From Tribonema minus (lineage: Eukaryota; Sar; Xanthophyceae; Tribonematales; Tribonemataceae), in the NCBI GenBank assembly GCA_017506865.1, contig JAFCMP010000143.1, positions 108,641 through 172,640 on the forward strand: DNA of 64,000 nt, read 5' to 3'. Positions within the stretch are counted from its first letter, which is position 1. Every line of letters starts with the position of its first letter. Under the pieces are notes generated by a model, which had not been told where the DNA came from, made no database searches, and worked only from the letters and a program-made list of their open reading frames with translations. Position numbers and translations under genes: made by a program. Below, one piece after another: positions 1 through 64,000 of this stretch.

Positions 1-3000
1 AGCTGGCCACGGCCACCTTTGATCACTGCCTGCGACCAGAGGTACGTCAGCTCTGAGCTCGTTTTCCACTTCCTGCAGTACCTGATGTTGAGCACCAAAT
101 CAGTCGGGGTACGACGAACGATATTCATCGCCTTCTACAGGTGTCTTCTCAATGCAGTCAAACGCATATGCTGCTCTGCACGCAGGCGAAGGAGGAGGTG
201 GAGTTTGTACAGATCCAGGCCCGGGCTCTTGGCATCAGCTGCTACACACGAAGGTGGTCGGAGCACCCCTCGTGGCTAGGCAAGGATGCTAAAGGTCAGG
301 TATGGCATCACCGGCACAATTCAAAGATCTGCAGCGTAAGAGATGACACTGTTCCTTGTTGTTACAGGTCAGGAAAACCATAGTGTCGAGGCTGCTGAGG
401 CGGTGCTGCCGGCTTGGTGTCTTCCCTGCGCTGCTGCACTGATCCTGCATGTCCTGCGAGCCTCCGTCACACACGCATGCAACGGCTGCCTGCGTGCTGT
501 AGGCATACAGCAGCGCGCACGCGCGTGGCGCCTGGCCGAGGCCGCAGCGCTGCTTGCCGAGCTGAGCAGCCACACCACCGTCACCGCCCCCGCTGAAGAC
601 GGACTGGCTAGCAGCAGTTTCGTAGCCACAGCTCACCACCAGGGCGACCAGGAGGAGACGCTGCTCCTGAAGCTGGCGCGCGGCGCGCACGTCACGCGGC
701 TGCGCGGCATGGCGTGGTCGTCCGCGCTGAGCGTTGAGGATGGCGCAAGTCAGCATCGCTCCGGCGCAGGCGCGCGCGGCGGCGACGGTGGCGCCGACGC
801 GCTGCCGTGCAGCGGTCCTGATGCTGCCGGCTCCAGCAGCAGCAGCAGCGGCAGCAGCAGCGGAGGCACTGGTGATAGCGACAGCGATGTGACACAGGAA
901 GCCGAGAGCGCGCTGCTGCACACAGAGCTGGGCGATGAGGGAGTTCAGCGGGCTGATGTTGAACTTGAAGTTACAGTTGTCAGGCCGCTGCTGGGGGCGC
1001 GCAAGGCGCAGCTGGAGGAGTACCTGCGCCGCCGCGGCGTGCAGTGGCTGGAGGACCCGTCAAACGCAACGGCAAAGTACGCGCGCAACGGCGTTCGGCT
1101 GAATGTGCTGCCCACTCTCAGGCAAGCCATGGCGTGTGCGCAAACTGCTTGCCACATGGAGAGGGCTGTGTTGCACGTGTTGGGTATCACGCGATCGCGT
1201 GTAGGCAGCCATGCGTGCTGGACCGAACAACGGTGCACAACTTGTTGCCTATACACGTTTGATTTTATAGTCAGAGTCATCCATGTTCAGGTCGATTGAT
1301 GATCTTTGCATGGAAGGTCTGGACTGCTCTTCTCAAGACGATGATTCGCGCGCGCAGCGAATGGTGTGGTGCGCGTCCATAGTCTGTGGTACAAATCCAT
1401 AGTTTGCGGTCGGATGAATCACATCCCTGCACTCTAATAATGCAATGTACATGTACACCTTGCTGCACCGAGCCCTCTGACCTGCTGATCTGCGCCCATA
1501 CCCACCCCTTCCACCTCAAGACAGCAGCTTACAAACACCAACGCTATAACACGGCCACAAACATCTCGCCTGCGCTGCAGGCGTATTGCCGGCGGCGAGG
1601 CAGCGCTCGCGGCGCGCCTGACGGAGCTGGAGCGGCAGAGCGCGCTGGTGGCGGACATGGTGCGCGCGGCGGCAGAGGCGTGGGAGGCGCAGCACCTTCC
1701 GTCGGCGGGCGCGCGTGGCGTTGCGCCACCAGATGCGAATGTGAGATGGCACAGCAGTCGGCGTTGTCACTGCTCTGCACAGCTTTCATTGGCGATTATG
1801 ACCCTCGACAAATCCCGCACACTGCCACTGTTGGTGGTGGTGATTGGGAGGTTTGGCTGGAAGCGCATTTCCCTGCTGAACAGGTTTCTGTGTGCTGGCA
1901 CAAGTGCGGTGCACCTTTCATGTTCTACTTTGCCCCAATGCACACAAGTGTGCAGTGCACCATTTGTTTCGCTCTGTTTTACTGACTTGTATATCCTTGC
2001 TGTATACAGTATCCTTGCTGTATACAGTAGTCATGTAGACGTCCGTCACTTCATAATGACTGCACAGCAGCTGTTTTGCTCCTTGTGCGGTCACCAGTGT
2101 TTTCACAGTAACACCCCCACCAGCAGGTATCTACCACCTTTCTTACAGCGCAGCGGTGTTGTCTTCAGCGCCAGCACGGCGTTGCATGAGGCGCTGTGGT
2201 TTCGCACGCAGAAACCTACTACTTCACAATCTCCTTTCCGCACGTCGCTCACAACCGCACACGACACGCGCGGCCGGCGCAGGCGCTGTGGGGCCCCGGC
2301 GACTTCCCGCTGCCGCCGTGGGCGGACGCGGCGCTGCCGGCGCTGGTGCAAGAGGAGCTGCTGCACCGCTTCGTGGCGCGCGGCGGCCCCGCACGCGCAG
2401 CCCTAGCTCCAGGGCTACCGCCGCGCGTCCCCGGCGTCACCCTGGGCGGCGCGCAGACGGCGCACCTCGCTGCGATGGCGCGCGCTGCCGGCAGCGCGCG
2501 CTGGCACGTTGATGTTGGCGGCGGCGCGGCGGTCATGCGCGACGGCGACGTGCTGCGGCTGGCGCACGCGATGGGCGCCGCTGCTGCGGCAGCAGCTGGC
2601 GCCACTGCCGGCGGGGGTCTCGGTGGGGCGGGGGTAGGGGAGGGCGAGCGGACGGCAGGGTGTGTGGCAGGGGAGGTGACCGTGGATGAAGCTGAGGCGC
2701 GCTGCACCATCACCGCGCCGCCAGACTGGGAAGTAACAGCAACACGCATCGGCGTGGCGGAGGCGGCAGGTATAGCAGCGGCGGCGCGCGATGGCACAAG
2801 CGGCGCCGACCGCCCGCCCGCCGCTGCTGCCGCTGCTGCCAGCGACATGGTGCTGTACAACGTCCCGCCGGGCGCTGTGCTGAGGGTGCGGCGGCGGCGC
2901 GACGGCGACAGGTTCCGGCCGCGCTGGCGCGCCACGCCGGCGAAGGTCAAGGACTTTCTGCGCGGGCAGGGCGTGCCGCTGCACCGCCGCGACGACGTCG

Positions 3001-3311
3001 CGCTCGTGCAGCTGTCGCCGCCGCCGCCGCTGCCACTCGACGGCGCCGCTGGCGGCGCGCATGGCGCTGGCGCTGCTTATGGCGCTGACTCCGCGTGTGA
3101 CGACGGTGCTGCCGACGGCGCCGCTGATGCGGGCGCGGCCGCCGCCGCGGAAGTCGTGGGCGTGTATCCCGGTCACGCCTCGGGTGCGGTGTGCGAGGAC
3201 GTGACGGGGTGGCCGCCGCTGCTGCTGCGCGTGCGCGGGCGTGACACGGGGCTCGTCTACGAAGTGCGGCCGCCGCCAGCGCGGAGACGAAGCGACAATT
3301 CTGACGCATGA
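1..3311 (+). CDS. tilS: tRNA(Ile)-lysidine synthase (TilS-like), 5' end outside window
   Basis: TilS enzymes convert the wobble C of tRNA-Ile(CAU) to lysidine using ATP and lysine, in bacteria and plastids; a plastid role is inferred, since the targeting region lies outside the window. Proposed exons: 1-41, 186-299, 511-1121, 1581-1740, 2149-2190 and 2283-3311, giving 664 residues here. Exon 1 encodes the family motif FDHCLRPE. Exon 3 has AHHQGDQEETLLLKLARG and RPLLGARKAQLEEYL, then WLEDPSNATAKYARNGVRLN, all classic TilS N-domain motifs, separated by a low-complexity Gly/Ser insertion at about 730-900. The last exon carries the C-terminal tRNA-binding domain (RRRRDGDRFRPRW, then KVKDFLRGQGVP). 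The PP-loop SGGxDS motif must lie upstream. Two introns use GC donors (1122 and 2191), and exon 5 is the least certain. The stop codon is at 3309-3311. Confidence 0.88.
2191..2282 (+). other. Short GC-AG intron flanked by an 11-bp direct repeat (TilS gene)
   Basis: This 92-nt segment separates two phase-0 exons of the TilS gene. AGGCGCTGTGG occurs at 2189-2199 and again at 2281-2291, so one copy lies at the start of the intron and the other spans the acceptor and the next exon. Splicing at AG|GC on the left and AG| on the right restores an open frame reading TALHE-ALWGPGDFPL. The arrangement resembles an intron born by tandem duplication or by insertion with a target-site duplication. Confidence 0.55.
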
Positions 3312-4660
3312 ATAGCGAGGGAGTGCATGGGTGGCGGTTTTGGGCATACGATGCGCTGCGCGGGCGGAGCATCCGTGGTCGCGCCTCGTTGGTGGCGCTG
3401 CATGACAAAATGTGGTGAATGCGCGCAACGCGCCAGGTCCTTGCCTATGCACGGTTCACGTGTACCGGGCATGTTATAAATCACTTCACTCCATGAGGAA
3501 GCTGCGCAAGTGTGCGCCCAGGTGTTGTCGATACAAAGCATCTCGATACCTGTACGACATGTCCAGTCTTGATTGCCAATGTGAGAACTCGGGTGCGCCA
3601 GTCTCCTAAAGTGTGTGTGCAGCTACAGTGTTGCTGTGTTTGGTGACACATCACCAAGCTCCTGCCTCGCCCAGCTAACTCCTGCAGTGCCGAGAGAAAG
3701 GGGATGGCGGCCCTAACTCCCAATTCAGCCCATATTGACCTTCATGGTCGGCAAATGCAAGCAGCAGCAAGGCGCTAAGGCTTATAGCATGGTTTTGCAG
3801 GTGTCGAATGATTAGCATAATAGCATCTGCTGTGGCAGAATATGGCATGAAACCAGTGTGGCAGAATATGGCTAAAGAGCCCTCTAAAACCTGGGTCGCT
3901 TCACAACATGAAGATACGGTCTTGACTTCAGAAAGGGTCAGGCCTGTCCGACAGCCACCTCACTGAGTCTGTGCATTATATTCACTACCCTGGTCGGTGC
4001 AAGCGAGTAGCATAGCTGTGTGAGCATGAAGCAGGCTAACCGCACTGCTCCTCGTCAAGCTCAAATAATGTATCTAGGTCACAGACATAGTCTGACCAGC
4101 AACTCGCCGACGGTCAGCTGTCTGACTTGCCAATGACAACGCGCTGTATTACAATTGAGCAATGCCACTGGGCACGCCACAAATCCCAGCATGCTCAAAG
4201 GCTCAATAACCAAACAAGTACGCATGCACTTTGCGCGCTACATGGCTGGCATCCTTGACATACCATCACTTTACGCAAGAAGGTCACGGATGGTCTTGTG
4301 CTCTATGAAGGCAAAATGAGAACGAGACTGCAATGCGTTCCAATACACCAAGCACCACAGACAGCGAGGTGCAGCAGCAGCTGCCACGATTGCAATCAGC
4401 TAATCAACTTGAGGCATTCAGCATCCGTGGGAGCTGTGCATGTGATGCAGACGGCAATGCATACCTACCCTGAAGCCACTTCTTAGAATGTTTGCAATGC
4501 AGACGCAAACAGAGCAACCCAAGGAGAGGAGAGGCTCAAGAGTGTTGCAACCAAGTCGAGAGCAATGATCATCATTGTGAGCACATTGTGTGTATATGGA
4601 CCCCAGGGTGGCATATGTATGATCTGTACTCACTTACTCGGACCCTGACCCACCAGGAAC
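3312..4660. other. Intergenic region between the TilS gene and the LRR array
   Basis: No convincing coding region is visible. The part from roughly 4200 onward matches sequence that precedes the second and third LRR copies (around 9040-9240 and 14010-14210), so it is the left flank of the tandem unit. The rest, 3312 to about 4200, shows nothing recognisable. Confidence 0.6.
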
Positions 4661-6547
4661 CTAGGAGGCTGTGCTGGACGCATGTGCTGCAGCACCCTGC
4701 CTCACGAGCTCGCAACAATCGTCAGCAAGGATGGTCGTCAGCGTCAGCTGGTCGAGCGTCGTTGGAAGGCTCATGAGCCCCGTGCAATACGACACGTCCA
4801 GTGTTCTAAGCGCTGGCAGATTGCCTATGGAGTCCGGCAGGCGCAACAGACCTCTGCAATCGCTTATGTGAAGCGTCCTGAGTGCCTTGAGTTTGCCAAT
4901 GGAGTCTGGCAGTGTAGTAACCCTGCAGTTGCACACCGAAAGGTTCTAGTGCTGGCATGTTGCCGATGGAGTCCGGCAGGGAGGTCAGCTCAGTACAGGA
5001 GTCCAAGTTCAGTGTCTGCAATGCCTGCAGGTCGCCGATGCTGTCTGGCAGCCGCTCAAGACAACAGTCTACAAGCAAAAGGTCCACCAGAGCTGTCATC
5101 CTGCCTATGCTCTCCGGCAGGCTAGCCAGTTTGTGGCAGTAGGTCAGATCAAGCTTTGTCAATGCGGCCAGATTGGCAATGCCATTTGGCAAGGCAGTGA
5201 GACGCCCATCGGCCCTGAGATTAAGCGTCGTCAATGCGGCCAGGGCACCAACGCTGTCAGGCAGCGTCTTAAGGCCGGGGCAGCCGCTCGCATCGAGGTC
5301 TGTCAATGCAGCAAGGTTGCCAATGCTCTCTGGCAGTGCCTGAATCACGGGGCAACAGCACACCCTCAGCTTTGTGAGCGCCACGAGGTTGCCGAAGCTC
5401 TCTGGCAGGCTGACAAGACTTTCACACCAGCCCAGGTCGAGCGCCGTTAATGCTGTCAACTGGCTGATGCTGTCTGGCAAGAGAGTGAGCTGCCTGCAGT
5501 GATAATGTCTGAGCGTTGTCAACGTGGTCAATCTGCCAATGCTATCGGGCAGGCTGATGAGCATGTACCAGCCGCTGAGTCAAGCGTGGTCAGCGCCGAC
5601 AGGTCGCCAATGCATCCTGGCAGTTGTGTGATACTGGTGTTCTCATTCAGGGAGAATGAGAATGACTTCAGTAGCATCAGCACATCTGCTCGCGCACCCG
5701 AACCCGTGGCACGCAGGAGCGTGGGCAGCATCTGTAAAATCCTCTTGGGCTTGCAATCTACTATGTGCAGGTCCTGCAGCGAGCGCGGAACGCGCGTCAG
5801 TGCCCCCTGCAGCTTCCGAAGGATCATGACCTTTACGTCGCTGAACAGGCTGTCAAACACATCTGTGGCACCAGCACAAGTTGAAGGGGGGCTCAACGAC
5901 AGGGCGAGCAGCGGGTCAACGTCAAACTCCCCGTGGAGCTCAAGGTGGACAACGGTATGGCTGATGAAGGCCTGACGTGCTGTAGCATGTGGCCACGGCT
6001 CTTGGAGGATCAGGCGTACGGCCGGTCTCACCTTCTGGTGCATGGATTTGCACATGCCCCAAGCGGACTTGGGCAGAAGGCGGTTCTGGGCCATCACTGT
6101 GAGCACCTGCAGTGCATCCAGCCTAATTTCCTCACTTGCTTTGGTCTTCCGGCGTTGACGCTTCGCTGAAGCCGCCGGCGTGGCAACATCAGCCCCGCCG
6201 TCCTCACCACTGCCGCCGGCTGCCGAATCAGCCTGAGCGCAAGCTGCACTCCCACCGCCAGCAGCTAGATCCTCCACTGGGGACGTTGGCTCGCTGCTCG
6301 CGGCTGCGGCGGATGCCGCGAGGCTCTTGCCATCCTGGCGCGCTCGCGCAATCGCTGCATCCAGACCAGCTAGCTCTTCCTTTCTGCTCGCCAGCTCCTG
6401 CCCTTTGCTCGCCAGCTCCTGCTCTTTGCTCGCATGTGCCTCACGCAAGGCATCAACTGCTGTCGCAACATGCTGCCTGTGAGCTTGCAAAGCTGAAATG
6501 TCCAGACCATCTGAGTCGTCGCTGCCGATCATTGAACTGACAGGCAC
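4661..6547 (-). pseudogene. LRR copy 1: coiled-coil + leucine-rich-repeat protein, frame broken twice
   Basis: The reading begins at 6547 with a helical N-terminus, three heptads of the form ASKxQEL (a short coiled coil), an acidic/Ser linker, a conserved block containing DALQVLTVMAQNRLLPKSAW, then 24-residue leucine-rich repeats of the plant-like LPDSIGxLxALTxLxL type. Compared with the paralogs, one C is missing at about 5579 (GACTC instead of GACCTC), which shifts the frame at the first full LRR. Two bases are missing at about 4944, after which the original C-terminal LRR frame continues to 4661. There is no signal peptide or membrane segment, so a cytosolic recognition/scaffold protein is the likely ancestral product. 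It is a pseudogene unless the indels are sequencing errors. The function of this family in algae is unknown to me. Confidence 0.8.
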
Positions 6548-9240
6548 ACAAGGTCTTGGTGGGGCAATGTGGCTTGAGTTGGCTTAGCACCTTCTGAAGG
6601 TTTGAAAGTTGAGGTTTCGATTTGAAAAAAAAAATGGCCATCAACTTGCAGGCCCAGGCCCAGTTAACTTGCAGGCAAGCGAGGCGCAGCTAAGATCCTG
6701 TTGCCTACTACAGGAAGGAGCGTGAGCGGTTCTGGCGCGCGCTTGCCTGAAGCTCACGACAACATACCCGGTACAAGGCATCGTTTTCGAACAGGATAAC
6801 CAGTCGCACAGTTCAGCTCTGAGCTTGGAGAAGTAGTTGACTACATCGCTAGGAGAAATGGTTGACCACACCTCACCGAGGCACCCTTTGCTACAGCCGC
6901 CAGGGTGGTTAAAATCATTGGAGGCAAGCATGTCTGAAGAGTGATTTGAGGCAGCGCTAAGCCATGTCAATCCATTGATTTCTGAAGCCTCGCAAGTTGC
7001 ACCAAGCTTGGCAGACCTTCCAGGGTTCTCTACCCTTCTCAGCAAGACGTCAGAAACAGTGAAAGAGGAGCTGGTGGCGGGAGGATATCTGGGCAGGTTT
7101 GAGCAGCACCGCATGGCAGTGGGAGACGTTCAAGATGGCGGCATCAGATGGCGTTGTGTCAGTGCCGCCAGGGTGCCATGCAATTCATGAAAAGCACAAG
7201 AAACAATTACCGCTCCGCAGGCGCACTTGACCCCAGAACCTGCAGAGCAACGTGGGTTGCACCTTGCCAAGAGCCTCAGCTAGCGCTGTGGCGACGGCAG
7301 AACCCATGGCGATATGTCCCAGCAAGCCACACATCACCCGCATCATCGATTACACCCTTCATGAAGACCATGGCCACTTGGCATGTCGCCTGCGCCTCCA
7401 ACATGGAGCTTGCCTACACCTTGGGCCACCAGTGTGTGACGTCGCCTGCACCTCCTACATCGAGCTTGCCCACACCGTGGCCACCAGTGTGTGATGTCGC
7501 CTGTGCTTGCGACAGCGCACCTGCTACGCTGCTGCACGTTCGTCAGCAGACTGTGTCCTCCCTGGCTGTGCCTCGACAGTGGGCAGCTTTCAGTGTCGCC
7601 TGTGTTTGTGCCAGCAGGTGGTGCGCTACGATGTCTGCATCTCCGGGCTTGTGCTAGTGGTATGATAGTAGGCTACGCCGTCTGCGGCTGGACCTGTGTA
7701 CCACGTGATACTGTGCATCTGCGTCTGCGCCTTTGTGCGGCGTGCTACATCTGCTCTGCGCCAGTGCCCGGTGTGCTGCGTAAGCTACCCTCACCCGGCG
7801 GCGCCTGCGTGCTGCTGCACTCCTCTCAGCCAGCATGCTGCTGCATTCTTATCAGCCAGCGACACTTGCGCATTGCTCCACTCATCTTAGCCAGCGATCA
7901 GCACAGTGCTGCGCTCACCGTAGCCTGCGAGATTTGTGTGCTGCTGCGTTTGTCTTAGCCAGCGGCGCCCGCGCGCTTGTTGTGGAATTGTTCCTTGCTT
8001 GTGTGCACATGGCCATGTGACTTGGTGAGTTGAACATGCCAGCCCTGGTAATTGCTACTTCAGAATCTGTATCTGCACATGTGTTGTGTTTGTGAAAGCC
8101 CTGGAGCAGCACCCCCCCGACAAGATGAGATAGTAATGCGAGCGATATGGCCAGCATTTTTCAACTGATGCACGGCGCATCAGTGCAGCGGCTGGCAATG
8201 CTGTTAGCACAAGCAGCCTCAAGAAGCTTTGACAAGACCAGTGGTCTGACACACTGACATGACTCTGTGTCATTCAAGCATTAACACCATTGCATTACTG
8301 CAATATGATTAATACTGCACATCAATGCACTGCGTGTTGGGGCAGTAGTTATGGCACAACAAGCACACACCTTGAACTGTAAAGGCATGTCTGGTGCTCA
8401 TTTCCTGCGGTGCATGCTGTACATGCCATGGCGCCCTTCACGTTGCACGACTGCACGCATATGCATGCCGCAGGTACTCCCGATGACAAATGCAGCACGC
8501 ATGAAACTTGGATTTCAACATGGTTGCATGAACATGTGGGCTGCTCTTCGCAAATTTGTGGCATGAGCAAGGGCATTGTTCTATGCGATGCTGACATGGC
8601 AACTACAAAAGGTAGAGGGGCCTCACTGCCATGTGCAAATCAATATTGATGCCACAGGCCATGTCAGTCATGTTTGCACATGCTAGCACGCGACTGTCTG
8701 TCAGCGCCCCTTGAGAATGCACTGCAGCCATCAAATCTGATGCTCAAACCAGTTAGCAGTTGCGCTTCAACTACACAGTTTGCAAGTTCACTTTTGATTG
8801 GCACTGCACACACAATTGAGGTCAATGTGCACTGGACTGAACCAATAACCACTGCAATTGCTACACCAGAAACACCAATGCAGACCACCAGATGCAACTG
8901 CTCAGGGTTGGCAATTGCTCTGAAGAGCATACTGATGTGAAGACAATGTTGCAGTGCTCAAGTCCAGCACCAGATATTTGGGGACCACAGCTGTGGCTGC
9001 CTCGCTCGCCGCTTAACAAATAACAGACCTACAGCGGGCATGACACATGCACGCAGTGCGTGCAGAAATGAAGATTCTGTGCAAACCGCTTGGTATGTGA
9101 GCAGTGCAGACAAAAAAAAGGACAGACCCTTGTGCTGATGACCAATGCGGCCAACGTGAAGTCAAAAGCAGCTCGCAAAACATTTGCATTGTACTATATG
9201 CATGAATGTAACCAACAGAACATACACGGCGTGTGCCTGG
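6548..9240. other. Flank of LRR unit 1/2, no gene seen
   Basis: About 2.7 kb of moderate-GC sequence that is largely repeated as the flank of LRR copy 2 (11198-14213). Short open frames here (for instance around 7148-7657 and 7491-7958) are Cys/Leu-rich, lack family resemblance and are not conserved as frames between the two copies, so I do not call them genes. The 5' flank of the LRR gene, 6548-6950, presumably holds its promoter. Confidence 0.55.
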
Positions 9241-11197
9241 TCACTCAGAGCCTGACTCCTCAGAAGTGTCAGTGTCCAGGTCCAACTCGTTGACAAGTTC
9301 TGACGCACTCTTCCTGACGAGCTCACAACACTCGTGAACACTAATGTGTGTCAGCAAAGTCAGCTCAACCAGCGTTGCCGGCAAGCTGGTGAGCCCGCTG
9401 CAGTACCTCAAGTTGAGCAGCTCAAGCGCTGCCAGATTGCCTATAGAGTCGGGCAGGCGCGACAGTCCTCTGCACTCGCTTAGGTGAAGCGTCCTGAGTG
9501 CCTTGAGGTTGCCAATGGAGTCTGGCAGTGTGGTGACCCTTGTGCACTCGCACATCGAAAGGTATTCTACATATTGCTGCCATGTTGCCGATGGAGTCCG
9601 GCAGGGACGTCAGCGCGGTGCACCCATCTAACTCAAAAGTTGTCAATGCCTGCAGGTCGCCGATGCTGTCAGGCAGCCGTTCAAGATGACAGCACATCAC
9701 GACCAAAAGGCTCGTCAGAGCTGTCATCCTCCCTATGCTCTCCGGCAAGCTCGTCAAGTTGTCGCAATTGCTCATATCGAGCTCTGTCAATGCGGTCAGA
9801 TTGGCAATGCCATTTGGCAAGACAGTGAGAGCCCCATTGTGCCTGAGATCAAGTGTCGTCAATACGGCCAGGGCACCAATGCTGTCTGGCAGGCTGACAA
9901 GACTGTCGTAGCAGCTCGCATCAAGGGCTGTCAATGCAGCAAGGTTGCCAATGCTCTCTGGCAGTGCCTGCAGCGCGCGGCAACCGCAGAGCCTCAGCTC
10001 TGTCAGCGCTGCAAGATCGCCGAAGCTGTCCGGCAGGCTGACAAGCCTGTCACACCTACTCAGGTTGAAGACCGTTAATGCTGCCAAATGGCCAGTGTTG
10101 TCTGGCAGGACAGTAAGCTCCTCACAGCCTTCAAGCTTGAACACTGACAACATGCCCAATCCACCAATGCTATCGGGCAGGCTGGTAAGCATGCCGCAGC
10201 CGCTGAGGTCAAGCTTGGTTAGCGCAGACAAGTCGCCGATGGAATCTGACAACTGCATCACATCAACGTCTGAAGTAAACGACTTGACTAGCGTCTGAAC
10301 ATCTGCATGGGGGCCCAAATCCGTGGAGCGCAGGAGTGTTGACAGCATCTGCAATACCTCCATGGAGTCGCATTCTAAGAGATGCAACTCCTGCAGCGAG
10401 CATGGTATGCGCGTCAGCGTCCCCAGCAGGTTCCGAATGGTCATGACCTTCACGTCCTTAAAAAGGCCGTCGAACCTATCTCTGGCACCAGCACTAGCTG
10501 AAGGGGGACTCAGCGACAAGGCGAGCAGCGGGTCAGCGTCGAAATCCCCACGGAGCTCAAGGTGGACAACGGTGTGGCTGACGAAGGCCTGACGTGCTGT
10601 AGCATGCGGCCACGGCTCTTGGAGGGTGAGGCGTGCGGCCGGTCTCACCTTCTGGTGCATGGAATTGCACATGCCCCAAGCGGACTTGGGCAGAAGGCGG
10701 TTCTGGGCCATTACCGTGAGCACCTGCAGTGCATCCAGCCTGATTTCCTCACTCTCTTCGGTCTTGTGGCGTTTACGGGTCGTTGACGCCGCCGATAAAG
10801 CGTCGCTCGCGCCGTCACCGCTGCCGCCGGCTGACGAATCAGCGCAATCTCCAGCTGCACTCCACCCGCCAGCAGCTAAATCCTCCACTGAGGACGTAGG
10901 CATCGCTGCTCCCGGCTGCTGATCCGGCGAGGCTGTGCCATCCTGGCGCGTTCGTGCAATCGCTGCATCCAGAGCAGCTAGCTCGTGCTCTTTGCTCGCC
11001 AGCTCCTGCTTTCTGCTCGCCAGCTCCTGCTCTTTGATCGCCAGCTCCTCCTTTCTGCTCGCCAGCTCCTTCTCTTCGCTCGCATATCCCTTAAGCAAGG
11101 CATCTACTTCTGTCGCAACATGCTTCCTGTGAGCTTGCAGAGCTGCGATGTCCGAAGCAGCTGATCCTTCGATGCCGATCATTGAACTGCACAGCAC
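9241..11197 (-). pseudogene. LRR copy 2: coiled-coil + LRR protein with a +4 frameshift near the C-terminus
   Basis: This is the best-preserved copy. An open frame runs 11197 to 9422 (591 residues): N-terminal helical region, five consecutive heptads (ASEEKEL to ASKEHEL), an acidic linker, the conserved DALQVLTVMAQNRLLPKSAW block, then about ten LRRs of the LPDSIGNLAALTxLxL class. At 9570-9574 it has CATAT where LRR copy 3 has a single G, a net +4 that changes frame. The original C-terminal LRRs remain readable in the other frame down to 9241, ending in an acidic tail. The shifted frame adds about 35 residues (TARLHWQPQGTQDA...) that closely match the shifted tail of copy 1. It may be a functional truncated gene or a recent pseudogene. 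Homology to copies 1 and 3 is clear; its biochemical role is not known. Confidence 0.8.
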
Positions 11198-14100
11198 TCA
11201 CGGTCTTGACGGGCATGGCTTGTTCTGCTTGGAGTTGAGCCGCCAGAAGTTCAAGTTTAGGTTGAGGTTTGATTGAAGTTTTAGGGATTTGCCGTTGCGA
11301 TCGCACTTGGGCTGTGCAGTTGACTGCTAGCAAGCGGGGCGCAGCTGTGAGGCCCTGTTGCCTACTACAGGAAGGCGCGTGAGCGGGTCTGGCGCGCACC
11401 TGCCTGAAGCCCACACAAACCACCAGGTGCAAGGCATCGTTTTCAAACAGGATAACCATGTCTCGCACAGTTCAGCTCAGAGCTGGGAGAAGTGGTTGAC
11501 CCCGACTCACCGAGGCATCCTCTGCTACGGCCGCTAGGGTGGCCAAGAGCATTGGAGGGAAGCATGTCTGAACACCAACAGAAGTAGTGAGCTGAGCATG
11601 TTCCTCCACTTCACAGCCCTGGATATTGTGCAGCCTCACAAGCTGCACAGAGTTTGTAAGAACTTTTAATGGTGCCTTCCTGTTCCAAGGAAGGAGTTGG
11701 GTGCATTTAAAAAGGAAGCCGGGGGGATGCTGCAGCATGGGCAGCCTCGAGCAACACCAGCTCACCTCGCATAGCAGTGGCCACTAGTGGGAGACATCGA
11801 CAGCATAGTTTTGATGATCTCGCCAATGCTGCCAGGGCGCCGTGCTATGCATGAGAACACACACCCACGATCTGCATCACTCAACAGACACGCTTGACAG
11901 CGACTTGTGCAGCGCAACAGGGGTTGTCAAACAGCCTCGGCGAACGCGACCAGCTTCTCTCGTTTCAAGACATATCGGGCAGCGCCGCGTGCACTCCCGA
12001 ACCTTCCTGTTGTCAACGGCGATGCCGCCTTGATGTCCGCAGCGGTCGCCGCCAGGAGGTGGTTGTACCTGCCACGGCGCCGCGGCCATGAGCGCATTGC
12101 GACCGTCGGCGTCGTGGGCGAGAAATTCGTCCTGGACGGCAAGCTCGTGACGGTCGCGTCCGCGTGACGCAATGGCGATGACAGAACCCATGGTGATTGG
12201 CCCCAAACAAGGCACACATCATCAGCAACATGATCATCAGCCTTCCATGACATGGAAAGGGGGCTCACTGCGCTAGTGGACGATGTGACTTGTCACCTGC
12301 ACTGACTTGTCACCTGCACGACAGTGTGCTTCAAGTCCTTGCAACCTGTACATACTACGGTATGCAACGTCGTTGTGAGTCTTGGCTAGCGCCGTGGTCA
12401 TTATGTTGCCTCCGTCCTTGGTGTTGCCTGCTCCTTGCCCCCAGCGTGCGATGTCGCCTGCGCCTCCGACAGCGGGTGACATGCTACACCGCTGCGCGCT
12501 TGTCAGCGGACTGCGTGCTCACCTGCTGTGCCTCCAAAAGAACGCAGCTATGAGTGCCGTCTGCATTTGTTCCAGCAGGCGGCACGCTACAATGTCTGTG
12601 TTTTCAACTTTGTGCAATGTTGTGAGCGTCTGAGCAAGGCATGCTGCGTTCGAGCCGGTACCCGTGTGCTATGTCACCTTTGTCTCAGCCAGCAGCGCCG
12701 GCGTACTGGTGCACTCTTCTTGGCCAGCATGCTGCAGCACGCTGCGCCTTGCTCCTTGCTCCACGCATCTTAGCCAGCATCACCTGCACTCCTGTCAGTA
12801 AGCAGCGCCTATGAGCTGCTCCACGCATTGTGGTCGGCAGCGCCTGCAGGTGCTGCGCTCGCTCTAGCCTGCAGTGCCCGTGTGCTGCTACGCTCGTCTT
12901 GGCCAGCAGGCCCTGCACACTTGTTGTGGAACTATGCTTTGCACTTTCGGCCATCTGACTTATGCAAGCCTTGGTATCTGCATCGTTTTCAGCGTTGTGA
13001 TTGTGAAGACCTTGAGCACCTCTTGTGCACTAAGGAGGCAGACATGCAATGTCGCCAGCCTTAAGCAAGCAATGCGCAACACATCAATGCAGGTGCTGCA
13101 GCTGGCGGCAGTAGTAGCACAAGTGTCCTAGGGATACAAAGCTTTCAGCAAGCGATAAGTGAGTCTCAAATACCGACATGGCGCATGCAATGGTGAACAA
13201 AGCAACAACACCAATGCAGTGCAGTGGATCATGCTCATCTTTGCTACACTACGTATTGGGGCAGAATGGCATGACGAGTCCGCAGCGTGACGTCGGGATA
13301 TGCTACATATGGCGTTCATGGAACAATTCCTATTTTGCATACTTCTATGTCCTGGCGCCCTCCTGAGGTACTAAGCAGGCTATTGCAGGACTGCAGCAGG
13401 CATGTGTAATTTGAATGAGGCATGCAGCAGTGGCGGTAATGTGCTTGAAAGCATTTGCACTACACAAAGGCAATTCGTGTCGTGTTGGAGGGCGTGATGC
13501 TGTGCCATGCAGACAAAACATTAAGGAATTGCAATTTTGCGCGATAGGGCCCTCACCGCCATCAGCAAGTCAACAATGGCGTCATTGATGTACACTAAAG
13601 CTAGCACGAGGGTGTGTGCGTGCGAAGGCACACCTTCAGGTGAGAGTGCACTGCAGCCAGCATGATGGATTTTGACGGCCATGGCAGGACCGTCAGCACC
13701 TGCCCCCCCTCAAGCTACTCACTGAGTAGTACACAGCAACAGTTACCCTTATGATGGCAGTACTGCATACACAAGATCCACGCGCGCTGACAGCACAGCA
13801 TCATAGTGAACGTACAACCAATAGTGAACTTACAACCACTGCATTGCACTTTACGCCGACGAATTCAATGCTGGGCACAAACATCAAGAGCTCAGGAATG
13901 GCAACTGCGTCAAACAGCATACATGGTGTGAATAAATGTTGCCATGGTCATGCCCAGAACAAGAGCACGAATGGCCACACCTGCGGCTAAACATCACTAC
14001 TGCTGAACAAGTGCAGGCCTTCAGCAGGCATGGCATCCGCGCCGGCAATAAACACAGGGATGCTCCTGTGCAAGCCGGCTAGTATGTGTGCAGAGCAAAC

Positions 14101-14213
14101 GACAGCAGTACACACACCTGTTGATCACCACAAAGAAGTCGAAAGCAGCACGCGCTTATCATTTGTAAAATTGTGGATATGCAAAGGCCGGCACATGCAT
14201 GGTGAGCACGTGC
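11198..14213. other. Flank of LRR unit 2/3, no gene seen
   Basis: This stretch is homologous to 6548-9240. It contains only short, non-conserved open frames (for example around 12013-12268 and 12382-12954). Local matches to the first flank include the segment starting CGACAGCG near 12464 and the one around 14010-14210 just before the third LRR gene. I see no RNA gene or mobile element. Confidence 0.55.
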
Positions 14214-16105
14214 TCACTCAGGCTCAGAACCTAAGACTTCAGAATTGTCAGAATCCGGGGGGAGGTTGAGTGCTGCTGCACCCTGCCCTAAAAGTTCACA
14301 ACACCCATCAACTCTAATGCACGTCAGCAGCGTCAGCTCACCCAGCGTCGCTGGCAAGCTGACAAGCCCGCTGCAGTTCTTCAACTCGAGCAGCTCAAGC
14401 GCTGCCAGATTGCCTATGGAGTTGGGCAGCTGCAACAGACCTCTGCAGTCGCCTAGGATAAGCGTCCTGAGTGCCTTGAGATTGCCAATGGAGTCTGGCA
14501 GAGTGGTGACCACCGTGCAGCCGCGCATCGAAAGGTATTCTAGTGCTGGCATGTTGCCGATCGAGTCCGGCAGGGATGTGAGCGCGGTGCAGGCAGTCAA
14601 GTCGAGCTGATGTAATGCCTGCAGATCGCCGATGCTGTCGGGCAGGCGCTCAACATGCCAGCACTCTACAAGCGAAAGGTCGGTCAGCGCTGCCATCCTG
14701 CCTATGCTCTCCGGCACGTCCACCAGCTTATCGCAATAGCTCAGATCGAGCTTCGTCAATGCGGCCAGATTGGTGATGCCGTTCGGCAAGCAGGTGAGAG
14801 CCCCATTGTTGCTGAGATCAAGCGCCGTCAATGCGGCCAGAGCACCAACGCTGTCAGGCAGCGTCTCGAGGGCGTGACAACAGCTCGAATCGAGGTCTGT
14901 CAACGCAGCAGGATTGCCAATGCTCTCTGGCAGTGCCTGAAGCGCGCGGCAACCGCACATCACCAGCCTTGTCAGCGCCACGAGCTTGCCGAAGCCATCT
15001 GGCAGGCTGACAAGACTTTCACACCAGCCCAAGTCGAGCGCCGTCAGTGCTGTCAACTGGCCAATGCTGTCTGGCAGGACAGTGAGCTCCTCACAGTCAT
15101 TGAGTTTGAGCATTGTCAACATGGACAATCCACCAATGCTGTCCGGCAGGCTAGTGAGCATGTCACAGCCGCCAAGATCAAGCATGGTCAGCGCTGACAG
15201 GCCGCTGATGGCATCTGACAACTGCATTACCTCAATGTGTGAAGTAAACGACTTGACTAGCGTCAGCACATCCGCCTGGGGGCCCAAATGCGTGGAGCGC
15301 AGGAGTGTTGACAGCTTCTGCGTTACCTCTATGGTATTGCACTCTACGACATGCAGATTTTGCAGTGAGCATGGCACGCGCGTCAGGGCCACCCGCTGCA
15401 TGCAAAGGGTCATGACCTTTACGTCCTTGAATAGGCTGTCAAACCCATCCATGGCACCAGCACTGGCTGAAGGCGGGCTCAGCGAAAGGACGAGTAGCGG
15501 GTCAACGTCGAAGTGCCCATGGAGCTCAAGGTGGACAACGGTGTGGCTGATGAAGGCCTGACGTGCTGTAGCATGCGGCCCTGGATCTTGGATGATGGGC
15601 GTGCTGCCGGTCTCACCTTCTGAAGCATGGATTTGCACATGCCTCAAGCGGACTTGGGCAGAAGGCGGTTCTGGGCCATCACTGTGAGCACCTGCAGTGC
15701 ATCCGGCCTAACTTCCTCTCGTCCTTTGGTCTTCCGGCGATGACACATCGTTGAAGCCACCGGCGTGGCAGCGCCAGCCCCGCCATCCTCACCGGAGTCG
15801 CCGGCTGGCACATCTCCAGCTGCTCTCTGGCTGGCAGCCGACAGCTTTCGAGTCCGTTGCAGAGCTTCCGCTGTGCTTGCTGAAACGGCTTGTCGCGGCT
15901 GCAGCGGATCCTGAGAGGCACCGTCATCCTCATTGTTGCATGCTATCGCTGCGTCAAGAGCGGCCAGCTCCTCCTCTTTGTTCGCCAGCTCCTGCTGTTT
16001 TCTAGCAAAAGCCTCACGCAAGGCATCTACTTCGGTCGCAGTATGCTTCCTGCGAATGAGCAGAGCTGCGATATCTAATGCTACCACTCCGTCGCAGCCG
16101 GCCAT
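14214..16105 (-). pseudogene. LRR copy 3: coiled-coil + LRR protein with internal stop and frameshift
   Basis: The N-terminal part opens at 16105 with the same helical region but only two coiled-coil heptads, then runs to an in-frame TGA at 15644-15646. At this position copies 1 and 2 have TGG (Trp of the PKSAWGMC motif). A second lesion, one base missing between about 15581 and 15600, moves the frame; from there the LRR part is open and intact to 14214, ending SEVLGSEPE. Its C-terminal LRRs are unbroken where copies 1 and 2 are shifted, so it serves as the local reference for the ancestral ending. Translation could in principle begin at an internal Met near 15647, giving a 477-residue LRR protein. 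Otherwise it is a pseudogene. Confidence 0.8.
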
Positions 16106-16811
16106 CTTCTTTCGTGGCTTGCTTGCTCTCTCTTGCTTCGCCCACTTAGTTTGGGTAGGTCACACTTGCAATTTAGGAGTTGCTGTGACGCTTCATACTG
16201 GCGCACAAAAACCTTAGACAAAACAATCTAGTATTTGTATTTGAGGTGTCCATACGTACATACCTGTTCAAGTTCATTGAGACATTTTCAGATTGTCACC
16301 ACATGACACATAGATTCTGTACACTGAGTGCAGCTGCGTTGACGCAAACTTTTCGATTGCATAGGCAAACCCCCTCTTCCCCTTGGGCTCTTATGACATC
16401 ACCACATGGCTAGATGGGCAGCTCGAGTGCTAAGTGCGATTGGAAGCTGATTTGCAGATGCCAATATTGCTGACGTACACCCACATAGCATGTTGCGCCA
16501 CGTTTGTGGTCAACTCCATCCAGTGAAAAATGACAGACCAGTCATGTTTACACTGGTTCGGCAAACAAAAAGCACACGCTCAAATGAGTGCACCGCAGAA
16601 ACGTCCATTCTTGTGAGCTGAAGAGAGCAGCGCGGGCGAGCCAGAAATGCAGGACCGTGCATCCATGTACTGTCGCACTAGGACCTGCGCGCCCCCCCCC
16701 CCCCCCCCCCGCCCGGTCCAGATAAACACTACCCTGCCGCTACCATCGCAAGCGCGGGGGCGCTGCCGCCGCCGCTGCCGCGATCGCTGCGCGCTGCCGC
16801 GCACACCCGCC
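16106..16811. other. Intergenic region between LRR copy 3 and the ABCF2 gene 3' end
   Basis: No coding signal. It contains a long C run at about 16691-16710, read as G on the strand of the downstream gene, close to the 3' end of the ABCF2-like gene. Sequence from 16106 to about 16200 is unlike the 5' flanks of LRR copies 1 and 2, so it marks the end of the tandem array. Confidence 0.6.
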
Positions 16812-19800
16812 CTACAGCCCCAGCTGCCGCTTGAGCTTGGCCTTGTACGCGAAGATGTCGTCCTGCCACCGCGTGACGCCCTTGTCGACGACCCAGATCT
16901 CGTCCGCAACCTTGGTGAGGAGGCGGAAGTCGTGCGAGATGACAATGAGGCCGCCCTCAAACTGCTTGCACGCCTCCGCGAGCGAGTCGATCATCTCCAT
17001 GGACGCGTGGTTCGTCGGCTCATCTGGGGGTGAACGGGGGGGGGGGGGGGGGGGGGGGCGGGCATGTCAGCATTGTGGCGCATAGCGGGCGACAGACTTG
17101 AGACCTGCAGCTGACGAGCCTGTCAGCAACAAAGTGCCATGTATCATTTGAATAGGGTTGCCAAAACCGTACCTTTTCTACAAATATACTCCGTAAATCG
17201 TACCGTAATTTGACCGTAAACTCCTGCCTATTGACGTTTTGGAGAACTTCAATACCATTTTTGCGTCTGGCACAGTGAGCCCGAAGATAAACCTCAGGGC
17301 ACCCGAAGCTGTGGTCAAGATCAGCATGGTTTACGCTACAAATACCGTTGACCGTATTATTTCAATAATACCGTTTTGGCAACCCTACATTTGAATCCAA
17401 ATCATGCCACAGACTGCCGGCTACAAGCTCAAGCTTCAAACAATACAGCACATGTCACACAGGCAATGCGCACGGCGCTGCAGCCAATCAATGATACTGA
17501 GGTTGGCCGTAGCATGAGATCAAGCTCATCCACTGCACGGCTCCACAGCTTCTTGCCAGAAGTCGCCAACACCCTGCGAACACGCGGCGCCTGAAAGCCT
17601 GCTGAGACATGCTGACCAGGGCAGCCTATGCAATTCTATGCAATTTCTGGTGCGGGCGCACAGCAGCCGCGTGCCGAACTCACCTAATAGAAGGATGTGT
17701 GGATTCGTGAGCGCGATTTCCGCAAAGACCAGGCGTGTCTTCAGGCCGTCACTGAGGTTGCGGATCGGCTGCAGGCGGAAGAGCACAGAGCGCAGCGAGG
17801 CTCGGTTAGTACCAGAAGGTGAAGTGGCTGTGCTATGCAATGATGGGGGAAGTTTGAGTGGCCAGTATGCATCAACAAGCGCTTACATCCATTTGTGTGT
17901 ACTTGCATACTTCGAAGTACATTTGTGTGTGCTTTACATCTGTGTGTACTCACATCCATTTGTGTGTTCTTTGAAAACCATCAGGCGCTTGCATCCATGT
18001 TGTGCGTGCTTCGAAGTACATGGACTGATGAATTACAAAAAGGGTAACTTCTATGCACAACTCTTGACGCATGACTTAGCTGTAGACTATGTGCGGCTCT
18101 GTGACCAGTCCTACCGTGGCAATTGGCTCGTGTGTGTGTCCTTGAACACAATGATCACGCTGGTACCAACACAAGTGCTTCTGCTGATGTACCGCATTGC
18201 AGTTCACAGCCCCTTTTCAGACCGGACTTGGCCACATCGGTACGTCGCACACCTTCTCGCATACACGTTACCCCTACTGTGCCAACCCTGACCCTGCAGG
18301 CCGGGTAACCTCCCTGGGCGACTCAATTTGATCGAGCGCTGACATCATCAAGCTCAACAGGAATGCGTCATTTCCTGCGCCCTCGCATGCGAGTCTACCC
18401 AGCGAGTCTAACCGCTGCAGTTGCCTATTCCAGCGACGTGCCCACTGCCTGCGCAGGTCCTGCAACGGCAGGCTCAGGCTCTAGTACACCTGCATTTGTC
18501 ACCTGCAGGACGCATCCCGCATGTGCCTACCTACTCTAGACACGAAAGCGCTCTCGAACGAACTGTCATCGCTGGGCCTCGCGCTCTGCACGTCACATCA
18601 CGCTCGCCTTTTTGAAGTTCAACATCTGTTGGCAATTTTTTACACCAGCCTTTGACCGTCGTCCTCTTCAGCTGCAACTGCGTTTGGAGCCCTCGTTGCT
18701 AGCATCTCAGCGCAAAGACCCCGCACGCACCTGCAGCTGCGCGTCGCCGACGATGCCGTACGTCCCGACCTTGCTGCGCCAGTCCTGCCACTGCAGCGCG
18801 GGGTACTTGTCCTTGAACTTGTCCGTGAGGTACTCCACGGGCGACTTGTCAAAGTCGAGCTGGTCCGCCGAGTGCTGGTGGTAGCGCCCCAGCGACACGC
18901 CGCTGCGCCGCGAGATCGTCCCCTCGCACGCTTGGATCTCCCCCACGATCAGCTTCAGGAGCGTCGACTTGCCGGCGCCGTTCGGGCCGACCAGCGCGAT
19001 GCGTGAGTCGCAGTCGATGCCGAAGCGCAGGTTGCGGAAGAGGTAGTCCTCGCGCTTGCCGCTGTACGAGAAGGCGACATCCACGAAGGAGATCACCGGC
19101 GGCGGCAGCTTGCCGCAGTCGGGGAACCTAGGGGGAGGGGGGAAGGGGGGGGGGGGCAGGGGTCAGCGGTGTGTGAGGCATGCGGCAGCGCACAGAGTCA
19201 GGATTGAACACGCATGACACGTGGCGGAGGGTCCAAGGCGGGCAGCAACGGATTTGCAGCAACTTATAGAGATCGGATGCAGCAACAGCGGCAAAAAACT
19301 GCCAGATGAACTTCAACTCCATCACCATGACATGCGCCAAAACCGGCGTCGCCCCGGCAAGCTGAGAACTGCCATTCACAACCACCCTTCAACCTTCAAC
19401 CTCAACTGTAACAGCAATATCAACACTGTCCGCCTGAACACAACCGCGTCCCAACCTTTTAATCTCAACTGTAGCTTCAACTTCAAAACTCTCCGCCAGA
19501 ACTCACGTGAAGCGGAAGCTCGGCTCCTCGTACGGCTGCTGTATGAGCCCTGCCTCGACCATCTTGTCGAGCTGCTTCTGGCGCGACTTGCCCTGCCGGA
19601 TCAGGTTGCTGTACGTGCCGCAGCTCGCGATGAACGCCTTGGTGTGCGCAATCTCCTCCTGCTGCTTCTTGTACATCTTGAGCTGGTTGGTGTCCTGCTC
19701 CGTGCGCGTCGCGACGTACGCGTCGTAGTTGCCGCCCCAGTAGCGCAGCTGGCGCTCCTGCATGACCATCATGTTGGTGCACACGCCGTTCAGGAAGTCC

Positions 19801-22800
19801 TGCGAGTGGCTGATGACCACGAGGATCTGCGCACGCAGGGGCGGGGGAGGGGGGGGGGGGGGGGATAGATCAGCGATTGGCGTGAATGGAAGAGACCTTG
19901 TTTTGTTGGCGAAAAATATGCATGTACCGCAGGTGTACAGCAAGAGATAGGGGGGGCTTTCGCGTGATATGGGTACCATTGCATCAGTATAAGTCAATGA
20001 AGTTGACAATGAAGGCTGTACACGTACTTCAAGTGTGAAGTTGGCAGTTGAAAAGAAGAGTCGCCAAGCTTCACAAGCTGCGCTGCTCAGCAGTTTTGGT
20101 CAGTCCTGCTGACCACTGCTGCAACCCCAGTTTGATGGCGTGGGTCACGACTCCGTCGCATCTCACGTCAATCAGACATTCCAATGCTGATGACCTGAGG
20201 CTGATAATCCTTGTGCTCTGAATTGATCTCTGAAGTTCTGAACAACCACAGTGGTCGTGCCAATCCCGACTGATGACCTGAGGCTGATAATCCTTGTGCT
20301 CTGAATTGATCTCTGAAGTTCTGAACAACCACAGTGGTCGTGCCAAGCCCGACTTCTGTGCATGCCTAGTGCAATCTGGCGTTGTGGTGTGAAAGGGGGT
20401 GAATTTGCAGCATACATGAAGCCCAAAGCTTTTGGATGACGATTTTACAATCTAAAAACACTTTTGAAACTGGTAATTGCACCTGGAAATACAGCAACTT
20501 TTGAAATTCGCACCTGTTGCTTTTCTCAAGAAGCTCTTCAGAAGTAAAGACTCTTTATTCCCATAAACTCATTGGCATGGGAAGTTGAGAAGTCCTGTTC
20601 CTCATACAGTGTCTGTGCAGCAGGTGTGTGATTCAGCAGTCTACTTGCGTGGGGGTTACATTGCAGCCATTCATGCTCATGATGAATGCACTGCAAATGT
20701 TGAGTTTGCTAGTATCCACAAACTGTGTTGCGCTGCTGGTTGGTACTGCTCGCCCGACTTATGAGCTACATATGACCACCACCTGTGGTATATCAGCTTT
20801 GACTCAGCATGCACATGCGTTAAAAACACATAACCTGCTTTACTTGATCCAATCGCCAGAAACCAACACGTGGCATGGCTGTATACTTCAAAATTTGTGA
20901 CAAAATGTATATTTTTGTGTGAAACAAAACACTGATACTTGTATACGTACATTCTAGTGTGTGACAGGTGTCTTGCTCTGAGTTATTTGTAATTCCTCAC
21001 AACAGACAACATGTGCCTCCATGACACATGGAGCGCCATTGAAGCACTCTAGTCTCATTTCAGGTGTATGCTGCGTCAACACCGCATGCTGCCAATCAAC
21101 ACAACTGCCACCGCTGCACAACTGCCACATAGCTCACTTAGTGCATCATCTCCATGACAGTGCATGACACTCCTCCTGGTGACAGCACAAATGCCAACTG
21201 AAACTGCACACACGACGTCGCACTTGAAAGTCACAAATTGGCATTTGCAGGTACACACCTTCTTGTAAATGGACAGGTAGTCCTGGAGCCGACAATACGA
21301 CACGTAATTGACATTTACGCGTCGGCAGTACACACTGGCAGATTGTGCACCTGCTTGTACGTGGACACGTAGTCCTCGAGCCCACAACACAACACGCAAT
21401 TGCCACTTACACACATTGGCGTCAGTTACACATCAGTCAGTTGAGCACCTTCTTGTAGTCTACGTGGACAAATAAATAATCCTCGAGCCAAAAATATGAT
21501 GCACATGATACGCAAGTGACAGTTACACCGCAGCGGTTACGCACCTTCTTGTACGTGGACAGGTAGTCCTCGAGCCACACACACGCCTCCAGGTCCAGGT
21601 GGTTCGTCGGCTCGTCGAGCAGCAGCAGCGTCGGCTGGATGAACAGCGCGCGCGACAGCGCAACGCGCATGCGCCACCCGCCGCTCATGTCCTTCGTCGC
21701 CTTGTGTATCGACTTGGAGTCGAACCCGAGGCCGATCAGAATGCGCGACGCGCGCGACTCGAACGTCGTCGGGTCCAGCCCGTCCAGCGCGTCATAGATG
21801 TCGAGCAGCGCCTCCGCCTCCGGCCCCTCCTCCGTGGTGATGTGGTCCGCAAGGCCCTCGAGGCGCGCCACCTCGCGCCGCGCCTCGTCCACGACCCACT
21901 CCAGCGCCGACAGCTCCGACGGCTGCGCCTCCTCCTTGAGCAGGTACACGTCTGTCGTCTCCGGTATCGGCTGCGCGAGGGCGCGCGCGCGGGGGGGAGA
22001 GGGAGAGTGGCGGACGTTGAGCGGCAGTTCGAGCAGTGGTGAGGAGGGGGCGGCGGTTGGTGGTGTGCGGCGGGGTGAGGGGGGGGGGGGGGGGGGGGTG
22101 CAGCGCGCGAAGCGACAGTGAGTTGGTGGCTGCGGCGCTGCCCGTCAGAAGTGTGACGCCCTTGCTAATGCTATGTGGCGCACAGGGACGTTATGATTTT
22201 CAGAAAAGAATTTGAGCATGGTTTTGGTGCGTGCAGCCTCACGTCGCGCCTCGTCTGCAATCAGCTCCAGCACCAGCGCCTCCGTGACCTGCGCTCCCAC
22301 CGCTTCAAGCAACACGAGCGGCTGGGGTGCGGCATGGGCATGCGAGCATGGACCACAGCCGCTCAAGCCGTGGCAGCCTGGAGGGGTGTTGCCTAGCCGC
22401 AACAAGACGTGCCGCGCAGTGGCGGCTCAAAAAAATTTGACATTGATGTGTGCGTACAATATTTGACGTGTTTGTGTGCATGAAACTACGGATGATTTGC
22501 CAATAATGACTGACCCTGACCACCGCCACAGGCTGCGCCGCAAGCGTAGGTACTGTAGCGTTAGGGTATGTGGAGCGGACTACCTACTTGGCAATTTGAG
22601 TCAAAATGACACATGATGCCGCTGCGCAAAACTTGTTGAGTAAGATGTACAACTAAGGGCATTGCACACGCAGAGTACAGACGGTATTGTGTCGGCTAAA
22701 CAAAAATGACGATCACATTCAAGAAGAGACGCTGTGATCTTGTAACTGCTTTCCAATAATGAATTTGTCAACTGCTTCACATAACTGCAGTAAGTCTGCC

Positions 22801-23487
22801 AGTGCCGCAGCCCCCATTCATAGAGAGCTGCATGTCTCTATCTGCTGTTTGCACTGTTTCAATACGCGTGCATTCGGCACTGTATTGACACATATTTATT
22901 CACTACACAATTGTGCATAGCCGATAGCCGAAGGCGAATGACGTATGCACCTGTGTTGCTCCAGCCATTCGAATGTCAATCCGCATGAGCCAATTGTTAT
23001 TTGAGGTCCGTCATTATGGTTGATGCTTTGAGATAACAGAGGATCTCATTAAACTGTACTGTTAACCATGCGATGTCAGACGAATGTGCTGCCGACAAGT
23101 GAAGACAGTAAGTGACAGGCAACTCACCACTTCCCGCGCCGCGATACACTGCAGCAGCGTAGACTTCCCGCAGCCATTCATCCCGATGAGCCCATAGCGC
23201 TGGCCATAGTTGAGCTCCAATATAGTGTCCTCCACAAGAGGCTTGCTGAACAAGGACAGCGAGAAGCCCTGAATTTTGATATCCCTGGCCCGCTTCTCGC
23301 TCACAAGGACGCCAGTGGCCATGCGCCCCGACTCGGAGTGATCTGCCGTCGCCCCATCTGTCCTGTCCTCCACTGTTAAGCCGTCCACACCTGCCGCCAG
23401 CTTGGAGGCCTCGGCCTCCTGTGCCTTTGCCAGGCGCTTACCTCTCAGAGGGCGCTCCTTCTTGGCATCTTTCCTAGCGGGAGGCAT
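16812..23487 (-). CDS. ABCF2/ARB1-type soluble ABC ATPase (six exons, 599 aa)
   Basis: ABCF2/ARB1 proteins are twin-ATPase factors without membrane domains, working in ribosome biogenesis and translation. Exons on the minus strand: 23487-23128, 21970-21545, 19826-19507, 19127-18731, 17768-17684, 17023-16812; phases agree at each junction and the total is exactly 600 codons. The N-terminus is Lys/Arg-rich. NBD1 has Walker A GMNGCGKST (about residues 102-110), signature MSGGW (215-219), and LLLLDEPTNHLDLEA. The linker contains SHSQDFLNGVCTN and an Arg/Lys-rich helical arm. NBD2 has GPNGAGKST (about 416-424), a YHQHSADQLDF segment, a degenerate signature LSDGLK, Walker B LLLDEPTNH and the switch SHDFRL. 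Length and block order match human ABCF2. In NBD2 the D-loop reads NHASMEMID instead of the usual NHLDxxxID. Introns carry exon-edge copies, a tandem repeat and a MITE. Confidence 0.95.
17153..17387. mobile_element. hAT-like MITE (235 bp) with 8-bp target duplication
   Basis: The element begins TAGGGTTGCCAAAACCGTA and ends TACCGTTTTGGCAACCCTA: 19-bp terminal inverted repeats with one mismatch. It is bordered by CATTTGAA at 17145-17152 and 17388-17395, a perfect 8-bp target-site duplication. Eight-base duplications and TAGGG-type termini are typical of hAT-superfamily elements. It encodes no protein and is AT-richer than its surroundings. It lies in intron 5 of the ABCF2-like gene. Confidence 0.9.
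20188..20353. repeat. Two-copy 83-bp tandem repeat in ABCF2 intron 2
   Basis: TGATGACCTGAGGCTGATAA begins a unit at 20188 and again at 20271. The two 83-bp copies are almost identical, differing near CCAATCCC versus CCAAGCCC, which points to a very recent duplication. Confidence 0.9.
21254..21490 (-). repeat. Three degenerate copies of the exon 2 3' end plus splice donor (ABCF2 intron 2)
   Basis: The true exon 2 end at 21545-21592 encodes WLEDYLSTYKK followed by a GTGCGT donor. Related segments occur in the downstream intron at about 21445-21490 (reads WLEDYL...DYKK then GT), 21345-21390 and 21254-21290 (reads LQDYLSIYKK then GT), at a period of roughly 90-100 bp. Each copy keeps a possible GT donor; none has an obvious acceptor. 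They are diverged, so several duplication rounds are likely. Confidence 0.8.
22225..22335 (-). repeat. Relic copy of the exon 2 5' part in ABCF2 intron 1
   Basis: Read on the minus strand this segment encodes LVLELIADEARREAAR, clearly related to SALEWVVDEARREVAR near the start of exon 2 (about 21930-21860). It lies about 270-370 bp upstream of the true exon 2 and is preceded by weakly similar residues. It is best explained as a decayed partial duplicate of the exon. Confidence 0.6.
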
Positions 23488-24159
23488 GCTTCAAGGCGAA
23501 CTAAGATGTACTGCTGCCTAGTCGCGATGGGCGTGAAAGCTCAGCGCCGCCAGGTCGTTCTGTGATGATGCCTGCGTTGCGAAAGCGGTTGATCGAGACG
23601 CGACTGGCCTCAGCCTAGACGAATCCCAGCTTCGGGAAGATGAACGGCAGGCGTTTGCTGGAGCGCCAGATGCCCGGTCACTCTGCAGTCGGTGGCTGGC
23701 TGTAGTGTCGGATGTAGTGGCGCGCCGCAAGTTCTGTGGCGATGACGAGCCTGGTGAAGTTTATAAATAAAGGGGGTTGGGGTACCCCCGGGTCCCCCCC
23801 CCCCCCCCCCTTGTGAACCAAAACGTACCGCGCTTCTTTGACAAGGCTTCAGAGCAAACCCATCTAGTATGTGCATTCAGTCACATACTCCATCATCACA
23901 GAAGCGCTACAGTGAAGTATCAGATGCCTCGCATGCAACATGCCTCAGGCTGGGACTCTGCCTATGAACTAGTATATATAAGAGCCTGACCACTTTTGCC
24001 AGGTGTGAATGCAACAAGAACGACAATGTAGGAGGACTGCCATCAGCGACTTCATCGCACGTGCATGCACATACAGTTACAGTCATGTGAACTTCAAGGT
24101 CATGTAAACTTCAAGTTGTGTCATGTGTGAAAACTGTGTTTGTGTTGTAGGCCGTGACG
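23488..24159. promoter_or_regulatory. Shared upstream region of divergent ABCF2 and PAP/fibrillin genes
   Basis: About 670 bp separates two divergently transcribed genes. A long C run lies at about 23796-23811. A TATA-like string TATATATAAG at 23973-23982 is about 180 bp before the PAP start codon. On the opposite strand a TTTATAAA-like string at about 23759-23768 could serve the ABCF2 gene. No coding region is evident. The assignment as a bidirectional promoter is inferred from gene orientation. Confidence 0.5.
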
Positions 24160-26592
24160 ATGGCTGTACGGTGGAGAGCACCGCTGCTGCTGTGTGCAGC
24201 GCTGCTGACTGAGGGCACATGGGCCTTCACAGCCGCGCCTTGGTCCGCACGCAGCCTTGCAGCACAACGACAAGCTGTCTCTGAGTTGAGAGCATGGCCC
24301 AAATGGCAACAGCGTGCTTTAACGGCTCCCCCAAAGGAGACGTTGCTGGAGAAGCAGCTGCTGGAAGCTCTGGAAGGCATGTCTGGCCGAGGCAAGGGCG
24401 TAGAGGGTGCGCAGAAGGAAAGGGTGGATAGTCTAATTGCCGAGCTGGAAGCTTCAGGAGGGGTACCAGATGGCGCATGTGCTGATTCGATTGATGGCGT
24501 CTGGCGGCTGTTGTATACCAGCACGCCCGGTACTGCATCTCCCATACAGCGCAGCTTCGTATCTGTGGACGCGTTCAGCATCTACCAGGTGTGTACTGCT
24601 GCGTGTGCACTGTGACATGCACTTCTGAGCATGAACATCCAGCTTGGCGATGCCAACAAGCCTCAGCAGCTGTGCTGTGATACTGGTGCAGTGTCATTGC
24701 GCCCCTATAGCGTGAGAGTGGCTTGCAATCGCCAGTTGCAGTAGAAGTAATAAAAAACTGATGCGCTGCTCCACAACAGCAATGGCTCATGAATGCTGTG
24801 ACAGTTTACGTATGTCATCAGTACTTCATGCGCCCGCTTGGATGCACAGCAGCTCAGCAGCATGCCCTGCAGTCCAACCCGCAAGCCCAACTGATGGCGT
24901 GCCCAGCTGGCAAGCACTGGCACAACGGATGGTAACCCAGCATCTGCTGGGGGTGCGTGCGCCGCACGCCGATAAAGTGGTGCCTCAATTCCAAGCATGT
25001 GCGACAAAACACATCACCACGATGGCCACAGTCGTCCACACAATCAACCGACCAACGCACGAGCGCCGTGATTCTGAGGCATGCCGCCAAGTCGCACCTC
25101 CAGACACTCACCCGACCTATGTAGGCCCACTGGTCAAGCTTCTCACATGCCATTGGGTTACGTGCCACCACCACGCGCGCGCCGCGCAGAACATTGCGCT
25201 CTACGGCGCGGACGCGCCCGCGACAGTCGCCAACGTCGTCGACTTCGGCGCGCGCGTGGGGCGCCTCGAGGTCGCCGCGCTCGCCAGCACGGCGCGCAGG
25301 CCGCTCGACGGCTTCGTCCCGCGCCGCGGCGACGGCCGCATCCTGGGCCTCAACGTCTTCGGCGTGAGCCAGACAGCGGAGGAGGGGGCGCCGCGGCGGC
25401 CGGGGGCGCGCATCGACTTCAAGTTCGACGACGCGGGCTTCGACTTGAAGTTGCTGCCCTTCCGCATCCCGTACCCCGTGCCGTTCCGGATACTCGGCGA
25501 CGAGGTGAGGGCGGAGCGGAGCGCTGCTGCGGGGTCTGAACGCTGACGCGGCGCCGTAGCGAGCGTAACGTAGAAAGTACATCATGTCAATTTGTGTGTG
25601 TCTCGTCATTCCGGGGTCTGTGTCGCTGGCAGAACGTTTTGTGTAAGGACCGCGCATGGCCCAGCGGCTGGCGTGCTGGTGAGACCGTCTGACAGCGGTG
25701 CGGTAGCTGCTCCACCGTGCGATATCTCTGTTGTTCACACAGCCCCAGGGGGGGGGGCTTGTCTGCACTGCATAATGCGGTGCTGCGTGGTTGGTGCCTT
25801 CAAATGTGTAAGGAAGCGGTGGTGTTGGTGCGATTAGAGCGACACACAGCTGCGCACTCATGGGGTTGCAGCTTGCACTTGCGCGCACCGGAGTATAGAT
25901 GACTTACCCAGCAACTGCTGTATGAGCCGCCTCATCGCTGTCACATGGTATTCACGGCTGAGTCAGTGTCGCCCCGACCCTCAGCGGCTGCGCAGGGGGC
26001 GCTGAGCACGCCTTCCTTCATTCCTAACCCTAACCCTAACCCTAACTCCTTCGTCGACTTGCATTGAAGCCGATCCACGACTCGCGATCATGGAAGTGAC
26101 TGCCGCGACGTGCCACATGCGATGTGACCCCATCAAAGCCTCGCTACCATAGAAGTGACGGCTGCCATTAGGGTTAGGCTAACTTTAAGCGCGAGCTGTG
26201 CCATGGCAGCCCTGTCCCTGTGCGCATTCACAATTGTGTTTTGGTGCACATGCGTGTGAGTTTGTGCCACGGCTGGGTCCCACACTAGCGCATCAGCATT
26301 GAGCTCTGCAGGCAGGTGCGTGGACAACACGCAGAAGGCCGTGTGGCACCGCGAGTGACCCCCTGCGCGCCTCGTATTCATTGCCACCGCAGCGCAGGAC
26401 AGAGTCACAATGTAGACCTTCGTAGCTCCGCTGACGCCAACAAACGCTTGCGTCTTGCTTGGCCCGACTCTCTGATTTCGCGCTCAGGTGAAGGGCTGGA
26501 TCGACATCACGTACCTGTCGCGGCAGCCAGAGGGCGGGCTGCGCATCGCCAGGGGCAACAAGGGCACCACCTTTGTGCTCGTGCGGGAATAG
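24160..26592 (+). CDS. Plastid lipid-associated protein (PAP/fibrillin), three exons, 282 aa
   Basis: PAP/fibrillins are plastid proteins associated with thylakoids and plastoglobules that bind or carry lipids and quinones. Exons 24160-24588, 25190-25504 and 26488-26592, all phase 0; stop TAG at 26590-26592. The start was chosen at the ATG that opens a hydrophobic signal peptide (residues about 5-21), followed directly by WAFTAAPW. A Phe at the predicted cleavage point is the hallmark of the ER-then-plastid bipartite leader of secondary red plastids. The fibrillin domain shows WRLLYTSTPGTASP, VANVVDFGARVGRLEV, a DFKFDDAGFDLKLLPF strand, IPYPVPFRILGDE, GWIDITYLS and the C-terminal RIARGNKGTTFVLVRE. 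Length and motif order match the family. Intron 2 carries a telomere-like repeat. Confidence 0.92.
26024..26046 (+). repeat. Interstitial telomere-type repeat (CCCTAA) in PAP intron 2
   Basis: Three and a half units of CCCTAA lie between PAP exons 2 and 3, oriented C-rich on the plus strand. A single TTAGGGTTAG-type echo follows at about 26168-26176. The TTAGGG telomere type is shared by many stramenopiles and animals. Confidence 0.85.
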
Positions 26593-28409
26593 CAAATGGG
26601 GCGCGCGCGCCGCTGCTTTGGTGACTTTTGACACAGTGTACAGAGACCGGAGGGCTGCCAGTGCACCGCTAAGCACCTGTGAATACACGTTTTTGCCATC
26701 TCGGGTGTCTCGCTGCTCCTGCCTTGTTTGTTGAGCTTCAATGAGTGCCTGTACGTCCGTGCACTGAGCCATTACAGCGAGCAAGTTATCCTGCAGCTGT
26801 TGTCGAAGTTCTGCCGGGTACTGGAGCAATTATAGAAGATGAGTGGCACAGTGTATGCCTGCCTTGAACCATCAAGCAACCACTTGCAGCATGCAGACTG
26901 ACACTTCAGCATTGTGGCGCGAAGCCTTGAACATCACACATGCGGTCGTGCGAAGATCGCTCCTTCTGTGATCTATACGCGGCAGCCATGGCAACAGCAT
27001 GGTGTCACCCGACAGTGCTTGCGGCCTGACTGCCGCAGCGGTGACCCTGCCAACACATGCAATAACCTGTCCACACGATGACGATACACACATATGTAAG
27101 GTCAGCAGGCGTGCCTTGGCCATTGTGGGCTTTGTGCGGAGGTCGTCGCTTGCAAGGACTGCAAGTGCGCTGTGAGATGTCAGGATGGACCCCGGTTTCT
27201 CAAGATGCAAGGGCGGTTCATGCATATCCCTTTGCGCCGTGTGACGGTGACGTTGCAACTATGTAATGCCAATGACGCTACGCAATGTTTGCATAGACCG
27301 GAGCTTGAAATGCACATCCCATTGCGCAGTGCTCCGTCAAACACCGAGGCGATTTGAATGAAGAAAGGTCCGTAGCCGGAGCGTTGGCGGCAGCGCATCA
27401 CACCTCTGTACGCTCGGTCCCTTGCTTTTCTGTTGGTCTGACTCGTGTTGTGCGCCCCTGGCATGGCGAGTCATCAATCCTGAGGGGACTGAGTGGACCA
27501 GATGTGCTGACATGGTGCGCAGAGTGAGCAATCAGGGTGTGCTGATTGAGGGTCTTCCATTTGAAATGACGACACACACGACAGAGTTCGCACACACACA
27601 GCACGGCGATTGCACACGCAGCACACGAGTGCGTCGAAGCGAGAGAGCACGGCGCAGGCGTGGCGCCCATGTATTGAGGCGTCTAGTGTCCAAAAGATCT
27701 GAGAGCGGGTACATAACCCATGTACAAGGGAGGGGGGCGGGTGTGAGGGCACACACGCGACCTTCATTGTGAGTAAATCCAATCCACACACACCAGGCTC
27801 CATCACTAGAGTAGTGTTGGCCCGCGCCCGCCCTCGGCACGATCGTTGCCTCCCCAGTGTTTTTCTGAAAGCGTCGAGCGTTGGATTACATAGACTGCAA
27901 CGTCGGGAGGGGGCCGAGGGGGGGGGGGAAGGGGGGGCGGGGGGGGGGGGGTATTCGCGATGTTCGCGGAGTGTGCTCACGCTGCTGCAGGCCGGGGGGG
28001 GGGGGGGGGGGGTAACGAGGGGAACCTGCTAACTGTGTCAAACGAGAAAAGGAAAACAAAGCAAAAACAAAGCCGTCGCTGAACGCGCAAGTATGCGCGC
28101 CCCGCCGGCCCACCATCGCCGCTTCCCCTGGGGTACCAGAGAACAAAATCCACTGCTCTCTTCTACTCGACTCCTGCTAGCGCCACCCGGGCGCAAATGG
28201 AAGTGTGCGCTGCAGCAGCAGCAGCAGCAGCGCGCGCGCGCGTGCATCGTGCGAACGGAATTTGCACCTCCGCGCGCAGCGGCGGCGCGGCGTGTTGCCG
28301 CCGCGCGCAAGGTGGCGCGGTGTTGTCGCCGCCGCGCCGCCGCCGTGCCGCACCCGCCGCCGCCGCCGCCGCAGCAGCAGCGGCGGCGGCAGCGCTCGAG
28401 CGTCGCGCG
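26593..28409. other. Intergenic region between convergent PAP and GPCR 3' ends
   Basis: There is no supported gene. The right half (27900-28400) contains G runs at about 27918-27951 and 27996-28012 and a CAG/GCC-rich stretch around 28200-28400. Open frames here are compositional. The two flanking genes converge, so both 3' UTRs should lie in this interval. Confidence 0.55.
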
Positions 28410-31400
28410 TCACACCGCCGACAGGTCGGCGTCGCCGGCCGGCGGCCTTGCGCCGCCGCGATGCGCAATGTTCGGAAACATGGTTGCGAGCCGCCGCGAC
28501 CCCGGCCGCGCCGCGGGCAGTGGATAACGCGCCAGAGTCGCCGTGGCCGCGTCTTCCGCCGCTGCCGCCGCCGGCGCCGCGGCGGCGGCTGCGCCGATGC
28601 GTGCGTCCCCCGCCAGGGGAGCGCGCGCTGCTGCCGCCGCCAGGTTGCTGCCGCTGCCGCCCTCCAGCGCTGGCGTGAAGGCGACAGAGTCTGTGCCGGA
28701 CTCCAGCGAGGTGGACGGGTTGTTGGTCAGCCTGGGAAGGGGGGGGGGAGCGGGAGGAGGAGGCAGCGGTGCTCGTCAGGATGGGGGGGGGGGGGGGGGG
28801 GGGGGGGACTGACTCGGGAAGCGACATCGGTGGCAGCACCAACTGCAGCAGCAGAACGTGGCAGCAGCAGCAGCCAGCCCAAGAAGAAGGACTTGAGAGC
28901 TGAGCTACCAAATATTACAACTAGCCAAGAAAGGACGCGATAGGCCTCGACATCGTGGTAGCTGCATGGCAGTCGTCAGCAGAGCAAACCTTGCAGGATC
29001 TATTCATGTGTGCAAGATGACGGCCCTCTACTGCCCGGTGGAGGCAAACCACGTCACAGCACAGGGGTGACACAGAAAAGGCAACAAAGTACTGTAGGCC
29101 ACGCCACCGAGAAGTGCCAGCGCAGCACGCTTACGCGCTCTCACCGTCGACGTCAAATGAGAGTCGACGTGAACTCAATCAGCAGCATCAGTGGGTTGAC
29201 ACTGAGGTGCCTCAGGCATTGCTCAGCAGTGAGCAGCTTACAGAATGTCATATGCGCAGCGGGTAACGCTCCGTACCCATGTGAGTGCTGATAAAGGAGG
29301 GCACTTGGCTGCGCGGTGACGCGCCGTGTGACCAGCGCAGCGGCGCTGGCAGCTGCTACCAGCGCTTCCACATGCACTGAGCCCGACCAGACCGCATGAA
29401 AGTCCGGATCGTTCGCACCAACGTGGCGTTCACTTGGAGAAGACAAGGGTCAACGTTTTGATGCAGTCGTTGCGAGGCGCGTCGCAGCCGTCCGACCGGA
29501 GCCCAGCGCACGCGCTGCGGCGTCTTGTGAGAGCGGTGACGGTCGCACGCACGGCGCTCGCCTGGGTGCGCGGCGCGGCGTCAGTGGCACCGGCGTAACC
29601 AGCGTATCGCGGAAACTCATTGCGTGCGGCTGCATCAGCAGCTACGCGCCCGCAGCAGCGCCCAAGCCGCAGCGCAGAACACCGAGGCCTTCCGCGCGCA
29701 CAGCGCAACACTCCATCATCCGCAGCCACGACACCCCCGCTCAGCGCGCAATGTTCGCACAGTCGCGACGCTACTGCAACTTCAACCGCGGCGGCGACGC
29801 ACCCGTCCGACGCGCTCGACCCCAGCATCAGCGCGGCCTGGCCCTTGGACATGGCGGCGGGGCCGCTGGCCGATCCGCGCGCCGACGTCGCGTACAGTCC
29901 CGGCTCTGCGCTCGAGCGCCGCGACGAGCCGCCAAACTCCTCTCTGTGCGCGGGGCACGGCCGGCGGTGAGGGGGGGGCGCATTGCATGGCGCTGCGGTT
30001 TGCTGCTGCGCGCGCTGGGCGTGTGTGTGTGCGTATTGTGTGAGGCGTCGCGACGGCGGCGGCGCTGCGTCGCGCCGCGCAGCACTGATTACTTGTGCCA
30101 GCGTGTGCCGCGGCGGCGACGACGCATACAGCATTGCGCTGCGCGCTGCTCACGCAAGCACTGTCAGCCTTCTCCGCATGGCGATGGCGCGCGCGAGAGG
30201 GCGCCAACTGCGCAGGACGGGCGGCGCGCTTCGGGCGCAAGTCATGAGCCGCCGTGTCGTTGGCGTTCTCACAGTGTGGCAACGCTCAGGCGCCCCCGTG
30301 CTTTGCATTGATTTTTCAGTATGGCAACGCTCAGCTAGATCCGACCTCGGCAGGCGCATGCCACACCAGCTCGATGCTGCGCTGCCGACGACGCTCCGCG
30401 TCAGCAGGACCTGCAATGCTGCACGGGGACCGACGACTCACGACTCACGAGTCGCGCGCAGAGCGCCATGCGCGGCTGCGCGGCCGCCGCGGCGTCTGTG
30501 CGTGTTGCCGCGCACTCAAGAGAGCTGAGTGCGCAGCTCGCGGCGCGATGCGCCACCGCTCAGCAACACCACAAACAGCACGCGTGCACGCCATCGCACG
30601 AGGGGCGGAACACCAACAGCGCGGTCGCCGTGCCTGCGCGCGTCGAGATGCACCGCACACTGCACGTGCCATGCAGCGGCGCAACTCAGCATTGAACGCA
30701 ACTCGGGCAGCTGCCCGCTGCGACTCTGGTGCCACCGATGCTCAACTAATTCATGAGGCACCAGGGTTGACACGCCGACGCGCTGCGAGTAACGGCTCCT
30801 TTCTTGCTCTCCTGCAAGCGCGCCGTTGCTGCAGGCCCGCGGCCGTGGCAGCGCGCGGCAGCACGACAGCAGGCAGCACAGGCGCGCACGTGTGCGCACA
30901 AATGGTGATGCGCCGCTTTGAAGCAGCGCGCATGAGCTCTGCGGCATCGCTCATCGTGATGAGCGACGCGCGCGCCCATCGCCGCGATTCATGCTGTTGT
31001 AGTCGATGATGCTCAGCTGCACGACGTCAGTGAGCAGCGCTCAGCCAAATGCTGACGGGGGAGCGCAGCAAGCGCGCGCCACTGCTGGCGCCGCCAGCGC
31101 GCCTGCGCAGCGACGCCGTCAATCGCACCGCAGCTAGCCTGTGCAGCAACGCTGTCAATCGCAGAGCAGCTACGTTACGTGGCGCCGGAGCTCACTATCA
31201 CAAGCGGCGCATGAGCTCCGGCGGTGTCTGAGGCGACGGCGCGCAACGCCACAGTCACAGCAGCACTCTGCCCGCCGCCTCGCCATCAGAAACCGAAACG
31301 ATGAGAGCAGAGCGGGGGGGGAGGTGATGCTCCAGCCCCCTCAGCGGCACAGCGCGGGCCCCCGTGCATGCTGGCAGGGAAAGAAAACGTCAACTACCAC

Positions 31401-34400
31401 CTGTGGAAGTACGCGGTGACGCTCCCCTCGGGCTCCCTGTCAAAACAGATATAAAACTTCAAGTATCACTTGTTGAAGTATGCAGCGGCGGCGACTCACC
31501 GTCGCGCCGCAGAGCTCATCATCATGAGCGACGCGCGCGCCTTGGCGGCGGCCGAGTTGTCGATGCTCGAGCGGCGCGACGACGACGGCGGCGCGGCATC
31601 GAGGTCCTCGCAGCAGCGCGCGCAGAAACATACTTCAACTATCACTTGTTGAAGTATCACTTGTTGAAGTACATTGTGATGACTCACCGTCGTGCCGCGG
31701 AGCTCATCATCATAAGCGACGCGCGCGCCTTGGCGGCAGCGGAATTGTCGATGCTCGAGCGGCGCGACGACGACAGCAGCGCGACCTCGAAGTCCGTTTG
31801 GCAGCACGCGCAGATACATAAACTTCAACTAACACTTGAAGTATGTGAAGGTGACTCACCGTCGCGCCGCGGAGCTCATCACCATGAGCGACGCGCGCGC
31901 CTTCGCAGCGGCCGAGTTGTCGATGCTCGAGCGCCGCGACGACAAGAGCAGCGCGGCGTCCAGGTCCTCGCGGCAGCACGCGCACCCCGCGTCGTGCCAC
32001 GCGCCCTGCACCGCGTCCGTGAAGCCGTACGCGATGGCGTTGAGGAGCCCCTGCAGGCGCACCGTGATGACCTGCGCACACGCGAGGGGGGGAGGGGGGG
32101 GCGGGGCAGGCGTCAGCGCTCAGAGCAAGACGTGTAGCCTACTTTCTGGTACAGTGTAAGTTATACCTGTGCTGCTGGGCAACGGCACTGCGTCGTACTA
32201 TTGGGCACTGATGCGCTCCACTGTACTGTACCATGAGGTGAAGGCAGCGCTCAGGCAGCGACGTCACCGCAGCTTGCTGGCTCTCTGCGTCATTGGTGCT
32301 TTGTCTCGCGCTCATCAGATGCGAGCCATGAAGGCATGCTGTACAAGATGCCGGAAGGCCCATCCGACCGCGAGGCGCTGAGGGGTGCTCCTGCACATGC
32401 TGCTGAGCCACGCAGCACGTGCGGACGCACGCGCAATGAGGCGCGAGCGAGCGCGCGGCTGCGCAATATGTTTGCACCGCCCGACTTGCTGCTGATGCTA
32501 GTGGTGTTGACATGGCACCCTGTAATTGATGCATGTGTCTAGCTGGGTACGACATAGCAACTGCGGCAGGACGCGACGGCAGGCCGACCGTGAGAGATGC
32601 GCACGCCGCGCTGCGAAGTCCATGCATTATATGTACCTGGGTCAGCAGCAGCGGGTAGATGGGGTTGTCGGGGTCGATGATGTTCTGTATCCGGTTGATG
32701 CCTGCGTGCAGGGGGGGGGGGGGGGGGGGGGCAGAGGCGAGCGCGCAGGGGCGTGTCAGCCGCTTTACACTTGAAGGTGAAGTTTACAGGGACGGCGGGC
32801 TTTCCACTGCGTGCTGATACTGCATGCGCGCAGCGGCGCCGTGTCACATGGCAGCATGTACACCGCAGCAGCACCGCAGCCTGAGCTTTGGCACTGCTCT
32901 GCTCCGCTGCTGCGACCCGCCCCCCTGCACGACCCCCTCCTCCCCCCTTACTCTCCGAAACACCCTGCTCCCTCCCCCCCCCCCCCCCCCCCCCCCCCGC
33001 CCCATTCTCCGACATTCGCCCCCAATTCTCCGGCATTCGCCCTAACACCCTGCTCTCCATTCTCCGAGACAGGCCCAGAATACCCTACTCACCCCCCTGC
33101 CCTCCCCCCTTCGCCGCGAGCCCTGCCCACACCCGCGCCCCGCAGTCCGTCACGGTGACGGTGACCCCCCTGCCAGTGCCGCAGTGCCAGTGGGGGCTGG
33201 TCTCACAACAGGAGTCCAACTGAGTAACTGCACGCATGCACGAGCGCGTACGAGCGCGCACGAGCGCGTATATGCACTCACTCGGCGTCGTCCAGCAGAA
33301 GATGAGGATCGCGGGGTACATGGCGAGGGAGCGCAGGAAGCGCCGCACGCGCGCCTGGCGCCGCCGCACGGAGCTCCCCTGCTGCGCGCCCGCCGCCTCC
33401 ATGCGCGCGACCATCTGGTGCACGCGCCGGTACACCTGGACGTACGCGACGATCTCGCCCGCGATGATGAGCCAGAGGATCCCGTAGAACGCGCCGTAGC
33501 GCCACCCCACCTGGTCGACGCTGCGCGGGGGCGGGGGCGGGGGGGGAGGAGGGTTGGGGGAGGGGGGTCAAGGGGGGCGGGGGGGGGGCTGATGGTGAGA
33601 CGGCGCTTTGCAGGCGGGGGTCAGGGTGTGTGTGTTTGTGGGGGGGGGCTGATGGGGAGACCGTGCTTGTATAGGCATAGGGGTTACAGTTACAGCGGTG
33701 AGGGGGAGAGGGGCTAGAGATCATACTTGTGAAGCACTTGGGCGGCAGACCGTGCTGAAAGCTACAGCTTGTGCCACAGTGCTCAATCACTGGTAATGGA
33801 CAGAGAGTTCCGCTGCGGCATGCTGCGGTACGTCATGACTGCCGTTCATCTGTCAACGGGCACTTGCACGTAGCTGCCACCGGCGACAGGCCGCACGCCT
33901 CGCATTGGCACAGCTGCATTGTGCTCTTTATTGATTCTTGCTCAGGGCGCGAAAAGAACGCCCGCAATGTACTACTCCTGCCGTATCGACTGGGGCGCAG
34001 ACGAATGACAGCCGCGAAGACCAGGCCGGCCAAGACAAGAGGCCCGCCTGGCAGTCCCCTGCTGGTGTGAGAACGCTGAGCACTGCTGAGCGCTGCTGCC
34101 GCCGCTCAGTATATGCAAACCCCGAAACCACCCCCCCCCCAGGATCCTTCCATCTTACATGGTAGCCTTGCCTCGCAGCCTTGCCTTGCTGCGGAGGCTG
34201 CGCGCACGCCAGCACCTCTACTCCACCGTCAACCAAACGCAGACTTGAGCACTGACGTGATATGCACGCCTACTGTGAAGCGGTTCCCACGCTCGAGCAG
34301 CCACGCGTCCGCGCACGGCCTGCGCTGCACGCAGGTACCTTGGCGCTAGCGCGAGTGTTGCGGCGGACAGCGCGCCGCCGCGTCATGCTCCCTGCTACCA

Positions 34401-37205
34401 ACACGCGCCTCGCTGCCGTGGGGCACAAAAGCAGGGCGCGGCGCAGGAGGCCTCTCGCCGCCCACGGTCGCTCCACGCCGCAGTCACAGTGGCACCGCGT
34501 ACCAGCAGGCTCATGGACGTCGCACCGCCGCTTGCGGCAGGCCCGGCGGGCATGCAACGAGTCGCCAACGACCCTACTCTGACGCTGCGCGCGCGCAGTG
34601 CCGTCGTCTCCGCGCCTCTCGCGTGCCGCGCCAGCGCTCCGCCCCAGACTACAGTAACGGTCGCGCAAGGCAGCAGCGCACGGCCGGCGGCGCCTGACCG
34701 CAGGTGCCGCGTCGGCAGCCGTCGCCTGCTCCAGACGCGCGAACACCCCCCCCCCGGCTTGGCGTAACAGTCAGCCGGCTGGTGCTACTTGTCTCCTCAA
34801 CTCTCTCCTTGCGACTTGCACGCTGCGCGACGACTGAGATGCTGCGGCGCGAGAGCCGCTCGGGCGGGCACGCGCGCGCGACTCCCGCCCGGCGCCCTGT
34901 GCGCTCTCTCGTTCGTGTGCATACGCGGCGGGCGTATGAGATGCTTACTGGTGGAGGGCATCCAAATTCACGGCTAGCCGCACCTTGTCGCCCAGAGCTC
35001 TACGGTCTTTTGATTCGTTTCCATGAGACGGGCACTCACATGCTCCAGCACCGCGACCCCGTGCTCCCGTACGCGCGCGGACACCGCGGCCTAGTGTAGC
35101 AGGCAGCCGGCCGCCGCTACTTCGCTCCCCACTCTCTCCTGGCAACTCACACGAGCCCCGCGCGCGAAGACTGAGGCGCGGCGGCGCGTGAACCGCTCAG
35201 ACCGGCGCGCGCGCGCGGCTCGCAGCGCCCCGTGCGACCTCATTCGTGCGCATACGCAGCGAGGGAGTGGTGATAGCACTCACGGCGCCAGAGCCTCTCC
35301 GGCGACCACGCGCGCGCGGCTCCCGGCAGGCGCCCTGTGTGAATCTCTCGTTCATGTGCATATGCGGCGGACGCATGAGACTAACCACACCTGTCACCCA
35401 GAGCTCTACGGGCTGTTGATTCGTTTCCATGAGACTGTGTAGCACTCACGTGATCCAGCACCACGACCCCGTGCTCCCGTACGCGTCCGTCGTCAGCGGC
35501 AGCAGCATCAGCGTCCCCGCCACCCCCCACACGTAGCAGTGGTAGATGATCAGCATCCGCTTCTGCTCCGCCGGCTCCGTGACCTTCTCGTGCACCGCCA
35601 CGCTGCGAGGGGGGTGGGGGGGGGGGTAAATGCATGCAATCGAGGGGGAGGGGGGGGGGGGGTAAGTGCATGCAATTGAGGCCGCAGCGCATGGGTCAGC
35701 AGGCGACCGTATGCCGCAGTCTGCAATATGGCAGCAGCTGCTGGCAACCAATGCCGATGAACTGGAAAGCCCGCCCATCTTCACTTCTTGAAGTTGAAGT
35801 GTGATGACACAGGCGTGCCAGCCCCTGACGAACTCGCTGAATGCTGTGTGTCTGAGAATCTGCATCGAAGCGATGATCACACTTACGCCTCGACCATGAT
35901 AACATCGTTGCGACCCTGAGCCTCACCCTGAGCGGGCGTGCACCTGCTGTGTGTGTACGCCATGCTAACCGCAACCCTCACCCTAGCCTAACCTTAGTTG
36001 TATGCGCACCTGAGCAGCGTGTACGCCATGCACGACGTCCACAGCATGACCGACAGCTGACAGAAGTTCTGCATCATCGCCTGCAAGCACAGAGAGAGAG
36101 AGAGAGAGGGCGGGCGCAAGAGGAGGGATCAGGGCGCCGCGCCGCACGCCTGCTGTCGTCAGCGTCGAGCTCTGCTGTAGGTCTGTGCTGCAAGCTGAGC
36201 ATCAGCGGCAAGGCTATCGCGCGATGAGGTCGCTGGCGACTGCAGCAGCAGCGGCGGCGGCGGCAGCAGCGCCGCGCGCAATGCAGCAGCGGCGACCTCT
36301 GACATGGCCCGCAGCGCAGTCGTGCGCGTGCAGAGATCTCCTGCTGCGCAAAAGGGGATGGGCGCAAGAGCGCTGTCCTCGTACCAGATGCAGGCATTGG
36401 TCGCCGTCTCTCGCATCGTGGCCCAGTATCTGTATCACACGCACGGCATGCCTGAGAAGAGGCGTACCTACAGTAGCCTGAGGATGAAGGAGGTTGTGAG
36501 GGGCAGAAGTTTGGCACTGCTGCATACTCCAGTGTACCTCTTGTCATGTCGGTTTCAAGTTGCGGCAAGCGATCATGTGCCTGGAAATTAGTGTCGCGCG
36601 TACCTGCACCATGCACAGGGGGGATCCGTCCTCCGGATTGCCCATCCAGTAGGTGATGTCTGATCCAATGTCTGCAGACGAGGCAGACAATGGCGTCTGC
36701 TGAGTGAGCGCGATCTCTGCAACATGCTGTAGGTGCTGTGAGGGACAGTGCAGCTGGATGCCACACACAGCAAACGGCGATGTCGTCGGTAGCACGCGGT
36801 GTGCACAATGGAAATTTACACATCTGAGTCCAATAGCTTAGCTCGAGCTCTGTGCTGATGCTGCCCTTCTGACCATTTCTACGAGACGCCGCCCAAAATG
36901 GGCTGTGATCCCAACGTCATGCATGGAGCTGACCACATATACTCCTTGCACTAAGGACACTGCTTGACCGGCGTCAACAACAACACCATGCTCTTACCTG
37001 CGATGGCCATCATGAGGACCAGGTGGAACGAAAATGTCCGCAGCCTGGCGAACAGCACGTAGCTCAGAACCACGGAGCTGCTGCCGACAAAGCTGATGGA
37101 GGCACACAGCTTCGCCATGAGCACCAGGATGTCATTTTGCTGTGTGGTGAAAGCCACAGCACGGCCGACGCAGCAGAGCAACAGCACCCATAAGAGTGGT
37201 TGCAT
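28410..37205 (-). CDS. Seven-transmembrane receptor of the slime-mould cAMP-receptor-like class (nine exons, 492 aa)
   Basis: This is a G-protein-coupled receptor at the cell surface with unknown ligand; class E (Dictyostelium cAR-like) membership is inferred. Exons: 37205-36998, 36671-36604, 36080-36010, 35602-35450, 33520-33282, 32701-32637, 32071-31860, 29943-29803, 28731-28410; phases match throughout. There is a signal peptide (MQPLLWVLLLCCVGRAVAF), TM1 (LVLMAKLCASISFVGSSSVV), an ARLRTFSFHLVLMMAIAD TM2 start, first loop DITYWMGNPEDGSPLC with the conserved Cys, TM3 in exon 3, TM4 in exon 4 ending GSTGSWCWIT, TM5 and TM6 in exon 5 (WLIIAGEIVAYVQVY; MYPAILIFCWTTP), then SINRIQNIIDP and TM7 (LQGLLNAIAYGF). 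The cytoplasmic tail has RRSS-type phosphorylatable clusters. Exons 8 and 9 are less certain than 1-7. Several introns hold copies of exon ends. Confidence 0.85.
30933..31815 (-). repeat. Tandem copies of GPCR exon 7 3' end with splice donor
   Basis: True exon 7 ends at 31860 (SSRRSSIDNSAAAKARASLM, then SSAARR and GTGAGT). Close copies of about 130 bp lie in the downstream intron at 31686-31815 and 31496-31626, and a shorter decayed one at about 30933-30985 (with a trace near 31200). The two close copies keep the SSRRSSIDNSAAAKAR coding string and a donor-like GTGAGT. They are separated by AT-richer linkers containing repeated ACTTGTTGAAGT. No copy has a full exon. Confidence 0.88.
34874..35376. 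repeat. Imperfect tandem duplication including the GPCR exon 4 3' end
   Basis: Segments near 34874-35090 recur at about 35308-35500, with a third partial copy around 35200-35265. The right end covers the true exon 4 terminus (35450 onward, minus-strand GSTGSWCWIT). The copy at 35034-35090 reads the same CACGACCCCGTGCTCCCGTA-type sequence next to a donor-like CTCAC on the plus strand. The unit period is about 410 bp. Confidence 0.75.
34979..35030 (+). repeat. Dispersed coding-like repeat, copy 1 (CRPELYGLLIRFH)
   Basis: The plus-strand reading gives CRPELYGLLIRFHET. Relatives occur at 35390-35436, 47398-47440 and 50285-50325. This copy is in an intron of the minus-strand GPCR gene. Confidence 0.7.
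35390..35436 (+). repeat. Dispersed coding-like repeat, copy 2 (CHPELYGLLIRFH)
   Basis: It shares CCCAGAGCTCTACGG and TTGATTCGTTTCCATGAGAC with copy 1, from which it probably arose by the local tandem duplication. Confidence 0.7.
35936..35966 (-). repeat. Copy of the GPCR exon 3 3' end in intron 3
   Basis: The minus-strand sequence reads SMAYTHSR before GTGCAC, a close relative of the exon 3 end CMAYTLLR before GTGCGC (36010-36030). It is directly adjacent to a degenerate run of CCCTAA-like units at about 35964-35995. Confidence 0.6.
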
Positions 37206-38791
37206 GCTGCTGCGGCCCCCGAGCTATAGCCTAACTAGGCTGCGAACCCTCGGCTCCCCGTCCTTGACCACCAGCAAATCAACTGCCGCCCCAACGCTAA
37301 GTAGCCGTGTCGGCGGCGGCGCTGTAAGTCCGCCACTTTGCCTGCGGTTGAGGCAGAGACCCGACTCGACCCACGCCCGCGCGGAGCCTGCTGCCCCTAG
37401 TGCTAGCCTGCTGCTCAGAGGCAAATTGGCACCAGGCACCACGAGTCCCCCAGTCACCGCGCCATTATGTGTGTCGCTTGCTCACTCGCCGCGTTGGATA
37501 TATAGCGATGTCTGGATTGGAAGGATAGTGTCATGCAAATTGGCCGCACAGATGGTGGGTCGCACAGAAGGGTCGCCTCTTCCGCCACGAACCAGCACGG
37601 GTAGTATCTGCGTGTCTTGCTTGTCTTGCTTGTCTTGCGTGTCTTGCCACCCAGGACAAATCCCTGAAAAGAGTACGGAAATTCATCTGTGATGCCAATG
37701 TCAGGGCACGGTGTGTCTCGACTACTTCTACTTGAACAGTGAAGCAAAGTGCCGCGCCGGCCGGCGTGTTCTGCATTTGTGTGACAGGTATATGTTCAGA
37801 CAGGGCTGCAGCGTGTGGTGTATCCCTTCCTTTGATTCGCTCCGTAGAGAGAGTGGTCACTGCATGGCGCAGCAATGCTCAGCTGGCGTACAGTGCAATA
37901 CTGCTCGTTAGCACCGAGAGGTGCGGCAGCACTCGCGGTGGCGCTGATGGTGGCGAGGGTGCATCAGGCAGCAAGGGGATGGGAGATGCTGGCTGTGAGC
38001 AGGAGCTGCGGAGTCGCGTGTGGTGAGGATACGGCTTTGGGCAGCAGCAGGGGATATTGGAACATGGGGATACGGATAGCATCAGGGCACACTGTAGATC
38101 GTTTGCTTGAACACGCAAGAAAGAGAACCTCGGCCAGGCACGTCAGCGGCGTGCTTAGGCAAGGAATCGAGGACCGGGCGCCTCTGGCCCAAATGTATAC
38201 TAGAGGCATAACCGCGGTCCTCCGGCGTTTTCGCTCAAGAGATGGAGACATCGGCTACGATAGGTGTGGCTCAGACTGGGTGCCGCTGTGTCTGCCCCCC
38301 ATGAGTCTAGTACAAGCCTGCAACGCAGGGCTCTAAGGGCCCGTCCGATTTTAGTTTTTTGCATTCTTATCCAACGCATCAAGCCCACCTTGGGGCTGCT
38401 ATAAATACAAGATCATAAGTGCAAAACGATCTGATTCTACAGTTCGAAAGATCATGTCAGCGCTGTTCAAAAAAGTGTGCATGTCAGCTGAGCGTTGCTG
38501 TGGGCAAATCAAAGTGACTGCAAAAACGGACGCTCGACGTGCAGAGCACACATCACCGCAGCAGCACACATAATAAAATAAACAATAGATAGGTCTGGGC
38601 AAGGGGTTATCATTCCGATCAAGTCCACGCAGTCGATGTACAGACGAACACAAAACACGGGCCACGACCACACGTGCATGCGCCACAGGTAAAGGAATAA
38701 CAACTCATGTGAACGGACGGCGGGGGACGGGGTCCGCAGCAGCTGCGCGCGGCCGCAGCAGCAGCAGCAGCAGCAGCAGCCCCCACCCCGG
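37206..38791. other. Intergenic region between GPCR 5' end and WNK 3' end
   Basis: The left part should hold the GPCR promoter; a GATATATAG string at about 37496-37504 is a possible TATA element on the minus strand. A short tandem run of TGTCTTGCT-like units lies at about 37612-37650. The right part has an AT-rich stretch (around 38565-38590), then a CAG run at about 38757-38780 just beyond the WNK stop. No gene is supported. Confidence 0.5.
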
Positions 38792-40009
38792 TCATGACAT
38801 GCTGTCCTGATGCCCCCGACTCGCGTCATGGAGCACCCCGCTCTCGTCCCCCGGCACCAGGCGGCCTGCGCCGCGCGACTGCTGCTGCTGCAGCTTCGGT
38901 CTGACAAAGGCGCCGCCGCCGCTGCCGCCGCCGCCGCCGCTGCCGCTGCCGCTGCCGCCGTCTTGCTGCAACGCCGCGTCGGCGCCGCCCGCAGCCCTGG
39001 CCTCGCCGCCCCGTTGGTGATGCGGCGGCGACCCTCCCGCCGCCTGCTGCTGCGGCTGCGGGTGCTGCTGCTGCTGCTGCTGCTGCGCCGTCAGCGCCGC
39101 CGCCGCCGCTGCCGCCAGCGCCGCGTGCTGCAGCTGCTTGGAGCCCTTGCGCGCCTGGCGGCGGCGGCCGTCGATCTCGCGCCACTCCGCCTTGAACTCC
39201 GCCATGCGCAGCTCGAACTCCGTCTCCATCTTGGCCTTCTTGCGCTCGAACTCCTCGCAGTCCTTGCGGAACTTCTCCTGCTGGCGGCGGTTCTCCTGCG
39301 GCGGCGGAGGCAGCAGCAGCGGCGGCAGCAGCGAGCGGCGCGCAGCGTCAGCATCGCGCCGTTTGGCGCTGCCCTGATTCACAGGGCGAGCTGGTTGTCT
39401 GAACGCGCCCATCTGATCCGCGGGGAGAGATTCGGCGCCACCGCCGTCAAAGCAAACAGCGGGCACAAAGGGGACGTGCGGCGTGCCTCCCCTACTGTGC
39501 AGGTGGCGCTCTCGCACAGAGTTCTTGTTCTGAGTGCGCACTGCATTCATACACTACATGTTAGCCCGCGCGCCGACTGCTGCAGCAACGCTGCCGCGTC
39601 AGCACCCACGGTCATTGCTCTGTCGCTCACGACGAGATAGCACTGCAGAAGGAAGCCGCTCGCAGCGCAGACTCTGCCTGATGAGACGATCCCTGGGACT
39701 GGACGCGACAGACAGCAGGAGCGCCGGCCGCGGTGCAGGCGTAAAGTACGGCGCGTGAATGGACGCGTAAGGCGCCGTGCGCGCGACGCGTTGCGCGTCA
39801 CCTCCCCCTCTGAGCGCTGCAACAGTGCGGCGGATAAGCGACGCTCACCTCCACGCACTCGTCGACGGCCTTGCTGAGGTTGAGCTGGCGCAGGTCGTAC
39901 ACCTTCTGCGCCTGGCGCACGCGCTTCTTGTACGCCTCCTTCGCGCGCGCGTAGTCCTCGTCCTGCTCACGGTCCGTGTCTGACGAGTCCGACTCGATGC
40001 CCAGGTCCA

Positions 40010-40049
<40 letters not shown>

Positions 40050-43000
40050 CTGCTCCAGGCGGTCGACGCTGGCGGCGTGCTGCATCGGCGGCGCGGGCTT
40101 CGGCGCCGCCGCCGCCGCCGCCGCCGCCAGCGCGGACAGCTGCGGCGCGGACGTGAACACGTGCGAGTGCATCAGCTGCATGCGCGCGTCCTGCGCCGCC
40201 GCCGACAGCGCCTGCGGCTGCGACAGCTGCTTGTGGTGCGCGGCGGCGATCGGCTGCTGCGGCTGCTGCTGCTGCTGCGGCTGCTGCTGCTGCAGCGGCT
40301 GCTGCTGCGGCTGTTGTGGTGGCTGAAACTGCTGCTGCTGCTGCTGCGGCGGCGGCGGCGGCTGCAGCTGCTGCTGCGGCGGCGGCGGCGGTGCCTGCTG
40401 TTGCGACGGCGCAACGGGCGGCTGCGCCTTTGGCAGCGGCTGCGGTGCTGCCACGGCCGCTGCCCCGGGCACTTGCGCCTGTTGCTGCTGCTGCAGTGGC
40501 GGTAGCTGCTGCTGTGCTGGAGGCTGAACGGCCATTGGCCAGTTAATCTCCTCCTGTGATTCGGTTCGTGAAGGCGGCACCATGGCACCGCTCGGCGTTC
40601 GACGCATGCGCCTGCGGCAGCACACAGGCAAACAGTACATTCATGAGTGTCACGATAGCAGTGGCGGCACATGGCGTCAGCGGCGCGGCAGCTGCACGAG
40701 GCACATACTCGGCAGCACGCTTGTTCATGACTGCGCGCGCGCCAGCGCGCCGCCGCCTCACTGCTCGACGCGCGCGACGGCAGCGCTCAATCCATGCATT
40801 CGTGCGCGCCGCCGCCGCCGCCTCACCGCTTGCGTGCGCGCTCCGCGAGCGCGCGTATCGTCTGCGCGATCTGGTCGTGCTCGTGCTCCGGCAGGTTGAG
40901 CTCGGAGATCATCTCGCGCGCGACGTCGCCCGCGGCGTCGCGCATGAGGTTGAAGTCGAACTCCACCTCCTGCAGGCGCCCCTCGACGTGCGTGTGCATG
41001 ACGAGGCGCATCACGTCGCGCTCCGTGCCCTGCGACGGCGCGTACTTGATCTGCGTCGCCTGCGTGTCGCCGTCACCGCCGTCGCCGCCGCCGCCGCCGT
41101 CGGCGTCGCCGCCGCCCTCCACCAGCACCACCTGCGGGCAGCGCGCGAAAAGGGGGGGGGGGGGGGGGGGGTCATTTTGGGCGATGCATGCTGAGCGCTG
41201 GTGAAACCGGCTGGGGGGGGGGGCGGGGGGTCATTTCGGGAGGTGCATGCGCCAGCGTGCCCTTAGAACGGCGCGTGCTCAACACTCTGCTGAGCTCTGC
41301 TGCGTCGCCTGCGCGTCGTCACCGCCGCCGCTGCCGCCGCCGCCCTCCGCCAGCGCCGCTGTCCGCTGAACACTCGGCGAGGGGGCGGCTGCAGCGCGAG
41401 CAGCGCAGCACGCGCAGCACACGCAGCGAGAGCGGCGCGGCATCAGATGCAGCTGCCACAAAGCCTCTGCCTCATGCGCGGCGCGCGGCGCGCGCGGTGC
41501 ACGCACGCGCGCAAAGCGCCGTCACGACTGCATTGTGCACGCCCAACAAATCATCGTCGCCGGTCGCGTCAAGCTTTGCATGCGCTGCAGGGCGCTGCAG
41601 GGGCGCGCCTGCCGTCTGTGCAGCGGCAGCGGCGGCTGCGCTGCATACGCCGCCGCGTGCGTCTGGTTGACGGTTGCGGATGCCGACATGCGCGCTGCCA
41701 CGCGCAACCCCACATCTACTGCGTCAGAGCCTGCAGATCAGCTCGTCACCGCAGGACCCACACCGCCCGTTCCGCCGCCCTCCACGGCTCGCTTCACGAC
41801 CTGCTTGGCGGCCGACGCGCTTCCAGCACACGCAAACATCGTAGCAGCAGCAGCAGCAGCAGTGGCAGCAGCAGCAGCAGCAGCGGCGGCAGCAGCGGTG
41901 CTCCGCGCGCGACTCACCTCCTCCCCCACGCCCGTCCCCACGTTCAGGCTCGGCGGCGACGCGCCGCGCGACCCAGCGTCGCCCCCGCCCATCACGTGGC
42001 CATTGGCGCCCAGGTGCGCGTACAGCGCGCCCGGCGAGCTGCGGAACGTTGGCAGCTGCGCCTTGGAAGCGCGGAAGGTCGCGCCGCCGGTGCTGCCGCC
42101 GCCGCCGCCGCCGCCGCCAGCAGAGGTCGGCGAGCGGGGTGGCGGGAAGCCGCGCGCCCCCACGCCCATGCCCGGCGACGGCGGCGGCAGCTGCCGCGGC
42201 GCCTGCGCGGCGGCGATGGCGGCGGCGTGGTGCTGCGGCGGCGGCGACGCGCGCCGCGGCAGCGCGGGAGCTGCGCCGCCGCCGCCGCCGCCGCCGCCGT
42301 CCTCGCTGTCGCGCTCCTGGCGCCCCTCTGGCAGGTTGAGCATGCGCATGTTCGCCTCGCAGTTGGGCATCGCCGCGAGCATCGTCTCGTGGTCCGCGTC
42401 CTCCGAGTCCGCCGCCTCCAGGCGCGGCGCGCCGACCGCCCACGGCGCGGACGCGCCGCCGCTCGCCGCGGAGCGCGCGCTGTCGGCGCCGCCGCCGCCG
42501 CCGCCGCCGAGGTCCGCGCCGCTAAAGCTGAAGGTGCGCTGCCGCGAGGCGCGCGCGCCGCCGCCGCCGTCCGCGCCGCCGAACGCCTCCGCGGCGGCGG
42601 CGGCGGCGGCGTCGAGTACGGGCGACGGCGCGCCAGAGCTGCAGACGCCGGAGCGGTCGCTGCGCGCAGCGCCGTCGCCGTAGGGGTCCGTGGACCCGTC
42701 AGCCGCCTGCGCCTCAAGGAGGGGGGAAGGGAAGGGGTCGTGGGTCGGGGCGGCGGCTGCGACAGCAGCGGCGGCGGCGGCAGCAGCAGCGGCGGCGGCA
42801 GCAGCAACGGCGGCGTCGGCAGCAGCAGCGGCGGCGCCGGCGGCAGCAAGCAGCAGCAGCGGCGGCGGCGGCGGCAGCAGGCAGCAGCAGCGGCGGCGGG
42901 GGCGGCGGCAGCAGCAGTGGAAGTGCGACAACAGCAGCAGCAGAAGCAGTCACAAATGCTAGCAGGATCAATAGCACCAGAGCTGCTGCGCTGGCCGCAG

Positions 43001-46000
43001 CAGTGCGCTCAGTGCTCGGCCGCGCGGGCCCGACGCTGCTCCCGCTTGCCGCTCATACGAACATGAGAACATTGCCCATGAACCATTGTCCATGAATGGC
43101 GTCTAGCAGTCACAAGCGCTGCGCAGTTGCGTCGGCCGCCGCTGCCTCACCTCAATGTTGGAGCAGGTCGAGCCGAGGCGGCTGCGCGCCTCAGTCGGCG
43201 TCATCTCCTCGATCGTCATCAGGGATGGCCTCTGCGACGCGGCAGCAGCGGCGGCGGAAGCGCAGCGCGCGCGGCATGTGAGCGACGCCGTGGAGACGGG
43301 GCACGTGGCGGCAGCACGCGGCGCATCCGCGCGCCAGCCGTAAGCGGTGGTGCGGCAGACGACAGCAGCGCTGCGCGAAGCAGCGGTGATGCGGCGTGCC
43401 GCGCAGCAGTGCACTGATGCGAAGGATCACAACAACAGTAGTGCATGAGACTCTGGCTCTGCGATCGCCGATGCAGCTGTGCGGCAGCAGCGATAAAAGC
43501 CGCGCAGCAGTGCTGAGGCGTGCTGCGCAGCGGCGTTGAGCCGCCAAGCAGCCGCAAAGTTAACTCCTCGTAACAGATGGGCGTGCAGCGTGGCGAGCCG
43601 CGCTGGCAATGCTCAGCCAAGCGGCAGCGGTCAGTCACACAGTGGCGGCCGGCCTTGCAGCAGTGATCAGCGCAGCGCCGCCGAGCCGCTCGCGAGTTTG
43701 AAGAGCATGAGGGCAGCGCGCGGCGTGTGCGGCTGAGTGCGTGCGGCTGAACGCGTGCTGCGGGCGCGGAGGCTGCAGCATTGCGCCCCCAATGCGGTGC
43801 GACGCCGACCCACACGACGACCAATGGATCAGACTCTCACGAGAAAAACTGTCAGCTCCGGCACATGACGTTTCACATCAAATTTGACCGCTGCGCGTGC
43901 GCCACTCTGCGCATTCGCACCGCCACCACCGTCGTAGCGAGCTCAACTCGATCGCGCCGCGCCGCGCGCCGCGCCGCGCGATGAAGCCCCAGGAGCTGCT
44001 GCCCTGACTGCCACTCTATGCGTCAACGCCGACATCGACGTAGTGCCTGAGCTGCTCTCGTACCGCAGACGAAGCGCACCTGCAGCGCGTGACCGAGATC
44101 CGGCGGATACATCTCCACGCCCCCGCCCGCCGCGACGCCGACGCCCCCCGGCCCCCCCAGCATGCGCCCCATGCCTCCCCCCCCGCTGCTGAGCAGCGCC
44201 ATCGCCGCCTCCCCTCCACCGGCGGCCCGAGCTGCACCTCCATGTTGTCCTCGTCGTCCGCGCGCTCCGCGAGGAAGGGGTGCTGCAGCAGCGCCGCGGC
44301 GCTGGGGCGGCGGCGCGGGTCGAAGTCGAGGCACTCGCGCACGAAGTCGACGGCGGTGCGCAGCTGCACGCGCAGGAGCGCCGCCGGCAGGATGCCCGCC
44401 GTGACGCGCTTGTAGATCTGCGGCGGCGGGGATGTTGGGGGGGTAAGGGGGTGTGGGGGGGGGGTGGGTCAACGGCCGCAGCATTCTGACCTAATTCCAA
44501 AGCTTTTAAGAACCAAGGTGCTGCTCTGAAGGATTGCGAGGAGCATCGATGCGTGGCCGCATTGTCCGCAAATAAATGCAGCACCCAGTCTATCCGCTTG
44601 CCACATGGGAAACTGCTGAAGTCGAAGTTGAATTAGCGTGGCTGAGCTACCCCCGACCCCACGCGGCGACCGTTCAAACGGACCCGAAACGCACCATGCC
44701 ATCACTATTGGAGGGAGGGCTTCTGTACCTGTGCCGCATTGGTGCACTCGCTGTAGGGGCGATCCTTGGTGACCATCTCCAGCATGCACATGCCAAAAGC
44801 ATAGATGTCCACCTGACACAAGAGCAGGGGGGGGGAGAGGGGCACAAAACGGGGGCGGGGGGAGAGACGAGGCGTGAGTCATGCTCTGAAGGTAGGGTTC
44901 GCGCCGCCGCATCACAACGTGTACACTCAACAGATCCAGCGTCTCAACAGCATATGCGTCAAAACGCAGCTCTGCTTTCAAGTTGGCGCTGACACTTCCG
45001 ACTGCGGGTGTGCCGCTGCAGCATCGCAACACCAGGCTGCCACTTCAACTGTGACCTACTGCAAGATGAAGTACCCCCCCCCCCCCCCCCCCCCCCCCGC
45101 CCGACCCGCACCCGCGCACCGGGTGTGCACTTCAACTGTAACTACCTCAAGTTGAAGTACCCCCTCCCCCTTGTGTGCCCACCTTCTTGGTGTAGGACTC
45201 GTCGTACAGCTCCGGCGCCACGAACTCGGGCGTGTGCCGAGGACGCTCATTCCATTACATGACATGCACATACGCAATAGATGCATACCGTACCTATATA
45301 AATGCGCGATACATACCTTCTCGTTGTACGACTCGTCGTACAGCTCCGGCGCCATGAACTCGGGCGTGCCGAGGACGCTCATGTTCTTGTCCGTGCGCGC
45401 GGAGCTCGTGCTGAGGCCGAGGTCGCCGATGCGGATGTCGCCCGTGTGCCCGTTGATAAAGATGTTGTCGCACCTAGAAGGGCGGCGTGAGAGTGAGTGG
45501 CGTGAGTGACGTGGGACCAGGCCTTGTGACATGTGCGTACTGTTGGAATATGGGCTTGTACTGTGTCTAGCCTATGGTACTACGGTTTTAATCGCAGTGC
45601 CAGTTACAGCGGTTACGTAACCGCCGCAACACTGCTTGTTCGTTGGTAACAGCACGCACTTGTGTTGTCGGGCAGCACGGACATCTTGGCTTTATGCTGT
45701 TCCTCCCAAAGGACACTTAAGAAGGTAACTTGAGGCGTACTTGCAGTACTCGATTTACCTTGAAGGCTCTGGCAGTTTCAAATGCACATAGGTGATGGTA
45801 CCCAGGAGTGACATCCTCATCGTTACGACCCACAGCACCCTGTGTTGAAGCCATTACCAGCACCGCCATCGCCCAGTGGCACGCGATCTTGCTCCCCTCT
45901 TACATCAATGCTGCGTCATTATGTACTTCATCTTGACACTTATCCACAGTCACGACGAGTACGCATACTGTTGTCACACTTCAAGTTCCTTACTTCAAGT

Positions 46001-48308
46001 TATGTACAGTCAGGGACGAGTATCTGCAGCTGCAACCGCTCGATCACATTCCCAACACACTGGCGCATCTGCGGCCGCAACCGCTCCGTCATATCTCCAA
46101 CACTGGTGGTTCTCTCACTTCAAGTCTACTCTTGTCAAACTTCAAGTTGCTCACTTCAAGTCACGGTGGATGACGGGCACGTCACGCGTGTGAAGGTACT
46201 CGAGGCCGCGCAGGATCTGGCGCGCCCAGCGCTTAATGACCTTCCAGCGGATCACCTCGACCTTGTTAATGAAGTCCTTGAGGGAGCCGTTGACGACGAT
46301 CTCGGTGACAAAGATGACCTGCGGGAGGGGGGTTGGGGGGAAGGGGGGGGGGCAATGGGGGGGGGGTTAAGGGGGGGGGGGGGTAAATAGGGGGGGGCAT
46401 GAGAGGCGTGCTTGATGTTGGTAGAGCCGTGTGAGACTCGCTGCACTCGCAAAGAAGCCCCGATCAAGCTGTCAGCGTCTCCCTTCCGTAATGGTGACAT
46501 AGTCCGCGTCACTCCATGTGTTCCGTCTCGACCGACACTCATGAGCAGCCGCCTAGATAAGCCATGCACATGTGCATACAGGTCTTCTGTTTCAACTTGA
46601 TGTGCGCTAGGCATCTGTAGATCGTACTGCAACTGATGCAGCAATTCATCACTAGCATCTATTTCACTTACAATCGTACGGCAACGAAGCCGGACTCGCT
46701 GAGCCATGTGGTGGTAGCCCACACCTTGTCCCAAACTTGAACTTCAACACCACACCCCTCATCAACGGCACCTGGTCCGTGGCCCAGCACCTGCTGCTAC
46801 CGCTGCCCTTCAATTAATCCAGCATGACCATTGTATTGAGGCAAGTTGAAGTTGAGGCACCGATGCGTTGGGCTCTATGTGAGATCGCCATCATGGCAAA
46901 TTTGGCAGCCTTAGCAGCTGCACGATAGGGTTTGCACATAAACCTATCAGGGTAAATGGAGGTTGAGCAAGGGGGCTTACTCTCTAGCGCGGCGAAGCTA
47001 GGGGACCAGACAAGGCTCCTGACACACGCTCCACCTGCTACGCTACTGCTCGGAGGTGAGGAAAGGAGAACGCTACAGATAGCTCGTGCTAAACAACCTG
47101 GAGCCTTCGTATCGCTGCACGATAGTTCAAAACCCGCTCACCACCTTCTATATTACGAGCATTCAAGAGCGCTGTCAGTAGCTGCTGAACCTCCTGTGTT
47201 GGGCAACAGCTGGAGCTGGCCTACTGGATACGTAGGACCTTCCCATACTGATCACCATGCCTCGAACGCTAAAAAGCTTGCACACAGAAGTCTTTTGACT
47301 ACAGTGGATATGATGGCACTGTTTGACTCATGGCCAATTACTGCAGCAGAGGCGACCACGGTTATTGGTGGAAGGCGCTTGTGGCTAACCACTCCTTGTC
47401 ACCTAGAGCTCTACGATCTTTTTATGCGTTTCCATTGGTTCTAGGTGGCGAGCGGAATGGGCTGGCCCGTGCAAGGTAAGGTTCGTGCCAGCCTCATTGT
47501 CACGGGAGCTGTGACTGCCAATAGTCGCCCCAATGCCTCGCATGCAGGGTGTATCACATGTTGACTTCTCACAGGGCCATGATCGCTGGTGATCTGTTGG
47601 GAAACTTAGTTGCAAGGGTCAGCAATGCAATTCCGTGCACGACGGCGCCGCTCCATGAGCTGGGGGAGGCGGGTGTCTGCGGCTGCGATTGTCTGTCGTT
47701 TAGAATACGTCACCGGACATTCATCCTGGGCATGAACGGATTCTAGCTAGCACCGATGTGGGTTCCTGCCTGCATCGTACCACTTCTTCGCAGTGCCTGA
47801 AAATGTGTTCGTTCGCAGGGGCTTCATACCGTATGTACGTACACTGTGCGGACACCGCGCGCGGCGCACCTGCTCCTTCTCCCTGTTGACCCAGCTCCCG
47901 TGGAACTGCACGAGGTTCTTGTGCTCCAGGTTCTGCAGGAGGCGCACCTCGTTCATGATGCGCTTCTTCTCGCCGCGCGGCAGCAGCGTGATGTTCACCG
48001 TGTTCCACGCCACCTCTATGCCCTCCGACGTGTCGTACGCGCGGTACACGTCCTTGTACTGCCCCGACCCCAGCTTCTCCTCGAAGCGCAGGTAGCGCCC
48101 CTGCGGGCTGATCTCCACGTGCGTGCGTCTGATGGGCAGCGGCGGGTCGCCCCAGGCGGCGCCGGCGCTGGCGCTGCCGTTGCTGTTGAAGGCCGCGGGA
48201 GAGGGGGAGGGAGCTGGAGGGCTGCCCGTGCCTGACCTGCCCGGCTCCCGCTGCTGCGGCTGCTGCTGCTGCTGTTGCGGCTCCCGCTGCTGCGGCTGCT
48301 GCTGCGGC

Positions 48309-48392
<84 letters not shown>

Positions 48393-48637
48393 GGTTGCTG
48401 CGGCGGCTGCTGCTGCTGTTGTTGTTGCGGCGACTGCTGCTGCTGCTGTTGTTGCTGCTGCTGCGGCTGCGGCTGCTGCTGCAGCTGCTGGTTTTGTGGC
48501 GGTGAGGGAGGCTCCGGTGTACCGTTCATCGCAGTACCTTCCTCTGGTGCCGGATCTGACTTTGGGTCGTCAGCGGCATCATTAGCAGATGATGCCATGA
48601 TTGCCGCAGGTGACTTGCTGGTGCCGGAAGGCAGCAC
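38792..48637 (-). CDS. WNK (with-no-lysine) protein kinase, ten exons, ~1356 aa
   Basis: WNK kinases are Ser/Thr kinases sensing chloride and osmotic state. Exons: 48637-47870, 46318-46155, 45473-45317, 44812-44729, 44417-44080, 43231-43151, 42706-41918, 41131-40827, 40611-39849, about 39412-38792. A polyQ-rich N-terminus precedes the kinase (from about residue 170). The nucleotide loop GSGQYKDVY carries Lys (about 195), while the usual beta-3 Lys is replaced by Asn in EVAWNTV: the WNK signature. Also seen are [41 protein letters not shown] and [16 protein letters not shown]. Exon 8 holds a PF2-like domain ([19 protein letters not shown]). The C-terminus is Gln/Pro- and Gly-rich, ending with a charged helix ([20 protein letters not shown]). 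In exon 5 the frame breaks within a G-rich run near 44215, as if one G were missing; phases agree only if it is restored. The start of exon 10 is uncertain. Confidence 0.92.
41292..41358 (-). repeat. Copy of the WNK exon 8 5' part in intron 7
   Basis: The minus-strand sequence reads [19 protein letters not shown], resembling the start of exon 8 ([15 protein letters not shown], then DTQATQ at about 41131-41050). It lies about 160 bp upstream of the true exon and has a nearby CAG that could mimic an acceptor. GC-rich low complexity contributes to the match, so homology is likely but not certain. Confidence 0.55.
45034..45170. repeat. Two-copy tandem repeat with CTTCAACTGTRAC core in WNK intron 3
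   Basis: CACTTCAACTGTGACCTACT (from about 45041) and CACTTCAACTGTAACTACCT (from about 45127) each continue to a GAAGTACCCCC tract. The period is about 87 bp. The first copy ends in a 20-base C run. Similar CTTCAA/TTGAAG strings occur in other introns. Confidence 0.7.
45181..45275 (-). repeat. Copy of the WNK exon 3 3' end plus donor (intron 3)
   Basis: The minus-strand sequence repeats ATGAGCGTCCTCGGCAC and then encodes [17 protein letters not shown] followed by GTGGGC. It mirrors the true exon 3 end, [17 protein letters not shown] followed by GTATGT (45317-45405). One inserted base separates the two halves. The copy sits about 130 bp downstream of the true exon end in transcript direction. 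Confidence 0.88.
46956..47444 (+). CDS. Unrecognised ORF (162 aa) inside WNK intron 1, opposite strand
   Basis: An uninterrupted frame of 162 residues ([20 protein letters not shown] onward) with balanced amino-acid composition, unlike the Ala/Gly/Arg-rich spurious frames nearby. It ends [15 protein letters not shown], which matches the dispersed peptide repeat seen at 34979, 35390 and 50285. I recognise no family. It could be the 3' part of a transposable-element gene or a captured host fragment. It lacks a signal peptide and membrane segments. Its location in an intron of a minus-strand gene and its shared C-terminus favour a mobile-element remnant. Confidence 0.4.
   Translation: MEVEQGGLLSSAAKLGDQTRLLTHAPPATLLLGGEERRTLQIARAKQPGAFVSLHDSSKPAHHLLYYEHSRALSVAAEPPVLGNSWSWPTGYVGPSHTDHHASNAKKLAHRSLLTTVDMMALFDSWPITAAEATTVIGGRRLWLTTPCHLELYDLFMRFHWF
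47398..47440 (+). repeat. Dispersed coding-like repeat, copy 3 ([13 protein letters not shown])
   Basis: It forms the end of the 162-residue open frame and shares CCTAGAGCTCTACG with copies 1 and 2. Confidence 0.7.
48240..48500 (-). repeat. CAG/CAA trinucleotide repeat encoding polyglutamine (WNK exon 1)
   Basis: Long CTG runs on the plus strand (the longest around 48310-48392) encode Gln tracts broken by Pro, Arg and Glu on the minus strand. The repeat stays in frame with the WNK open reading frame, so length changes would alter the protein by whole residues. Confidence 0.95.
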
Positions 48638-49229
48638 TCAAGCGGGGCGATCTACAAAGATACACCCCTATAGGTGCCTGCACGCTGCTGAATTTGCGGC
48701 AGCGTTGGTGATCCTAGAAGGTGTCGATGGGTCTCTCACCCAAGCACATGGTGAGGGAGTGCCAGGGTAGCCTAGCATCCAGCTGATGGCCTGACTGCCA
48801 CCAGAAGTCAGCCAGACAAAGGCTGCTGCCAGCTTGGCAATCTAGCAGTTCTGCCTTTTGAAGGACCGCTCAAAAATTCCGGAGGTGCCTCTCGGTTGGC
48901 CTCGACGTTGGAGGAAGGCTCCCAGCTGTGCCACTCCAGCAGCACGGCAGCCACGTCCTGCGAGTGCTGCCGCCAGCGTTTGCTGCGTGGCAGGCTCACC
49001 GCACCCTCACACTCTCTTCCTAGTTACCTCAACTTCTCATGGTCAACGTAACGGCTGGAGAACTCTCTTCTTGTGAATGGATCCACGATTCTTCGCTTGG
49101 AGTGCTGCAGTATGAGGCGGTCGGGCTGTGAGGGGGATGAAGTGCAGCTGCAGCTGTGGCGGCGGTTAAATATGACGCAGCCAGCAAATTGAGAGTCAGC
49201 AAGCACTCTGGGCTCATGCTGGTGGTCCC
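48638..49229. promoter_or_regulatory. Divergent upstream region of WNK and giant surface-protein genes
   Basis: About 590 bp lies between divergent start codons at 48637 (minus) and 49230 (plus). No open frame of note and no clear TATA box. The promoter role is inferred from gene orientation only. Confidence 0.45.
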
Positions 49230-52200
49230 ATGGCGGATCTTGCACGAAGCCATCTGCCACTCAGCCTATCATGGCGAGTGCTGGTGCTGTGTGCATTTCT
49301 GTGGCTGCTGGCAACCCCTGGTTATGCCACAAGAACAGGTCAGTGGCGCACTACATCGCAACACGAGCGCAAGTGCCTGGCAGCAGGGCAGCAAGGGTCC
49401 AAGAAAAGATATGCCGTAGGTGAAGTTTGGATCTGCTGGCTTGTTGCTGCTATCTAACAGCGCCATCGTCTTGCAGGCGCACACTAATGCACGTGTACGT
49501 CTGCGCAATGCCGCAATCACTGTTGCTGTTCACTCAAGTAGTTGCTTGCTTGCTCGTGCCCCGTGCTTGCATGAGCGCAGACGGCAGGAGCCTGCTCACA
49601 ACGCCAACAGCGTCCATCAGCGACCCCACCGCAGGCGCAGCCAACGTCGAATTCGCAATATCCTTCACACTGGAGAGTGCCCTTGACGCCGACGGCGCCA
49701 TCGCAGTAGGAATGCCGGCGGCCTACGCCATCCCCGCCGCCATCACCGCAACTTCAGCCGCACTAGACGGGACCCTCACCGCCACCGCCGACGCGCAGAC
49801 CGTCACAGTCACCCGCAGCGGCGCCGCCACCGCGGTGCCCGCATCCACCGCCGTTGCCCTCATGCTCGCGGGCTTCACCAACCCCCCCATCAGCGGTCCC
49901 ACCGGAAGCTTCACGCTGCTGGAGACACTTGACAGTCAGGGGGGCGTTATCGAAGCCGTTGCGGCGGGGAATCTGCCGGTAGGGCCCACGCTGGACCCCG
50001 GAGCGTTCTCGGACACGGCAGCGAGCGTGGCGCCGGCGACGGCGGGCGCGGAGGGCGCGGCGCTGACGCTGAGTTTTACGCTGGGGAACGCGCTTCCGGG
50101 GGACGGGCAGATTGTGGTGGGGCTGCCGGCGGAGCTGGCGGTTGAGGTGGGTGGCCAACCCTAACCCTAACCCTAATCTGGTTTTCATGCGGTTCAGAAG
50201 TGCAGGGTGGCGTCGTGCGCGGCATTTACAGCTCAGCTATGCGTGCTGAGGACGGGGCGCTTTGGGTGCAAAGCATTGTCGGGAACTTCATTAGGAGCAC
50301 ATACGATCTTTTGATTCGTTTCCATTACTGGCGGCAATGTGTCACGCCAAATCAAAGTCCGTATGAAGTGTGCCGACTGCCGCTGAAGCTCAGACTTGAG
50401 GCGGCAGCATAAAACGAGGTTCATTGAGGCAGATTGGGATCTGTGTGCCTTCCAGCGGGTTTATATCATATCTGTGTCATAGGCAAGTACTTGAAACTAC
50501 TTGTACCTCGAGTAACCGATGGAATGCTGCAATCGGACCGTAGTCAACGCGGTGAAGCGTGATGGTGCAATACACTGGTTTGCAGTAAATCCTACACCAA
50601 CACTTCAAGCTCAACAAGCTATGGCCATGAATATTCAAAGGCGGCGCAAGTGGGACTGGTCGCCCATTCCTGCATGCAACTTAGCAGCACAGCATGCAAG
50701 GGTCCGGCTTCATCGGTCTGCACGTGCAATATTGCAGCGGTGAAATGAGGTACGTCATCGGCTTTATATGAAACTGCAGCAGTGGACACGCCTGTAAAGG
50801 GCATCTGCTTGGCTACTTGGCAGTGACACGATGTCAGGCAGAGGGTATTGTAGCCAGTCTGGGCTGGTTCTGACAATACGTGTGGAAGCAGACCCACTTG
50901 AACAGCACACAAAGTCGCTGCCTGGGGTCTGCTGCTGCAGAGCCATGTTACTGCTGCATAGCGCAGCAGAGCGACTGACAGCAGCTATGACAGCTGCATG
51001 AAGTCACTGCTGCCCACCACCAGGCGAATGCTTTGGCGGGCAATTCCACAAGTGCGCTGACAGTTCACGTGGAGGGTGAGGGTGACTCGCCTGTTCGCAC
51101 CGGAGCGGCTGCTCAACAACATAGTGTGAACGTGCTGTAAGTGTTCGCACCGCAACGGTTGCTAAACAACCAAATGTGAATGATTGCTGCCTGTGAATCA
51201 TTTATCCTTTGAAGTTTAGGCATAATCTTTCTCCTAATGATCACCATTTGATGCAGACAAATCGTGAATGGGGGGCTGAAAGCAAGGGGACGAGAGTTTC
51301 AGTCTAGAGTAATACATACCCTAGAGCTAGGGTTACAGATTGCGCATTGGCAAGACTCAAAGAAATGTAACCAAATGTTAAATCTGAAGATGACGCAAAT
51401 CGTTTGTCGATGGCGATGTCGCTGTAACAAAGCGCCATTGTGCAACGTACGCTCAGCCAGCAGTGTACGCGAAAGTGTCGTCAGATCTTGCAGGCAAGCC
51501 GTGTCGTGGCAGCATGCGGGCTGGCACGGACGTAGTGCTGGCATGGGTCTCTGTGTCAGCTTGGGGAGCTGTGCCCGCTTTAGCGCCTTCCTGTGGGGCC
51601 AAAACCCACATAGAAGTACGTGTTTTGAAAGTAATGCACAGCGAGGAAAGCAGGGATTCCTGTTGGTGTACGTGTCCCTGCAACTGTTGATGGAATGGCC
51701 GTCAAAACAGTTTACGTGGCCCTACATAGCAGCACCATGTCTGGAAAAGAGTCACCCACACCTGCATTTGGCAGTCAGAGCGCAGGGTGACATGCATACT
51801 CTACTTCAAGTACTTGAGGTACTGCATTTGCCAGTTTTTACAAATCCATTCCACTGTCAGATGTAATTGCCTCACCCCCTTTTGGAATGCACTGCCACCG
51901 CTCTACTTCAAGTACTTGAAGTACTTCATTCGCCAGTTTGGCACGAACCATGCAACTGTCAAATGTACTCGCCCCACATTTCTTGCAATGCACACTGCTT
52001 TAGACCACAACAAGTTGTTAACGACAAGCCAGTACATAGGGACACGTGCAGCAAGCACACATTTGAGTGCCACTCTCGTGAGTAAGCCAAAGCACTTGCC
52101 ATGCGTGCCACGATCGATAGCACAACAGACTGTGATCAGGCCGCGCTCACGCGACACCGTCTCTTCACACCGCGCAGCTGGCCTTTGAAGTGGGCAGTCA

Positions 52201-55200
52201 GCACAGTACCCTCACCCTTCGTCACGATGCAGCGGCGCCACTGCGTACACGAGATGGAGCAACTTGCGGCCGCTGAGCACTGACACTTCTGATTGACGCA
52301 TGCCAAAACTACTTTGGATTGAATACTTCCACTTATCGGAGTACCTCAATGTACATGAGTCATTGCACCTGCGCAACCTCACTACTTGTCTCCACGTTAC
52401 GCGCCGCGCCCCCTGCGCGCTGCTCCAGGCCGGCATCGCCGCGTCCAGCGGCGCCATCGACGGCGCCCTGACCGCAACTTCAACTGCGACTCACACGGTA
52501 ACAGTCACGCGAACCCCCAGCTCAGGGGCCACGCTCGTCCCCGCCGGCACCGCCGTAGACCTCGTCTTAACAGGCATCACGAACCCCGCGGTATCGGGCG
52601 AAACCTCCGCCTTTACTTCACTGTGGACGACGGACGCCACGGGCGCGTATGCGATAGACGAGGCGTCATCGCTCCATAATGCGGCGCAGCTGCCGCGCGG
52701 CCTGGACATCGCGCCCGGTGTCCTCGCGTCCCCCGCGCCCATCGTCGCGGCGTTCGACACGACGGCGGGGGCGGCCGCGCTCGCGCTGAGCGTCGCCTTC
52801 ACGACGCGCAACGCGTGGGGCGCCGCCGACGCGCTGCGCATCGCATTCCCTGCCGCCGTGGCGCTGGACGCTAGCGCGGCGGCGCTCGCAGTGACGGCGC
52901 AGTCGTGCGACGGCGCGATGGCGGCAACGGCAGCAGGCGGCGTGCTGACGCTGACGCGCTCCGGCGGCACCGCCGTCGCAGCCGGCGCCGCCGTCTCCTT
53001 CACCGTCGCCGGCGGCGCCGCCAACCCCGGCGTCAGCGGCGCGACGGGCGCGTTCGCGGCGTTCGAGACCGTCGCCGCCGCCAGCGGCCGCGTCATCGAC
53101 GCCGCGCCCACGGGGACAGTGCTCGGCTGGACTGTCACAGCGGCCGGCTACGCTGCGCCCGCGCCGTCCGTGACGCTGTCGAACTACGCCGCCGGCGCGG
53201 CCAGCGCGGCGACGCTCAGCTTCACGCCGGCGCTGCCGCTGCCCGCCGACGGCAGGGTCGTGGTGGCATTTCCAGCGGGCTTTACCGTGCCTTCCGCACT
53301 GACCGTGACCGCTGCCGCGGGGCTGGCGGCGGGCGAGGCGCTCACGGCCGCGCTGGACGCGAGCGGCGTTGGCGGCCTGGTGGTGACCATGACGAGGGGC
53401 GGAGGGGGCGGCGCCAGCGCAGGCGCCATCACGCTCACCGTGGCAGGGCTCAGCAACCCCGCGGTCTCTGGCGCCACGGCCGCGTTCGCGTACCTGGAAA
53501 CGCAGACAACGGGCGGCGCAGCCATCTGCAGCGTCGCGTCCGTGCCCGGCGGCGTCGCGATCACCGTGGCGTCGCTGCCGGGCCTGCCGACCGTCACGCC
53601 ATCAAGCACCATCGCCGGCGCGGCAGGGCTGTCGATGATGGTGGCGTTCGCGACGAACAACGCGTGGGCCAGCGGCGCGGCGCTCGTCATACATTTCCCC
53701 GCTGCCGTGACTGTGGGCCCGAGCGCGGCGCTGTCGCTGGTGGCGCCCTCCTTCGACGGCGCCGCAACCGTCGCGTGCGCCGGCAGCAAGGTCACCGTGA
53801 CGCGCACCAGCGGCACAGACGTCGCCGGCAGCGGCGCCGCCGTCTCCTTCACTCTTGTTGGCGGCTTCACGAACCCCAGCGTCGCCAGCGCCACGGGCGG
53901 CTTCGGCGCGTTCAAGCTTGTCTCTGCAGACAACCTGGACATCGACGTTGCCGCTGAGGCGCCGGCGGGGTGGACGGTCACAGCTGCGGGCTTCACAGCG
54001 CCGGCGCCCTCTGTCGCGCTGTCCAGCTACGCGGCGGGCGCGGCGGCGACGGCGACGCTGACCTTCACGCCCGCGCTGCCGCTGCCCGCCGACGGCAGAG
54101 TCGTCATGGCGCTGCCGCCGGGCTTCGCGGCGGCGGCGCTCACGGTGCGCGCCGCCGCGGGGCTGGCGGCGGACGAGGCGCTCACGGCCACGCTGGACGC
54201 AAGCGGCGTTGGCGGCGGCGGCGGCCTGGTGGCGACACTGACGCGCGGCGGCACAGGCGGCGCCAGCTCCGGCGCCGTCGTCCTCACCATAGCAGGGCTC
54301 AGCAACCCCACCGTGTCGGGCGTCACGGCGCCCTTCGGCTCTCTGACCACGCAGACGGCGAACGGCGGCACCATGTGCGCCGCCGCAGCGGCGCCCGCGT
54401 CTGTCACCATCGTGCCAGGGCGTTTTCCCGCCGTGCCGATCTTGGCCGTGTCCGCGACCACCGCGGGCGCGACGGGCCTCTCCGTGACGGTGACGCTCGC
54501 GACCAACAACGCGTGGGCCAGCGGCGCGTCGCTCTTGCTGCAGTTCCCGACGAGCGTCGCCGTGGGCGCGAGCGCGGCGCTGTCGCTGGCGGCGCGCTCC
54601 TTCGACGGCGCCGCCGCCGTCGCCTCCGCGGGTAGCACCGTCACCGTGACGCGCACCAGCGGCACGCCCGTCGCCGCCGCCGGCAGCACCGTCACCCTCA
54701 CCCTCGACGGCGGCTTCGCCAACCCCAGCTTTGCAGGTGCCACGGGCGCGCTGCCCGCATTCAAGCTCGTCTCCGCCGGCGGCGCCGACATCGACGCGGC
54801 GCCCGCCGACGCGCTGCCAGCGGGGTGGAGCGTCGCCGCCGCCGGCTTCGCGCAGCCCGCGCCCTCCGTCACCCTTTCCGACTACGCCGCCGGCGCGGCC
54901 GGCACGGCGACACTCACCTTCACGCCGGCGCTGGCACTGCCCGCTGACGGCAGGGTCGTGGTGACGTTTCCCCCGGGCTTTACGGCGAGCGCGCTCACGG
55001 CGCGCGGCGCCGCGGGACTGGCGGCGGGGGAAACGCTCAGCAGCGCGCTGAGCACTGTGGATGGGGCCCTGGTGGCGACGCTGACGCGCGGCGGCGCGGG
55101 CGGCGCCAGCTCCGGCGCCATTGTGATCACCATTGCAGGGCTCGTCAATCCCGCCGTGTCGGGCGCGACCGCCGCGTTCGGCTCGCTCGTCACGCAGACA

Positions 55201-58200
55201 GCGAGCGGCGACGTGATGTGCAGCGCCGCGTCCGCGCCGGCAGCAGTCACCGTCGTCGCCGGCAGCCTGCCGGGCGTGCCGACCGTCACGCCATCAAGCA
55301 CCGTCGCAGGCGCTGCAAACCTCTCCGTGACTGTCGCGTTCACCACCAACAACGCGTGGGCCAGCGGCTCCGCGCTCGTGCTCGAGTTCCCCGCCAGCGT
55401 GACTGTCGGCGCCGCCGCGGCGCTGTCGCTGTCTGCGCCGTCATTCGACGGCGCGGCAAGCGTGTCGGCGAGCGGCCGCCGCGTCACCGTGCGGCGCACG
55501 AGCGGCAGCGCTGTTGCCGGCGGCGGCGCCGCCGTCTCTTTCACGCTCGTCGGCGGCTTCGCGAACCCCAGCGCGGCGAGCGCAACGGGCACGCTCGTCT
55601 ACTTTGCGCTCGTGTCCTCGAGCGACGCCGTCATCGACGTCGCCGCCGCGGCGCCGCCCGGCTGGACTGTTACGGCGGCAGGCTACGCGGCGCCCGCGCC
55701 CTCTGTCACCCTCTCCGTCTATGCAGCCGGCGCGGCCAGCACGGCGACGCTCAGCTTCACGCCGGCGGTGCCGCTGCCTGCAGACGGCAGGGTGGTGATG
55801 GCGTTCCCCAGGGGCTTTACGTTGCCTTCCGCGCTGAGCGTAACTGCCGCTTCGGGGCTAGCGGCGGGCGAGGCCCTCGCCGCCAGTCTGAGCACTGTGG
55901 ACGGGGCACTGGTGGCGGCGCTGTCGCGCGCGGGGGCGGGCGCCGCAAGCTCCGGCGCCATCTCCCTCGTCATTGCAGGCCTCGCCAACCCCGCCGTGTC
56001 GGGTGCCACGGCCGCGTTCGGCTCGCTCGTCACGCAGACGGCGGGCGGCGACGTCATGTGCAGCGCCCTGTCCACACCGGCGGCAGTCGCCATCGTCGCC
56101 GGCAGCCTGCCGGGCGTGCCGACCGTCACGCCGTCGAGCGCCGTCGCCGGCGCGTCCGGCCTGTCCCTGGCGGTCGCGTTCGCGACCAACAACGCGTGGG
56201 GCAGCGGCGCGGCGCTCGTGCTGCAGCTGCCCGCCGGCGTCGCCGTGGGCGCGAGCGCGGCGCTGTCGCTGGTGGCACCCTCCTTTGACGGCGCCGCCGC
56301 CGTCTCCTCCAGCGGCAGCACGGTCACCGTGAGGCGCACGAGCGGCAGCGCCGTGGCCGGCGGCGGCGCCGCCGTGTCCTTCACGCTCAGCGGCGGCTTC
56401 AAGAACCCCGGCGTCGCCGGCGCCACGGGCGCGCTGCCCGTCTTCAAGCTCGTATCCGCGGACAACCTGGACATCGACACGGCGGCCGCGGCGGCGCTGC
56501 CGTCAGGGTGGACAGTACTGCCCGGCGCGTTCGGCGCGACGCCGGCCGTCACGCTGAGCAGCGCCGTCGCCGCCGCGACGCTCGTCGACGTCACAATCGC
56601 GCTCGTCCTCGGCAACGCGCTGCCGGTGGACGGAGTTGTGGCGTTAACATTCCCAGCGGGCTTCGCGCTCGGCGGCATCGCGTCCGCGCCGGCGCGCGCC
56701 GCGGGCCTCGACGGCAGCATGACGGTCACGCACTCCGGCCAGACGGTGCGCGTGGCGCGCGCAGGCGACGGCAGCGCGGCGGCGGCCGGCGCCGCCGTCT
56801 CCGTCACGGTCGCGGGCGTCGCCAACCCCGCCGCGACGGGGGCCACCGGCGCGTTCGCCGCCGTCACGACGCTGACCGCCGCCGGCGCCGCCATCGACGA
56901 CGCGGCGGCGCACGCGCAGCTGCCGCCGGGCGTGACGCTCACGCCCGCGTCGTTCGCGTCCCCGGCGCCGGCCGTCGCGCTCGACAGCGCGGTCGCCGGC
57001 GCGACGGGGGTGGTCGCGACGCTGACCTTCACGCCCGCGATCGCGCTGCCTGCGGGCGGCAGCGTGGTGGTGACGTTTCCCGCGGGCTTTGCCGCCGCCG
57101 CGCTGACGGCGACGTTGACTGCGGGCGTCGGCGCGGCAGAAACCCTCGCAGCAGCGCTCGTCACCGGCGACGACGGGGCCCTGACGGTTACGGCCACGCG
57201 CCCCGGCAGCGGCGCGGCGTCCAGCGGCACGCTGACGCTCGTGCTCGCGGGGCTCAGCAACCCCGGCGTGTCGGGCGCGACGGGCGCGTTCCGGTTGCTG
57301 CGCACGCGCGACGGCGCCGGCGCGACGCTGTGCGAGGCGGCGGCGGGCGGCGCCAACGCGCTGGCCACGCCTGCGTCCGTCGCGATCGCCGCGGCGCCGT
57401 TCGCCGCGGCGGCGCTCGCGCTGTCGCCGCTCACCGTCGGCGCGACGGCCAGCGCCGCCGTCTCGCTGACGCTCGCGGCGCCGCTGCCCGCGGGCGGCGC
57501 CGTGTGGATCGCGTTCCCCGCGCAGTTCGCGGCGGGGCTCAACGCGCTCGCCGCCGCGGCGGTGGCGCCGTATCCCGCCGAGGTGCTGAGCGCCGCCGCC
57601 ACCGCCGCCGGCGGCTCCGTGGTCGCCGTCTCCGGCTGGGCCGTCCCGTACCCCTCCGGCACGGTGCTCAGCTTCACGGTGACGGGCATCGTCAACCCGC
57701 CCGTCGTCGCCGCCGTCACGTTCCCCTACGTGCAGACGCTGCGCGCGGCAGCGGGCGGCGCCGCCATCGCGTACCGCGCCGCGTTCGCGACTGTGGCGCT
57801 GTCGGGCGCCGGCGTCACGCTGTCGCGCGCGTCGCTGGCGGTGACGGAGGGCAACGCCGCCGGCGCGGCGTACACGATCGTGCTCGCCGCGGCGCCCGCG
57901 GCGGCAGTGACGGTGACGGTGACGGCTGCGACGGCGGCGGTGGTGACCGTCGCGCCGTCGGCGGTCACTTTTTCCATGTCCACATGGGCCACGCCGCAAA
58001 CGGTGAGGGTCGTGGCGGTCGACGACGCGGCGGTGCAGGCGACGACGGCGGTGGCGCTCGTGCACGCGGTCACCAGCGCGGACGCCGCGTACGCCGCCGC
58101 CGGCGCCGCCGCGTGGCTGCCGTCCGACACAATCATCGCGTACAAGTACGACAATGACGACAACGTCGTCGCTCTGTCGACGGCGGACATCTACATCGAC

Positions 58201-61200
58201 GAGGGCGCGCAGACGGCGTACACGGTCGCGCTGACGGGGCAGCCGAGCACGAACGTCGTGGTGACGCTGCGCGTGTCCGACGCGGCGCTCCTCGCCGTCT
58301 TCCCGCTCGCGCTGACGTTCACGCCGGCGGCGTGGGCGGCGCCGCAGACGGTGAGCGTCGCCGCCGTGGACGACGGCGTCGCGGCGGCGACCAGCAGCTA
58401 CGGCGCGACCATCGCGCACGCCGCCGCGTCCGCCGACGCCGCCTTCGACGGCGCGGCCTTCGCGCCCGCCGCCGCCGTCGCCGTCACCATCTACGACAAC
58501 GACGCGGGCTGCTACCGCTCTTGTCCTGCGGGCTCGCACTCCGCGACGTGCGCCGGCGCGCTGCTGTGCACGCCGTGCGCGCCCGGGTACTGGTGCGCCG
58601 GCGGCTGCGCGTCGCCGGCCGCGTGCGCCGCGGGAACGTTCCGGACCGATCCCGGCGCGGCGGCGGCCGCAGACTGCGCCGCGTGCGCCGCCGGGTCCTA
58701 CTCGGCGGCGGCGGGCGCGGCGACGTGCGCCCTGTGCCCCGCTGGGTACAAGTGCGCAAGCAGCGCGGCGGCGCCGGCGGCGTGCCCCGTGGGGACGTAC
58801 AGCGGCGCGGGCGCCACGGCGTGCTCGACGTGCCCCGACGGGTACTACGCGGCAGGTGACAGTGATCGCGCTGTCGCAGTGCATGGCAGGCTTAGGGTGA
58901 TTGTTGGGTGTATTTAAAGATGCACGGTAGTGACGGCTGGCGTGCGGCGCCTGCCGCTTGCGGGTCTTGCGATGCGTCGTCGCATCCGTCTCGATGATTT
59001 CATGTGCCTCGTCCATTGTGCAGAAGAGTTGTTGACGGTGCATACAGGGCGGCCAGCTGGCCAAGTAGGCAGGAAGGTACGTACAAGCGTCAGTCAGATT
59101 CTTTGCACTTCCATTGCAGCTGAAGGACAGGCCTGATCAGTCCATGCACTCGTCACTTCTTACTCACCCCCCTGTGCCACAGGCTCATAAATGCAGCACG
59201 CGACGCCGGGGAACCGAGACGTGCCTGCTGCGCACATTCGTCGCATACTTTCAAGTGCACAACTGCAGCCTTACAACGCTCGAGCTCATTGCGCACCGTC
59301 TCATCCCCCTCCCCCCCCCCCCCCTTCTCTGCGGCGTCCGCTTGTGCGCGCAGCGGAGGGGCAGACCGCCTGCACCGAGTGCCCCGCAGGACACATGTGC
59401 GCTAACAAGTCGGCAGCGCCGGCGGCGTGCGCGCCGGGCACGTACGCCACCGCGGGCGCCCTCGCGTGCACCGACTGCCCGCAGGGCTACTACTGCAGCA
59501 GCACGGGCGACGCGCCGCAGGTGAGGGCCCCTTGCAGAAGAAGGGGGGGGGGGGGGGGGCGTTGCAGTGGGTACATGTGCGTTGATGCGGAAGGGGTTGA
59601 GTGTGGGGTTTTGCTGCAGCGGCAGGGACGATGTGCTGCAGGTGAAGCGCGGGGGGGGGGGGGGGGGGGGGGTTGCAGTGAGTGGATGCATACGGATGCA
59701 GGGGCTTACACTCACGAGCGCGCTCATTCGGTGGCGGGAGTATGAGAGCACATGGTGATAGCGTGCAGTACGCGTGGAGAGGTGCTCACAGTTAAATGTG
59801 TCATCTCTGTGCGTCCTTCTCCAGTGTGTACTTCGCAGCTCACATGTACGCACACAACTGTGGTAGCATACTCAGCAGCCCTGCGGACCCGGTGCAGGGT
59901 CATGGGCGTTTGAGCACAGGTGTATGGGTCGGTGCCGTGGCTTGTGCAACCGTGACCGATACGGAAGGACAGCGTGAAGAGCTGTTGAGCACTGCCGTGG
60001 TTTGTATGCAGGCCTGCTCTCAATTCAGCTACTTTCATAACAATACATGTTAGTATGCATGTTAGCATGGGCTTAATCAAGAAGGCACACTTCTGGTATG
60101 TGTGTCCCCCTGGCTCAAAGAATCCCCCCAGTCCCTGGCCCGCTTGTAGAAGCGCTGGTGGCGGAAGTCATGAGCCGCCATGCATGTCACAGACAGCCGA
60201 GATGCAGCGGTGGGGCGTCTCGCCTCCTCTTCGCACCAGGCGCAATGTCATTGAACCCCGGTGATGATACGCATGTATGCATGTCGTTTCGTTGCGAGCC
60301 GGCGGAAAAGGTGCCAGGCCTGAGCACTGCTGGCTGCCTCTGACCAGCATACGCTTCATCGCCTCCGTTGCCCTTGCTGCCGCCCTGCAGCTGTGCCCAG
60401 CGGGCACGTATTCTCTGCCCAACGGCGCCTACTGGTGAGCTGGCATCTTCCGGTGCCGCTACATCACTGATGGTAGAGAATGACTGCATCAAGGTCCCGA
60501 AAACCCATGCAGTTGTGCGTTTTGAGCCCACCAACGGAGCAGCTGATCGAGAGCTGCGCGGTCCGCCCCCCTGCAAAGGACGTCCACGAATGCGTGCGCC
60601 AACATGTTGATATTCAGCGTCCTTGAGTAACGATAGGCTTATTGATCTATGCGACGTGCTTCCGTGACTCCTAGCCCTGACCCTGACTTTTGCATGGCAG
60701 CTTTCTACACTGCGGTTCGCACGGTCTGTTGCTTGATATAACCTCCGGGTCTAAAGCATGACTGGCTCTGCCTATTCCCCACTCAACGAGGCAGGGCTTC
60801 ACATACACCTGCATTGCTTCTCTCCCCCCCCCCCCTCCCCCCTCCCCTCTCGCAGCATCTCCTGCCCCCCCGGCTACTTCTGCCTGAACGCCGCCGGCAC
60901 CCCCGAGAAGTGCCCCGTAGGCTACGCGAGCGTGGGCGGCTCGGCCGCGTGCGTGCAGTGCGCCGTGGGCGCGTATGCGGACGTCGCAGGCGCCGTCACG
61001 TGCACCGTCTGCCCTTCCGGGCGCACGTGCCTGGACCCGACGCTGTCGCCCGGTGAGGCACTGGGCAATGCAGTTTTCCCCCCCTGTAATGGTGTGTTTG
61101 CAGCTGCTTTGCCAGCAGCCAAGCCCCCCAACCACACATTGGCCATGACGTAGTGCATGTCGCGCTAAAAGTAAACTGACCCCCCCCCCCCTGCTGTCCA

Positions 61201-63289
61201 TCGCATGCCCCCCCCCGCCCCCCCGCCCCCCCCCCCCCCCCCCCAATCGCCCCAAGTGCTGTGCCCCGCAGGACACGCCTGCGCGACCGCCGCGCAGCCG
61301 GACGGCACGTACGCAATCGAGGTGGCGTGCGCCGCGGGCACTTACGCCGTGGCTGGACAGGTGAGTCGCATGACGAGCCCACCCCTAACCCTACGTGTAG
61401 CGTCAGGTCTGCTGTTGCGTGATTGAGCACTGCTGCTGCTGCTGCTGATCAAGGCGGCGTGAGCCGCGGGTGCGTACACCCTGGCTGGGCAGGTAGCTTG
61501 TTGCGTAATTACAGTTGTGTGTACTGCAAGCGGTGACGTGCCGCAGTGTGAGTGAGCGCTGCCGCGGCAGTCTTGGCATGTAGGTACGCGCGTCGCGGGC
61601 ACGTACGTCGTGGCTGGCCAGATAGGTCGCAAAACGCATAGCGCAAGCGGTGCACCAGCTTAGGAGTGTTGCGTGATTGCGCATTGCTGCGGCGATCTTT
61701 CTGGCAGTTTCTGTGTGTGAGAGCGCATGTTGCGTGCTCTGATGGCGCCCCCCGCTGCGCGACGCGGCGCCTGAGCAGTGCTGCGGCCAAGCAGGGGGCA
61801 TGCAGTGCGGACGCGCACAGCTGCGCCACTATCGCATGACGTAGTTTTCGGAGTGTGAGCGGAGATATTCTTTGAGCGGTTGTCGCTCCTGATGTACCAT
61901 TTGGTACAGGTTGCGCACCGGAGTGACACCACCTGCTAACGTTAACCCCATGTGCCCACGCACCTGCACAGATGTACATGTTATCTTCTATATCAAGTGT
62001 CTGTTCAGTGCTTGCTACTTGCAGACACCTCCAAGTGCCTGCCGTATGCGCTCCATCGGTCGTCGCGCCGTCGAGCACGTGCGACGCCTTCCGCAGCAGC
62101 GCTTCAAAGCAGCAGCACCGCGTCAAGCAGAAGCTTAGCCTAGCCACTGGCACAGGATGCGCGCTGACCGTAGACGCGCTGCGTAGGCATGCAGTGTGCG
62201 AGTCAGCATGAGACCTGTGTGCCAAACTCAAGCTGCTGCTCACAACGGGGGTGCTGTTGTCTCGCTCTTCGTGTGCACGCAGACGTCGTGCTCGCCCTGC
62301 CCGGCGGGCTACGCGTGTACGGTGCAGGGCGTCAACACCGCGTGCACCCCAGGTACCGCTGTTGCAGCGCTGCAGTCGCACCAGCCTGCTTGCTGAGCGC
62401 TGCAACGAGCTTGTGTGTGCATCACCATTGTCAAATTTGGAGGCTGCGGCCCGGTGTCTATTGCGCTGCTGCCGTTCATGGCATCGTGAGCTTCTCTCAT
62501 CTCACTTCGTTGCCGTCGTTGTGGTCCAATCGATGTCCCCAGCGCGCCTCGATTGACGCCATTGCGGCATATTCCGCAGGTTGCAGCAGATGCGGCGGGT
62601 ATACGCGGCGGATCCTTGTCACAGCGACCATTGCCCCCCTGAGTGACACGAAGGGGTTCAGTGTGCTGGGTATGGACGCGCACGCTGCGGCTTGAAGCCG
62701 CTGCTCTGCAGCGCTCGCGCTTCTGCGCACCGGCATCTGCTTGAGCACTGTCATGAGGTTGTGACCCTCTGTCACCGTAGTGCATCGCAGCGTCCACGTG
62801 CGGCATCGTGAGGCAGGCACAGACGCGAAGCACCACACAAGCGCTCCGCGGCAGCATCCTCGCTCTCTGTCGTGAACCGCATGCCGCCGTTTGGTGCACG
62901 TCCCGTGCTTCGCATTGCCACGCCAGGCGCGTTCAGCGACGGCCTGCATCACATTTTTCTTGGGTCGAGCACTGCCATCGATGTAGCGTCATTCCGACAT
63001 GCGCGCTGCATCACCACGACTATCAATGGCACCGCACGATAGCACACGCCGTGGCACTGTCGCTTGCTCCTGAACTGCGTCGTGTCGCTTTCTGCGCCTC
63101 GCCTCGCGCTCTGCGTTAAACCGCTTCGTGTCGACCTGTGCGCCTCACATCACGCGCGCGCCAGGCACGTACAGCGGCGGCCTGCAGACGGAGTGCACCA
63201 TCTGTCCGGCGGGCTACCGCTGCACGTCCACGACCGCCGTCAACAACCCCGTCGCGTGCGTCGCCGGCACCTACGCGCTGGCGGGGCAG
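49230..63289 (+). CDS. Giant secreted/surface repeat protein, at least 2603 aa, 3' end outside window
   Basis: Proposed exons: 49230-49338, 49581-50146, 52429-58855, 59354-59520, 60391-60434, 60856-61052, 61257-61360, 62283-62352, 63165-63289; phases agree at all junctions and no stop is reached. Exon 1 encodes a signal peptide (VLVLCAFLWLLATPGYA). Exons 2-3 encode Ala-rich beta-sandwich-like modules, with markers such as LPADGRVVVAFP, ANPAVSGAT and NNAWASG. In exon 3 they form four super-repeats of about 280 residues (starts near 53581, 54430, 55273 and 56113). Then come two Calx-beta-like modules (near 57810-58500, ending YDNDDN and IYDND), then Cys-rich ephrin-receptor/GCC2_GCC3-like repeats (CPAGYKC, CPAGHMC, CPPGYFC, CPAGYAC, CPAGYRC). 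A membrane anchor is expected beyond the window. The role is probably cell-surface adhesion or cell-wall structure; this is inference. Confidence 0.85.
50157..50177 (+). repeat. Interstitial telomere-type repeat just inside intron 2 of the giant gene
   Basis: Three CCCTAA units begin 11 bases after the exon 2 donor (50147). They have the same orientation relative to transcription as the repeat in the PAP intron. Confidence 0.85.
50285..50325 (+). repeat. Dispersed coding-like repeat, copy 4 (AYDLLIRFHYW)
   Basis: It shares TACGATCTTTTGATTCGTTTCCAT with the other copies. It lies in intron 2 of the giant surface-protein gene, in sense orientation with that gene. Confidence 0.65.
51800..51985. 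repeat. Two-copy tandem repeat with ACTTCAAGTACTTGA core (giant gene intron 2)
   Basis: The strings CTACTTCAAGTACTTGAGGT at about 51800 and CTACTTCAAGTACTTGAAGT at about 51901 start related segments of about 100 bp (both continue through CGCCAGTTT/TGCCAGTTT and CAACTGTC/CCACTGTC). The core is itself palindromic. Confidence 0.7.
59604..59650 (+). repeat. Copy of the giant-gene exon 4 3' end with donor
   Basis: TGCTGCAGCGGCAGGGACGA...CTGCAG followed by GTGAAG resembles the true exon end at 59485-59520 (TACTGCAGCAGCACGGGCGA...CCGCAG followed by GTGAGG). It lies about 120 bp downstream, in the next intron, and both are followed by a G run. Confidence 0.65.
61448..61630 (+). repeat. Two copies of the giant-gene exon 7 3' end
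   Basis: The true exon 7 (61257-61360) ends with the string encoding GTYAVAGQ, then GTGAGT. A copy at about 61450-61491 encodes AYTLAGQ, then GTAGCT. A second at about 61575-61613 encodes GTYVVAGQ, then ATAGGT, which has lost the donor GT. The period is about 125 bp. Confidence 0.82.
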
Positions 63290-63309
63290 GTGCGCATGTC
63301 CTGTGCCAG

Positions 63310-63455
63310 GCTTCGCATGCAGATGATTGCACCCCGCACCTTGGTCCATCGGTAGCACTTGTCAGCTGAGTGTGTAAAGCGGCTCTGCATGCAAATGATT
63401 GCGCCACGCACGCCACTTTGGTCCGCCTGCAGCACTTGTCAGCTGCGGAGTGTGT
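63310..63455 (+). repeat. Two-copy ~73-bp tandem repeat at the right end (giant gene intron 9)
   Basis: CGCATGCAGATGATTGCACC and CTGCATGCAAATGATTGCGC begin two related copies at 63310 and 63382, each ending CACTTGTCAGCTG...GAGTGTGT. The first starts about 20 bases after the donor of the last exon seen. Confidence 0.8.
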
Positions 63456-64000
63456 GAGTCGTCAGCCCATTCGTTTTGCTGCCCGGGCTCCCGTTGCGCA
63501 ATGTGTCGGGCAACTTTGCGCGCGGAGGACCGCGCAGCGCACGGTCCGCGTGCAGCGGGCAGCGTCAGCTGAATGTGTATTTCGACAGCGCATTGGCTGG
63601 ACCGGCTATGCTCTTGCCGCACGTATGAACCGCTGGCGCTGCAGGGCGTGCGCCCTCTCACTGTCAGCGATGCTCAACGCGGATAACGCACGATCCTTGT
63701 TGCTCAAATTGGCTTATCCGAAGCAGTGCAACGATGCACATCATCACACAGTGCTAATGTGTAGGCGGTGCGACGCAGGGGAAGCTGCGCACCTCTACGG
63801 AAGCGAGGAGTCTGCTGTGCCGTACTGCTTGTCTCTTTACTTTGTAACTAATGCGGCACCAGTTTTGCACGGTTTGCAAGTCTTTCTGCCACGCCCTAAT
63901 GTGCGCACGTGGCATGCATACTCGTCAGTCCTGAGTTGCTTGATTTGCAGCGATGCTGATGGCAACGTGATCAGCGCTGCCATGACTCCGTTGAGCAGTG
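63456..64000. other. Right end of window: probable intron of the giant gene
   Basis: No further Cys-rich exon is recognisable after 63289. The gene has not reached a stop codon, so this is most simply its next intron. Confidence 0.4.

What the first reader, a model, noticed from the sequence alone, without database searches (positions are those of the whole stretch)
21254..61630. Exon edges, usually with their splice donor, are repeatedly copied into the adjacent intron
Seven exon 3' ends in four genes (ABCF2 exon 2; GPCR exons 3, 4 and 7; WNK exon 3; giant gene exons 4 and 7) have one to four partial copies immediately downstream, at periods of about 75-410 bp, each ending at or near a GT donor. 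Two exon 5' parts (ABCF2 exon 2, WNK exon 8) have copies upstream. Copies are diverged to different degrees, so the process is ongoing. The bias to exon borders suggests either a duplication mechanism focused there (for example repair of breaks at R-loops or transcription pause sites) or selection for extra donors. Either would be a notable route of intron growth and a source of new splice choices. I know of no described system with this pattern.
Basis: partly seen in the sequence, partly recalled or inferred. Interest (0 to 1): 0.88.

Follow-up and report, generated by a model that had tools for sequence, protein, structure and literature searches.

The report
Introns built from exon-edge copies
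In this genome, probably an alga's, the last stretch of many coding exons, together with its splice site, has been duplicated repeatedly into the neighbouring intron, so introns appear to grow from their own edges, and in one gene such a copy seems to have become the coding end again.

Summary
The core observation is real and not confined to the window. In the window five exon 3' ends have copies downstream (9 copies); two other claimed 3' ends and the two claimed 5' cases were not supported. Elsewhere, of exons picked only by Pfam hits (ABC, kinesin), 13 of 29 donors and 13 of 27 acceptors have edge copies in the adjacent 800 bp; with window and added exons, 20 of 42 and 14 of 41. Controls: mid-exon 0 of 39 downstream, 250 bp inside the intron 2 of 40, reverse complement 0 of 42, shuffles 0.

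Best reading: repeated tandem duplication straddling the exon/intron junction, with copies drifting freely afterwards. Copies differ at all codon positions, their donors decay at about the neutral rate and distances ignore frame, so selection for extra donors is not supported. In one ABC paralog the coding exon end is 55/56 identical to an intronic copy in its sister gene (46/56 to the sister's exon) and carries that copy's downstream intron. Single boundary-crossing duplications are in print; multi-copy arrays at nearly half of tested exon edges were not found in nine searches. Why junctions are favoured is open.

The parts
21545..21970 (-). ABCF2-like exon 2; its 3' end (at 21545) is the source edge
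   Evidence: Exon model; ABCF relatives of the joined peptide, best 78% identity
21449..21490 (-). Copy of ABCF2 exon 2 end, followed by GTGCTC
   Evidence: 30/33 aligned bases; sequence
21351..21397 (-). Copy of ABCF2 exon 2 end, followed by GTGCAC
   Evidence: 40/42
21259..21299 (-). Copy of ABCF2 exon 2 end, followed by GTGTGT
   Evidence: 36/40
31860..32071 (-). GPCR-like exon whose 3' end is copied
   Evidence: Exon model; joined peptide matches Dicty_CAR over residues 11-153, which lie mostly in the upstream exons
31688..31737 (-). Copy of that exon end, followed by GTGAGT
   Evidence: 45/50; 188-bp tandem array
31500..31549 (-). Copy of that exon end, followed by GTGAGT
   Evidence: 46/50
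35450..35602 (-). GPCR-like exon whose 3' end is copied
   Evidence: Exon model; Dicty_CAR E 2.8e-08 for the joined peptide
35041..35075 (-). Copy of that exon end, one base short of the edge
   Evidence: 33/35
45317..45473 (-).
   Evidence: Exon model; Pkinase E 4.3e-41 for the joined peptide
45183..45232 (-). Copy of the kinase exon end, followed by GTGGGC; the sequence after it does not resemble the true intron start
   Evidence: 46/50; flank score 0.2, simulation p 0.003
61272..61360 (+). Giant-gene exon whose 3' end is copied
   Evidence: Exon model (low score 9.2); cysteine-rich protein
61448..61492 (+). Copy of the giant-gene exon end, followed by GTAGCT
   Evidence: 36/45
61582..61621 (+). 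Copy of the giant-gene exon end, followed by ATAGGT
   Evidence: 34/40

Best explanation
Short tandem duplications (period roughly 75-400 bp) that straddle an exon/intron junction happen repeatedly in this genome. Each copies the exon edge, the splice site and the adjoining part of the intron. The extra unit falls inside the intron, so the protein is unchanged as long as splicing uses the exon-adjacent site. Copies then drift without detectable constraint. Repeated rounds give arrays of degenerate exon edges at one or both ends of an intron, so introns lengthen from their edges. The array can also contract or recombine, so that an intronic copy becomes the coding exon end. Shown: the arrays, their position bias, their local origin for the two edges searched genome-wide, decay of copies and copy donors at about the neutral rate, and one paralog pair in which copy and exon end have swapped role. 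Inferred: tandem duplication as the event (most but not all flanks fit), use of the exon-adjacent site through exon definition, and contraction as the direction of the swap.
For: Direct, local, not inverted: 168 direct against 11 inverted local pairs, 0 shuffled. Both edges: exons picked only by Pfam hits 13 of 29 donors and 13 of 27 acceptors; all tested 20 of 42 and 14 of 41; mid-exon 0 of 39 down, 1 of 38 up. Only the near edge is copied: exon 5' edge into the downstream intron 1 of 114, exon 3' edge into the upstream intron 0 of 117. Spacers after exon and copy are usually related too: 52 of 62 pairs fit a neutral tandem unit in a simulation with generous settings. Copies drift: codon-position differences 79/945, 59/956, 163/958; donors GT in 41 of 48; frames 16/18/14. 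Local: a search with the kinesin array found the edge nowhere else, one with the ABCF2 array found only ABCF-type exon edges. Exchange: L029 exon end 55/56 to L031's intronic copy, 46/56 to L031's exon, and its next 130 intron bases 121/130 to the sequence after that copy. Further arrays: L044, L046 and L047.
Against: Ten of 62 pairs (5 at p<=0.01) have flanks too different for a plain tandem unit of that age, among them the window kinase copy. In copy-copy comparisons the exon-like side is much more alike than the spacer side (mean score 30.75 against 9.05 of 60, 20 pairs), though these were picked by their exon-like side. Donor copies nearer the exon are not reliably younger (8 of 15 arrays), as steady outward growth would predict; acceptors fit better (7 of 8). 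Exon boundaries are predictions without RNA. The role swap rests on one gene pair.
Confidence: 0.72

Rival explanations
1. No focus on junctions: tandem duplications arise evenly, those inside exons are purged, and those touching an exon stay recognisable about twice as long because the exon side hardly changes.
For: Copies look neutral; most flanks fit neutral decay; repeat coverage at donors is only about twice that at 400-800 nt.
Against: The first 50 nt of the intron, unconstrained apart from the donor, have copies more often than a segment 250 nt in: 12/40 against 2/40 (p=0.006) and 19/108 against 6/92 (p=0.02); before acceptors 20/112 against 6/91 (p=0.02), but 13/41 against 6/40 is not significant (p=0.11).
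Confidence: 0.25
2. Junctions are mutational hot spots: GC-skewed DNA at intron ends forms R-loops or other structures, breaks, and is repaired with duplication.
For: GC skew +0.154 in the first 50 nt after donors and -0.276 in the last 50 nt before acceptors, fading over 200-300 nt; donors with copies are more skewed (0.236 against 0.119, p=0.036).
Against: Acceptors with and without copies do not differ in skew (p=0.70); introns with copies are AT-richer, not GC-richer (donor side 0.485 against 0.611, acceptor side 0.561 against 0.651). Skew could be a result of copying.
Confidence: 0.25
3. Gene conversion or re-copying from the exon keeps the exon-like parts fresh while spacers diverge.
For: L044 copies 66/66 and 64/66 identical to the exon end with flanks of only 73-78% aligned identity; copy-copy asymmetry; copy/exon swap in L029/L031.
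Against: Most pairs do not need it (52 of 62). The L044 copy with no related flank (64/66) has an interspersed repeat about 34 nt beyond its donor.
Confidence: 0.2
4. Selection keeps extra donors or edge copies for splicing or regulation.
For: Copy donors that still have GT score almost like true donors (5.16, n=38, against 5.76, n=30; other intron GT -0.85, n=300).
Against: GT retention 41 of 48 is the neutral expectation and differences fall on all codon positions; frames are not preserved.
Confidence: 0.06
5. Introner-like elements inserting at exon ends with long target-site duplications.
For: Introners can take splice sites from their target (PMC9860276, passages); a few copies lack related flanks.
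Against: Spacers are gene-specific: the ABCF2 array found no spacer matches elsewhere, the kinesin array only a stretch of about 65 bases. Usually spacers within an array resemble each other.
Confidence: 0.04
6. Assembly artefact.
For: Tandem repeats are error-prone in assembly.
Against: Most copies differ from the exon by several per cent to 30% and each carries its own changes; arrays occur on many contigs.
Confidence: 0.02

Closest known systems
Tandem duplication crossing an intron-exon boundary, potato RdRp gene (PMC4974935; abstract and outline seen)
   Same: A tandem duplication that spans an intron/exon border and carries splice signals with it.
   Different: One case, one extra copy, and it created a new intron; here many genes, up to six copies, at both ends of existing introns.
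Intron gain by duplication of coding sequence with a proto-splice site (Drosophila, PMC2891723; abstract and outline seen)
   Same: Exonic sequence is duplicated and one copy ends up intronic.
   Different: There the duplicated exonic segment makes the intron; here an existing splice site is duplicated with its exon edge.
Introners (PMC9860276; passages seen; noted for Pelagomonas in PMC9481584, passages)
   Same: Changes intron content on a genome scale in algae.
   Different: A dispersed transposable family; here copies are local and gene-specific.
Direct repeats near intron borders (PMC11782384; abstract and passages seen)
   Same: Direct repeats at exon/intron borders.
   Different: Pairs of 4-30 bp, read as insertion scars; here edges of about 25-90 nt in multi-copy arrays on one side of the intron.
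Minisatellite-type tandem arrays (general knowledge)
   Same: Tandem units that expand, contract and diverge.
   Different: One unit of each array is a coding exon end under selection.

Membership tests
Boundary-crossing tandem duplication | Direct local copies that include exon edge and splice site | tested here: met
Boundary-crossing tandem duplication | Homology continues past the splice site into the intron | tested here: inconclusive
   52 of 62 pairs compatible, 10 not
Intron gain by AGGT exon-segment duplication | A new intron formed between two copies of one exonic segment | not tested
   Needs relatives lacking the intron; none in reach. Far-edge copies, which I would expect near a young intron of that origin, are rare: exon 5' edge into the downstream intron 1 of 114, exon 3' edge into the upstream intron 0 of 117, but that is not a test of it
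Introner elements | Dispersed family of similar inserts in many genes | tested here: not met
   Two arrays searched genome-wide: no dispersed spacer family apart from one stretch of about 65 bases
Functional alternative donors | Copy sites conserved beyond neutral expectation or frame-preserving | tested here: not met
Functional alternative donors | Transcripts that use the copy sites | not testable with these tools
   No RNA reads in reach

The most novel reading that the evidence does not exclude
In this lineage introns are mainly built outward from their own edges by junction-spanning duplication. The intronic edge copies form a self-renewing reservoir that exchanges with the coding exon: exon ends seed copies and copies periodically replace exon ends, so exon edges evolve as one member of a tandem array, tolerated because exon-definition splicing ignores the inner copies.
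Probability: 0.35. Interest if true: 0.86.

Novelty: new variant of a known kind. Interest (0 to 1): 0.72.

Why it matters
Intron growth is usually put down to transposons and diffuse insertions (general knowledge). A genome in which nearly half of the tested conserved exon edges have seeded tandem copies of themselves would give introns a second, self-templated source of length. It is also a natural experiment in splice-site choice: several near-identical donors with real exonic context lie within a few hundred bases and only the exon-adjacent one preserves the protein, which points to exon definition. And it offers a way for intronic sequence to re-enter the coding end of an exon.

Tried and rejected
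Selection on copies: rejected by codon positions, GT retention and frame; one search includes two rows from a false antisense exon (31513-31603,+). Strong decoupling of exon-like and spacer parts: my first impression, weakened by the simulation and kept only as a rival. Steady outward growth with age order: not shown for donors (8 of 15), suggestive for acceptors (7 of 8, which dropped L010 and alignments with more than two gaps). The scan used longer probes without a shuffle cut-off and includes chance alignments; not used for prevalence. The exon models give some antisense and low-complexity false exons, which dilute the rates. Four exons had no matching model and dropped out (window 23100-23480, L033, L038, L040). 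An Rfam search of L044, L046 and L047 found nothing at E 0.1. The organism was not identified: a stramenopile-like alga is my guess from the protein hits and a recalled plastid-targeting motif.
Full report
WHAT WAS CHECKED. The window is G000:C143:108641-172640 of a 158 Mb assembly in 554 contigs. A self-comparison shows many local direct repeats. I built a small exon model, a self-trained codon and splice-site HMM. Its donors read mostly AG|GTGAGT or GTGCGT, its acceptors are C-rich and end in CAG. Its ABCF2-like exon 2 starts and ends where the sequence suggests. Pfam supports the GPCR-like (Dicty_CAR), kinase (Pkinase), cysteine-rich (Ephrin_rec_like), kinesin and ABC assignments.

IN THE WINDOW. 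Five exon 3' ends have clear copies in the downstream intron, nine copies in all, seven meeting the exon edge exactly and followed by GT. One further claimed end is weak, one was not found, and one repeat pair of the giant gene is coding against coding. The two claimed 5' cases were not found or lie in GC-triplet sequence that I do not count.

BEYOND THE WINDOW. I sampled 19 stretches of 10 kb at preset places (20 asked, one contig too short), loci around 22 ABC-domain matches and three kinesin genes picked for having many exons in a short span. In 317 kb there are 168 direct local repeat pairs of 45 bits or more, 11 local inverted pairs and none in shuffled sequence. Repeat coverage is about 8-9% deeper inside exons, about 20% from 40 nt before to 150 nt after donors, and 8-10% at 400-800 nt; around acceptors it is nearly flat at 9-14%. 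With 50-nt probes, exon 3' edges have downstream copies at 22 of 114 predicted donors and exon 5' edges have upstream copies at 12 of 117 acceptors; mid-exon probes 2 of 101 and 1 of 101; reverse complements 0 of 114; shuffles 0 in all probe classes but one (1 of 91, a deep-intron class).

EXONS WITH HOMOLOGY. In one search, 20 of 42 donors (35 copies) and 14 of 41 acceptors (27 copies) have edge copies, against 0 of 39 and 1 of 38 mid-exon probes and 0 in shuffles. Part of that set was chosen with knowledge of the case: nine window donors (3 with copies; one of these exons, 25190-25504, was included on a recalled resemblance) and four 148-nt ABC exons added after copies had been seen (4 of 4). 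The rest, picked only by Pfam match, gives 13 of 29 donors (ABC 8 of 16, kinesin 5 of 13) and 13 of 27 acceptors (ABC 5 of 15, kinesin 8 of 12) (recount). Window acceptors gave 0 of 10. Some of these exons are related to each other, so they are not fully independent.

EXAMPLES. In kinesin L044 the exon ending at 3174 has copies 66/66 and 64/66 identical to its end plus an older one, the exon starting at 1687 has five copies of its start, and exon 4849-5022 has copies at both ends. A genome search with the ABCF2 array hit two paralogous places, one of them as three matches within 285 bp. Reading them showed six copies of ..PHALLLDEPTNHLDLES| in L046, and in L047 three copies of ..WLDDYLQ|GTA by alignment and a fourth by eye. 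The three ABCF genes have the intron at different positions, each with copies of its own edge. L046 was fetched after its spaced hits were seen; L047 had a single hit.

HOW COPIES EVOLVE. Exon-copy differences by codon position are 79/945, 59/956 and 163/958, as expected if the copy drifts freely and the exon changes mainly at silent sites. Of 48 copies whose donor could be judged (two of 50 could not), 41 have GT and 3 GC. Distances fall 16/18/14 over the frames. Neither selection for donors nor coding use is supported. Flank divergence fits a neutral tandem unit for 52 of 62 pairs under generous settings (upper bound of exon-like divergence, 0.25 indels per substitution; pairs at least 85% identical over at least 25 nt with at most two gaps); ten do not at p<=0.05, five of them at p<=0.01.

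EXCHANGE WITH THE EXON. Related ABC genes share a 148-nt exon. In L030 and L031 it is followed by a spacer (73/89 alike) and a copy ending at the same distance, 145 nt. L029, closest to L031 by summed similarity, lacks that unit. Its last 56 exon bases match L031's intronic copy at 55/56 and L031's exon at 46/56; the ten differences from L031's exon are all silent. Its following 130 intron bases match the sequence after L031's copy at 121/130. The simplest reading is that the array contracted in L029 and an intronic copy became the coding end; exchange between paralogs is also possible.

WHY JUNCTIONS. Constraint on the exon lengthens the time a copy stays recognisable and could explain part of the excess. 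But the first 50 nt of the intron also have copies more often than a segment 250 nt in: 12/40 against 2/40 and 19/108 against 6/92; before acceptors 20/112 against 6/91, while 13/41 against 6/40 is not significant. Whether this reflects fragile, GC-skewed junction DNA, renewal from the exon, or growth from the edges is open. Introns with copies are AT-richer, which may partly mark false exons among those without.

WHY TOLERATED (inference). On both sides the unit used must be the one contiguous with the exon. That is what exon definition gives; intron definition would favour the inner copies.

NOVELTY. Single boundary-crossing duplications (PMC4974935) and duplications with proto-splice sites (PMC2891723) are in print (abstracts). 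Introners (PMC9860276, passages) and short border repeats (PMC11782384, abstract and passages) differ in kind. Nine searches of the held library listed no report of multi-copy exon-edge arrays as a general feature of a genome; that is not proof of absence. I rate it a new variant of a known kind, with high interest for its scale and for the exon/intron exchange.

Noticed in passing
L044:2839-2904 (spacer after the first kinesin edge copy): A stretch of about 65 bases with 42 other matches in the genome list (81-93% identity; only 40 of 789 candidates scored): an interspersed repeat. No Rfam match at E 0.1 in L044.
   Followed up: partly
Donor-side introns of the sampled loci (59,328 bases): The 8-mer TTGAAGTT occurs 45 times on the sense strand and 8 times antisense; a possible intronic splicing signal or repeat remnant.
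   Followed up: partly
Intron ends of the sampled loci: Introns start G-skewed (+0.154 over 50 nt) and end C-skewed (-0.276), fading over 200-300 nt; 42 of 151 acceptors have a run of six or more C in the last 50 nt.
   Followed up: partly
window 4681-6938, 9294-11572, 14270-16068: Three tandem segments of about 1.8-2.3 kb, 76-78% identical, possibly a tandem gene array.
   Followed up: no
window 52429-58855: A single open predicted exon of 6.4 kb made largely of direct repeats spaced about 850 bp.
   Followed up: no
window 20187-20354: A nearly perfect 83-bp tandem duplication (98%) inside the ABCF2 intron, away from any exon: duplications also arise in mid-intron.
   Followed up: no
window 34972-35024, 35372-35430, 47383-47435: A short repeat shared between introns of two different genes (81-85% identity).
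   Followed up: no
window 503-3263: Predicted exons that resemble a tRNA-lysidine synthase (recalled resemblance, not tested).
   Followed up: no
window 31446-31984: The 188-bp array of the GPCR last exon is also scored as coding on the opposite strand (31513-31603,+), a trap for gene finders.
   Followed up: partly
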